Positions 1 to 64,000 of a DNA stretch of 64,000 nt are shown piece by piece. Below the pieces are notes generated by a model, which was given only the letters and a program-made list of their open reading frames with translations, did no database searches and was not told where the DNA came from. This stretch comes from Orobanche coerulescens (taxonomy: Eukaryota; Streptophyta; Magnoliopsida; Lamiales; Orobanchaceae): the NCBI GenBank assembly GCA_033398695.1, contig CM065801.1, positions 108,524,670-108,588,669 of the forward strand, in the 5' to 3' direction. Within the stretch, counting starts at the first letter, position 1, and each line of letters opens with the position of its first letter. A program made the position numbers and the translations under genes.

Positions 1-816
1 ACCTTCAGTGACTGACCGATGGCCATCCAGTCGGCCAAGGCCGAGCAAACAGGACAGCACCCACGTGCAGATCCACAAAAGGCGCTGACAAACTTGTCAC
101 CTACCTCACCTACCAACAGGGCCCAGACCTGCGAAAGGAGCTGACGGACAGGACATGTGACTACAGCCTGTCACCTACCCTGACAAAGTCCGCCGAAAGT
201 AGCAAAGTGGGACCTCCTGTGACAGTACTTCCGGATGCGTGCTGGATCCTCATTGGACCGCACGACTGGCCACCACCGTAGCTTTGGACTTTTGGCGGGC
301 GGCCCACGTGCCCTTTAGGACGATCGCCGTTACATTAAATGCCGAAAGGCGATCGCCCACTAGGGGACAGGCCCTCGGCCTCTATATATACAAGGCGGTG
401 CACTTGTAAAAAGGACCGAGATTTCGACTCTCTAAACACTCGCATTCTCGCTTTCACACTATACGAAGCAAATACTTGCACTTGGCTAACATCCAACTCT
501 TGGCAATGACTTTCTTTCGGTCTTACTTCTCCCGCCCATCTCCTCGAGCAGATTACGGCGGGACGAAGAACACCGAGCTTCGCTCAAGAGCCGGATCAAC
601 GAGTCTTTTACACTCATTGTATTTAGATTTCTCTCATTAATACTTGTATCCACGAATATTCGTATTAATAACATCTCGCGAGAGCATTCAAGCCCGCCTA
701 ACAAACCCGGCAAATCTTGTATTATTTATCTTCTCTCGGAAGTGCTCCCGCAATTGTTGTTTGTTGTCCGTCTTCCGGCAATATTAATCTTCGGATAAAT
801 ATTTTGGGCAACAACA
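1..816 (+). repeat. TR-GAG-1 5' LTR (partial)
   Basis: Matches the 3' LTR from about 3226 onward and ends ...GGGCAACAACA just before the PBS. Relative to the 3' LTR it shows about a dozen short (1-3 base) losses, mostly in C/G or T runs, for example around 321-330, 381-400, 525-560 and 690-705. True start lies outside the window. Confidence 0.88.
383..390 (+). promoter_or_regulatory. TATA box of TR-GAG-1 5' LTR
   Basis: TATATATA lies about 25 bases after two GCGATCGC-type palindromes (about 321-358), the expected U3 core promoter layout. The second LTR keeps the same arrangement. Confidence 0.6.
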
Positions 817-836
817 ATTGGCGCTAGAAGAAGGGG
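817..836 (+). promoter_or_regulatory. Primer-binding site of TR-GAG-1
   Basis: The sequence directly after the LTR end begins ATTGGCGCTAGAAG, the position and general form of a tRNA primer-binding site in Tat/Ogre-like Ty3/gypsy elements. The minus-strand copy has the same motif at about 10889-10908. The exact tRNA was not determined. Confidence 0.7.
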
Positions 837-941
837 ATCCAACCTCGATTTTTACACCTACCGTCCCGAAGAACACTCACTGTTCTCGGGCAGATATTTG
901 AAGTGACACTCACCGCACTTCAAAAGAAATCCTTCGAAATC

Positions 942-2302
942 ATGTCTTCCGCCTCCGCGTCGAAGAAAGCCGCTGATCGGCCGGCCAAACCCCCTGTTCC
1001 GTCCCAGTCCGAGCCACGGCCGATGGTGGAAGGTAGCCGCCGCGGTCGAGACGCTCGATCCGCCTCGACGGCGGCCTGCCTCTCGCTCGATCGGTTCGAA
1101 CCAAGGAACAGATCAAGGGGCCCCGCCGCCCTACAGAGCGACGGAGTGCTCTCGACGCGCCTCCGCCTACCGCCCTGCCTCTCGCCGGAAGATCAAGCGG
1201 AAGCTCAAGGCACTACCGCCGAGCAATCGCCAGAGGCTCCGTCCGCAGAAGAGGCGCCGCGCCGGGGCACCTCTGTCTTCGATCGCCCGGGCGGTGACCC
1301 GACTTGGCTACCGGGCGCCCGCCTCGGCCTACGAGATGACGGAGTTTGAGTCCGTCACTGTGAGCTCGGCCTACCCGACTCCTGCAAGGCGCCCTAGCCG
1401 TCTGGCTCCTCGCCGAATTGCCGAGGTCGGCGGCAATGAGCCCGAGATCGGTACACGATCGCCTGCCTCGCTCCCAAAGCCGATCGGCAAGCGACCAAGC
1501 CACGGCGATGGCTGCAATGCAACGTCAACTCAACGACATGAAGGCGCTCCTGGAATCCAGGCGGGCGCCAAGAAGACGATCGCCGGGCCAAGCGAGCCGC
1601 TCGCGATCGACATCGAGCTCGCCTCGCAAAGACAGATCGCTCCCCGCAAACACCCGTACGAGGGGCGATCGGACCCCAAGTGCACTGAGGAAGTTTAACA
1701 TCTACATGATGGGTGAGGGGCATCGACGCGACCAGATGCCGAATGTTCCTCCGACGCTGGACGACCTCGCCCACCGGTGGTACACTTCATTGCCACCTCG
1801 GTCCATTGGCTCCTTTAACGAGCCGGGCGCCGGCTTCACCGAGTACTTTGCCACTGTGGTCGTCCGCCCGAAGGTCCCCTTCGCATGATGCAAATCAAGC
1901 AGGAGAAGAAGAGTCCGACTCGGACTACATCGACCGGGTAGACGTAATCATCCTCAATGGCGAGCCCATAAGCGATGAGACCGCCTCACGCGGTCTAGGA
2001 GGTTTTCGGGTTTTTCGCCTATGTTCGGGCATCTTACGAAGACCCAACCTACTACCTACGCAGCCTTCCGGCAAGAGCCACAGATTTTACGCCGTGCAAA
2101 GGTTTCTTCTTAGCACGTGAGCAGCGCGATCGGCACCGGACGACGATCTCCCGCCCGATCGCCAATATCGACCTACGAATAAGCGATCGGCACTGAGCGA
2201 CGATCGCCGCCTTCCGGCCCGATCGCCGATCATCACGCTTACATCATCCGCACCGAGGACACGATCGCCATCTACATCCAAAGATATAACATGACGGACT
2301 AA
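942..2302 (+). pseudogene. gag: Decayed retrotransposon Gag (TR-GAG-1)
   Basis: A broken copy of the 450-aa Gag at 9427-10779. Shared landmarks in order are the Ser/Lys/Ala-rich N-terminus starting at ATG 942, a Pro/Arg-rich low-complexity half, the QATAMAAMQRQLNDMKALLE helix (about 1490-1555), the DDLAHRWYTSLPPRSI segment (about 1755-1810), the SDSDYIDRVD segment (about 1915-1950) and the ending YNMTD plus stop (2300-2302), where the other copy has LSNMMD. These pieces lie in different frames, so several small indels destroyed the ORF. No zinc knuckle and no protease follow. The product would be a structural capsid-like protein of the retrotransposon particle. Frameshifts could be genuine decay or base-call errors, since the adjacent LTR also shows many short deletions. 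Confidence 0.8.
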
Positions 2303-2968
2303 GGCATAAGATCGCCCACCGCACATCATAAAGCCATGGCCCCGGGCAATGATGGAACCGGCCGCTTCGGCCATGCAAGGTCCTTTCGCCGAGATCGCCC
2401 GCCCTTCGTTTAAATACGAGGCCGGCGTAGTCGGAGGGCTCTCCAACATTAATCAGTGGACTCATTCCACAACCCCGTCTCAACGTACACCGTCGAGGTC
2501 GGCCATCTCCATGGCTGGCCGAGGTGGAAGCAGAGCTAACAAGCCGCGGGCGTGGAGTTGATTCATCCGACGCTGCCCCGCGCAAGGACTCCTCTAGACC
2601 GAGACCGCACGCCTTTCGTTTAAATACAAGGCGAGGCGCAGCCTAACAGAGGACCCTCATAATAAAGTGAGTCAAGAGGCACTCATTGTCTTTGTGCACC
2701 AAGACACGGTCATGGGGTCGGTCCATCGATCTCCGCGACTGTGCACGATACCTCAAACAAAACGAAACCACCAAGTTTCCATGGGGGATCGGCCAATGTT
2801 GTTTTTTGCAGGTACAAGACCGAAAGATAGCTAAGCCAATCGACTATGATAGCCCAAGTCCGAGTCCTAAGTCAGCTCAGCAAGGTCGCCCGTCCTCATC
2901 CAGACGCGATCACCAGCAAGAGCCACCTCGCCCCATGTCTTCAACATAGGAGCAAGTTGGGGGGCAAT
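2303..2968 (+). other. Noncoding tail of TR-GAG-1 between gag and 3' LTR
   Basis: No coding region seen. It holds two diverged copies of a segment centred on CGTTTAAATAC (about 2406 and 2627), matching the same duplicated block in reverse at about 8995 and 9257 of TR-GAG-2. The duplication therefore predates both insertions. Confidence 0.7.
2955..2968 (+). promoter_or_regulatory. Polypurine tract of TR-GAG-1
   Basis: AGTTGGGGGGCAAT lies directly before the 3' LTR TG. This is the expected second-strand primer site, and it is conserved as the reverse complement at about 8663-8676 in TR-GAG-2. Confidence 0.75.
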
Positions 2969-4052
2969 TGTTGTGTCAAGATTTAACACCTTCCGACCGG
3001 CGATCGCCTCCGAGGCCGAGCGACCGACTTACTGCCGAGCGGCCAAGGCAGACCGCGAGCAATGACCAGCGACCGAGCCTCAACCCAAATGGGACCCCTA
3101 AGTCGGCCAAATGAAGGTCCCAGGACAAGTCCCGGTGCCGAGCGATCGACCTCAGATACGATCATCACTCGGTACTCGGCGACCGACTCCTGCCGATCGA
3201 CCCTTGGTGACCGACCATTGCCGACCTTCAGTGACTGACCGATGGCCATCCAGTCGGCCAAGGCCGAGCAAACAGGACAGCACCCACGTGCAGATCCACA
3301 AAAGGCGCTGACAAACTTGTCACCTACCTCACCTACCAACAGGGCCCAGACCTGCGAAAGGAGCTGACGGACAGGACATGTGACTACAGCCTGTCACCTA
3401 CCCTGACAAAGTCCGCCGAAAGTAGCAAAGTGGGACCTCCTGTGACAAGATTAGGATGCGTGGCCGGATCCTCATTGACCGCACGGCCGCCACCAGCTGT
3501 AGCTTTGGACTTTTGGCAGGCAGCCCACGTGCCCTTTAGGACGATCGCCCCGTTACATTAAATGCCGAAAGGCGATCGCCCACTAGGGGACAGGGCCCCT
3601 CAGCCTCTATATATACAAGGCGGCAGGCACTTGTAAAAAGGACCGAGATTTCGACTCTCTAAACACTCTGCATTCTCGCTTTTCACACTATACAGAAGCA
3701 AATACTTGCACTTGGCTAACATCCAACTCTTGGCAACAGCTTTCTTTCGGTCTTACTTCTCCCGGCCCATCTCCTCGAGCAGATTACCGGCGGGACGAAG
3801 AACACCGAGCTTCGCTCAAGAGCCGGATCAACAGAGTCTTTTTACACTCATTGTATTTAGATTTCTCTCATTAATACTTGTATCCACGAATATTCGTATT
3901 AATAACATCTCGCGAGAGCATTCAAGCCCGGGCCTAACAAACCCGGCAAATCTTGTATTATTTATCTTCTCTCGGAAGTGCTCCCGCAATTGTTGTTTGT
4001 TGTCCGTCTTCCAGCAATATTAATCTTCGGATAAATATTTTGGGCAACAACA
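2969..4052 (+). repeat. TR-GAG-1 3' LTR, 1084 bp
   Basis: Begins TGTTGTGTCAAG and ends GGGCAACAACA, giving TGTTG/CAACA terminal inverted repeats. It contains GCGATCGC palindromes (about 3000, 3540-3580) upstream of a TATA box at 3608-3615. It is followed by host-element sequence starting CCTTG at 4053, the likely right target-site duplication; its partner is outside the window. Confidence 0.88.
3608..3615 (+). promoter_or_regulatory. TATA box of TR-GAG-1 3' LTR
   Basis: TATATATA, same position relative to the LTR end and the upstream GCGATCGCC palindrome as in the 5' LTR. Confidence 0.58.
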
Positions 4053-4871
4053 CCTTGCACGATGGGAAATCTGACTTTTGAAAGGGCATTGTGCGATCTC
4101 GGCGCTAGTGTTAATCTCATGCCTCTGTCTATCTTCAAGAAACTTGGAATTGGAGAAGCGAAACCGACGACTATCTCCTTACAATTAGCTGATAGATCCA
4201 TTAAGTATCCGAGGGGAATAATCGAGGATGTTTTAGTAAAGGTCGATAAGTTCATCTTTCCGGCCGACTTCATTGTGCTTGACATGGAGGAAGACCACGA
4301 CATCCCAATTATCGTGGGAAGACCATTTTTGGCAACCGGCCGAACTTTAATCGACGTGGAAAAAGGGGAACTAACTCTAAGGGTTCAAGACGAGCATGTA
4401 ACTTTTCAACTGTTTAAATCTTTTCCATGTCCAGGTGGTGTTGAGAAGAGCTCGCAAATTGAAAGTATGGATGCCGTTGCGAAAAAATCACACCGGAAGA
4501 ATCATCGATCGAAAAACTCAGAATCCGTTTCAGAGGGTCCGACTTCTAAGAAATATGTAGAACGAGTTGCATATCTCAAGCACGTGGACATGCCGTCATC
4601 ATCAACCGTTCATCCATCAATGATAAGCCTCGATGCTGTCATAAGTTCGTTTGAGAAAAAAGAGAATAAGCCGAACGTAAAATGGAGGCCAAATCATGAG
4701 AAAAATGGGTGCTTCGGAAAGTTGTTTGTGTCAAAGCCTTTTCACAAACAACATTTGGCGTCCGAACCGAAAATTGAATCGTTAAAGACCAACGGTCAAA
4801 ATTTTAAAACCCATATTAACGGTTCGATGAACGGGGCGGAGTCCAAATGGAGTTTTCGAAAAGCGAACTGA
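4053..4871 (+). pseudogene. Athila/Tat-type retropepsin, fused to a possible integrase tail; split by TR-GAG-1
   Basis: The open frame enters directly from the insertion junction (PCTMGNLTF), so the ATG at 4062 is internal and not a true start. Family hallmarks follow: the catalytic motif ALCDLGAS (Asp about residue 12 from ATG 4062), LMPLSIFKKLGIG, ADRSIKYPRGIIEDV, FPADFIVLDMEED and the C-terminal IIVGRPFLATGR block. This is an aspartic protease that would mature Gag-Pol. After about residue 120 the expected RT does not follow. Instead there are about 110 Lys/Ser-rich residues, then KTNGQNFKTHINGSM, which resembles the end of Athila/Tat integrase (KVNGQRLK-type). I infer an internal deletion joining protease to the pol tail in frame. 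The N-terminal part of the protein is separated by the 4-kb TR-GAG-1 insertion. Confidence 0.8.
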
Positions 4872-4911
4872 TTTCCAATAGGTCCGGCTGAAGACTATAT
4901 ACTTAGCGCTT

Positions 4912-4929
4912 CTCGGGAGGCAACCCGAG
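4912..4929 (+). other. Conserved hairpin after pol (CTCGGG...CCCGAG)
   Basis: CTCGGG AGGCAA CCCGAG forms a perfect 6-bp stem with a 6-base loop just after the pol stop. A GGGAGGCAACCC motif at this place recurs in Athila/Tat elements as remembered; its function is not known to me. Confidence 0.6.
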
Positions 4930-5085
4930 TTTTAGTAGTAGATTTTTGTGTGCTTAAGTATTTTCTGGCATTTTTGAATTTTTATTTTTCATCATTTTTG
5001 CTTTGATTTGCTTATCTCTCTCGTTCTTGACGTGTTCCTTTTAAAATTTTGTGCAGAAAAAGTCCCAGGGGAAAAATTTATGCCT

Positions 5086-5382
5086 GAGCCGCGGCACACA
5101 CAAATCGAACCAGAAGGCCAATCATTCTGTACTTTGTGTCATGGCACAACTTTACTGAGCTGTGCCACACTTGATTCCTGATCCGCGGCACGTTGATGCT
5201 GAGCCGCGGCACACCAATTGCCAGAGGAAGAGCCCAGGACCTTGTACTCTGTGCCGCGGCATAGACCAAGTGAGACGCGGCACAATAACACTACTGAGCC
5301 GCGGCACACGACGAAACGAAACAGCAGGTAAAAGAGGCTGTACTCTGAGCCGCGGCGCACTTAAGCTGTGCCGCGGCACACC
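5086..5382 (+). repeat. Cluster of GCCGCGGC palindromes in the 3' region
   Basis: About eight copies of GAGCCGCGGCACA or TGTGCCGCGGCACA (some with one substitution), spaced 15-60 bases. The same motif clusters at 6440-6602 in this element's LTR and, independently, in both LTRs of chromovirus E. Confidence 0.85.
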
Positions 5383-5537
5383 GTTTGGAATTTGAACAGC
5401 CCAGGTAGCCTTATAACACGCATTCGGCCGACCCTCAGGTAAATTTCTTCCCTTCCTTCCTGCACACAAGCACTCGGCCGACATCTTTTTAGAGTCGGAC
5501 AATTTTTTTTCCCAAAAGTCGAGATATTATTTGTTCT

Positions 5538-5800
5538 ATGATGGGAAGTCTAGTAACCGGGGGTATTCACGTGACCCGTTGTTTACTCTCGCGTAAAACG
5601 ACGACCCTGATTAGACTAGTGGTTTAGAGATTTCGCATGTGCCGATGATGGGGAGCCTAGTAACCAGGGGTATTCGCGTAACCCGTTGTTTACTCTCGCG
5701 TAAAATAGCGACCTTGAATCGGACATGCGGGAATAGCTATTCGAGTTGTTTCTCCGTTGTGCAGGGAACTTAGTAACTAGAAGCATCCATGTGCCCCATG
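5538..5800 (+). repeat. Degenerate tandem repeat, about 107-bp unit
   Basis: A block containing CTAGTAACC, then GGGGTATTC and CCGTTGTTTACTCTCGCGT occurs at about 5541-5620 and again at about 5648-5720. A weaker third copy follows near 5763-5800. Confidence 0.7.
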
Positions 5801-6264
5801 AGTGTCTTTTACGTCAAACGGTTCCCTAATACATGGAATTCCACCCTAGGATTTTCCCGATGAAACATCCCGAGATCCGAACCTAGTGGTCAACTCGAAT
5901 CATCTTATCGAGCATATATAAGGGAACACTATCCGAGGGTTATTTTTTACGAAACTCTTGAAATTTTTGCCACTAGACTGTGGGATTGGGCGAGTTAGCT
6001 TGTTTATTTTAACCTTTCATATTGACGGTCGATTAAATTCACAACTCGTTAATCTTTGAGCTGGATTTTCTTCTTGAACGATTGATTAGGACTGAAATTG
6101 GTTACTTTGTGGAATCAGTGTCTTGGATGTGACTCACTATTACGATACTTGTACTATTCTTTGAGATTTTCAGGATAGTATTGATTAGGTTGAGCACGAT
6201 GAGTTGCACGATTATTCTTTTATTTGTAATAAATTCTTTTTTTTTTGCTTGAGGACAAGCAAAG

Positions 6265-6283
6265 GCTTAAGTTTGGGAGTATT
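6265..6283 (+). promoter_or_regulatory. Polypurine tract region of the Athila-like element
   Basis: AAGTTTGGGAGTATT lies immediately before the LTR TG, preceded by GAGGACAAGCAAAGGC, a combination seen at the 3' LTR border of Athila/Tat elements. Confidence 0.65.
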
Positions 6284-6439
6284 TGTTAGGCGTATTTTTT
6301 TACGCTTATTTTTGGCGAGTAAATTTTCATAAATGAGCTTTAATGCCTTATTCTTGTATGTCTGACAGGAGATTGGAGTCCGGAAGCTAAAACGAGGCAA
6401 AACGGCGAATTTTGGCCATGGGCCGGGGCACAAGGCAAG

Positions 6440-6602
6440 TGAGCCGCGGCACACGCAGAGGACCAGCAGGCACCAGAGTAGACTGTACTCTGAGCCGCGG
6501 CACAGACAAAGGGAGCCGTGGCCCAGAGGAAAATTATAGCGCCCAAGTTTTTAATCTGCGCGCCGTGTGCCGCGGCACAGAATAAGTGAGCCGCGGCACA
6601 CA
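6440..6602 (+). repeat. GCCGCGGC palindrome cluster in U3 of the Athila-like LTR
   Basis: Four GAGCCGCGGCACA or GTGCCGCGGCACA units plus a degenerate one near 6515, ending about 95 bases before the TATA box. Confidence 0.8.
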
Positions 6603-6695
6603 GGGCGGTTTTGGTGTACTCCACACTGGTTTGGTCCGTTTTGAAGCCAGTTCTCGACCTAATCACACAGACGCGATTTGGCGGCTGCTCGGAAC

Positions 6696-6703
6696 TATAA
6701 ATA
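6696..6703 (+). promoter_or_regulatory. TATA box of the Athila-like LTR
   Basis: TATAAATA inside the LTR, downstream of the palindrome cluster; the usual U3/R border position. Confidence 0.6.
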
Positions 6704-7562
6704 AGGGTTTAAGGCCATAATTAAGGGAGTCTGAACCTTGGTGGGATCGATCAATCTTGGAGAAGGATAAGCAGAAGACATCAAGAGCAGAGGGCGGAAG
6801 CCAGAAGAATGGAGGAATCCAAGCTCTTCATCTGCGTTTGATTTTCATGCTTTCATACATTATTTCTGTATTTTTATCTTTTTGCATGTCAGGCTAAAAC
6901 CCTGTTCTAGGATTTCGATGAAACCTAAGTTTTGACAAATTTGCTTTAGATTATCTATATAATTCCCTTTTCTATTGAGTTTTCCCAATCAATTTTAATA
7001 CTTTCAATTGTCTGGCCAGTAATTGGATTGTTTTAATTACCTTACTCGAATCGGGAGAGGAGAGTTGGTGAGGAACTATTGGTGAAGACCGTTTTATCTT
7101 ATGAGATAGGAATATACTCATAGGAACTACGTGGCCTTTTGGAGATTTTGTGCTTTTTGCCTATTGTCGAAGTAATTCACCTAGGGATAGAGTGCGTTAC
7201 TCGCCTTTAGAAAAATCTATTGACCTCGGGAGAGGCGGTAGAGTATATTAGCAATCTTCGCCTTCAATAAATTAAGGAAATCATTAACTTAAGATAATCG
7301 AGAGAAAATTCGGATAAACCAAGGTGGATTCAGAATCCTAGACGTTTTCATTAATTGATTTTCTTTCTTCAAGCGATCGTTTTTCTGTTTATTATTTATT
7401 TATTTAGTTATTAATTGCAACTCAAATTTCGACTGTTCAAATAAAATTAGAATACATAAAGATCGGTACTTAGTAATTCAGTCCTCGTGGGAACGATACT
7501 CACTCATCACTTTATTACTTGTCAACGATAACGTGCACTTGCGTTAATGAAAAATCGCAACA

Positions 7563-7714
7563 AACATATCTGTAGATCAACTACCACATGATAATGATAA
7601 CAAATCTCGAACATCGACGTACAGTCCGAATGCTCATATGATCAATAACAATGATCAACCAATACATCACTGAGAATATCATCGACATGATAACTCTAAT
7701 ATTACCAACAAAGG
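7563..7714 (-). repeat. LTR A fragment, left of TR-GAG-2
   Basis: Matches LTR B from about 16817 (ACATATTTGTAGATCAACTA) onward. It is cut on the left by the Athila-like element and on the right by TR-GAG-2. The last five bases, AAAGG, are the left target-site duplication of TR-GAG-2. Confidence 0.88.
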
Positions 7715-8662
7715 TGTTGTTGCCTCAAATATTATCCGAAGTTAGATATTGCTGGAATGGTCGAGCAATAGCAAGTTGCGAGAGCACGTCTGAGGGAATG
7801 GAAATAACGCAAGATTTGTCGGGTTTGTTAGGCCCGAGTTTGAATGCTCTCGCGAGGTGTTATTAATAAGAATATGTTTGAGTACAAATATTAATGTAAG
7901 AATGCGATTACAATAAGTGTAAAAGATCCTAATTACCTAGCTCTTGAGCGAAGCTCTGCGTGTTCTTGTTCTCATTTCTGCCGACCGTATCAGGATTGAG
8001 AGGTGCTGAGAGAGAGAAAAGTCGAGAGATAGCTGTTGCCAAGAGTGAGAAAGCCAAGTAATGAGCTCAAAAACCAGAGAATCAAAGAGAGTCCTTTAGA
8101 GTCTCCCAAGTGTAGGCAGCCTTTTATTTATAGGAGCTGAGATGCCTTTTACTGACGGGCGATCGCCTTTCTTGTAATATAATAAGGGGCGATCGTCTTA
8201 TGTCACATGGGCTGTCTGCCTTGAAGTCCGTGGCTGCTACTGGCAGCCATCTGTGTGGTCCAATGAGGAGCATGCATGCTTCCTGCGTTGCTATCCCGGG
8301 CAGTCCCACTTGCACCTTTCGGCGGGTCTGTCGGTAGGTGAGAAGATGCTGACAGACTGTGGTCAACAATCCGTGTTCTGCGGCGCCTTTTCCAGATCTA
8401 CGCATGTGGGTCTCTGTACGAGCTTCGCCGATCGTCGACTGGACATGCTGGCCTTGCGTGGCAGGAGGCGGTCGTCATTGGCCGGGCACCATAGTCGATC
8501 GCCAAGTACCAAGAGACGATCGCCTTGGATGTCGATCGCTCGGCACTGGGTATTGACCTGGGACCCAAGATCGGATAATTCGCTTTGGTCTATCTGGCTC
8601 CGGATCGGTCGCCTGTCGTCTGTGCCGATCGCCTGTTGAGATGTATAATGCTCGACAGAACA
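7715..8662 (-). repeat. TR-GAG-2 3' LTR, 948 bp
   Basis: On the plus strand it runs TGTTGTTGCC... to ...CTCGACAGAACA. Reading on the minus strand, GCGATCGCC palindromes (about 8505-8540, 8187-8195, 8157-8166) lie upstream of a TATA box at 8125-8132. The 3' end of the LTR is at 7715. Confidence 0.87.
8125..8132 (-). promoter_or_regulatory. TATA box of TR-GAG-2 3' LTR
   Basis: Minus strand TATAAATA, about 25 bases downstream of a GGGCGATCGCC palindrome. Confidence 0.58.
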
Positions 8663-9426
8663 ATTGCCCCCCAGCTTGCTCCGATGTTGAAGACATGGGG
8701 CGAGGTGGTTCTTACTGGCGATCGTCGAGGATAAGGACGGGCGATCCGTTGAGCGGACTTTGGTTTTGGACTTGGGCGATCTGGTCGATTGGCGAGCTAT
8801 CTTTGGTCTTGTACCTGCAATAAACAATTTTGCCGATCCCTCGTAGAAACTTGATAGTTTCGTCACTGAGGAACCGTGCACAGTCGCAGAGTTCGATGGA
8901 CCGACTCTATGACCATGTCTTGTGCGCGAGCGACATTGTCTGTTTCGTGACTCATTTTGTTGTGAGGGTCCTCCGTTAGGCTGCGCCTCGCCTCGTATTT
9001 AAACGAAGGGTGTGCGGTCTTGGTCTGGAGGAGTCCTTGCGCGGGGCGTCGTCGGATGAGTCGACTCCACGCCCGCGGCTTGTTATCTCTTTTCTACCTC
9101 GGATCGTCATGTCAGATGGCAATCCTCGACGGTATGCGTTGAGACGGGGGTAGTGATGCATCGCATTGTCTGGGTCCATCAAGTTAGATGATGAACCTTT
9201 GAGGGCGGGCGAACGTGTCCACTGATTTATTTGGAGGGTCCTTCGACTACGCCCGCCTCGTATTTAAACGAAGGGCGAGCGATCTCAGCCCAAAGGGACC
9301 TTGCATGGCCTAATCAGTCGGTTCCATCGACCACCAGGACCATGGCTGCACTCTTCTACCTCGGATCGTCATGTAAGATGCCGATCGTCGACGGTGTACG
9401 TTGTGCAGGGGAGGCGATCTCGTGCC
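8663..9426 (-). other. Noncoding tail of TR-GAG-2 with PPT
   Basis: The purine tract is at 8663-8676 (plus strand ATTGCCCCCCAGCTT). Two copies of a block centred on GTATTTAAACG occur near 8995 and 9265. No gene seen. Confidence 0.7.
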
Positions 9427-10779
9427 TTAGTCCATCATGTTAGATAACGAACTATAGAGGGCGAGCGAGTCCTCCGTTGCGGATATGTTGCTTGATTTGG
9501 CGATCGGGTCGGAAGACTGGTGATCATCGTTCGGTCGTCGATCGCGCTGCCCATAGGTTGAGAAGTAACCTTTGCCTGGCCAGAAAGTCTGCGGCTTTGG
9601 CGCGGAAGATCGCGTAGGTTGGGGGAGGTCCTTCGTAAGATGCCTGAACATAGGCGAAAGACCATGGAATCCCCCTAGGACCGAGTATAGGGCGATCTCG
9701 TCGCTTATGGGCTCGCTGTTGAGGATGATCTCATCAACCCGGTCGATGTAGTCCGCGTCGGACTCTTCTTCTCCCTGCCTGATTTTCATCATGCGATGGG
9801 GACCTTCCAGCCGAGCTACCTTGGCAGCGAAGTAAGCTGTGAAGCTGTACGCCAGTTGATCAAAGGAGTTGATGGATCGTGGCGGTAATGAGGTGTACCA
9901 CCTGTGGGCAAGATCGTCCAGCGTCAGTGGGAACATTCGGCATCTGGTTGCGTCTGATGCCCCACACCCGGTCATATAGATTCGGAACTTGCTCAGGTGA
10001 GTCTTGGGGTCCAACCTCCCCTCGTACAAAGGTGTTTGCGGAGGAGCGATCCTACGCTGGATGAGGGCAAGCTCGATGTGGACCGCGAGCAGCTCGCTCG
10101 GCTCGGCGATCTTGTTATTGGCGCCTGCCCCAGATTCTAGGAGCGCCTTCATGTCGTCGAGCTGGCGTTGCATCGCGACCATCGCTGTAGCTTGGTTGCT
10201 CGTGGTTCGGCTTCCGGAGCGGGAGCCGAGGCGATCGTGTACCGATCTCCTGACTCCGCGGTCGCCGACCTCAGTTCTTTGGCGAGGAGGAGCCAGATGG
10301 CTGGCCTGCCTTCTGGGAGTCGGATATGCCGAACTTCTAGTGATGGAGTCGAGCTCCTTCGTCTCGTGGCTGGGGCCAGATTGCCCCGGTCGCCATGATG
10401 GGTCGCTGCCTAGGCGGCTGAAAACAGAGGTGCCCCGGCTTGCGAGCGCCTCTTGTTGTGAATCGAGGCTTCCTGGCGATCGCTGGGACATTAGCCCCTT
10501 GAACTTTCGTTTGGTCACGCGGTGGATGGCCGAGGGGGTTATAGCGGGCGGTGCGTCGAAAGCTCTCCGTCGCTCCCGTAGGATGGCCAGGGCTCCTTCG
10601 ATCTGTTCTGCGGTTTGGAACTGATCGAGCGAGAGGCTTGGGCCGTCCCTCGGGGGCGAGATCGAGAGTTTCGGACCGCGGCAGCTACCCTCCGCCATAG
10701 GCTGGGGCTCGGATTGAGACGGAATGAGGCGTCCGGCGGATCGGCCAGCGGCTTTCTTCGATGTGGAGGCAGAGGTCAT
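9427..10779 (-). CDS. gag: Retrotransposon Gag-like protein, 450 aa, intact
   Basis: Uninterrupted ORF from ATG (MTSASTSKKAAG) to a stop after LSNMMD. The N-terminal half (residues 1-195) is Pro/Ser/Arg-rich low complexity. Residues about 197-217 (QATAMVAMQRQLDDMKALLE) look like a short amphipathic or coiled-coil helix. Residues about 250-375 carry the plant Ty3/gypsy Gag core, with LDPKTHLSKFRIYM, LTLDDLAHRWYTSLPPRSI, FDQLAYSFTAYFA, a QGEEESDADYIDRVD segment and ILNSEPISDEIALY, as in the Retrotrans_gag family. The C-terminus is short and basic; there is no CCHC knuckle and no protease. Such proteins assemble the retrotransposon particle in the cytoplasm. The start is at the LTR-proximal end after a 129-bp leader. 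An open gag with no pol is the definition of a TR-GAG element. The decayed homologue at 942-2302 supports reality of the frame. Confidence 0.88.
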   Translation of the reverse strand: MTSASTSKKAAGRSAGRLIPSQSEPQPMAEGSCRGPKLSISPPRDGPSLSLDQFQTAEQIEGALAILRERRRAFDAPPAITPSAIHRVTKRKFKGLMSQRSPGSLDSQQEALASRGTSVFSRLGSDPSWRPGQSGPSHETKELDSITRSSAYPTPRRQASHLAPPRQRTEVGDRGVRRSVHDRLGSRSGSRTTSNQATAMVAMQRQLDDMKALLESGAGANNKIAEPSELLAVHIELALIQRRIAPPQTPLYEGRLDPKTHLSKFRIYMTGCGASDATRCRMFPLTLDDLAHRWYTSLPPRSINSFDQLAYSFTAYFAAKVARLEGPHRMMKIRQGEEESDADYIDRVDEIILNSEPISDEIALYSVLGGFHGLSPMFRHLTKDLPQPTRSSAPKPQTFWPGKGYFSTYGQRDRRPNDDHQSSDPIAKSSNISATEDSLALYSSLSNMMD

Positions 10780-10908
10780 GATTCTGAAAGTTTTCTTTGA
10801 AGCGCAGTGAGTGTCACTTCAAGTATATACCCCAGAGAATAGTGAGTGTTCTTCGAGACGGTAGGAATAAAAATAAGGGTTAAGATTCCCCTTCCTTCTA
10901 GCGCCAAT
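10780..10908 (-). promoter_or_regulatory. TR-GAG-2 leader and PBS
   Basis: Short leader between 5' LTR and gag. The PBS is next to the LTR at about 10889-10908 (minus strand begins ATTGGCGCTAGAAG), identical in core to TR-GAG-1. Confidence 0.7.
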
Positions 10909-11811
10909 TGTTGTTGCCCGAAACATTATCCGAAGATAGATATTGCTGGAATGGATGGACAACAAACAAAATGCGAGAGCACATCCGAGGGAATGGAAAT
11001 AACGCAAGATTTACCGGGTTTGTTAGGCCCGGGCTCGAATGCTCTTGCGAGGTGTTATTAATAAGAATACATTTGAATACAAATATTAATGTAAGAATGC
11101 GATTACAATGAGTGTAAAAGATCCTAATTATCTAGCTCTTGAGAGAAGCTCTGCGTGTTCTTGTTCTCGTTTCTGCCGACCGTCTCAGGATTGAGAGGTG
11201 CCGAGAGAGAAAAAGTCGAGAGATAGCTGTTGCCAAGAGTGAGAAAGCCAAGTTATGAGCTCAAACACCAGAGAATCAGAGAGAGTCCCCCAGAGTCTCC
11301 CAAGTGTAGGGAGCCTTCTATTTATAGGAGCTGAGATGCCTTTTACTGATGGGCGATCGCCTTTCTTGTAATATAATAAGGGGCGATCGTCTTATGTCAC
11401 ATGAGCTGTCTGCCTTGAAGTCCGCAGCTGCCGCTGGCAGCCAGCTGTGTGGTCCAATGAGGAGCTTGCACGCGTCCTGCATTGCTGTCCTGGGCGGTCC
11501 CACTTGCACCTTTCGGCGGATCTGTCGGTAGGTGAGAAGATGCTGACAGGCTGTGGTCAACGATCCATGTTCTGCAGCGCCTTTTCCGGATCTGCGCATG
11601 TGGGTCTCTGTACGAGCTTCGTCGATCGTCGACTAGATGTGCTGGACTTGGCCGGGCACAAGAGTCGATCGCCTTGGATGTCGATCGCTCGGCACTAGGT
11701 CTTGACCTGGGTCCCGAGATCGGCTAATCTGCTTTGGTCTATATGACTCCGGCTCGGTCGCCTGTCGTCTGTGCCGATCGCCTGTTGAGATGTATAATTC
11801 TCGACACAACA
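10909..11811 (-). repeat. TR-GAG-2 5' LTR, 903 bp
   Basis: Plus strand TGTTGTTGCCCG... to ...CTCGACACAACA. It matches 7715-8662, with some segments missing relative to it near 11640-11660. GCGATCGCC motifs at about 11350-11390 and 11666-11780; TATA at 11319-11326. It should drive gag transcription toward lower coordinates. Confidence 0.87.
11319..11326 (-). promoter_or_regulatory. TATA box of TR-GAG-2 5' LTR
   Basis: Minus strand TATAAATA, just downstream of palindromic GGGCGATCGCC at about 11350-11360; the likely gag promoter. Confidence 0.6.
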
Positions 11812-11816
11812 AAAAG

Positions 11817-11990
11817 ATCAACGAGAACCGAGAATACCATCAACATGATAACTCCGACACGATCAACAAAGGATCAACAATAACTGAGAATACCATCAAC
11901 ATGATAACTCCGACACGATCAACAAAGGATCAACAATAACTGGGAATACCATCAACAAGGTAGACTCCAAATGATCAACAATAATGGATC
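11817..11990 (-). repeat. 56-bp minisatellite in LTR A
   Basis: Roughly three tandem units containing GATCAACAAAGGATCAACAA and ACTGAGAATACCATCAAC. The same array occurs with different copy number in LTRs B, C and D. TR-GAG-2 inserted at its left edge. Confidence 0.8.
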
Positions 11991-14600
11991 TCAAAGAAAT
12001 AACCCCGACTGTCGAAACATACCCCCCGGGTGTATGAACAACCATTCGTGAACCGTCGAACATATCCAATCATACATGGAACTATGAACGACCAAACGGT
12101 ATGGCTCAAAGATGGACGTCATAGTACGCCCGATCCGAATATGTTTCAGTGCACATATTCACCCCGTATACGGAATCCAGGATATACGTGGGACAATGTA
12201 CCTAATTAGCCTCAACGAACTACGCCTCGTGTGCACAGACCTTCACGGAAAATATTCACACATGACTATATATGTGCCCGGCTAAAAATCCTACACAATA
12301 TCCAATCGGAATGAAGAAATGACTCCAGATATGTCACGATGCAACATGACAACGAAACTCAAAGAAACACATATCCAATAAGGATCAAAAGACTCACCGA
12401 AGTGAACAACAACAGACTGATAATGAAAAGTCGACACGACCAATCAATATTCAAAACAATAATCCTGGGATCACAAACCCCAAATGATAATCCATACGAT
12501 CAACAATATCAGACAACAGTTCTGGGATCAACATCCCTCATTGAGACGATCAACACAACCATTAATACCAACAATAGTCCTGGGATCAACATCTCTCAAC
12601 GAACAACCAATACGAATCTCAATATACGAAGCCTCAAAGTACAACATATACAACAACTCAACATAATAATTATCTCATAACTGAACAATACATAAATTAC
12701 CTCAAAGCCGAAGACAACATCCTTTCCACGAACAACAACCCTGAACGAATACACAGTTATACAAATAATCTCAAATAAGGTACCATACATTCAATACCAA
12801 TAAACCTTTATCCCGATACTTATATCATCACGATAACTATCTCGATATCCGATATTCTATATCCTTGACCACAGATAACTCACGTTTTCCTTGAACACAA
12901 TTAAATCATATACCTTATGATTTAATACAACCAGAGCACGATATACAAACCATTATTCCGACAACTTACATTTCTGACAACATTGCTATACGAATTATAA
13001 ATGAAATCAAAACGAAACCATTCATCAAATATTATACACTGAACAAGTAGAAACTTGCCTCGATACCGATACCACGAAACTGTTACCAAAATCCATTGCC
13101 TTCGTCCACGAGCTCCTCAGCCCCGAACAAAGCGATCTACAAACTCTTCGACCTCGACTGCAACACAACGGCCATAATCCACGATCAAAACATCACAACC
13201 TATTGCAATAACCGATTAACACACATTCGATAAAATCAATAACCAGCATACCCAACCGACAAACTCAACGGTTCAACGAAACCTCGACCATATACATAAA
13301 ACCAAATAATCCAACTCAACAAGTATGAACTCTTATCCACAATACAAGCCGTAACTCGATGATCACAAATAACAAGAAATTACCCATCAACAAACACAAT
13401 GGTTCTACAATATCCCGATTAAATACAAATCCAAACAACCCTAACCAATCAAACACGAACTCAAAACCACAATACGATTCCACAATTTGAAGATCATATC
13501 AATAATCAATTTAACCAAGTGCCAAAGCATTGCCGATTCCACATTCAATCTTAAATACGATTACAAGTTTCCTCCTTGTACATTCATAATATAAGCTAAT
13601 TACCGATTATCATCACCAATCCGGACGATCCGATTAATTCAACATTATAGATAACCATATTCCAAAGGTTTCAAATAATTCTATTATCCGAATTGAACAC
13701 TTGTTCAATACGTATAAATTCTCAAACTCAAAAGTGAATCATAATCTTATCAAACCCGTAACTATATTCGTATTCCTATACGAATATTGTATCAAAATAC
13801 ATAACTTAGTTTTAGATATGAATATTCCATATTCATATCCAAAACACCAACATCACTTAAACATGTTCATCATTTCATATAATCCAAGAATTCCTTAAGA
13901 ACACAACTTATTCCGACATCACATTCAAAATCTCCAATACGACATAATATGATGTGTTCTAACATCTAAACAATCCTTATTCACAATTCAAGGTGTATAT
14001 AATCATGTTCTTCAACATATATACTTCTCATAACATCATGAATCGCAACAAACCACCAAGAACATCGAGAATACTACGATTCCATAATCATAACAATATA
14101 ATCAAGGCATTTGATCATCAATTCATTATCTTCCCTTAACAAAATTCTCGTATATACCAAGAATCATCAAAACAATATCAATTCAACCATCATTCATATG
14201 AAAACATGTAGAATATTCCAAGTTCTACTCATTGAGACATTTCATCGAACACTTTGAAGGCATAGTCCAATTCAATCGATTATTCAAAGAAATACTCGAA
14301 TTCGTTCCACAAAACTTCAAGAGAATTGAATGATTACGAGTTTACAATCAAGTTCAATCAACAATCTGAATCAAAACGAAGCAAATCGGCCAAAACACCA
14401 AGAAACCTCAAGAACATCTAAAAACCAAAAGTTTAGGTGTTCTTACCTTCGATCCGGGTGGAAGATGATGTTAATCCATGATCCCAACTTCCAAAACATG
14501 TTGCCATAAGATGTTCTTACTCAAATCCATCCATTTTGCTGAAGAAATCGCGAAGAAACGGAGAGAAAACATGAAAATGGCCGGATGGCTCGGTCCAGGC

Positions 14601-14610
14601 CCATAAATAG
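14601..14610 (-). promoter_or_regulatory. TATA-like box of LTR A
   Basis: Minus strand CTATTTATGG, just downstream of the palindrome cluster; the equivalents in LTRs B and C read CTTATTTAAG and CCTATTTAAG. Confidence 0.5.
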
Positions 14611-14611
14611 G

Positions 14612-15260
14612 CGAGACCTGCCGGACCATTACGGCTGCTATCGGCCAGGGCTTATGACCGTAACCGGCCAGGGCTACCTCACTGCCCGATTCGTCCGGCA
14701 CCCTTACGGCCGTAACCGTCCGTGGCTTACGTATGTAACCGGCCGTGGCCTACCCTACTGCTCAGTTTGGTCGACACCCTTATGTACATAAACGGCAGCT
14801 GGCTTACGTACGTAACTGGCCCTTACGGCCGTAACCGGCCACAGCCTTACATACGTTATTGGAAAGTCCATGCGAGTCACTGCCGACCATGCTCGGCCAT
14901 CCCTGCGAGTCACTGCTGACAATGCTCGGCCACTACAGGTCCTCTCGGCCACGACTCGGCCAGCCGCCCCGTAACGTACGTAACACTTAATCTGTTGCGT
15001 ACGTAATACGTACGTTGACTTGCTACAATATTATACTCGTATTACGTATGTAATACACCCTGTATAGCGTACGTAAATCTATCCGTTGACTCACCTCTCC
15101 ACATCCGCGCCGAAAGCCGCCGACCACAGGCCCCACTATCCGATCACAACTCGGTCCTATCTGATTCCTCTTGTTACATACGTAATGCCTTATGCATAAC
15201 ATTCGTAAAGCGTATAACTTAGCGTATGTTATCTCAACATCTTAACGTACGTTAAGGGCT
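14612..15260 (-). repeat. TACGTA and TTACGGCCGTAA palindrome cluster, U3 of LTR A
   Basis: A dozen or more short palindromes or near-palindromes: TTACGGCCGTAA followed by CCGGCC, TTACGTACGTAA, and GCGTACGTAATACGTACG. They begin about 300 bases inside the LTR start and end at the TATA-like box. Confidence 0.85.
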
Positions 15261-15562
15261 CTATACTTAGCCAAAATCCAACTGTTCCTGTCTGACGTCT
15301 CGACGTACAAAATACAAACATACGGCATACTGAATACACATACTGAATCCAAAAATATTCTCATACGGTATACCTGATATCCAAATCAGTTCAACCTGAT
15401 ACAACATATCCTGAATATATCTGTCAATCAAAAACGATTATCACACCAGTATAAATGTCTCGGTTCTCAATTTATTTTATCCATGCTATATAGATACGAA
15501 ACTATACAGTATATCTCAGATATAATAATGCGAAAAATTATACGGAAAATCCGGGTATTACA

Positions 15563-15950
15563 ATACTACCCCCCTTAAAATAAGTTTCGTCCTAGAAACT
15601 TGCGACCTGTCACCAACAACAGATAAATCCAAAACTTTCCAACTCATCACAAAACAATCAAGTGTCGCCACAAGCGAATAACCAAACCAATATACTTACA
15701 GGTGCATGAAGCCGATGATCTCCCGTGATACTAGCACACGACTCCCACATGAAGTCTCAATACAATCAAAACACACGAATATCACAAATAGCAATTTGAA
15801 AAGAATCTCAAAAAATTTGGAAACTCCAAAAATCGATTTGACTCAAAAGTCAAAAAACTCATTTTCAAAAGCCACGCAACTACCATACCGGTAGAGCCAC
15901 ATAATACACACGCCTAGGTTTCACAAAACCCAAGCTCCGATACCATCTTC
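15563..15950 (-). other. 388-bp internal domain between LTR A and LTR B
   Basis: The PPT is next to LTR A (plus strand ATACTACCCCCCTTAAAA) and the PBS next to LTR B (plus strand GCTCCGATACCA, 15934-15945; minus TGGTATCGGAGC, like the complement of initiator-Met tRNA). A TTTCG...CGAAA motif near the PPT resembles the post-pol sequence of chromovirus E (60781-60795). No coding sequence. Gag and pol appear to have been deleted, leaving only cis signals. Confidence 0.85.
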
Positions 15951-16929
15951 TGTAACACCCCCAAAACCATCTGGGATATTACAGCGCCGTGGGGCTCGTA
16001 GGAACCCACTGTGCTAAAAATCACATGTAACCATTTAAAAATGCCAAAAGGCCAATGACGGTAATATTTTAAATACTCAAATATCTTCAAAAACATAGTT
16101 CTCAAATACCGTCATAAAATACCATTTGAAAATACAAGGCGAAATGCCAAATCTCGACAGTTCAAAATGTACATTAAGCCACCCCTTAAACGTATCGATA
16201 AAATAGTTAGGATGAAGAGTTTAACGAAATAACCCAAGTTCGCAAAGTGCCAAAAGGCCATTTTAAAATACACACACGCAGCGGATAAAAATATCGAAAA
16301 GCCATTTGAAAACACACTCGCAGCGGATAAAATCACAGTTCAAAAATACACATTTGCAGCGGAAATAAAACAACCAGAAATAAATACTCAATTACGAGCC
16401 ACAGCCAGTATCACCTGGGAAGCTCACCCCTTCACGACCGCTACTAGCTCGATCTACGAGTACCTAAAAATAAAGACCATGAAGGGGTCAGCCACAATAC
16501 TCAACAATGATATCGATCACATCATCATAAATAATTACATACCAATGTAATAACGAAGTAAGAATACTACCGATGTAATCTTACCGTTATAACCTTACCA
16601 ATCCATAACAGATCAATCCTTAACATATTCCACATTCCGCATTCTCAATTGACGAAATGAACTCAACAACAATTATCTGTACTGTATTCCAAAAATACCA
16701 AGAATTCTCAAAACATCATCATAACTCATAAGTGTGGAAATAATCCAATCTGTGCCAACTCCTGTCCATAGGATTACACAATCAAATCTCAACATGTATA
16801 AACCAATAATACACAACATATTTGTAGATCAACTACCACATGATAATGATAACAAATCCCGAACATCGACGTATAGTCCGAATGCTCATACGATCAATAA
16901 CAATGATCAACCAATACATCACTGAGAAT

Positions 16930-17070
16930 ATCATCGACATGATAACTCCAATATGATCAACAAAGGATCAACGATAACCGATAATACCATCAACATGATA
17001 ACTCCGACATGATCAACAAAGGATCAACAATAACTGGGAATACCATGAACAAGGTAGACTCCAAATGATC
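16930..17070 (-). repeat. 56-bp minisatellite in LTR B
   Basis: About two units of the array that has about three to four units in LTRs A, C and D. Confidence 0.7.
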
Positions 17071-19690
17071 AACAATAATGGATCTCAAAGAAATAACCCC
17101 GACTGTCGAAACATACCCCCCGGGTGTATGAACAACCATTCGTAAACCGTCGAACATATCCAATCATACATGGAACTATGAACGACCAAACGATATGGCT
17201 CAAAGATGGACGTTATAGTACGCCCGATCCGAATATGTTTCAGTTCACATGTTCACCCCGTATACGGAATCCAGGATATACGTGGGACAATGTACCTAAT
17301 TAGCCTCAATGAACTATGCCTCGTGTGCACAGACCTTCACGGAAAATATTCACACATGACTATATATGTGCCTGGCTAAAAATCATACACAATATCCAAT
17401 CGGAACGCAGATATGACTCCAGATATGTCACGATGCAACATGACAACGAAACTCAAAGAAACACATATCCAATAAGGATCAAAAGACTCACCGAAGTGAA
17501 CAACAACAGACTGACAATGAAAAGTCGACACGACCAATCAATATTCAAAACAACAATTCTGGGATAACAAACCCCAAATGATAATCCATACGATCAACAA
17601 TCTCAGACAACAGTTCTGGGATCAACATCCCTCATTGAGACGATCAACACAACCATTAATACCAACAATAGTCCTGGGATCAACATCTCTCAACGAACAA
17701 CCAATACGAATCTCAATATACGAAGCCTCAACGTACAACATATACAACAACTCAACATAATAATTATCTCATAACTGAACAATACATAAATTACCTCAAA
17801 GCCGAAGACAAAATCCTTTCCACGAACAACATCCCTGAACGAATACACAGTTATACAAATAATCTCAAATAACGTACCATCCATTCAATACCAATAAACC
17901 TTTATCCCGATACTTATATCATCACGATAACTATCTCGATATCCGATATTCTATATCCTTGACCAAAGATAACTCACGTTTTCCTTACAATTAAATCATA
18001 TACCTTATGATTTAATACAACCAGAGCACGATATACAAACCATTATCCCGACAACTTACATTTATAACAACATTGCTATACGAATTATAAATGAAATGAA
18101 AACGAAACCATTCATCAAATATTATAAACTGAACAAGTAGAAACTTGCCTCGATACCGATACCACGAAGCTGTTACCAAAATCCATTGCCTTCGTCCACG
18201 AGCTCCTCAGCCCCGAACAAAGCGATCTACAAACTCTTCGACCTCGACCGCAACACAAAGGTCATAATCCATGATCAAAACATCACAACCTATTGCAATA
18301 ACCGATTAACACACATTCGATAAAATCAATAACCGGCATACCCAACCAACAAACTCAACGGTTCAACGAAACCCCGATCATATACATAAAACCAAATAAT
18401 CCAACTCAACAAGTATGAACTCATATCCACAATACAAGTTGTAACTCGATGATCACAAATAACAATCAATTACCGATCAACAAACACAACAGTTCTACAA
18501 TATCCCGATTAAATACAAATCTAAACAACCCAAACCAATCAAAAACGAACTCAAAACCACAATACGATTCCACAATCCGAAGATCATATCAATAATCAAT
18601 TTAATAAAGTGCCTAAGCATTACCGATTCCACATTCAATCTTAAATACGATTACAAGTTTCCTCCTTGTACATTCATAATATAAGCCAATTACCGATTAT
18701 CATCACCAATCCGGACGATCCGATTAATTCAACATTATAGATAACCGTATTCCAAAGGTTTCAAATAATTCCATTATCCGAATTGAACACTTGTTCAATA
18801 CGTATAAATTCTCAAACTCAAAAGTGAATCATAATCTTATCAAACTCGGAACCATATTCGTATTCATATACGAATATTGTATCAAAACACATAACTAAGT
18901 TTTAGATATGAATATTCCATATTCATATCCAAAACACCAACATCACTTAAACATGTTCATCATTTCATATAATCCAAGAATTCCTTAAGAACACAACTTA
19001 TTCCGACATCACATTCAAAATCTCCAATACGACATAATACGATGTGTTTTAACATCTAAACAATCCTTATTCACAATTCAAGGTGTATATAATCATGTTC
19101 TTAAACATATATACTTCTCATAACATCATGAATCTTAACATACCACCAAGAACATCGAGAATACTACGATTCCATAATCATAACAACCTAATCAAGGCAT
19201 TTGATCATCAATTCATTATCTTCCCTTAACAAAATTCTCGTAAATACCAAGAATCATCACAACAATATAAATTCAACCATCATTCATACGAAAACGTGTA
19301 GAATTTTCCAAGTTCTACTCATTGAGACATTTCATCGAACACTTTGAAGGCATAGTCCAATTCAATCGATTATTCAAAGAAATACTCGAATTCGTTCCAC
19401 AAAACTTCAAGAGTATTGAATGATTACGAGTTTACAATCAAGTTCAATCAACAATCTGAATCAAAACGAAGCAAATCGACCAAAACACCAAGAAACCTCA
19501 AGAACATCCAAAAACAAAAGTTTAGGTGTTCTTACCTTCGATCTGGGTGGAAGATGATGTTAATCCATGATTCCAACTTCCAAAACATGTTGCCATAAGA
19601 TGTTCTTACTCAAATCCATCCATTTTGCTGATGAAATCGCGAAGAAACGAAGAGAAAACATGAAAATGGCCGGATGACTCGGTCGAGGCC

Positions 19691-19700
19691 CTTAAATAAG
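19691..19700 (-). promoter_or_regulatory. TATA-like box of LTR B
   Basis: Minus strand CTTATTTAAG immediately downstream of the palindrome cluster. Confidence 0.5.
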
Positions 19701-20310
19701 CGGGACCTGCCGGACCATTACGGCCGCTATCGGCCAGGGCTTACGGCCATAACCGGCCATGGCTACCTCACTGCCCGATTCGTCCGGCACCCTTACGGCC
19801 GTAACCGGCCGTGGCTTACGTACGTAACTGGCCGTGGCCTACCCTACTGCTCAGTTTGGTCGACACCCTTACGTACGTAAACGGCAGCTGGCTTACGTAC
19901 GTAACTGGCCCTTACGGCCGTAACCGGCCACAGCCTTACGTACGTTATCGGCCAGTCCATGCGAGTCACTGCCGACCATGCTCGGCCACTACAGGTCCTC
20001 TCGGCCACGACTCGGCCAGCCGCCCCGTAACGTACGTAACACTTAATCTGTTGCGTACGTAATACGTACGTTGATTTGCTACAGTATTATACTCGTATTA
20101 TGTATGTAATACACCCAGTATAGCGTACGTAAATCCATCCGTTGACTTACCTATCCACATCCGCGTCGAAAGCCGCCGACCACGGTCCCCACTATCCGAT
20201 CACAACTCGGTCCTGTCTGATTCCTCTTGTTACGTACGTAATGCCTTATGTATAACATTCATAAAGCGTAAAATTTAGCGTACGTTATCTCAACATCTTA
20301 ACGTACTTTA
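19700..20310 (-). repeat. TACGTA and TTACGGCCGTAA palindrome cluster, U3 of LTR B
   Basis: At least ten TACGTA-centred palindromes (for example near 19815, 19880, 19900, 19940, 20030, 20060, 20130, 20233) and three or more TTACGGCCGTAA-type sites, interspersed with CCGGCC. Confidence 0.85.
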
Positions 20311-20617
20311 AGAGCTCTATACTTAGCCAAAATCCAACTGTTCCTGTCCGACGTCTCGACGTACAAAATACAAACATACGGCAAACTGAATACACATACT
20401 GAATCCAAAAATATTCTCATACGGTATACCTGATATCCAAATCAGTTCAACCTGATACAACATATCCTGAATATATGTCAATCAAAAATGATAATCACAC
20501 CAGTATAACTGTCTCGGTTCTCAATTTATTTTATCCATACTGTATAGATACCAAACTATACAGTATATCTCAGATAAAATAACGCGAAAAATTTATACTG
20601 AAAATCCGGGTATTACA

Positions 20618-21005
20618 TACTACCCCCCTTAAAATAAGTTTCGTCCTCGAAACTTGCGACCTGTCACCAACAACAGATAAATCCAAAACTTTCCAACTCA
20701 TCACAAAACAATCAAGTGTCGCCACAAGCGAATAACCAAACCAATATACTTACAGGTGCGTGAAGCCGGTGATCTCCCGTGATACTAGCACACGACTCCC
20801 ACATGAAGTCTCAATACAATCAAAACACACGAATATCACAAATAGCAATTTGAAAACAATCTCAAAAATTTTGGAAACTCCAAAAATCGATTTGACTCAA
20901 AAGTCAGAAAAACTCATTTTCAAAAGCCACGCAACTACCGTACCGGTAGAGCCACATAACACACACGCCTGGGTTTCACCAAACCCAAGCTCCGATACCA
21001 TCTTC
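20618..21005 (-). other. 388-bp internal domain between LTR B and LTR C
   Basis: Same length and layout as 15563-15950: PPT side at 20618-20635, PBS at 20989-21000 (minus TGGTATCGGAGC). No coding sequence. Confidence 0.85.
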
Positions 21006-22004
21006 TGTAACACCCCCAAAACCATCTGGGATATTACAGCGCCGTGGGGCCCGCGCCGGAACCCACCAGGCTAAAAACCGTTTACAAAACCATTTAAAAA
21101 TGCCAAAAGGCCAATGACGGTAATATTTTAAATACTCAAATATCTTCAAACACATAGTTCTCAAATACCGTCATAAAATACCATTTGAAAATACAAGGCG
21201 AAATGCCAAATCTCGACATTTCAAAATGTACGTTAAGCCGCCCCTTAAACGTACCGATAAAATAGTTGGGATAAAGAGTTTAACGAAATAACCCAAGTTC
21301 GCAAAGTGCCAAAAGGCCATTTTAAAATACACACACGCAGCGGATAAAAATACTGAAAAGCCATTTGAAAACACACTCGCAGCGGATAAAATCACAGTTC
21401 AAAAATACACATTTGCAGCAGAAATAAAACAACCAGAAATAAATACTCAATTACGAGCCGCATCCAGTATCACCCGGGAAGCTCACCCCTTCACGACCGC
21501 TACTAGCTCGATCTCCGAGTACCTAAAAATAAAGCCCACGAAGGGGTGAGCCACAATACTCAACAATGATATCGATCACATCATCATAAATAATTACATA
21601 CCAATGTAATAACGAAGTAAAAATACTACCGATGTAATCTTACCGTTATAACCTTACCAATCCATAACAGATCAATCCTTAACATATTCCATGTTCCGCA
21701 TTCTAAATTGACGAAATGAAATCAACAACAATTATATGTACTGTATTCCAAAAGTACCAAGAATTCTCAAAACATCATCATAACTCATTAGTGTGGAAAT
21801 AATCCAATCTGTGCCAACTCCTGCCCATAGGATTACACAATCAAATCTCAACATGTATAAACCAATAATACACAACATATATGTAGATCAACTACCACAT
21901 GATAATGATAACAAATCCCGAACATCGACATATAATCCGAATGCTCATACGATCAATAACAATGATCAACTAATACATCACTGAGAATATCATCGACATG
22001 ATAA

Positions 22005-22185
22005 CTCCAACATGACCAACAAAGGATCAACGATAACCGAGAATACCATCAACATGATAACTCCGACACGATCAACAAAGGATCAACAATAACTGAGAAT
22101 ACCATCAACATGATAACTCCGACACGATCAACAAAGGATCAACAATAACTGAGAATACCATCAACAAGGTAGACTCGAAATGATC
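22005..22185 (-). repeat. 56-bp minisatellite in LTR C
   Basis: Three clear tandem units of the CAACAAAGGATCAACAATAA block, one more than LTR B. This accounts for most of the longer A/B/C spacing once copia-1 is removed. Confidence 0.78.
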
Positions 22186-24810
22186 AACAATAATGGATCT
22201 CAAAGAAATAACCCCGATTGTCGAAACATACCCCCCGGGTGTATGAACAACCAGTCGTAAACCGTCGAACATATCCAATCATAAATGGAACTATGAACGA
22301 CCAAACGATATGGCTCAAAGATGGACGTCATAGTACGCCCGATCCGAATATGTTTCAGTGCACATGTCCACCCCATATACGGAATCCAGGATATACGTGG
22401 GACAATGTACCTAATTAGCCTCAACGAACTACGTCTCGTGTGCACTGCCCTTCACGAAAAATATTCACACATGACTATATATGTGTCGGGCTAAAAATCC
22501 TACACAATATCCAATCGGAACGCAGATATGACTCCAAATATGTTATGATGCAACATGACAACGAAACTCAAAGAAACACATATCTAATAAGGATCAAAAG
22601 ACCCACCGAAGTGAACAACAACAGATTGATAATGAAAAGTCGACACGACCAATCAATATTCAAAACAACAATCCTGGGATCACAAAACCCAAATGATAAT
22701 TCATACGATCAACAATCTCAGACAACAGTTCTGGGATCAACATCCCTCATTGAGACGATCAACACAACCATTAATACCAACAATAGTCCTGGGATCAACA
22801 TCTCTCAACGAACAACCAATATGAATCTCAATATACGAAGCCTCAACGTACAACATATACAACAACTCAACATAATAATTATCTCATAACTGGACAATAC
22901 ATAAATTACCTCAAAGCCGAAGACAACATCCTTTCCACGAACAACATCCCTGAACGAATACACAGTTATACAAATAATCTCAAATAACGTACCATCCATT
23001 CAATACCAATAAAACTTTATCCCGATACTTATATCATCACGATAACTATCTCGATATCCGATATTCTATATCCTTAACCAAAGATAACTCACGTTTTCCT
23101 TAAACACAATTAAATCATATACCTTATGATTTAATACAACCAGAGCACGATATACAAACCATTATCCCGACAACTTACATTTCTAACAACATTGCTATAC
23201 GAATTATAAATGAAATGAAAACGAAACCATTCATCAAATATTATAAACTGAACAAGTAGAAACTTGCCTCGATACCGATACCACGAAGTTGTTACCAAAA
23301 TCCATTGCCTTCGTCCACGAGCTCCTCAACCCCGAACAAAGCGATCTACAAACTCTTCGACCTCAACCGCAACACAATGGTCATAATCCACGATCAATAC
23401 ATCACAACCTATTGCAATAACCGATTAACACACATTCGATAAAATCAATAACCGACATACCCAACCAAAAAATTCAACAGTTCAACGAAACCTCGATCAT
23501 ATACATAAAACCAAATAATCCAACTCAACAAGTACGAACTCATATCCACAATACAAGCCGTAACTCGATGATCACAAATAAAAATCAATTACCGATCAAC
23601 AAACACAACGGTTCTACAATATCCCGATTAAATACAAATCCAAACAACCCAAACCAATAAAACACGAACTCAAAACCACAATACGATTCCACAATCTGAA
23701 GATCATATCATTAATCAATTTAACCAAGTGCCTAAGAATTACCGATTCCACATTCAATCTTAAATATGATTACAAGTTTCCTCCTTGTACATTCATAATA
23801 TAAGCCAATTACCGATTATCATCACCAATCCAAACGATCCGATTAATTCAACATTATAGATAACCATATTCCAAAGGTTTCAAATAATTCCATTATCCGA
23901 ATTGAACACTTGTTCAATACGTATAAATTCTCAAACTCAAAAGTGAATCATAATCTTATCAAACACGGAACCATATTTGTATTCCTATACTAATATTGTA
24001 TCAAAACACATAACTTAGTTTTAGATATGAATATTCCATATTCATATCCAAAACACCAACATCACTTAAACATGTTCATCATTTCATATAATCCAAGAAT
24101 TCCTTAAGAACACAACTTATTCCGACATCACATTCAAAATCTCCAATACGACATAATACGATGTGTTCTAACATCTAAACAATCCTTATTCACAATTCAA
24201 GGTGTATATAATCATGTTCTTCAACATATATACTTCTCATAACATCATGAATCGCAACAAACCACCATGAACATCGAGAATACTACGATTCCATAATCAT
24301 AACAACATAATCAATGCATTTGATCATCAATTCATTATCTTCCCTTAACAAAATTCTCGTAAATACCAAGAATCATCACAACAATATCAATTCGACCATC
24401 ATTCATACGAAAACGTGTAGAATTTTCCAAGTTCTACTCATTGAGACATTTCATCGAACACTTTGAAGGCATAATGGAATTCAATCGATTATTCAAAGAA
24501 ATACTCGAATTCGTTCCACAAAACTTCAAGAGTATTGAATGATTACCGATTTACAATCAAGTTCAATAAACAATCTGAATCAAGACGAAGCAAATCGGCC
24601 AAAACACCAAGAAACCTCAAGAACATCCAAAAACCAAAAGTTTAGGTGTTCTTACCTTCGATCCGGGTGGAAGATGATGTTAATCCATGATTCCAACTTC
24701 CAAAACATGTTGCCATAAGATGTTCTTACTCAAATCCATTCATTTTGCTAAAGAAATCGCGAAGAAACGAAGAGAAAACATGAAAATGGCCGGATGACTC
24801 GGTCCAGGCC

Positions 24811-24820
24811 CTTAAATAGG
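24811..24820 (-). promoter_or_regulatory. TATA-like box of LTR C
   Basis: Minus strand CCTATTTAAG, the counterpart of 19691-19700. Confidence 0.48.
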
Positions 24821-24829
24821 CGGGACCTG

Positions 24830-25275
24830 CCGGACCATTACGGCCGCTATCGGCCAGGGCTTACGGCCGTAACCGGCCATAGCTACCTCACTGCCCGATT
24901 CGTCCGGCACCCTTACGGCCGTAACCGGCGTGGCTTACATATGTAACCGGTCGTGGCCTACCCTACTGCTCAGTTTGGTCGACACCCTTACGTACGTAAA
25001 TGTCAGTTGGCTTACGTACGTAATTGGCCCTTACGGCCGTAACCGGCCACAGCCTTACATACGTTATCAGCCAGTCCATGCGAGTCACTTCCGACCATGC
25101 TCGACCACTACAGGTCCTCTCGGCCACGACTCGGCCAGCCGCCCCGTAACGTACGTAACACTTAATCTGTTGCGTACGTAATACGTACGTTGACTTGCTA
25201 CAGTATTATACTCGTATTACGTATGTAATACACCCTGTATAGCATATGTAAATCCATCCGTTGACTCACCTGTCC
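24830..25275 (-). repeat. TACGTA palindrome cluster, U3 of LTR C (first part)
   Basis: Same TTACGTACGTAA and TTACGGCCGTAA motifs as in LTRs A and B; continues after copia-1 at about 33240-33330. Confidence 0.82.
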
Positions 25276-25304
25276 ACATCCACGCCGAAAGCCACCGACC
25301 ATGG

Positions 25305-25697
25305 TGTTAGGAATATGCCCTCGAATGCCACTCAGGGGATGAGAGAGTAAGGGCATTATACTTGTAATTATGGAATAATTAATAAAAAGGCAATACGATT
25401 CATTCACTGTTTATTGTATTTCAAAATGCACAAATAATCGTATATACGATATCATTGACCTCTCTCCGATACCACTGTTGGGATTCTGAAAATAAAACGA
25501 AATATGCAGCGGAAATAAATACGAATCCCAAACAGGATCGATCAAGTAACGTATTTACGAAGAATTATTTCAAAGGCTTCAAGGGTATGATCTTTATCTT
25601 CATATTTATTTTTCGTATATACGTTACTTGATCGATCCTGTTTGGGATTCGTATTTATTTCCGCTGCGTATTTCGTTTTATTTTCGGAATCCCAACA
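25305..25697 (+). repeat. copia-1 5' LTR, deleted and rearranged (393 bp)
   Basis: About 120 bases match the 3' LTR start (31324-31442). An inverted segment follows, then about 140 bases matching the 3' LTR end (33051-33193). Roughly 1.6 kb of LTR middle is missing. Confidence 0.85.
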
Positions 25698-25753
25698 GTG
25701 GTATCGGAGAGAGGTCAATGATATCGTATATACGATTATTTGTGCATTTTGAA
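25420..25753. repeat. Inverted duplication (fold-back) across the 5' LTR/PBS junction
   Basis: 25420-25561 is the near-perfect reverse complement of 25612-25753: arms of about 142 bp around a loop of about 50 bases. The right arm holds the LTR end, PBS and first leader bases. The left arm is an inverted copy of the same, including the inverted PBS (CTCTCCGATACCAC near 25461-25475). Confidence 0.88.
25699..25710 (+). promoter_or_regulatory. copia-1 primer-binding site
   Basis: TGGTATCGGAGA two bases after the LTR end, complementary to the 3' end of plant initiator-Met tRNA with small differences. Confidence 0.75.
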
Positions 25754-27424
25754 TGTTATTGGATGATGTTTATGATTTAGAATCATATTTGGAATAATTT
25801 TAGATTTTAAATTGTTCGTTGTAGCATCACGTTTTTGGAAACGGGCCGAAAAACGAAGAAACGGGTCAGCGGGCGGTGGTGCCGGCAAAGATCGCTCGGG
25901 CCGCCGCCAGCCGCCGAGCGTGCTCGGCCGTGACTCGCTGGGCTGAGAGTGCTCGGCCAGGGGCCGAGAATGATCGGCCACCGCCGAAAGCGATGGCTCG
26001 GCCAGCCCTGATTTTTGGCCCGATTTTGAATCGGCCGCTGGCCGGGCCTAAACCGGATTGTCCGGGACTCGCTTTAAGTTTATATTTCGTTGTAATTATT
26101 TCCGAATTTTTAATTGGATTTTAATTTGACTAAATTAATATTTGGAATATTTTTGAGTTAAGGGAAATAAATTAAACGAGAATATTATTTTTGGCCGGAT
26201 TACTTCGAACGAATTAAAATGATGATTATTAGTATTAATTTGATTAATACCATTAAAATTGAATAGATTAATTTTATATTGATTGGATTAATATATTAAT
26301 TGATTATTTAATTTTAATGCCACTTTATATTAATTGGATTAATATAGTAGAAATTGAATAGATTAATTTTATAGATTAATTAGATTAATTTATATTAAAA
26401 TTAATTGTTTAATTTCGTTGCCATTACATGTTGTATGGAATCCTTATGTGATGGTGATATAGCTCGTGGACTTAGTTTTTGATTTGTTCGATTCGATTGG
26501 GTTGTAAAGGCCGTTTTGAGCCTATTTATATTTACTAGAAAATTTGTATAGGATGCATTTTTTTAAATGATGTAAGTATTATTTTGGGTATGATGAAGAC
26601 CGAAGACAACCGACCGAGAAGACGAAGAATCGAAGACTGTATTTTTTTTATTTATTGGGTCATTCGCTTGGCCCAGTACTTAGGAATTAGGTCCATGAGC
26701 TATATGTTGGTAGTAACTAGGTTACTATTTTCTGTTTTTCATTTTGAATGATTGACAAACATACAAACGCGCGTATAAATGAATTAATGTGCAAAGTGTA
26801 ACATTAATCGCGAAATTCTCCCGACAACAAACAGACTAAGTTTGAAAAAGGTTACGAGGTTTCCTACCCTCCATCAAACTCGTAGAAAATTGATACCCGA
26901 GCTGGTGTGCTATGCTTCCGAGTTATCGGGGTAGTACATTTGGTAGAGGTTGAAAAATTCTTGAGTGCATTAGATGCCTTCGGTTGGTGATAAATTTCGC
27001 CCTAGAAACCTGATAGGTTGCGGTGAGATTCAATAGTCAAACCGATAGACGTTGATGGTCAACAACTTAGATAGTCTGATTGCCAAGAAACCCGATAGGT
27101 TGAGGGCATGAAGACTAGGGGTAAAAGAAGATCAAATCATCCGTTAGACGGGTTGGTGTTAGACACCACTTACGTAAAATTAATTGGCAAGAAACCCGAT
27201 AGGTTGCGTGCATTAAAATTTGTAAAGAACTTGATCACCACTAAGAAGTCGATCTAACCATGATTTCCGGATTATAACATGGGAGTGTATAATTAGATAA
27301 AATTAGTGGGAGCCGAGACAAGAATTATACAAGCCCTTAAGTTCTATACTCGGTCATAATTAAACAAGTCACTAATTTAATCTTGTCTAAATCTTTGCGT
27401 AAAACGAAATTGAATCTCTCTAAA
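25711..27424 (+). other. copia-1 leader, noncoding
   Basis: No gene. It contains a GC-rich block (about 25845-26060), an AT-rich block with repeated TTAATTT-type words (26090-26420) and three dispersed copies of AACCCGATAGGTTG-type sequence (about 27005, 27091, 27189). Long leaders are common in plant copia elements. Confidence 0.65.
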
Positions 27425-28220
27425 ATGGCTAAAAACCCACTTGCAATACTACTTGAAAAGAATCTCCTAATCGGCCCTAACTTTGTTGATCAAGTTGCGA
27501 ATCGATGATTGTACTCGATATGGAGTCTCGGGATACGTCTTGGAGGCGGACATTCCACCGACTCCAATCCGACTAGGGTAATCAGAAGACATCGACGTCC
27601 ATGAAAAATGGGTCAAGGATGATGTGCTAGTTCGTGGTTTTATGATGGGCTCAATGACTAATGAGTCAGAGAGCGCACGAGAAAATGACTTCGCTAGGCG
27701 ATTCTCGCACACTTGACCGAACTTTATGGAGAGCACGGTAGATTGCTAGATATGAAATATCAAAGCGGTTGTTCAAAGCTAGGATGAAAGAAGGGGAGAA
27801 AGTGGGAGACCACGTCCTCAAGATGATCTCTATGATTGAGAGGCTCGAGGTGCTCAACTTTAATATGGATTTATCACTTCAAAATGATATCATCATTCAA
27901 TCTCTACCGACTCTTTCACGTAGTTTGTAATGAATTTCAACCGTAATGAAATTACATGCACATTAGCCGGGCTAATGAATAAACTGGTGACGGCGCAGTC
28001 TATCATGAAGACTAAAACGAGAGAGGTGCTCTTGTGATTTCTTCCGGGCCTAAGAGGTCCAAGAACAAGAAGAAAAGACCTACGAGCAAGACAAACCCAA
28101 GAAAGGGGTGCAAAAGGAAAGGGCAAGGCCCGAAAGGTTCAAAAGGTAGGCGGTCCAAAACCTACGGACAAATGCCTTGAATGCGGTGAGTCACATCGCG
28201 AAGGACTTGTCCCAAGATTA
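27425..28220 (+). pseudogene. gag: copia-1 Gag (UBN2-type), frameshifted
   Basis: ATG at 27425 starts MAKNPLAILLEKNLLIGPNF, matching the usual copia Gag start and the copia-2 Gag (MSFNPLAVILKENKLDGTNF). The frame stops early and continues in others. A later frame gives ARYEISKRLFKARMKEGEKV then DHVLKMISMIERLEVLNF (about 27750-27860), the UBN2 core, ending near 28220 in a damaged zinc-knuckle-like KCLECGESH segment. It would encode the nucleocapsid of the retrotransposon particle; not functional as it stands. Confidence 0.78.
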
Positions 28221-28659
28221 ATGGCGCATCAGTGCACGGAACTTTTTGTTTTTGAAACTAATTGTTCCGCCATCGTATATTCTCGCTTCATGGATTCTCG
28301 ATTCAGTGCCACTTCTCACATTTGTACTATGAATCGGGATCTGGAACGAAGTAGAAAACTTGAAGTCGGGAAATAATGATCATTGTTGAAGCGGACAAAG
28401 TGTCGAGGCAACCGATATTGATCAATCCTTCCGGGTTTAGAATCGGGTTTTATTTTGACATTAGATGAAGTACTTGTTTTGCCTAAGGGGCATAAAAACA
28501 TTGTATCCATTCCGTCTTGGACCGGAAAGGATTTTGTTTCTTCATTGGCAATGGCGTTGTTAAATTTATTTTCATAATAAATTGGTTGGAGACTACATTG
28601 TTGAATGGTTTATATCATCCGAACATGCAAAATAAAACAAAGTGAACACTATAACTAGG

Positions 28660-31308
28660 AAACGTGGTAGGCAAGATACTAATCAAGCTCTTAAATGGCA
28701 CCTTAGACTTGGTCATGTTGGTCGACCAAGGTTCGTAAAATGGAGAAAGATGGACTTTTAAGTCCATTGGGTGTAGAACCCTATCCAACTTGTGAATCTT
28801 GCCTTAGAGGCAAAATGACTAAGTTCCCCTTCACAGGACTTTTGAAAGGGTCCGATAAACTTGGATTGGTGCATACCGATGTTTGTGGTGCTTTAGAAGT
28901 AGCCCGAGATGGATATCAATATTTCATAACGTCATGATGATCATACTAGGTATGGGATTGTGTACTTAATGAAACATAAATCTGAAGCCTTTGCTAAATT
29001 CAAAGAATTTAAGGCCCTAGTTGAAAAACAAACTGGATGTCATATCAAAGCACTTCGGTCGGACCGAGGTGGCGAATATATGAGCACTGAGTTTGATGAG
29101 TTCCTTAAGGAACATGGAATAGTTTCACAATTCACGCCTCCAGGAACCCCACGGTTAAATGGTGTTTCAGAAAGGAGAAATCGGACTTTGTTGGACATGG
29201 TTCGCTCCATGTTAAATTACACTGATTTACCTATTTACCTGTGGGGGTATGCCTTAATAACCGCTGCCTATATCCTAAATAGATGTCCTTCCAAATCTAT
29301 TCCTATCACTCCGCATGAGATGTGGAAGCGTAAGAAACCAAGCCTTAATCACATAAGGATCTGGGGATGTCCAGCCTATGTCAAAAAGGCTAAGGTGGAC
29401 AAACTGGAAGCGAGGTCCATAAAAGGACGTTTCATAGGATACCCAGAGGACTCGATGGGTTATCTATTCTACATGCCAGAAGACCATAGGGTCGTTGTGG
29501 CATTACAAGCGCACTTCTTTGAGGATGAATTCATTCAGGAAGGTGGCTCGGGTAGAAATATCTCTTTAGAAGAGCATAATGAAACTCCTAAGGAGACATC
29601 TGATCAGGGATCAAGAACCAAACCTATTGTAACACAACCTCCACTTCGAAGGTCTGATAGGGTATCTCACTTACCTGAGAGGTATGGCTATACACATGTC
29701 GAGGAACTGGGTCTCCACGACACACCTGATAGCAGTGAAAACGACCCTGTCACCTATGACCAAGCGATAGTGGATGTAGACTCCGATAAATGGCAAGAAG
29801 CAATGAAAGCTGAGATAGACTCGATGCATACCAATCAGGTCTGGACTCTAGTAGATCTTCCAACTAGCATGAGGACTATTGGAAATAAATGGATCTATAA
29901 GAGAAAGACTGATGGGGATGGCAAGGTTGATGCCTATAAGGCCAGGCTTGTGGCAAAGGGTTATACCCAAAGGGAAGGAATCGATTATCATGATACCTTC
30001 TCGCCCGTAGCTATGATAAAGTCGATTCGCATGATGCTTGCCATTGCTGCCTATTATGATTATGAAATATGGCAAATGGACGTCAAAACAACTTTTCTAA
30101 ATGGATACCTCGAGGAGGAAATCTATATGGAACAGCCTAAAGGTTTTGTGTCCAAAGCTAATATTCATAAAGTGTGTAAGCTGCAACGAGCCATTTATGG
30201 TCTGAAGCAAGCTTCTCGGAGTTGGAACCTTCGATTTGACGAAGCAGTTAAGGACTTTGACTTGAGCGAAATGAGGAGGAACCATGTGTTTACAAAAGAT
30301 CTGGGAGCAACATTGCGTTCTTAGTACTATATGTAGATGATATTCTACTTATAGGAAATAACATAGCAATGCTCAAGACTGTGAAATCTTGGCTTTCTAA
30401 AACGTTCTCCATGAAAGACTTGGGAGAAGCTTCCTATATTCTAGGGATCCGTCTTTACAGAGATAGACGCGAAGAATGATAGGACTTTCCCAAGCCCTTT
30501 ATATCGATAAAATCCCGAGAAGATTCAAGATGGATGAATCTAAAAGGGTTCCTTCCCATGCGACATGGAATTCATCTCACCACGAAAATGTGTCCTCAAA
30601 GTGAGGAAGACAAGAGAGAGATGAGTAAGGTACCCTATGCCTCGGCATGGGTAGCCTCATGTACGCTATGTTGTGTACGAGACCAGACTTAGCCTACGCC
30701 TGTGAGTATGGTAAGTCGATTTCAAGCAAACCGGAAGGGAACATTGACCGCCGTAAAGAACATTCTTAAGTACTTAAGAAGAACTAGAGATTTAGTTCTT
30801 ACTTATGGTGGTGGAGAACTGAAGGTGATTGGATTCACCGATTCGATTTTCAAGGAGACAATGACGACTCTAAGTCGACATCCGGGTATTTATTTACTCT
30901 CAATGGAGGAGCAGTATCTTGGAGAAGCTCCAAGCAAACCGCTCTGCAGATTCCACCGCCAAGCAGAGTATCAAAGCCGCCTCAGAGGCAAGCAAAGAAG
31001 CATTTTGGATGCAGAAGTTTATACAAGAACTTCAAGTGGTGCCTAACGCGGAGTTGCCTATATCACTATTCTGTGATAATGATGGAGCTGTCGCCCAAGC
31101 CAAGGAGCCGAGGGCTCACCACAACACCAAGCATATAGAGAGAAAGTACCATATCGTTCGAGAGATGGTGGAAAAAGGATATGTTTCATTGGAAAGAGTA
31201 GACTCAGAAGACAATGTCTCTGACCCGCTGACTAAGCCATTATCTCAGGCCGTCTTAGAAAGACATCTGAAGAACATGGGTATTGGATACCATGATGTGT
31301 GGCATTGA
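28660..31308 (+). pseudogene. pol: copia-1 Pol: integrase, RT, RNase H with frameshifts
   Basis: Starts with a GAG-pre-integrase HHCC region (WHLRLGHVG near 28698, then CESCLRGKMTK near 28791). The integrase core follows: HTDVCG (about 28870), SDRGGEY (about 29059) and GVSERRNRTLLDM (Glu near 29170), with exact D-35-E spacing. The RT region has WIYKRK, YKARLVAKGYTQ, YEIWQMDVKTTFLNG and IYGLKQASRSW. The frame ends at 30324 and YVDDILLIGNN continues in another frame near 30325-30365. The RNase H part includes FCDNDGAVAQAKEPRAHH, HIERKYH and DPLTKPL, ending at 31308. No intact protease was found upstream. At least three frameshifts; one RNase H break is loss of a G in the TDSDF codons (near 30843). 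Confidence 0.87.
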
Positions 31309-31312
31309 GTGC

Positions 31313-31323
31313 AAGTGGGAGAT
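31313..31323 (+). promoter_or_regulatory. copia-1 polypurine tract
   Basis: AAGTGGGAGAT directly before the 3' LTR TG; the same sequence serves copia-2 on the minus strand (about 35989-35999). Confidence 0.8.
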
Positions 31324-33193
31324 TGTTAGGAATATGCCCTCGAATGCCACTCAGGGGATGAGAGAGTAAGGGCATTATACTTGTAATTATGGAATAATTA
31401 ATAAAAAGGCAATACGATTCATTCACTGTTTATTGTATTTCAATTGCATTCTTGACTTGTTAAACATTGAAGTGAAGTCCATGTAAATAAATCGAACATT
31501 CCATTCTCGTTATGGGATAAGAGAAAATGTACTGGAAGTGTTTAAAGTTTATTTACGTAAATTGTTCGCAAGTCAATAAACTTAAAATGGGCATTAAGTT
31601 TTAATATGACTTGTATAACTGATGCTAGGATGTGTGCACGTCTTGATAGCATAGTTATAAGTATATTGGTGGGGCAGATACTCGAACACGACTCATACTC
31701 GATTACCACACGGTATTCACACTCGGAGAGTCGATGACGAATGGAAAGGTTGTGATAGTATACGTGGACCTTTGACTTGAGGGTTCGGTAGAATATGTGC
31801 GTGTGACGTTTAGTTTGTCATTAGAGTAGTTAGACTCATTTGCTTAATTGCTGAGTCGACCTCGAAGTGCGGACTATACGGGCAGGTAGCAGTCTTTACT
31901 GTACGCCAAGAAATGATTCTATCTCCTGTTAGTGAGCAGGCGAATGTCCTATACGGTTAATGGCAAATAAGATCATAAGTCTTTGGCCAAAGCATCCTGA
32001 TATAGTCGTATTAGATACACTATTAATCAGTCGGTCTTGATTTGCATTAACACATGTATAGAGTTTAGTCAACAGTAGGGTTTGACTTTACCGTGACCCG
32101 AAGACTTGACCGGGACATCTGATGAAGGGTCTATACGTATATAGTATTCACGACATAATGGTTCTGGAATGATCCCTTCATTCGCTCGATCGGGTTTACT
32201 GTGCGGCCCGCTAAGTGGCTAAGTGCTGCCCGCACTCATTGGTTCCTCCCAATGCCGGCTGAGACGGACCTACGGAGTCGCGCATCAGGAGCGTTGACGG
32301 ATAAATGTGAATTTATTATCTCTCTATTAATATTAGATATTGGATATCTAATTATGATTTATTAGATAAATCAAATAGCGGTCTTATGAATTAAAATTAA
32401 GTTATCGGGTAATTAATTTTATTCATAAAATTATATTTCTTAGAGAAATATATTTGTATTTGATATAATTAATTAATTAAATTAATTAATTAATATAAAT
32501 ACATTGGTGATTAAACGGAGTGTATTTAATGCAGTCGTTTGACGAACGTCCATACACGAGCCGAGTGGCTCGGCTCGCTTTCTAGGAAACTCCTACATGG
32601 GCCGCCCCCTCTCACATGGCATGATCACCATGCATGTGTTTTGTGTTGTCTTGTCATGAATAATTGTTAAGTTGAGATTCTTTCTCAATTTATAATTACA
32701 TAAATGAGTTGTTTTATATCTTTATAAAAACCAACTCATATGGTGTATGATGTGACTTGAAAAACACACACATACACATACTCTTTGCTGCTCCTAGCCA
32801 TGAGAGTAAAGTGAGGAAAGAGAGAAATTTTTCTTTTCTATATTTTTCATCTTAGAGGTGTTATAAAAGTTAAGAAAAATTGAGAGAAAAAAATTCCTAC
32901 GAGTTCCCTAGCCGTGTTCTTGGAGAACGGAGTCTCGTCGAAATTTTTCCGGGCAACTTCCGACGCGTGTGAAGCAGAGGCTTCGAACTTTCGGTGCTTG
33001 GAACAAAGGGATTTCGTGTTCGGGATGAGGTTCGTGATCGTCATCCAATTTTACGAAGAATTATTTCAAAGGCTTCAAGGGTATGATCTTTATCTTCGTA
33101 TTTATTTTTCGTATATACGTTACTTGATCGATCCTGTTTAGGATTCGTATTTATTTCCGCTGCGTATTTCGTTTTATTTTCGGAATCCCAACA
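31324..33193 (+). repeat. copia-1 3' LTR, 1870 bp
   Basis: Complete TG...CA LTR from TGTTAGGAATATGCC to GGAATCCCAACA. It includes an AT-rich ATTAATTAATTAA-type stretch (about 32466-32500). No gene. It gives the true LTR length against which the damaged 5' LTR can be judged. Confidence 0.86.
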
Positions 33194-33632
33194 CACGGGC
33201 CCCACTATCCGATCACAACTCGGTCCTGTCTGATTCCTCTTGTTACGTACGTAATGCCTTATGCATAACATTCGTAAAGCATATAATTTAGCGTACGTTA
33301 TCTCAACATCTTAACGTACGTTATGGGCTCTATACTTAGCCAAAATCCAACTGTTCCTGTCCGACGTCTCTACGTACAAAATACAAACATACGGCATACT
33401 GAATACACATACTGAATCCAAAAATATTCTCATATGGTATACCTGATATCCAAATCAGTTCAACCTGATACAACATATCCTGAATATATCTATCAATCAA
33501 AAACGATAATCACACCAGTATAACTGTCTCGGTTCTCAATTTATTTTAGCCATACTGTATAGATACCAAAGTATACAGTATATCTCAGATAAAATAACGC
33601 GAAACATTTATACTGAAAATCCGGGTATTACA
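33194..33632 (-). repeat. LTR C, right part (5' end at 33632)
   Basis: Resumes LTR C after copia-1, with more TACGTA palindromes (33245-33320), and ends at the minus-strand LTR start TGTAATACCCGG (33632). Confidence 0.87.
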
Positions 33633-34020
33633 TACTACCCCCCTTAAAATAAGTTTCGTCCTCGAAACTTGCGACCTGTCACCAACAACAGATAAATCCA
33701 AAACTTTCCAACTCATCACAAAACAATCAAGTGTCGCCACAAGCGAATAACCAAACCAATATACTTACAGGTGCGTGAAGCCGATGATCTCCCGTGATAC
33801 TAGCACACGACTCCCACATGAAGTCTCAATACAATCAAAACACACGAATATCACAAATAGCAATTTGAAAAGAATCTCAAAAATTTTGGAAACTCCAAAA
33901 ATCGATTTGACTCAAAAGTCAGAAAAACTCATTTTCAAAAGCCACGCAACTATCGTACCGGTAGATCCACATAACACACACGCCTAGGTTTCACAAAACC
34001 CAAGCTCCAATACCATCTTC
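33633..34020 (-). other. 388-bp internal domain between LTR C and LTR D
   Basis: Third copy of the internal segment with the same length. PPT side at 33633-33650; PBS at 34004-34015 with one change (minus TGGTATTGGAGC). No coding sequence. Confidence 0.85.
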
Positions 34021-34500
34021 TGTAACACCCCCAAAACCATCCGGGATATTACAGCGCCGTGGGGCCCGCGCCGAAACCCACCAAGCTAAAAATCGTTTAC
34101 AATACCATTTAAAAATGCCAAAAGGCCAATGACGGTAATATTTTAAATACTCAAATATCTTCAAAAACATAGTTCTCAAATACGATCATAAAATACCATT
34201 TTAAAATACAAGGCGAAATGCCAAATCTCGACAGTTCAAAATGTATGTTAAGCCACCCCTTAAACGTACCGATAAAATAGTTAGGATGAAGAGTTTAACG
34301 AAATAACCCAAGTTCGCAACGTGCCAAAAGGCCATTTTAAAATACACACACGCAACGGATAAAACTACCGAAAAGCCATTTGAAAACACACTCACAGCGG
34401 ATAAAATCACAGTTCAAAAATACACATTTGCAGCGGAAATAAAATAATTAGAAATAAACACTCAATTACGAGCCACATCTAGTATCACCCGGGAAGCTCA
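34021..34500 (-). repeat. LTR D, left part
   Basis: Starts TGTAACACCCCC like LTRs B and C. It is cut at 34500 by copia-2; the last five bases, GCTCA, are the left target-site duplication. Confidence 0.87.
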
Positions 34501-35988
34501 TGTTGGAAAGTAAAACGCAGCGGAAGCAAAGTTTTGGAAAGTTGATGATAGCGTTTTACGCATCTACGAGCATTAGATCTATTTAGGCATGCTAATTAAT
34601 TAATTACTAAGACTAATAAGCAATTTAAATATTATTTATTATTTATTAATTAAATATGTTGATAAATAAAATATCCTAATATAGATCCAAGATCATAGGA
34701 TACTACCTTTTGAAACATGTTGGTTACTTCCGTCTTGATCGCCTTGTATTTGTACCTTTAGATCTTCTAGAGTATGATCCGCCTTGAACCGGACGTTGTG
34801 TGGGCAACGAGCTACCGAATCTTGTTTGGACACCTATGGATCGGCCGAAATCTATATCTCACAATTCTCGATTTTCTTTTCTTCAAGTAATTCCGATATG
34901 TAGCAAGAATTAAAGTGTTCTCTCAATTGTGGAATCAAAGACACAAGTCAAGATCCACAATTAAACACTTAGAAGAAAAATCGAAATCCCTTGTGTAAGT
35001 ATATGATAAAAATCGGCCAACACTCCATATGTCCTATTTATAGGCTCTTGGACTACTACTAGGGATCTAAAGGAGGATTATGGAAGGACTCCCAATTAAT
35101 TCATCTTACCTTAGTAGGACTCTTCCAAATATATGATGAATCTATTAATATAAACTTAGTCCACTAAAAAATTGATATTGCACTTCCTACCAAGATCCCA
35201 AATTACGAAATTGGGCTCCTTATTAAATATATTATTTCCCGTGTTTAAGATATCGAATGTCCATTAATTAAATATAAGCTACTGACAACTTTAATTAATT
35301 AATATCTTATCCAAGAGCAATACCACTCGAACCTTATTATTATATCGGAATTAAATCCACCTGCAGGGTTTAATATAATAATCATTATCAAGCTCCTCAA
35401 GGGGACATCATCAACCCGCACGAGTTGGGACACGATTTCTAGTAATAATAATATTTGTCATATAAACAATATTATTGCCCAAGATACGAGGCTTATTGAG
35501 TCGATCATTTTGACTCTCGTCTATGATAAATCAAAGCAATAATTATTATAAATACACAATTAAATATTATATACGTAGAATTAAAAAATAAAAATTATCC
35601 GAGATTTACGTTCTTCTTACAGTCAGTACAGAAGACACTATCTCACCTCAATCCTGTTCAATGTATGCAAATACGCTAATGTATGCTAATAGTCAAAACC
35701 AACTATTCTCAAGCATACACTACAACCCTTTATATAATTTGTCTAATAATTATATAGGTTGTGAACTATTATATTATTTTATAAGGCACCGATAATGTGA
35801 TCTTCCGTGTGACACCAACACACCACATTATCCACAATATAAAATAATTAGACATTTCATTTGCATAACCATAACGTGAATAAATATGCAAATCATGTGA
35901 TTAAATGTAATTAATATCTTCATAGGTAGTAATAGGGAAATTAGGTAATACAAGCATAAAGTATGCTTTGCAGTATACAATCCTAACA
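34501..35988 (-). repeat. copia-2 3' LTR, 1488 bp
   Basis: Minus strand TGTTAGGATTG... to ...CTTTCCAACA. AT-rich, with no coding sequence. The PPT (minus TAAGTGGGAGAT) lies at 35989-36000. Confidence 0.88.
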
Positions 35989-36003
35989 ATCTCCCACTTA
36001 TAC

Positions 36004-39000
36004 TCAAAGCAATGCTGCCATACACCGTAATCCCATTCCTTCCACATGCCTTTCAAAAAATTTTGAAGGTAGGCCTTTCGTGAAAGGGTCAGCAAGATTA
36101 TCTTCCGATGCAACCCTGGCTACAACTACATCTCCTTCCTTTACGAAGTGTCGTATGATGTGGTACTTGCGGTTGATATGTTTACTTGCCTGATGGGCTC
36201 GTGGTTCCCTTGAATTTGCGACTGCACCAGTATTATCACAATAAAGTGTAATACCCTCTGGCAAATCGGGAATCACATCTAAGTCCTGCAGGAAGTACAT
36301 GAGCCACACTGCCTCCTTGGCTGCCTCAGAGGCTGCCACGTACTCGGCTTCCATGGTAGAGTCCGAGATGCATTTCTGTTTCACACTCCTCCAACTAATG
36401 GCTCCACCTCCCAGTCTAAACACATAACCGGAAGTAGACTTGGACTTTTCTTTGTCCGATGAAAATCGAGTCGGTAACCCACCTAAGTGTGTCGTCTGAT
36501 TTATATACAAGCATGTACTCCCAAATTCCTTCTCGTACTTGAGTATGTGCTTTACAAAGAATCCAGTGTCACAGTCACGGTTTGACTGATATCTAGCAGC
36601 CATGCCCACGGCATGACAGATATCTGGTCTAGTGCAAAGCAGAGCATACTTGAGACTTCCCACAGCAGATGCATAAGGGACCATCTTCATGTCATCTATC
36701 TCCTTTTGTGTCTTAGGACACATGTTCTTAGATAGTTGAATTCCATGTTTGTAAGGTAGAAAACCTTTCTTGGAATTCTTCATGCTAAACCGCTTCAGCC
36801 CTGTATCGATATAGGATGCCTGGGATAAGCACAACATCCTCTTCTTCCGATCACGAAAGATCCTGATTCCAAGGATGTGTCTTGCTTCTCCTAGATCCTT
36901 CAGATCGAACTGCTCAGATAGCCATACACGTACGTCCGACAACTCTTTCACGTTGTTTCCAATCAGAAGAATATCGTCTACATACAATACAAGAAACACC
37001 AACACGTTTCCATCGCATTTCTTATACACATAACTCTCACTCGGACATTGGACGAATCTATTTGACTGGACAACTTCATCAAAACGAGTTTTCCAAGATC
37101 TAGATGCTTGCTTAAGTCCATAAATGGATTTCTTAAGTTTCCACACCAAGTGCTCTTCTCCTTCAGGAATGAATCCCTCTGCTTGGCGCATATAGATTTC
37201 ATTGTCTAGACTCCCATTCAAGAATGCAGTCTTGACATCCATCTGCCAAATCTCCAGATCCAAATGCGCAGCTATAGCTAAAAGAATTCGGATTGACTTA
37301 AGCATGGCTACCGGCGAAAAGGTTTCATCATAATCGATACCCTCTTTCTGAGTGTAACCTTTTGCAACAAGCCTCGCTTTGAAGGTTTCAACCTTCCCGT
37401 CACGTCCTTTATTTCGCTTGTAGACCCATTTACTCCCAATGGCCTGTACACCATCAGGTAGTTCTACTAGCTCCCACACTTGATTGGAATCTATAGATCC
37501 CATTTCTGATTCTATTGCTACTTGCCAGGAGTCAGCATCTTTATCTTGGATTGCCTCCTTATAGGTCCAGCGATCTGATTCATCTTCGCCTGGGATTGAG
37601 TCCGAAGACTTTCCCATGCCTATGAATCGTTCGGGCTGACGAACAACCCTCCCACTAGGACGAGGCAAATCCTGAGTTGGTGTAAAAGTATCAGAATCGA
37701 TACGTGGTGCAGTGTCAGTTGGCGCTTGTACGATTGGTATAGACAGAGTCTCGCCCCTCAGCTCTTCCAGAATTATCTCGCTCATGGGCTTGTGACTAAT
37801 TATCTAATCCTCTTCCAGAAATCGGGCATTGGTGCTAACAATGACCTTTTGATCCTGGGGATTATAGAACAAGCCACCCTTCGTTCCCTTAGGGTATCCT
37901 ACAAACACTCGTACTTCTGTACGAGATGCCAACTTATCAGCTTCCTTATTCAGCACATGTGCTGGAGTACCCCAAAATCCGAACATGTCCTAGACTGGGC
38001 TTACGCCCACTCCACAGTTTTGTGGGTGTTTTTGGAACTGATTTCGAAAGCACCAGGTTTAGAATGTACGCCGCTGTTTCTAAGGCATATCCCCAAAACG
38101 AAATAGTTAAATCTGAATAACTCATCATTGATCTAACCATTTCTAAAAGAGTCCTATTCCTTCTTTCAGCCACACCATTTTTTTGTGGAGTTCCTGGCGC
38201 GGTGAGCTGGGACGAAATCCCCTCATTCGCCAAGAAATCCAAAAACTCTGCACTAAGGTATTCTCCACCACGATCAGATTGTAGCGACTTGATACTCTTC
38301 CCATGACGCTTTTCCGTTTCAGCCTTGAAGTCTCTGAACTTGTCAAAAGCTTCAGACTTACGTCGCATCAAATATATGTATCCATATCTCGAATAATCAT
38401 CTATAAATGTGATGAAGTATTCGAAACCACCCCTAGCCTGGATATTCATTGGACCACATACATCCGTATGAACCAATTCTAACACATTATGAGCACGGTT
38501 TCCCTTGGTTTTAAAAACCCTTTTGGTCATCTTACCTTCCAGACAGGATTCACAAATTGGAAATGACTCAACTTGGAGATCATCCAATGGGCCATCATCT
38601 ACCAATCTTTGAATCCTTCCAAGGTGTACATGTCCTAACCGTAAATGCCACAGATATGTTTGGTTTATGCTTGAAGGTTCTTTTCTATTTTTAGGTTTAG
38701 ACAAAGAGTTAGGTGATTTATGCATAAGAGTTTGTGCAGTATTAACGACATATAGTCCATCATTAAAAGTACCTTTGCAAATATATTCACCGCTTCTTTT
38801 CTTAATAATGGCATCATCATCAAAAGAAACTGAATAACCATCGCATTTTAATTTAGAAACCGAAATTAAATTCATTCTAAAATCCGGTACTAATAATACA
38901 TTATTGATAACTAGTAATTTATTATTAATCTTCAACTGCACGACTCCCACTGCAACAGCCATAAGCCTGGAATAATTGCCCCAGTTGATGGTAATCTCGC

Positions 39001-39944
39001 CCGCACTAAGCTGCTTGGTCACCTGAAAACCATGCGAGTCAAAGAAAACATGATCAGTGGAGCCTGAATCAACTATCCACGGAGTGGAAGAACAAGCTGC
39101 CAAACATGTTTTGACTACTAGTGCACGAGACATACCTTTCTTAAGAGCAGGGCAGTCCGCTTTAAAATGTCCTTTCTGACCGCACTTGTAGCACTTTCCC
39201 TTTGGCTTTTTGTTCGCCTTGGGGTGAGGAGCCTTGCTTTTCACCTTAAGGGTTGCCACTTGCTTCTGGCCAACCTTCTTCTTCTTCTTTCCCCATTTTG
39301 GTTTGGAAGAAGTAGCACCAGTTTCCGCAAGAATCTGATGATAACCTTGTTTGAAGAGACCTTTAGAAGACTGAAGCTCTGTCAGAAGTTCCGCCAAACT
39401 ATATATCCTACGGTTCATATTGTAGTTAAGGCAGAACTGCTCAAAGCTTCAGGGTAAGCTGCCTAAGATAATATCGACTTGCGTTTCCGTATCGATAGCA
39501 GCCCCCAGAATGCTCAGTTCGTTCAAATAAGACATCATTTTTAGAACATGATCCCTCACTGGAGTCCCTTCAGACATTTGGGTTGTCATCAATACCCTCA
39601 TTGCATTTTGTCTAGCCGCCCGGTTCCGATGACCAAACATCTCGGTGAGACTTTTCATCATTTCCGCGGCCGAGCCCATCGTCTGATGCTGATGCTACAA
39701 TACATTTGTCAGTGAAGCCAAAATGTAACAGCGAGCCATCTCATCAGACTTTTTTCCATTTTCGGAATTCAGCCAACTCTTCGGAAGTGGCATCCGGTTC
39801 TGGTTCTAGAGGGCTCTCCTCGATTAAGACAAATTTATGCCCCTCAGCAGTCAGGACAATGTCAAGATTTCTTTTCCAATTGGCAAAGTTAGTGCCATCA
39901 AGTTTATTTTCTTTGAGAATAACAGCTAGTGGATTGAAAGACAT
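36004..39944 (-). pseudogene. copia-2 Gag-Pol polyprotein with three frameshifts and a stop
   Basis: Gag begins at 39944 (MSFNPLAVILKENKLDGTNF) and shifts frame near 39744 and 39448, where SFEQF...NYNMNRR continues. In the 490-residue frame starting at 39418, the CCHC knuckle CYKCGQKGHFKADC is at residues 76-89, protease VDSGSTDH around 115-122, the HHCC region near 257-292, and the integrase triad at D319, D382 and E418 (D-35-E). A one-base insertion near 37975 shifts the frame. The next segment reaches FLEED and hits TAG (plus 37804-37806), then stays in frame into RT: YVDDILLIGN (residues 268-277 counted from 37785), QASYIDTGLKRF, and RNase H CDNTGAVANSREPRAH and DPFTKGL. The first RNase H Asp motif is lost to an indel near 36465. 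Confidence 0.88.
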
Positions 39945-41334
39945 CTGAGATAAAAATTAAAAACATCCGTCACATAATGCATAGCAAAATATATCGAAAA
40001 ACCTCGAAACACAATATATATGCTAGCAAACAACACCTCAAAAAATCCGCACATGCAAGCCACGATCGTGTGGACGTTTACACACATTTCTCAAGTAGAG
40101 TTTTACGTCTTTAATTTTACTATCTAGTCAAATACATTATGAGAAGTAAAATTAATAGTTAGTTCCTCTTGGCCATGTATTAATTAACATAGACTCTGAT
40201 GGGGAGCTTATTAATTAATACACCTAAGTGAATACCATAATTTAACATCCTTAAAATAATATCTTTTAAGTAATAGTCCTACAGATGGAGAGGTCCTATC
40301 ATAAAAAATAATATTTACCTTATGTTATCATTTTGAAATTTAAAACTAGTGAACCTATAATTAGCACATCCGATATGGAGGAAGACTCTAATGTCAACGC
40401 GCATGCTAATTACTTCACATTTTAAATTAATTATGGAGGCCAATTTGATTTTATTTAAAATTAAATCAATTTAATCACTTAGTTATTTTAGTCTTAAGGT
40501 TTTTAATTTTCTCGTCCTAACATGCAAGGAAACATATCACGCATACATCCATACATGCCATACATCAAAACAATAAAAACCAAAAATAAAGCATGGATAA
40601 TTAATTATCCAATTATCATGGTCTTCTTCCTTGAGTTGAATCCGAGAAAATCTTCGACTCGATCTCTCCCACTGAATCAAGCATCTCGTCGCTCCTCCCC
40701 GGTCGGGCCGTGGATTTTCAAAATTAAAATTTCACTTTTATGCAAAATTAATTACATAAAAAAAATTTAATTTTAAATCCTGACTCCCCAGCGGACGCAA
40801 CGAACGGCGGCGAAACGGACCGGACCAAAAGCTGGGCGGCCCGGCCAGGCTGGCCAAGGCGCCGGACAGTGCCGCCCGCTGCAGCGGCCGCAGGCTGCTC
40901 ATGGCCGTGTCTTTGCGTGGCGGCCTTTGCTTAGCTTCAAGCCTTGTGATCTGGCGATCCGGTTACGCTCTATTTCTTCGCGATTCCGTCATTTTCCGAA
41001 TTCGATTACAATTTTACACAAAATAAATACATCGAAATTACATCAAGATTTACAAGAAAAAATAAAACCACCTAGAACTACCCGCGGATTTTCTCACGGG
41101 AAAACCATTACATGCCTAAAAAAAACGGGCCAAACCAACAATTGCATAATTAAGATAAATAAATAAATAAATACACCATTCATATAAACCATGATAATTG
41201 GATCATATCACCTGCAAGAACACATCTAGCAAAATATTACAACATCAAAATATTAGAATATTTAAATTGCTATCAATTAATCACTAATATTAATTAAAAT
41301 AGCAAAAGCCTAAAAATCCGGCTATGATACCAAT
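39945..41334 (-). other. copia-2 leader and PBS
   Basis: Noncoding leader. The PBS, at 41320-41334 next to the 5' LTR, reads ATTGGTATCATAGCC on the minus strand. A short GC-rich block lies at 40785-40930. No gene seen. Confidence 0.75.
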
Positions 41335-42822
41335 TGTTGGAAAGTAAAACGCAGCGGAAGCGAAGTTTGGGGAAGTTGATGATTGCGTTTTACGCATCTA
41401 CGAGCATTAGATCTATTTAGGCATGCTAATTAATTAATTACTAAGACTAATAAGCAATTTAAATATTATTTATTATTTATTAATTAAATATGGTGATAGA
41501 TAAAATATCCTAATCTAGATCCAAGATCATAGGATATTACCTTTTGAAATGTGTTGGTTACTTCCGTCTTGATCGCCTTGTATTTCTACCTTTAGATCTT
41601 CTCGAGTATGATCTGCCTTGAACCGGACGTTGTGTGGGCAACGAGCTACCGGATCTTGTTTGGACACCTATGGATCGGCCGAAATCTATATCTCACAATT
41701 CTCGATTTTCTTTTCTTCAAGTAATTCCTATATGTAGCAAGAATTAAAGTGTTCTCTCAATTATGGAATCAAAGACACAAGTCAAGATCCACAATTAAAC
41801 ACTTAGAAGAAAAATCGAAATCCCTTGTGTAAGTATATGATAAAAATCGGCCAACACTACATATGTCCTATTTATAGGCTCTTGGACTACTACTAGGGAT
41901 CTAAAGGAGGATTATGGAAGGACTCCCAATTAAGTCATCTTACCTTATTAGGACTCTTCATAATATATGATGAATCTGTTAATATCAACTTAGTCCACTA
42001 AAAAATTGATATTGCACTTCCTACCAAAATCCCAAATTACGAAATTGGGCTCCTTATTAAATATATTATTTCCCGTGTTTATGATATCGAATGTCCATTA
42101 ATTAATTATAAGCTACTGACAGCTTTAATTAATTAATATCTTTTCCAATAGTAGTACCACTCGAACCTTATTATTATATCGGAATTAAATCCACCTGCGG
42201 GGTTTAATATAATAATCATTATCGAGCTCCTCAAGGGAACATCATCAACCTGCACCAGTCGGGACATGATTTCTAGTAATAATAATAATTATCGTATAAA
42301 CAATATTATTGTCCAAGATACGAGGCTTATTGAGTCGATCATTTTGACTCTCACCTATGATAAATCAAAGCAATAGTTATTATAAATACACAATTAAATA
42401 TTATACACTTAGAATTAAGAAATAATAATTATCCGAGATTTACGTTATTCTTACAGTCAGTACAGAAGACACTATCTCACCTCGATCCTGTTCAACGTAT
42501 GCAAATACGCTAATGTATGCTAATAGTCAAGACCAATGATTCTGAAGCATACACTACAACCCTTTATATAATTTGTCTAATAATTATATAGGTTGTGAAC
42601 TATTATATTATTTTATAAGGCACCGATAATGTGATCTTCCGTGTGACACCAACACACCACATTATCTACAATATAAAATAATTAGACATTTCATTTGCAT
42701 AACCATAACGTGAATAAATATGCAAATCATGTGATTAAATGTAATTAATATCCTCATAGGTAGTAACAGGGAAATTAGGTAATACAAGCATAAAGTATGC
42801 TTTGCAGTATACAATCCCAACA
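41335..42822 (-). repeat. copia-2 5' LTR, 1488 bp
   Basis: Same boundaries and length as the 3' LTR; scattered substitutions only in the parts compared. Confidence 0.88.
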
Positions 42823-44351
42823 GCTCACCCCTTCACGACCGCTACTAGCTCGATCTCCGAGTACCTAAAAATAAAGCCCACGACGGGGTCAGCCACAATA
42901 CTCAACAATGATATCAATCACATCATCATAAATAATTACATACCAATGTAATAACGAAGTAAGAACACTACCGATGTAATCTTACCGTTATAACCTCACC
43001 AATCCATAACAGATCAATCCTTAACATATTCCACGTTCCGCATTCTCAATTGACGAAATGAACCCAACAACAATTATCAAGAATTCTCAAAACATCATCA
43101 TAACTCATAAGTGTGGAAATAATCCAATCTGTGCCAACTCCTGTCCATAAGATTACACAATCAAATCTCAACATGTATAAACCTATAATACACAACATAT
43201 CTATAGATCAACTACCACATGATAATGATAACAAATCCCGAACATCGACGTACAGTCCGAATGCTCATACGATCAATAACAATGATCAACCAATACATCA
43301 CTGAGAATATCATCGACATGATAACTCCAACATGACCAACAAAGGATCGACGATAATCGAGAATACCATCAACATGATAACTCCGACACGATCAACAAAG
43401 GATCAACAATAACTGAGAATACTATCAACATGATAACTCCGACACGATCAACAAAGGATCAATAATAACTGAGAATACCATCAACAAGGTAGACTCCAAA
43501 TGATCAAAAATAATGGATCTCAAAGTAATAACCCCGACTGTCGAAACATACCCCCTGGGTGTATGAACAACCCGTCGTAAACCGTCGAACATATCCAATC
43601 AAACATGGAACTATGAACGACCAAACGGTATGACTCAAAGATGGACGTCATAGTACGCCTGGTCCGAATATGTTTTAGTGCACATGTCCACCCCGTATAC
43701 GGAATCCAGGATATACGTGGGACAATGTACCTCATTAGCCTCAACGAACTATGTCTCGTGTGCACAGCCCTTCACGGAAAATATTCACACATGACTATAT
43801 ATGTGCCCGGCTAAAAATCCTACACAATATCCAATCGGAATGCAGATATGACTCCAGATATGTCACGATGCAACATGACAACGAAACTCAAAGAAACACA
43901 TATCCAATAAGGAACAAAAGACTCACCGAAGTGAACAACAACAGACTGACAATGAAAAGTCGACACGACCAATCAATATTCAAAACAACAATCCTGGGAT
44001 CACAAACCCCAAATGATAATCCATACGATCAAAAATCTCAGACAACAGTTCTGGGATCAACATCCCTCATTGAGACGATCAACACAACCATTAATAACAA
44101 CAATAGTCCTGGGATCAACATCTCTCAACGAACAACCAATACGAATCTCAATATACGAAGCCTCAACGTACAACATATACAACAACTCAACATAATAATT
44201 ATCTCATAACTGAACAATACATAAATTACCTCAAAGCCGAAGACAACATCCTTTCCACGAACAACATCCCTGAACGAATACACAGTTATACAAATAATCT
44301 CAAATAACATACCATCCATTCAATACCAATAAACCTTTATCCCGATACTTA
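42823..44351 (-). repeat. LTR D, right part (truncated at 44351)
   Basis: Resumes with GCTCACCCCTTCACGACC and stays collinear with LTRs B and C up to CCCGATACTTAT. There a CACTA terminus begins. The remaining 2.6 kb of LTR D, including its U3, would lie to the right of the window. Confidence 0.85.
43325..43500 (-). repeat. 56-bp minisatellite in LTR D
   Basis: About three units of the array seen in LTRs A-C, with a few substitutions. Confidence 0.72.
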
Positions 44352-44588
44352 TACTACGCCACAAATGGCCTTCAGCAACGTTTATTTGGATGTTACAAGC
44401 AAAAGTGTTAGCATAGATGCCTTAAAATTGATCTATGCTAACACTTTTTTTTTTATCATTACAGTTGATAGTAACCGGTGTTGCCATAGTATCTATGGTA
44501 ACACCAAATTAGGTGTTACTGTTGATCTTTAAAAAAAGCGTTACAAGGGAAGAAAAAAATAAGCGGAAAATAAGGAACCTGTAAAAAT
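44352..44588 (+). mobile_element. CACTA-1 terminus (fragment)
   Basis: Begins TACTACGCCACAAATGG, one base from the CACTACGCC terminal repeat of a CACTA element. The region holds strong hairpins: GTGTTAGCATAGAT with its exact complement about 12 bases later (44406-44446), GGTGTTGCCATAG with CTATGGTAACACC (about 44477-44506), and GTAACACC...GGTGTTAC (about 44498-44519). Such paired subterminal repeats are typical of En/Spm elements. The other end is not in the window. Confidence 0.55.
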
Positions 44589-44758
44589 TGTAACGACCCG
44601 ATTTTTCTAATAATATTTTATGAATATATTTTTAAAATAAGGAAAAACTGTAAAAATTTAAAGTCGTTACGAAACTAACATTGTGTAAAATATTTGCGGA
44701 ACTTAAAAGCTGAAATTGAGATGACTTGAATGAAAAATGCTTGATGCTTATGAATAGA
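44589..44758 (+). repeat. Possible LTR start fragment of another gypsy element
   Basis: TGTAACGACCCGATTTTTC resembles the beginning of plant chromovirus LTRs. Only 170 bases precede the next CACTA terminus. No partner LTR is visible. Confidence 0.35.
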
Positions 44759-44965
44759 CACTACGCCATAAGTGCTCATATGCAACGCATATCTCCAGTG
44801 TTGCGAGGAAAAATATTGCAATAGCCCTCTAATCTTTATTTTTTTGCAATACTACCCAACTAGTGTTGCATTAGACCTGAATGCACTGTTGCAAAAGACG
44901 TTAATGCATCACCAACCTAAAGTATTGGATTATACGCGAACTTAAAGCGTTGCAATAGACTAAAT
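44759..44965 (+). repeat. CACTA-2 terminal and subterminal repeats
   Basis: After the CACTA terminus there are at least six variants of GTTGCAATAGAC (for example near 44799, 44815, 44850, 44871, 44893, 44951). This is the usual arrangement of transposase-binding subterminal repeats. Confidence 0.65.
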
Positions 44966-45240
44966 TATCCTAATAATTACGAAAAATATTCTAAATATTT
45001 TAATAAAAATATCGTCAAATTTAATTTTTTTACACTAAAACAAAATAAATTATTAATTTTTTACTTAAAAAAATTTTGGATTAAAATTAATAAATTTGAA
45101 AAAAGAAAATAATTCCTTAAAATTATAATAAATAAAATATATTATATGAATACATATATTTTTCTTTTGAAAATTATAATCTAAAACTAAAATAAAAAAT
45201 TGAATTTATACATTCAACTCTTTAAAATATAATAAGAAAT

Positions 45241-45335
45241 ACTCCCTCCATCCCAGTCTAAGTCGCTCATCTTTCAATTTTAGGTGTCCCACTCTAAGTT
45301 GCTCGTTCCATTTTTGGTAAGTTCATGGGCCCACT
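45241..45335 (+). repeat. Stowaway-like MITE terminus (partial)
   Basis: TACTCCCTCCATCCCAGT matches the Stowaway terminal sequence including the TA target. A second inner copy (GTGTCCCACTCTAAGTTGCT) follows. The opposite end was not found, so it is truncated or degenerate. Confidence 0.5.
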
Positions 45336-45599
45336 AAAATAATTAAAAGTTCATACAACTTTAATATCTCTGAATCAGATTCGATTAGCCCATAAACCCA
45401 TTAACCCAATTGGATCCATATTACACTTCAGACCTAATATGATCCAATACCACACCCGATTCACATCCCATTCTCAAACCTTATTTTCTGTTCTTGAATC
45501 TCGGAATACAAATCGCCTCTCTTTCTCTCAAAAACCCTATATCCGATCTCACACCACCTCACACGAATTGAATCGGTTGCTTTCCTTTATTCCTTCATC

Positions 45600-46165
45600 G
45601 ATGAAACACCCGATGTAGGTATTCCGGACACTTTTGCTCCTGGACAAACTATTCGAACCGATGACATCTATATGAAGAAGAAGACCCCTAAACCCACTAG
45701 GACGAAGCACAATCCCTGTATGGACGGGACAGATAGGTTTTGCTCGTTTTGCTTTCTTAAATATCAATCTTTTCTTCAGCAGCTACTGATCAACTTACAT
45801 GGATGTAGATTCAGTTTATACAATGATACTCCACATAGATACCCTGGTGCTAAGGGGGAGACTGCAGTTGTCGATAGAGTGGTACTCTCCTCTGACAGGA
45901 ATAACAACTTATGCGTCAAATTCATGATTCGTCATACTCGGAGGCCTGAGGTAGTGAACTGATTTAGCGTGAAACTTTCAGTTTGATCAATTTGAAATGT
46001 CTTCAAAAAGCTAAATGACAACTTTTCCGCCTAGGTTGGTGACATATTTAATAGTCGTCATGGGAAAAAAGGAGTTTGTGGCACCATTGTTCAACAGGAG
46101 GATTTCCCTTTTTATGAACGTGGAATTTGTCCCGAGTTAATCATGAATACTCATGGATTTCCTAG
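45600..46165 (+). pseudogene. NRPC2: Captured fragment of RNA polymerase III second-largest subunit gene
   Basis: Three exon-like pieces join in one frame through GT-AG introns: about 45600-45736, 45815-45950 and 46035-46165. The joined product includes APGQTIRTDDIYMKKKTPKP, then [63 protein letters not shown] and THGFPR. The closest family remembered is the Pol III subunit RPC2/NRPC2 ([20 protein letters not shown] and GICPDLIMNPHGFPS). The conserved [11 protein letters not shown] has become [11 protein letters not shown], so catalytic function is unlikely. Both ends are truncated; the next exon (SRMTVGK) is not seen. Introns retained mean DNA-level capture. It is about 130 codons with no frameshift. 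Confidence 0.78.
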
Positions 46166-48339
46166 GTATATTATTTCTATCCTAGTGACTTTTCAAGTCT
46201 TATATTTAACTAGATATTGAATTCTGAACACTTGTCTTGATGTTTAGTGAAAGCCACTGTTGTAGTGTACATTTCTGTTTTTGTTCTTGCCTCTTGTTCT
46301 TATTGTTGGAGAGGGGAACTAGAAAAATTGGAAGTGTATGGCTGGTTTCGGTACAATTCCGTTAACTTGGTAGAAAATTTAGGACGCCTATGATGTAGAA
46401 TGTTTTCGGTTGTTGATGGACCATTACGATCAAAAAAGGTCGGCGAACACTGTTACGAGGAGCTCAAATACACCTGAATGACGCGTACGCGCAGGGGTTT
46501 TTTCTTGTGTTTTGGCCTAGAAAATAACTCGGTTTTCTATGTCTAAGCAAATATTATGAGCTGCATGTTTCCTTTCTTTTGTAAGGAGGAAAAGAGAAAC
46601 TAACCTTAGCTTTCAGGCAAGAATTATACTTTTGCTTTTTGCACAAGATGCTACTATCGAAGGATCAGTATATATTTGCTCATGCTCTGTAAATTTTTTA
46701 TCTTGTTTATCTTCTTTACCGTGGGGTCAGTCTAGCATTCGCTTTAGTTCTTGTCTACAATACTGTGGATTTTCCTACTTCGGTCCTTAAAATTTTTAGA
46801 GTACAACTCGTAAAATAAATAATTTTATGATTTTATTTGAAAGGGTTTTTTTATCTTCTTTACTCTGGAGGTTAGGCTCCTAACTTCACGCCTTCTTATT
46901 TTATATTCGCGTCATATTTTCGTAGATGTTTGTACTGGATATTATTGATTTTCTTTTTTAGACTTGTGTTCTTCTCTACTAACATGGGTTGTTGTGGTGG
47001 TGGTGGGGATAATCTGTTATGGTGTGTTTTAGTGTGGCCTGTTAGTTGATGCGGTTTGTTTCGTAGGTTTATCCGTGTATACCTCTCCATGTTTGTTAGA
47101 CCGATCATTTGTTTTTCTGTTTTGGCTGGTTAGCTTTGCCTAAATTTCCCTTTCAAATATTGTTATTCTTTTTCTTTTTTCTTAGACATCTTTCTATTTC
47201 TTTCCGTTTTCCTCCTGTTTTGATTTTGATTTTGATTTTGTAGCCGCCGCTTCCAACCCTTGTTGCCGGGATCTTTCTATTTGCTGCTTTCAACATTACG
47301 CATTTCTTGATTTTCTGTACTTCTCAGGTGATTTTTGTTTTATACTTTTCTATATGGTTCAGTTTGTCTATGTGTTTGCGTCTTTTTTCGTGTATATCTG
47401 TGAGCAGATTCAGTTCTTGATTTCTTGATTCTTTGCTGCAAGAGTTTTCCTCTGCTTTTTACATGCGGTTCTAGGTTTCTCTCACTTCTTAAGTTCAACC
47501 CTCATCGCCATTCTTCATATTCCGCTTTCAAATTATACAATTTATATAAAAAACTAATAATACAGGAAAAAAATAAAAATAAAAATAAAATAAAACTAAA
47601 CATTATATATTCATATGTTTTATATATACTGTATATTCAAATGAAGTAAAACGTTCAACTTATTATTCAAAAAAGGGGGTAAAACATTCAACTTAAAGAA
47701 TTATGCATATTCTATTGTCTATATTCATATATATTATATATACTATTGATTTTTATATTTTGTTTACAATGATATGTGCAAAATTGGTAGGGATCAGGTG
47801 TGATTTTTTATCATCCTCCAAATTTGAGTTTTCCTATTTCATTCCTTAAAATATTCGAAGTACAATTACTGATGTTCATTCCTACTCCAAATTTAGGTAG
47901 AATGTGTTGTTCAAATGTTCGTGACTGACATGTTGTGTATCGTTTGTGTGGTCTGGATTTTATGTCAGGGTATATATGTGTGGACTATGTAGTGTGTTTT
48001 AGTTTATATATGTGGTTATGTTTGTGGCAGTCTGGCAGATTATTATACGGCAGCGCGATCTTTTTACATGTGGGGAAAGGCCCTGACAACCATTCTTTTC
48101 TAAATTTTTTAGTTATTTTTTCTGCTCAGGTAGTGTTTGTGATTTTGTGTGAATTTCTCTTGTAGGTTTTAGAATTGCTCGCTCATCAGCCTGTTACCAT
48201 TTGATTTAGCAGCATTTATGAGTATCCCATGTAACCTCAAATATTTGTTCCAGTAAAATATTTTAGGACGTGTTTGATGAGAATGTGGTTTTTAAATTAG
48301 TAGTAAAACTTTACATTTAGTCACAGGGTTTGTGGGTTT

Positions 48340-49400
48340 GGAACAATGATATTTACACTGTTATTACTGGGGATGCGTTTCATTCATTCCAGAATATAGT
48401 TAAACATATCAGATTCTTTTATAAATAGTATCATCATCTGTTTCATCATTTCTATTCATCAACAGGAACATACTCTCTACTGCTGTTTTGCACGAAAATT
48501 TCGTGTTCTTCACTGATAACAACAGCTATTTTGCTATTCTCTTTTTCAGGTATATTTTGGTATTAAGATTGCATTTATTTTTCAGTCTAGGAAACATTTC
48601 CTTTATTTATGTCTTCACCGTACGAAAACTTGTTTACCTACAGAACTAACCCGTTTATGTTTTAGAATTGCAAATATTTTGTTCAGCTTTGTGTTTGGTA
48701 TGTAACTATCTCTTTCAAGGTTAGTACATGTTTGTATTTAGGTTGTCAACTTGTCCTATATTACGTTCTGTTCATCTATGCATTCTTTATCCGGACTTGA
48801 TTTATATGCTTAGATGGTTTCTACATTCCATCTGCCATTCTCTTTTACAATTTCTCGCTGGTCTTTCGGCCCATTTAGGTGTCGTCTGGCTTTTTGTAAT
48901 ATCAATTGGCCGCTTCCTTTTAAAAATGGACACAAACGTCTGCTGTCTTTTGAGCTATCGGTGTTTGGGCATATATAAATTGCATTGACGAATGGCCACT
49001 ATGATGATGTTATCTGCATTGTATTATGGTCTGTCGCGTCTGTGTTTACTATTATTACTCGGGGTGCATTTTGTTCGTTCCGAAATATAGTTAAACATGA
49101 TATATTCTTTTATAAATAGTATTGTCATATGACTTATCATTTGCTTCGCAGATTCCTGTTCTTCACTGATAGTTATCGTTGTTTTGCTATCCTCTTCCTC
49201 AGGTATAGTTTGAATGCATTTTCCTCGGCTTGGAAATATTTCCTTATTTTCTGCCTTTAGAATTGCGCATAACTTGTTCGAGTTCGTGTTTAGTATGTAA
49301 CTCTCTCTTTCGAGGTTAGTACATGCTTTTATTTAGGTTGTTGGCTCATCCTTTGCTATGTTCTACTATTCATGTATGCAGTCTTCTTCCGGATTTCATT
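48340..49400 (+). repeat. Diverged tandem duplication (about 690-bp offset)
   Basis: Landmarks TTATTACTGGGGATGCGTTT (48363) and TTATTACTCGGGGTGCATTT (49055), the following ATATAGTTAAACAT...TTTTATAAATAGTAT, and a TTAGTACATG...TATTTAGGTTGT block occur twice in the same order. Confidence 0.65.
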
Positions 49401-49439
49401 TATACGTCAAATATATAGACTACATGTCATGTCTATTTG

Positions 49440-49580
49440 GAAGGCTTGACTTCAAATATGTTTGTCAAAGGCCTGACTTCAAATATATAGATCGAATGGA
49501 AGGCCTGACTTCAAATATGTAGACTACTCGTCGTGATTTATCAACATGGTTGTCATGGCAGACTACTCGTCATGATTTAA
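49440..49580 (+). repeat. Short tandem GCCTGACTTCAAATATGT repeats
   Basis: Three near-copies of GGCCTGACTTCAAATATGT and two of GACTACTCGTC(A/G)TGATTTA within 140 bases. Confidence 0.65.
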
Positions 49581-49717
49581 ACTTAACACGCAAAGCACGA
49601 ACATTTGAAATTTTCTCTAAATTACTATATAAAGAAGATAGTGCGTTCTAATTATTATTAGTTTTCAGTTGATCCACCTGTTGATGAAGCTCTGAAAAGA
49701 AAACGAGGAAAACCAAA

Positions 49718-50802
49718 ATGAATCAGGTTCATAACAGAGCAGAGAGAGAAAGGATCACCCTCAATTATCTAAACCAGCCTATATCGGATGAAGGCAAGTT
49801 ACTATCTGAATTTAGCAGCTTTTTGGGGACAACTGTTAGGCAATTTGTGTCTCTTACTTGTGCCAATTGGCATCAAGTTCCTGAAAAGGAACTGCTATGG
49901 GAGTATGTCAAGGTAAAATATGTTCATATGTCAAAATCTCGCAAAATTTGGTTTATATATTCCTGTTTATGCACTTTGTGTAATTTTATGTAGGGCAAGT
50001 ACATCGTTCCTGAAGATGCTAAACCGTGGGTTCAAAAAACGATGAGTGATCAGTTTAGGAGCCACAAAAGTAGAATTAAGAGAGACCATTACAAACCTTA
50101 TCATACAGATGAAGAAAGGTTCGCACACAGGCCTGAGGAGGTTCCTCTTTCAGATTGGAAGATTCTTTTGAAGTATTGGGTTGACGAAAAAGTTCAGGTA
50201 ATGGATTTAAATTCAATGAAGTATTGACATAGAGAAAGTGCAATGCTACTTGCATATAAAACATAGAATAGTCATGTAATCAGTATATAGTGAAACTTCT
50301 AGAGAATATAATTTACCTTCTCTGATCCTTTGATTGTGCATGTGGTGGTCTAAATGTTGTTGCCACCTTCAACTTTTTCCAGCTCAAATATTCTATGCAG
50401 TTTCTCACAACTTTTTCCAGTATACTCAGATTAAATTTAGTAAGAAAAATGTTGATGCTAAATGTTCCCTTTTTATATAGGAAATTGCAGAAAGGAATTC
50501 AGAGGCACGGAAAAAAAATTACGGATACGCATACTACTGGTTCCACGAGTTTCGCCCAAATTTCCCACAACCTGGTAATGCATTTTTGATCTAATTTTAT
50601 GATGTAGTTCTAGTACTAGCAGGATGAGTGATGTTTTTACATGTTAAATTTGTTGAATTCAGCAACTTGAAAAACTTAAAAAACTTGAAAAAACTCGTGG
50701 CGATGGTGATGCTGATTCTGAGGAAGAGCCGGTTAAAATATCTGATGCTGATGTATATATAGCGACTCGTAAAAGAAAAGATGACCGCGAATACAAGTTA
50801 CC
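49718..50802 (+). pseudogene. Plant Ptta/En/Spm Transposase_24-family gene, cut by element F
   Basis: Four exons fit one protein: 49718-49912, 49994-50197, 50481-50574 and 50663-50802, with GT-AG introns. Family-like blocks are LLSEFSSFLGTTVRQFV, NWHQVPEKELLWEYVK, GKYIVPEDAKPWVQKTMSDQ, KRDHYKPYHTDEER, PLSDWKILLKYWVDEKVQ, then TTGSTSFAQISH and a Lys-rich LEKLKKLEKTRGDGDADSEE tail. In exon 3 a run of eight A (about 50511-50518) puts the TTGSTSFAQ block one base out of frame, a frameshift or base-call error. The coding sequence then stops at 50802, where the LTR of element F begins. Proteins of this family are associated with CACTA elements; the biochemical role is not established here. Confidence 0.78.
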
Positions 50803-51729
50803 TGTAACACCCCCAGATTTAACCGGAAATATTACAGCGCCGTGGGCCCCGAGATGGAACCCACAAGGCTAAAAAGAAATTTTCACAAACATTTACAAAT
50901 ACTAATAAAATCCATTTATCAAAAACCGTCGTAAAACTCATTTGAAATCGCAAGGCCAAACAGCCGATACTCAAAAGTTTAGAAAACAATTTCCAAAGTA
51001 ACCTCAGTTACCAGATACCAAAAGAGCGTCTCAAAATACTCACGCAGCGGAAAAAGACCAACCAAAACGATACTCTAGCAGCGGAAAACAAGAACCAATC
51101 AAGAAACTCAATGTACAGAACATGTCCTAGCCAGTATCCTCCGGGAAGCTCATCTCTTCACGACCGCTACAAGCTCGATACTCCGAGAACCTAAAAGAAA
51201 TCCAACGACGGGGTCAGCCATAATATCCAACAATGATAACTGTCACATCACATTAATAATAACATACCAATGAGAATACAACATAAGAATACGACCAATG
51301 TAATCTTACCGCCATAACTTTGCTTACTCAAGTGATTCTCATCAGAGTAGCCATTATCACATTTCACATCATGTACTCGATTTACCAATAAACTCGAACA
51401 TAATATAAGTACTGTACCTCAAACAATACTCAAGGTTCTCAAACTGTCATAACCAACTCACGATACGGAAATATACCATTTCTGACCAATACGATCCATC
51501 GAATAACATCATCAAATCCCAATAGGATAACCGATCGTCCATCAAGACAAATACCAAAGGAAAACACGGAACATACCTCGAGATATGAAGTGCCACGACA
51601 ATCATACCAGTCTAATCCGAGATCAGATCAATGCAATACGGACAAGGTCCTAACACAAGACCTACAAATGCATACTCATATGACCACGTCAATATGATCA
51701 CAACAATAACAATCATGTATACTCAATGG

Positions 51730-52050
51730 AAATCCGACGATCCAGCGCCCTCAGCATAGATCCCTTTGTTGATCCTATCAGATCAACATAAGGTGGATAA
51801 CTAACAATACACATGTGAACAACAACACATGATAAAATCAATGATGCGAATTCACCAGATTCCATCAACACAATAATGGTAATCCAACGATCCAGCGCCC
51901 TCAGCATAGATCCCCATGATGATCCCGTCGAACCAACGCATGGTGGAAAACCTGTCCAACGATCCAGCGCCCTCAGAATAGATCCCCATGATGATCCCGT
52001 CGAACCAACGCATGGTGGACATTCGATCCAGCGCCCTCAGCATAGATCCT
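51730..52050 (-). repeat. Minisatellite in LTR F, about 70-bp unit
   Basis: Four copies of CGATCCAGCGCCCTCAG followed by ATAGATCC, two of them with TGATGATCCCGTCGAACC. It sits in the same part of the LTR as the unrelated 56-bp array of LTRs A-D. Confidence 0.78.
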
Positions 52051-52869
52051 CATAATCCCATCGGATTATTTACACAACAAAAACAACACAATATGCATAC
52101 ACATATGCAAATCAACACGTTCATCCACATGAACAACATAACATGCACGACAACATGACAATATACTAGGACTACTTCATGTTCAACAACATGAAAGAAA
52201 ATGTACGAGACCAAAATAAATAACACTAAACCATAATCAATATGGAATACTTGCCCCGAGTCCTTCGGGAGCAACCTCGATGTCCAATCATCACCGACGA
52301 TTATCCTCAATGCTCGGCGATCCAAACGTACAATGAACTATAGATACTCATATCTTCGTCTTTACCATAATGTAACCTTGATACTCGAACATACCAATAA
52401 CTGAGATAATCATATACATTAGGATTTATCTCCCAGAATCGAAAGAACGATATGCGATCCGAATACCCAGAGTTCACAATAATAATCATCGCTATATGCA
52501 TTATAAACGAAATGAAATCGAAACCATTCATTAAATATTATAATCGAGCAAGTAATAACTTGCCTCGATACCGATGCCACGAAGCCGCCGCCGAACACAT
52601 CGCCTTTGTCTACGAGCTCCTCAGCCCCGATCAAAAGCAATACAATGGACATACTCGAACACGACCGCAATATCCGGTTATAATCACCGATCAGCAATCT
52701 CAACCTATCGAAGAAATCAAATAACACATATCCGATAACAATCAACAACTGACAATACTAACCAATCGAACTCAACGGTTCAACACAACCTCGAATAAAC
52801 ACAGTCAGAACCAACCAAGTCAAACCATCACGAATTCCTAATCAAAACACAAAAATACTACACTGTCTG

Positions 52870-52965
52870 CCTACTTAGCGCACGTTAATCACCTAACGTA
52901 GCGTGCGCTAAGTTGCTCCCGTTAGCGTGCGCTAGCCAGTAAGCTTAGCGTGCGCTAATGCTGTA
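52870..52965 (-). repeat. TTAGCGTGCGCTAA palindromes within LTR F body
   Basis: Four sites: CTTAGCGCACGTTA, GTAGCGTGCGCTAAG, GTTAGCGTGCGCTAG and CTTAGCGTGCGCTAA. They lie downstream of the TATA-like box on the minus strand, unlike the main cluster. Confidence 0.8.
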
Positions 52966-53620
52966 CAGTGGCATGCATTCCAAGCATCGACTAGCATCTT
53001 GCAACTACGAATCCGAATGAAGGGATACATAAATCTCCATATCTCTTGAAGATAAACGACACCATAACTATCACAAGGGTAATATCAATGTCCATATATC
53101 AATAATAACATCAACAATCAAACCGACTCGATAACAAGGATCATATCATATTCAATCCAGAATTCAACCTCGTATCATGATTTAACTCCTCTAAATCGAT
53201 CAATATAATTAACAAGATTCAGGAATCCATCTTAGATCGGGTTAAACGAATCACCATCCTTATAGTAAGAAGAATCTTAACTAACATCCGAAACTCTTAT
53301 CAAAATTCCATTGAATCTCATATAACATCATCATATGATTATCCAACATGCTCCTTACATGAAATCATCCAAGAAAAACGAACCATCATCAAGAGGATAC
53401 GAAAATTACCTGGATTGGATGAACCAAGAATAAGAACACTAGACTCCATTCCAAGAATCATGAATAACTTGAAGAACGAGGCTTGAATCCATGCTCTCCA
53501 TCTTAATCTTGTTAAAGATCATCATCTCTCAGTGTTTGGGACCTCAAACCTCTCTCTAAAAACTCTCTCTCGGTTACAAGGAAGGAATGGACGAAATGCT
53601 TCATAACACCCTTCTGTCCC

Positions 53621-53630
53621 TTTTTATAAT
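53621..53630 (-). promoter_or_regulatory. TATA-like box of LTR F
   Basis: Minus strand ATTATAAAAA followed by GGGACAG, directly downstream of AGCGTGCGCT palindromes at 53640-53715. Confidence 0.5.
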
Positions 53631-53639
53631 ATTCATTAT

Positions 53640-53715
53640 TAGCGTGCGCTAACATCTTATGTTTAGCGTGCGCTACCGCCTTAGCGTGCGCTAAATGACT
53701 TTGTTAGCGTCCGCT
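53640..53715 (-). repeat. AGCGTGCGCT palindrome cluster, U3 of LTR F (first part)
   Basis: Four near-identical sites (TTAGCGTGCGCTAA type) in 75 bases. Chromovirus E inserted at their right edge and the cluster resumes at 63110. Confidence 0.82.
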
Positions 53716-54204
53716 ATCTGTAATATCCGCGTTTTCTATCCTTGGTAATTTCTTTCTTTTGGTGCATTTTCGTTTCGGACAACTCGCCTGGCACTGTTTT
53801 GTAATTATGAACTTATTTTATTCTTGGAGTTTTCCGTTTAGACCGGGTCTTGATAATGTTTTTGTAATTTCATCTCGTGTTATATTACACGCATGTGTAT
53901 TCGTTTCTCGTTAAATTCGTTCGATTTCGTCGTTTTCTTACTTCCATGAGTTCGTATGCTTATGTAGAGCATGTTGCGAGTTTCGGATTGTTAATCCGAC
54001 GTTTTGTCGTGACTTTTCGGTTGTTTGGGCCGTTTTTGTAATTTCCTAGAAGTTTAGGGAATTTGTCCCTTATTCGACTTGGGTTGTGTACCTCAGATCG
54101 TTTTGGGTTCCGTACTTCCATTTCGTGTTATTGTTGCCCAAATATCGATCCTGTTGCTTTTATTCTCCTTAGGATCATTTTTCGTCATTTTGAGACCCGA
54201 GGGG

Positions 54205-54495
54205 GTGTGGGCGCGGCACAAGAATTGTGAGCCGCGGCACACATCGCCCGGATTGTTGCCTAAACAAAGCTGCCGTGTGCCGCACACCACTGAAGTCAGT
54301 GCCGCGGCACACTTGTCCGGCCGCGGCACACCGTGTGACACTTGCCGGCAAAATCGATGTACCGCGTGCGCGCTGATCCAGCGATCTGCGGCACATGCCG
54401 AGTCGAGCCGGCACACTTCAGATGAGCCGCGGCACAACGAGCGGCCACCACCACTGGGGCAATTTTTGGCTCTGCCGCGGCACGGCACGCTTTAG
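54205..54495 (+). repeat. GCCGCGGC palindrome cluster, U3 of E 5' LTR
   Basis: Five or more intact GTGCCGCGGCAC or GAGCCGCGGCAC sites plus degraded ones; the same flanking CACA as in the Athila-like element. Confidence 0.85.
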
Positions 54496-55159
54496 CCGAA
54501 AGCGGGCGGCGGCGGCGCGCTATCTGCTTCTTATTCAGCGAGAATCGCCCATTTCCTTCCCCTTCTTCAACCGTGCGAGAGAGAGAGAGAGTCTTGAGAG
54601 GTAGAGTTCCTCCATACACCACTTATTGTGTAGATTTCTTCCTCTCTTTTCGATCGAGTGGCTCGGATTGCGGATCTAACACGTGGTTTTCGGATTTGAG
54701 TGCTTGATTCTTCAAGAGGTAAGAATTCCTTTAACCCTAGTATGATTTTGGGGAGGGTTTGGTGGTGATTTTGTGTTCTAATCCGAATTAGCCGATGTTG
54801 TTGTTAGAATTGATAGTATACTCGTGACCCTTGGTTTTCTTGTTTTTGGTTGGGATGAAATCCCGTTGTTATACCATTGACCGATTTCATTTCCTTTTGC
54901 ACTCTTGGTGTCCGACGAATTGTCCCAACGGGTAGAATTAGGATTAATTCTTACCTTTCCGCATTATTGAGACTTGTGTATACCGTTATTGTGTTAGGAT
55001 TGGATTTGGGAGGATTGTTCGGACCGAAACCTATTCCGTCGTCGTTTCCTTCGTTTCGTTTCATTCAAGGCAAGTACATGTATTACATTTCGTTATGTAT
55101 ATTGTGATTTTCGAAATGAATGACAAATGGTGAATTTTTGGGTGCGTGAGATGTGTTCC

Positions 55160-55375
55160 TTCCACCCGGAGTGTCCGACGGGATGTCTGGGGTCGATACT
55201 AAGGGGTACGGCCGCGGAAGGGAACTTGTGTGCGTGTGTGATTGAACTTCCACCGGAGTGTCCGACGGGATGTCCGGGGTCGATACTAAGGGGTACGGCC
55301 GCGAAGTGGTATCCCACTCGGAGTGTTCGACGGGATGTCCGGGGGTCGATCTTGAGGGTACGGCCATGGGATACC
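55160..55375 (+). repeat. Triplicated block in E 5' LTR
   Basis: Three copies of a block containing GGAGTGT, CGACGGGATGTC, GGGGTCGAT and GGTACGGCC, spaced about 70-95 bases; repeated in the 3' LTR at 62290-62505. Confidence 0.82.
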
Positions 55376-55937
55376 AGTTGTGATTTGTGATATCGTGATG
55401 ATTGGAAATTGTTGTGATTGCCAATGTAGTATTCCGGAATATATATGTGGCAAATGACTTATGTTGAGATGATTGTGTAAAACCGCATTTTTGTATATAA
55501 TGTGGTGTAATTGTGTACTTGCACTAGCTATTCGAATGCTAACCCCTTAAATGGGGAAATGCGTCTTATGCATTTCAGTGCAGGAGAGGCGAGGAGCAGG
55601 CACGGGGCACGCACGCAAAGGACGGGATGGCTTGATGATAGTGGCTCGAGTCTGTTTTGTTTATTTCTATGTTTGGATATTGCATATGTCGAGTATTGGA
55701 ATTAAACTGGTTATTCTTGAACTTGGTTTAAGTCCCCTGCGTGGGCATCGAATTGATATTTACATTATGTTTTATGTATTCCGTTGAAATGATTTGGCCG
55801 AGGCCACGGCCCTATTTACTTTTGAGTGCATCTTTTGGGGATTTCATCGTGGTTATGTGTCATGTATTAGCCTGGTAGACCTCAAGAGGGTTCTACGGCG
55901 TGTAATGTCCCCTTTGTGAATTGGGGTGTTACATTTA

Positions 55938-55949
55938 TGGTATCGGAGC
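55938..55949 (+). promoter_or_regulatory. Chromovirus E primer-binding site
   Basis: TGGTATCGGAGC four bases after the LTR end, differing by one base from the complement of the plant initiator-Met tRNA 3' end; the same PBS as in the giant-LTR array. Confidence 0.82.
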
Positions 55950-56191
55950 AAGGTTTTAAATACCTAGGCTGTCGGTGAATTTTGGGTCTGCCAGTTGCGT
56001 CATTAGAGTCAGTCATTGAGCCTAATATCATCATGCTACCGTCTTTTCGCGCGACCCGTGGCTGTAAGTCTCCTTGAACTCTTCTATCTCTGTAATTCGT
56101 TTTCTTGCGCTGTTCGGAATCGTGACTTGTGTTACCAACTTTGTGAATTGTGAATCTTTCTGATCTTGCCCTTTTCTTATTTTCCTTCAGT

Positions 56192-56969
56192 ATGTTGAGA
56201 GGTCGTGGTAGACCGGCTAGGGGACGCGTCCGAGGCCGTGGTCGGGGTGCTGATAATGAGGAGGGCTCACTCTCTCAGTCCTCTGCGGACTCAGCCTCTC
56301 ACTCAGTGCCGTCGGGTAATAATGCCGACGCCGGGGCTACTGCCGTACTTCAGCAGTTGGTAGCCCAACTTACTCAGATAGCTCAGGGTGGACGCCAGAA
56401 TCCGCCCCCGACACCGGAAGAGGAGGCTAGTAAGTGGCTTCAGACGGTGACTAAGATGCACCCTCCTCGTTTCTCCGGATCCTCTGACTCCCTCGGTTGG
56501 GAGAATTGGCTCTTTCAGTTGTCCAGACCTTGATGCCGTAGCTTGTCCCGAAGACGGAGGGTACATATTGCCCAGTACCTCTGGATAAGGAAGGCTGCGG
56601 AATGGTGGGAGGCCATTGTGCCCGAGAGAGACCGTCGAGCTACTTGGGAGGAATTCAAGGCCGCTATGGAAGCAGTATTGTCCGCCGCGATCAAGGAGCG
56701 CAGTGTGGAGTTCTTCACCGCTACACCTCGGGACGTGCCTATTTCTCGTGCCATCATTACTTACAATCGGCGGTTGGGTTTCGTGAGAGATCGGGTGAGG
56801 TCGGAGGCCGATAAAATCCGTTACTTCAATATGCGCATGAAGCCGCATATTAGGCGAGTATGGCACCGCTCATGTGTGCCACTTTGAAAGAATACTGTGA
56901 TCGCGCCTAGCGATCGAGATGGCGGTTCGGAATCGAGTCGGTTTCGGAAGCTAAGAAGCGAAGACTACG
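56192..56969 (+). pseudogene. gag: Chromovirus E Gag, frameshifted
   Basis: ATG at 56192 begins MLRGRGRPARGRVRGRGRGA, then KMHPPRFSGSSDSLGWENWL, and the frame stops after 114 residues. The Gag core continues in other frames: VHIAQYLWIRKAAEWWEA (about 56564), WEEFKAAMEAVL and FFTATPRDVPISRAI. This is the plant chromovirus Gag that packages element RNA. At least two one-base indels near 56535 and 56880 break it. Confidence 0.85.
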
Positions 56970-59222
56970 GTGGATTCTCGACCGGGAAGGGTGGCCGATT
57001 TCGAGGTCTCGCTCGCTCCCACACCGGGAAGAGGCCGTTCCTCGGGCCGGTGGATCTCGGGTAACTGCTTCGATTCGATCCGTCGCCGGGTGCAGGTTTG
57101 TTTTAACTGCAACCAATATGAGCATTTGATGAAGGATTGTCCTTTTCCCCCCGTTGCTTGCTTCACTTGCGGGCAGACCGGGCATCGGGCGGCTCATTGT
57201 GAGAGAGCCACCAGGGTCGCTAGAGTTCCGACTACCACTACCGATCTGAGGGATCATAATACTCCAGCTACTCAGGTTCCGCAGGGTTCGGGTCGCGGTA
57301 GAGGTCGGGGACAGCCGGATCGCCGCGCAGCCTCGAGCTCGGGTTCAGTCCACCCCCGACTGTATCAGATGAGGCGCACAGAGGAGGCAGACATTCCGGT
57401 AGCGTCAGGTACCACTCAGATCCTTACTCATCCAGTTTCCCTGCTTTTCGATTCGGGTGCTACCCATTCCTTTATTGCGTCGGATTGTGTGAGTCGTATT
57501 GGCTTTAACTGCTTGTTTGAGTGTGAACCGTTTGTGGTGGGTACGCCTAGCGGGGATCGTATGGTTGGGGACCGGGAAGTTAGGGATTGCCCAGTGAGGA
57601 TCGGGAGCCGGGATTGGCCCTCGAATCTCATTGTTATAGACCTTAAGGGTGAGGATTTGATCCTCGGGGACGATTGGTTGGATCGTCACGGTGCTATCAT
57701 GAACTATCGGACTCGTACCATCTCGATAGTTTCCGAGGACGGCACCGAGCATACTCTCGTCGGCTGTAAGCCGGGTAGATCGGGGAGTGTGATTAGCGCC
57801 TTGAAGGCGATGAAACTTCTGAACCAGGGTTGTGTCGGCTACTGGTGTTTCGCTCTGCAGGCGGAAGATGGTGGGGTTGACATATCGTCGATTTCAGTTG
57901 TTAGCGAGTATCCCGATGTATTTCCGGATGACTTGCCGGGATTACCACCACATCGAGAGGTGGAGTTTCCTATTGATCTTGAGCCCAATGCGGCCCCTAT
58001 TTCTCGAGCACCATACCGTATGGCACCGTCGGAGATGCTAGAGTTGAAGAATCAGTTGGGAGAGTTGTTAGATAAAGGGTATATTCGACCGAGCGCATCG
58101 CCTTGGGGTGCGCCTGTACTTTTTGTTAAGAAGAAGGATGGATCGCTTCGTTTATGTATCGATTATCGAGAATTAAACAAGTTGACCATCAAAAATAAAT
58201 ACCCTTTGCCCAGGATTGACGATTTGTTTGATCAGCTTCAGGGGGCGACAGTCTTTTCGAAGATTGATTTGCGATCGGGCTACTACCAGTTGAGAATTCG
58301 GGACGTCGATGTTCCGAAAGCCGCCTTTCGGACGAGATATGGCCATTACGAGTTTGTGGTTATGCCTTTCGGGCTAACCAATGCCCCAGCAGTGTTCATG
58401 CAGTTGATGAACAAGGTTTTTATTGAGTATCTGGACAAATTCGTAGTCGTTTTTATCGACGATATTCTTATCTATTCACGGAGTCGGGAGGATCACGCCT
58501 TACATCTCCGAATTGTATTAGACACTTTGAGGACTGAGCAGTTGTACGCGAAGTTCTCTAAGTGTGAATTTTGGCTCGAGGAAGTGACGTTCCTCGGGCA
58601 CGTGATTTCAGCAGAGGGAGTTCGGGTAGATCCACAGAAGATAGAGGCAGTGATGGCTTGGGAGCCGCCTAAGAATGTGAAGGAGGTGAGGAGTTTTCTG
58701 GGTCTCGCCGGCTATTACCGCAGATTCGTTCAAGGATTTTCTAAGATCGCTAGACCACTCACTCAGTTGCTCCAGAAAACTCAGAAGTTCGAGTGGACTG
58801 CAGACAGGCAGGACAGCTTTGACGAGTTAAAGAGACGTCTGACTACCGCGCCCGTTTTAGCATTGCCTCAGGGGAACGAGGACTTCGTAGTGTATAGTGA
58901 TGCTTCGGGCCTTGGTCTAGGGTGTGTTTTGATGCAGAGAGACAGAGTGATTGCTTATGCGTCCCGCCAATTGAAACCTTATGAAGTAAACTACCCCACG
59001 CACGATTTGGAGTTAGCTGCGGTCGTTTTCGCCTTAAAAATCTGGAGGCACTACCTCTATGGGTCAACATGTAAGATTTTTACGGATCACAAGAGTTTGA
59101 AGTACATCTTCAGCCAGAAAGAGTTGAACATGAGGCAGCGTAGGTGGTTAGAGTTAATTAAAGATTACGACCTCGAGATACTTTACCATCCTGGTAAGGC
59201 CAACGTAGTGGCGATGCGTTGA
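56970..59222 (+). CDS. pol: Chromovirus E zinc knuckles, protease, RT and RNase H (open frame)
   Basis: A 750-codon open frame; the ATG at 56970 is internal to the original polyprotein. Two CCHC knuckles are at residues 44-57 ([14 protein letters not shown]) and 64-77 ([14 protein letters not shown]). The protease is [12 protein letters not shown] (Asp 161). RT spans about 335-560, with [35 protein letters not shown] and the catalytic [10 protein letters not shown] (about 494-503). RNase H follows with YSDASG (Asp 644), Glu 681 and [10 protein letters not shown] (Asp 706). It ends in KANVVAMR plus stop, where functional copies read about ...ADALSR. The enzymes would reverse transcribe element RNA inside the particle. 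Confidence 0.9.
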
Positions 59223-60779
59223 GCGAGAAAACCGATGGCTTTGCGGATGTTAGAGGTACTTACAACGCAGAGTAAGATCCAGCGAGATTTCATCCATCGA
59301 ATATTGAGGTTTGGGTTCAGAGAGTTCAGGGCGATTATGTGCATTAGAGATCACTTCGTCCTTGATCGACGATATCAAGGCGAAGCAATATGACGATCCG
59401 TTTTTGGTCCATTGAGGAGGATGTGAGGAAAGGAAAGCCCTGGATTTGTGGTTCACGATGATGGAGTTTTGAGGTTTCGCGGCAGACTTTGTGTACCATG
59501 TGATAATGAGTGAGACAGAAGATCTTGAGCGAAGCTCATACCACGCCCTACTCCATACATCCCGGTACGAGTCAAATGTACAAGGACGTGAGGAGTAACT
59601 CTGTGGAGTAATTTGAAGATGGATGTTAGCGAGTTTGTGGCGAAGTGTTTGACACATCAACGAGTTAAGATTGAGCATCGGCGACCCGCTGGCTATTACG
59701 ACCACTTCCTATCCCGGAGTGGAAATGGGAGGATATTTCTATGGATTTCGTTACCAATATGCCCAAGACTCGGACGGATGAACATGATTTGGGTCGTTGT
59801 TGATCGACTAACCAAATCAGCTCATTTTCCGAGTATAAAGGACACTTGGGGGCCGGAGAGGCTTGCACGAGTGTTTGTTGCGGAAATAGTGAGATTGCAT
59901 GGGACCCCTAAGAGCATTGTTTCGGATCGTGATGGCGATTCATATCACATTTTGGCGAGCCGTTCATAGAGCTTTGGGAACCGAGTTGAGACTTAGTACA
60001 TCCTACCACCCTCGGGCAGACGGACGATCGAGCGGACGATACAGACACTAGAAGATATGTTGAGAGCCTGTGCATTAGATTGGAAGGATGATTGGGAGAC
60101 ACACTTGCCGTTGATCGAGTTCACGTATAACAATAGTTGGCATGCCTCGATCAAAATGGCACCATTCGAAGCGTTGTATGGAAGGAGGTGCAGATCACCG
60201 TTGTGTTGGGATGATACGTCCGAGCTAATCGGTACCGAGCCCGACCTGATAGTTGAGACGAGGGAGAAGATTACCCTGATTCGTGGTAGATTGCTGACGG
60301 CCCAGAGTCGGCAGAAGTCTTATGCCGACACACGTCACCGACCGTTGGAGTTTGAGGTGGGAGATCACGTCTTGATTAAGGTGTCGCCGACACGGGGAGT
60401 TTACCGCTTCGGTCGGAAGGGTAAACTTAGTCCGAGATTTATCGGGCCGTTTGAGATCTTAGATAGAGTTGGAGAACTCGCGTATCGGTTAGGCTTGCCG
60501 CCGTCCCTGAGCCACGTGCATAACGTATTTCATGTTTCCCAGCTTAGGAAGTACGTATCGGACCCTAGCCATATTATTGATTTTGGAGAGGTCGAGTTGG
60601 TGCCCGACATTACCTTCGAGGAGAGGCCGATTCAGATCGTAGAGCGTCGGGTTAAGCAACTCAGGCACAAAACCATCCCTTTGGTCAAAGTGCAGTGGTC
60701 GAGGCATGGATCCGAGGAGGCCACGTGGGAAACAGAGGAGAGTATGAGGTCGAGATACCCCGAATTATTCGTGTTGTAA
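59223..60779 (+). pseudogene. Chromovirus E integrase with C-terminal chromodomain, frameshifted core
   Basis: The integrase N-terminus and core (59223-60056) are split over frames. [11 protein letters not shown] near 59740 and IVSDRDGDS near 59919 mark the first two acidic residues. The Glu codon is lost where TCGGAG has become TCGAG (about 60028). From 60057 a 240-codon frame is open: ALDWKDDWETHLPLIEFTYN, FEALYGRRCRSPLCW, the GPF module LSPRFIGPFEILDRVG and YRLGLP. The tail IVERRVKQLRHKTIPLVKVQ...WETEESMRSRYPELF is the chromodomain-like tail of Tekay/Del chromoviruses, thought to direct insertion to heterochromatin. Confidence 0.87.
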
Positions 60780-60798
60780 GTTTCGGGACGAAACTTAT

Positions 60799-60814
60799 TT
60801 TTAGGGGGGGATAA
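60799..60814 (+). promoter_or_regulatory. Chromovirus E polypurine tract
   Basis: TTTTAGGGGGGGATAA directly before the 3' LTR, downstream of the inverted TTTCG...CGAAA motif (60781-60792) shared with the 388-bp internal domains. Confidence 0.8.
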
Positions 60815-63067
60815 TGTAATATCCGCGTTTTCTATCCTTGGTAATTTCTTTCTTTTGGTGCATTTTCGTTTCGGACAACTCGTGCAGCCTTTGTTTTGTA
60901 ATTATGAACTTATTTTATTCTTGGAGTTTTCCGTTTAGACCGGGTCTTGATAATGTTTTTGTGTAATTTCATCTCGTGTTATATTCTGTCGCATGTGTAT
61001 TCGTTTCTCGTTAAATTCGTTCGATTTCGTCGTTTTCTTACTTTCATGAGTTCGTATGCTTATGTAGAGCATGTTGCGAGTTTCGGATTGTTAATCCGAC
61101 GTTGTGTCGTGACTTTTCGGTTGTTTGGGCCGTTTTGTAATTTCCTAGAAGTTTAGGAATTTGTCCCTTATTCGACTTGGGTTGTGTACCTCGGATCGTT
61201 TTGGGTTCCATACTTCCATTTCGTGTTATTGTTGCCCAAATATCGATCCTGTTGCTTTTATTCTCCTTAGGATCATTTTTCGTCATTTTGAGACCCGAGG
61301 GGGTGTGGGCCGCGGCACAAGAATTGTGAGCCGCGGCACACACATCGCCTGGATTGTTGCCTAAACAAATGCACTGTGTGCCGCGGCACAAGGATTGTGC
61401 GCCGCGGCACACAACAGTCAAGCCGCGGCACACTTGTCCGGCCGCGCACACCCGTGTGACACTTGCCGGCCAAAATCGATCAGACCGCGTGCCGCTGCAC
61501 CCAAAAGGCTGCGGCACATGCCGAGTCCGAGCCGCGGCACACTTCGATGAGCCGCGGCACAACGAGCGGCCACCACCACCGGGGCAATTTTTGCTCGTGC
61601 CGCGGCACGCTTTAGCCGAGCCGCGGCACACGGCGCGGCCGCTATATCTGCTTCTTATTCAGCGAGAATCGCCCATTTCCTTCCCCTTCTTCAACCGTGC
61701 GAGAGAGAGAGAGAGTCTTGAGAGGGAGAGTTCCTCCATACACCACTTATTGTGCAGATTTCTTCCTCTCTTTTCGATCGAGTGGCTCGGATTGCGGATC
61801 TAACACGTGGTTTTCGGATTTGAGTGCTTGATTCTTCAAGAGGTAAGAATTCCTTTAACCCTAGTATGATTTTGGGGAGGGTTTGGTGGTGATTTTGTGT
61901 TCTAATCCGAATTAGCCGATGTTGTTGTTAGAATTGATAGTATACTCGTGACCCTTGGTTTTCTTGTTTTTGGTTGGGATGAAATCCCGTTGTTATACCA
62001 TTGACCGATTTCATTTCCTTTTGCACTCTTGGTGTCCGATTTAATTGTCCCAACGGGTAGAATTAGGATTAATTCTTACCTTTCCGCATTATTGAGACTT
62101 GTGTATACCGTTATTGTGTTAGGATTGGATTTGGGAGGATTGTTCGGACCGAAACCTATTCCGTCGCTGCTTTCCTTCGTTTCGTTTCATTCAAGGCAAG
62201 TACATGTATTACATTTCGTTATGTATATTGTGATTTTCGAAATGAATGACAAATGGTGAATTTTTGGGTGCGTGAGATGTGTTCCTTCCACCCGGAGTGT
62301 CCGACGGGATGTCTGGGGGTCGATACTAAGGGGTACGTCCGCGGAAGGGAACTTGTGTGCGTGTGTGATTGAACTTCCACCCGGAGTGTCCGACAGGATG
62401 TCTGGGGGTCGATACTAAGGGGTACGGCCGCGGAAGTGGTATCCCACTCGGAGTGTTCGACGGGATGTCTGGGGGTCGATACTGAGGGGTACGGCCATGG
62501 GATACCAGTTGTGATTTGTGATATCGTGATGATTGGAAATTGTTGTGATTGCCAATGTAGTATTCCGGAATATATATGTGGCAAATGACTTATGTTGAGA
62601 TGATTGTGTAAAACCGCATTTTTGTATATAATGTGGTGTAATTGTGTACTTGCACTAGCTATTCGAATGCTAACCCCTTAAATGGGGGAAATGCGTCTTA
62701 TGCATTTCAGGTACCGGGAGAGCTGAGGAGCAGGCACGGGGCACGCACGCAAAGGACGGGATGGCTTGATGATAGTGGCTCGAGTCTGTTTTGTTTATTT
62801 CTATGTTTGGATATTGCATATGTCGAGTATTGGAATTAAACTGGTTATTCTTGAACTTGGTTTAAGTCCCCTGCGTGGGCATCGAATTGATATTTACATT
62901 ATGTTTTATGTATTCCGTTGAAATGATTTGGCCGAGGCCACGGCCCTATTTACTTTTGAGTGCATCTTTTGGGGATTTCATCGTGGTTATGTGTCATGTA
63001 TTAGCCTGGTAGACCTCAAGAGGGTTCTACGGCGTGTAATGTCCCCTTTGTGAATTGGGGTGTTACA
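60815..63067 (+). repeat. Chromovirus E 3' LTR, 2253 bp
   Basis: Matches 53719-55933. It keeps more intact GCCGCGGC sites (61305-61640), the GA microsatellite and the triplicated block (62290-62505). Ends GGGGTGTTACA, followed by CTATC. Confidence 0.9.
61305..61640 (+). repeat. GCCGCGGC palindrome cluster, U3 of E 3' LTR
   Basis: About ten GCCGCGGCAC-type sites (for example near 61310, 61331, 61381, 61402, 61425, 61538, 61555, 61598, 61621). Confidence 0.87.
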
Positions 63068-63072
63068 CTATC

Positions 63073-63797
63073 GAAGCCCAAAGGCTACTGCCTTGCTTCG
63101 TAAACTAACTTATGTACGTAATGCCCATGCATTAACGTACGTAAAACATCCTGCTTAGCGTACGCAAGTCATTTATCTTAGCGTGCGCTATCCGAAGTTG
63201 ACTTGCTACAGTGTTCACCTACCACTCGCCCCCATATTCCGATAGCATCTGGCAAGGATAAGATTCCTTGTTGACTGATACATAGTTAGCGTGCGCTAAG
63301 CCTAATATTTTAGCGTGCGCTAATACTTCAGGACAACAACCGTTGACTTACCAGAACGTGCGCCGAAAGCAGCCGGGTCCACACGCAGATTCCTTCCGAT
63401 TCTGCCGCACTAGCGACGCTAACCTATAAACGTAGCGTGCGCTAATCCCGCACGATAGCGTGCGTTATGCATGAATATCGGCGTGCGCTAATAAGGCTAT
63501 ACTTAGCCATTTTCCGCATTCTTGTCCAACGTCTCGACATACCAAAAGCGAACATAAGACACACCGAACACAAACACCGAATCCAATAATATCATCATAC
63601 GATATACCCAATATCAAAAGTACGACAACCCGATACACAATATCCTCAAATGTAATTGTCGACCAAATACGACAATTATACCGATATCGATATCTCAGTC
63701 CTTTATTTATTTTATCTCTACTGCATGCATTCCACGCTGCATAATATAACTCGGATAAAATAATATTAAACATCGTAGTAGAAATTCGGATATTACA
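63073..63797 (-). mobile_element. Element F: LTR right part (5' end at 63797)
   Basis: Resumes LTR F after chromovirus E and ends at minus-strand TGTAATATCCGAAT (63797). It includes a mixed palindrome cluster at 63110-63495. Confidence 0.82.
63110..63495 (-). repeat. Mixed TACGTA to AGCGTGCGCT palindrome cluster, U3 of LTR F
   Basis: In order: TTATGTACGTAA, TTAACGTACGTAA, CTTAGCGTACGCAAG, TTAGCGTGCGCTA, GTTAGCGTGCGCTAAG, TTAGCGTGCGCTAA, then variants to 63490. The series looks like one motif changing into another. Confidence 0.83.
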
Positions 63798-64000
63798 TTC
63801 TACACCTTAAAATAAGTTTCGTCTCGAAACTTGCAATCCATCATAAAACGAACAAACATACCGTTCAACTCAAAATATCCCAAAACCATCACGACAACGA
63901 TTTATCATCATCATAACCGAATATCCAAAAGAGCATACTTCCAAATACGCAGGTCGACGAGCTCCGGAGATACTAGCCAGCGTTCTCACGACAGATCTCA
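63798..64000 (-). other. Element F internal domain (start; continues beyond window)
   Basis: Corresponds to the PPT side of the 388-bp domains: AAATAAGTTTCGTC near 63810 and a diverged GAGATACTAGC near 63970. The C-run of the PPT complement is reduced (TTCTACACCTT, where the array has TACTACCCCCCTT), so the PPT may be damaged. No coding sequence in the visible 203 bases. Confidence 0.7.

What the first reader, a model, noticed from the sequence alone, without database searches (positions are those of the whole stretch)
7563..44351. Tandem array of LTRs 4.67 kb long separated by 388-bp non-coding internal domains
Three internal segments of exactly the same length (15563-15950, 20618-21005, 33633-34020), each with PBS and PPT, lie between head-to-tail giant LTRs with a 5055-bp period. 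Known non-autonomous classes are short throughout (TRIM) or have large internal regions (LARD); here the LTRs are twelve times longer than the internal part and form a shared-LTR array. Identical internal length argues the deletion came first and the array grew by unequal recombination, which may be an early step to satellite DNA.
Basis: partly seen in the sequence, partly recalled or inferred. Interest (0 to 1): 0.75.

Follow-up and report, generated by a model that had tools for sequence, protein, structure and literature searches.

The report
Tandem long-LTR non-autonomous plant retrotransposon array
A plant genome segment carries at least three head-to-tail copies of a gene-less retrotransposon with very long ends and a tiny middle; the arrangement is real, but both the tandem form and the long-end, short-middle form have been described in plants before.

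Summary
On the minus strand lie three 388-bp internal domains (15563-15950, 20618-21005, 33633-34020), each with a PBS-like motif beside one LTR and a PPT-like run beside the other, alternating with four copies of one long LTR. The only uninterrupted complete copy, LTR2, is 4667 bp. LTR copies differ by about 3-7% and three of the four carry their own nested insertions, so this is hardly one unit assembled twice. Neither array end is in the window.
No coding sequence was found in the unit. Its PBS, PPT tail and parts of its LTR resemble a chromovirus-type gypsy element in the same window, the likely kind of helper.
The novelty claim is weak. Shared-LTR tandems are common in plants (Tekay-enriched in rice), and Medicago Mtr77 combines 2.2-kb LTRs with an internal of about 200 bp. 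Nothing here supports a step towards satellite DNA. Unequal LTR-LTR recombination is the likeliest origin, not proven.

The parts
7563..7714 (-). LTR1, left fragment (LTR position 865 onward)
   Evidence: 95.4% identical to LTR2 16815-16966; left edge abuts foreign sequence
7715..11811 (.). Nested gypsy-type element inside LTR1; LTRs about 7715-8663 and 10909-11811, gag ORF 9427-10818 on minus strand
   Evidence: LTR pair; TGTTG...CAACA ends and near-TSD AAAGG/AAAAG as I read them; Pfam Retrotrans_gag E 5.5e-8
11812..15562 (-). LTR1, remainder
   Evidence: 95.05% identical to LTR2 over 3737 bp
15563..15950 (-). Internal domain 1, 388 bp: PBS side at 15950, PPT side at 15563
15951..20617 (-). 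LTR2, complete and uninterrupted, 4667 bp, shared by internals 1 and 2
20618..21005 (-). Internal domain 2, 388 bp
21006..25304 (-). LTR3, left part
25305..33193 (.). Nested Ty1-copia element in LTR3; ends TGTTAGG...CCCAACA; repeated end pieces 25305-25424/31324-31443 (100%) and 25554-25697/33050-33193 (98.6%); TSD CATGG/CACGG (one mismatch)
   Evidence: RVT_2, SH3 and integrase domains on ORF 28930-30324
33194..33632 (-). LTR3, right part (first 5 bases are the duplicated target)
   Evidence: 95.9% to LTR2 20181-20617
33633..34020 (-). Internal domain 3, 388 bp
34021..34500 (-). LTR4, left part
34501..42822 (-). Nested Ty1-copia element in LTR4; LTRs 34501-35988 and 41335-42822 (p = 0.040); perfect TSD GCTCA
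   Evidence: RVT_2, integrase and zinc knuckle
42823..44353 (-). LTR4, next part, cut off at LTR position about 1968 by a CACTA-like terminus
   Evidence: 91.4% to LTR2 16421-17918; junction
50803..53718 (-). Subfamily-2 relative: first part of its LTR (about 3.64 kb in all by coordinates), TGTAACACC start
   Evidence: 71-77% identity to LTR2 in three blocks; sequence
53719..63067 (+). Chromovirus-type gypsy element nested in the subfamily-2 LTR (LTRs 53719-55933 and 60815-63067); perfect TSD CTATC; likely kind of helper
63068..63797 (-). Subfamily-2 LTR, remainder
   Evidence: 71% identity to LTR2 20317-20617; TGTAATATCC end
63798..64000 (-). Subfamily-2 internal domain, PPT side (203 bp before the window ends), homologous to the array internals; no match to the resident pol C-terminus

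Best explanation
[quoted passage not shown] Its RNA is presumably packaged, reverse-transcribed and integrated by the proteins of an autonomous chromovirus that shares its PBS and PPT ends. One copy inserted, and homologous recombination between its long LTRs on sister chromatids or homologues (unequal crossing-over) then gave a head-to-tail array with shared LTRs, of which at least three internals and four LTRs remain. Later insertions of gypsy, copia and CACTA-like elements broke it up. Shown: the anatomy, the shared LTRs, no detected coding, the likeness to a resident chromovirus, and homologous short-internal sequence in a diverged relative. Inferred: trans-mobilisation, lineage name, single founding insertion, and unequal crossing-over as the growth step.
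For: Alternating LTR-internal-LTR with one LTR between neighbouring internals and matching termini at the six bordering LTR ends. The PBS-like TGGTATCGGAGC also follows the resident chromovirus 5' LTR. The PPT tail matches that element at 33 of 38 aligned bases, and the PBS-side stretch (bases 5-77) at 50 of 76 aligned columns (score 47, maximum of 300 shuffles 38). LTR stretches match it too: 62% over 310 bp (E 3e-16), and 65% over 160 bp including the LTR end and PBS (E 2e-8). Coding not found: seven resident retroelement ORFs against the unit 15563-20617 gave no hit below E 1.1; no sense-strand ORF of 100 aa in LTR2 or in the examined parts of LTR1 (11870-15562) and LTR3 (21006-25301), none of 60 aa in the three internals. 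A relative outside the array has the same short-internal tail. In the piece held by LTR1-3 the changes unique to LTR1, LTR2 and LTR3 are 51, 35 and 46 of 135 variable sites, near a star, as expected if the copies arose close together in time. Tekay elements are enriched among rice LTR tandems (PMC11899658 section 10), and LTR-LTR recombination is a standing proposal for such arrays.
Against: Neither array end is visible, so one outer TSD pair could not be tested. A near-star would also follow from a concatemeric insertion or from separate members joined later. No hybrid LTR or conversion tract was detected (21 run tests, smallest p 0.091), although power is low. Two oddities do not fit a simple equal-age array. 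Internals vary less than LTRs (12 of 387 against 287 of 4653 sites, Fisher 0.013; outside CG/CHG 5 of 339 against 137 of 3892, 0.041), though piece by piece this holds against three of five LTR pieces (0.0013, 0.017, 0.022) and not against two (0.18, 0.11). And the gypsy inside LTR1 has a more diverged LTR pair (75 of 895) than LTR1 and LTR2 have (138 of 3655, Fisher 5e-8). The Tekay name is recalled, not tested by a tree, and the chromodomain hit (21.7 bits) is below its Pfam cut-off (25.1). Coding was tested only against resident ORFs and by ORF length.
Confidence: 0.65

Rival explanations
1. The tandem was made during retrotransposition (template switching, read-through transcripts from a one-LTR circle or an existing tandem, or recombination of cDNA with a resident copy) and integrated as a multimer or into an old copy.
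For: Shared-LTR complex elements by template switching are reported in Triticeae (PMC1950507, abstract). PMC11899658 leaves both routes open for rice (Discussion). Near-equal divergence of the copies fits one event.
Against: Three units with 4.7-kb LTRs would need an RNA of about 15 kb or more (inference). PMC7215508 argues that the compactness of Cassandra makes particle capacity less limiting for a concatenated cDNA (passage), an argument that does not help an element this long.
Confidence: 0.2
2. Separate insertions of family members were brought together by LTR-LTR recombination with loss of the DNA between them.
For: Lower variation in the internals than in the LTRs would fit members that evolved separately under constraint on packaging and priming sequences. 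The Wukong authors propose recombination between intact elements.
Against: No unit stands out: LTR distances are of similar size between pairs. Repeated joining of co-oriented members is less simple than copying one.
Confidence: 0.12
3. Assembly artefact: one or two real units repeated by the assembler.
For: Long near-identical repeats are a classic cause of mis-assembly; no reads were available here.
Against: Copies differ at 2-7% of sites, and three of four LTRs have their own nested insertions, with 5-bp duplications at both copia insertions (one perfect, one with a mismatch).
Confidence: 0.03

Closest known systems
Tandem LTR-retrotransposons of rice and other plants (Morales-Diaz et al. 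2025, PMC11899658)
   Same: Alternating internal regions and shared LTRs; gypsy and especially Tekay elements over-represented in rice; authors favour one insertion for the two loci studied in detail
   Different: The 28 rice cases selected by hand all encode protein domains (section 10). The pipeline has a class without domains but required internals of at least 500 bp (passage), so a 388-bp internal would have been passed over
Mtr77, LARD of Medicago truncatula (PMC2533021)
   Same: Long LTRs (2191 bp) around a degenerate internal of about 200 bp in a 4668-bp element; non-autonomous and abundant (passages)
   Different: LTRs half as long; no tandem form mentioned (find for 'tandem' gave 0); no sequence comparison made here
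Cassandra and Wukong TRIM arrays (PMC7215508, PMC4528315)
   Same: LTR-internal-LTR tandems with shared LTRs and no gag-pol; recombination or unequal crossing-over proposed
   Different: Small elements; Cassandra LTRs carry 5S RNA sequence (no Rfam match at gathering scores in this window)
Resident chromovirus-type gypsy at 53719-63067
   Same: PBS motif, PPT tail, LTR termini and parts of the LTR
   Different: LTRs of about 2.2 kb and an internal region of about 4.9 kb that holds pol

Membership tests
Tandem shared-LTR LTR-retrotransposon | Alternating internals and LTRs with one LTR between neighbours | tested here: met
Tandem shared-LTR LTR-retrotransposon | Array starts and ends with an LTR and is flanked by one TSD | not testable with these tools
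   Both outer LTRs are cut off inside the window; search of the own genome did not complete
LARD | Non-coding LTR element over 4 kb | tested here: met
   Two LTRs plus internal would be 9.7 kb; no coding found. Size rule as used in PMC2533021
LARD | Large internal (core) domain without coding | tested here: not met
   388 bp
TRIM | Short LTRs and short whole element | tested here: not met
   LTR 4667 bp
TRIM | Almost no internal domain beyond PBS and PPT | tested here: met
   388 bp, no ORF of 60 aa on the sense strand
Tekay/Del chromovirus derivative | PBS, PPT tail and LTR sequence shared with a chromovirus-type element | tested here: met
Tekay/Del chromovirus derivative | Lineage placement by reverse transcriptase tree of the partner | not tested
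   No reference lineage set at hand; the name is recalled. RVT_1 and Tf2-1 SH3 domains found, Chromo at 21.7 bits below cut-off 25.1
Satellite DNA | Long homogenised array | tested here: not met
   Three units seen (array ends outside the window), LTR copies differ by p 0.028-0.066, no significant conversion tract in 21 tests

The most novel reading that the evidence does not exclude
A long-lived class of helper-dependent retrotransposons in which the LTR is nearly the whole element: 3.6-4.7-kb LTRs around an internal of a few hundred bases, kept through subfamilies about 71-77% alike, so that the long repeated LTRs make tandem, shared-LTR arrays a normal state of the family, a form that pipelines requiring 500-bp internals do not see.
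Probability: 0.2. Interest if true: 0.45.

Novelty: new member of a known kind. Interest (0 to 1): 0.27.

Why it matters
It extends the known size imbalance of non-autonomous LTR elements (LTR twelve times the internal) and indicates that the minimal internal was inherited, not made by the array. If the family is common in its genome, it is a clean test of whether long LTRs alone promote tandem formation, since there is almost no internal sequence to recombine, and it points to a blind spot (internals under 500 bp) in one published tandem search.

Tried and rejected
Assembly duplication: rejected as the main reading because copies differ and three of four LTRs carry their own insertions. Protein genes hidden in the long LTR: no sense-strand ORF of 100 aa in LTR2 or the examined parts of LTR1 and LTR3 (LTR4 was not examined at that length). 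Two 156-aa open frames at 22419-22889 and 43739-44209 are on the opposite strand; the first has no Pfam match, the second was not scanned. RNA genes in the LTR (as in Cassandra): no Rfam match at gathering scores in the window. Gene conversion between units: 21 run tests, smallest p 0.091; the 152-bp piece was not among them. An earlier count said 24 tests; 21 is the right count, and entry 1 has some junction coordinates that entry 2 corrects. Hybrid LTR2 as a trace of crossing-over: the 954-site piece held by all four LTRs has 9 two-against-two sites (5, 2, 2) and the 152-bp piece has 2 (1, 1), too few. Host name: two protein searches listed the best 120 of 2425 and of 7972 hits, mostly plant retroelement proteins where named; none listed was near-identical. 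Host unknown, a flowering plant by inference. Literature: ten full-text searches, most hits seen only as listings. That I found no report of LTRs this long around an internal this short in tandem rests on these alone.

Rate-based dates were not given: the host and its substitution rate are unknown.
Full report
What is there. A self-comparison of the window shows a head-to-tail array; the first two internals start 5055 bp apart. Read on the minus strand, the unit is an LTR retrotransposon with almost nothing inside. The LTR runs from TGTAATACCC to GGGTGTTACA. The internal then begins GAAGATGGTATCGGAGC (TTGG in the third copy where the others have TCGG) and ends CTTATTTTAAGGGGGGTAGTA, plus one T in the first copy, just before the next LTR. 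All three internals are 388 bp. The only complete, uninterrupted LTR (LTR2, 15951-20617) is 4667 bp, 12.03 times the internal. That the PBS-like motif matches plant initiator Met tRNA is recalled, not tested.

The map. LTR1 7563-7714 and 11812-15562; internal 1 15563-15950; LTR2 15951-20617; internal 2 20618-21005; LTR3 21006-25304 and 33194-33632; internal 3 33633-34020; LTR4 34021-34500 and 42823-44353. The gaps are nested elements: a gypsy-type element in LTR1 (7715-11811, near-TSD AAAGG/AAAAG as I read the ends), a copia element in LTR3 (25305-33193, TSD CATGG/CACGG) and another copia in LTR4 (34501-42822, perfect TSD GCTCA). Internal 3 starts 13,015 bp after internal 2; less the copia and its target copy this is 5121 bp, so the 5055-bp period is exact only between the first two. 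LTR1 breaks off on the left at 7563. LTR4 breaks off at 44353 beside TACTACGCCACAAATGG, which resembles the end of a CACTA transposon. That likeness is recalled: no transposase domain was found in the 11 of 26 listed ORFs scanned there, and no matching other end lies in the window. So neither end of the array is seen, and three units is a minimum.

Is it an artefact? Divergence between copies (p) is 0.018-0.023 for the internals and 0.028-0.066 for LTR pieces. Three of four LTRs have their own insertions. A repeated single unit would not look like this, though reads were not available.

Relation to a chromovirus. A gypsy element with RVT_1, RNase H, Tf2-1 SH3 and a weak Chromo match (21.7 bits, cut-off 25.1) lies at 53719-63067. 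Just inside its 5' LTR it has TTTATGGTATCGGAGC, and just before its 3' LTR GGGACGAAACTTATTTTTAGGGGGGG. The array internal matches these: 33 of 38 aligned bases at the PPT side, and 50 of 76 aligned columns at the PBS side (score 47, maximum of 300 shuffles 38). With the PPT tail removed, the internal no longer matches the last part of the chromovirus (score 18, shuffle mean 18.7), which has an open frame up to 35 bases before its LTR. Parts of the LTRs also match (62% over 310 bp, 65% over 160 bp). The likely reading is a derivative that kept the cis-acting ends and lost gag-pol, and that uses chromovirus proteins in trans; the last point is inference.

The short internal is probably older than the array. 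A relative lies at 50803-53718 and 63068-64000, split by that chromovirus with a perfect CTATC target duplication. Its LTR is about 3.64 kb and 71-77% identical to the array LTR in four matched blocks. The 203 bp of its internal that fall in the window align to the array internal (131 of 200 columns; score 109, maximum of 300 shuffles 47; with the shared tail removed, 71 against a maximum of 61) at about the same distance from the LTR. The resident pol C-terminal frame has no hit there better than E 9. The window ends before its PBS, so its full internal length is not known.

No coding found. Seven resident retroelement ORFs compared with the unit gave no hit below E 1.1 (best against the relative 0.022). 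There is no sense-strand ORF of 100 aa in LTR2 or in the examined parts of LTR1 and LTR3, and none of 60 aa in the internals. Rfam gave no match at gathering scores in the window.

How the array grew. In the piece held by LTR1-3 (2263 ungapped sites) 135 sites vary, with changes unique to LTR1, LTR2 and LTR3 of 51, 35 and 46, and 3 three-way sites, close to a star. In the two pieces held by all four LTRs, two-against-two sites split 5, 2, 2 (954 sites) and 1, 1, 0 (152 sites). Twenty-one run tests found no conversion tract (smallest p 0.091). The copia in LTR4 has the same LTR divergence (60 of 1484) as LTR3 and LTR4 have from each other (85 of 1958; Fisher 0.73), so the array was formed not long before that insertion, if rates are equal. 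Unequal LTR-LTR recombination soon after one insertion fits best; concatemeric insertion and joining of separate insertions are not excluded.

Two results against a simple equal-age picture. Internals vary at 12 of 387 sites and LTR pieces at 287 of 4653 (Fisher 0.013); outside CG and CHG contexts 5 of 339 against 137 of 3892 (0.041). Taken singly, the internal is lower than three LTR pieces (p 0.0013, 0.017, 0.022) but not clearly lower than two (0.18, 0.11). These p-values treat sites as independent and are not corrected for several comparisons. And the gypsy inside LTR1 has a more diverged LTR pair (75 of 895; 37 of 665 outside CG/CHG) than LTR1 and LTR2 have (138 of 3655; 71 of 3056), although the insertion should be younger than the LTR that holds it. 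In transversions alone the gap is smaller (21 of 902 against 34 of 2264 in one LTR1-LTR2 piece) and was not tested. Different methylation and composition, or later homogenisation of the LTRs, could explain it; I could not decide.

What is known. PMC11899658 (abstract, sections 10 and 13, and passages read) describes tandem LTR elements sharing LTRs as common in plants, 266 in a rice pangenome, enriched in Tekay, with the mechanism left open between recombination and complex insertion; its search required internals of at least 500 bp. PMC7215508 (passages) reports Cassandra arrays with at least 12 LTR copies and cites at least 4600 three-LTR structures for BARE1 in barley. PMC4528315 (section 13 and passages) reports Wukong tandems with three to seven LTRs. 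PMC1950507 (abstract) proposes template switching. PMC2533021 (passages) lists Mtr77 with 2191-bp LTRs, total 4668 bp and an internal of about 200 bp. So both halves of the finding have precedents; the combination and the LTR size are what is added, as far as my ten searches show.

Verdict. The satellite suggestion has no support here.

Noticed in passing
7715-11811: Gypsy nested in LTR1 has an LTR pair more diverged (75 of 895) than the LTR that holds it is from LTR2 (138 of 3655); rate difference or homogenisation of the array LTRs not resolved.
   Followed up: partly
15563-15950, 20618-21005, 33633-34020: Internals vary about half as much as the LTR pieces taken together (12 of 387 against 287 of 4653 sites).
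   Followed up: partly
14703-14840, 19731-19929, 24912-24961; 63100-63480: Clusters of short repeats with ACGT cores (CTTACGGACGTAACC in the array LTRs) or similar palindromes (TTACGTACGTAA, TAGCGTGCGCTAA in the relative) several hundred bases inside the LTR 5' end; possibly promoter or enhancer repeats.
   Followed up: no
11807-11981, 16924-17075, 21980-22190, 43300-43507: A 56-bp tandem repeat inside the LTR is present in 2.7 to 3.8 copies in the four LTRs.
   Followed up: no
25420-25753: Palindrome-like inverted repeat (90%) within the nested copia of LTR3, like a foldback or MITE insertion.
   Followed up: no
44354-50802: CACTA-like terminus (TACTACGCC, and CACTACGCC at 44759) followed by gene-like sequence; one ORF (50326-50589) has a sub-threshold Reticulon match (19.8 bits, cut-off 31.8), perhaps a captured gene fragment.
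   Followed up: partly
1-4052: Left-most LTR-like pair 1-816 / 3224-4052 (95.6%) and an inverted 74% match of 171-2165 to 11535-9497, so the left-edge element is related to the gypsy nested in LTR1.
   Followed up: no
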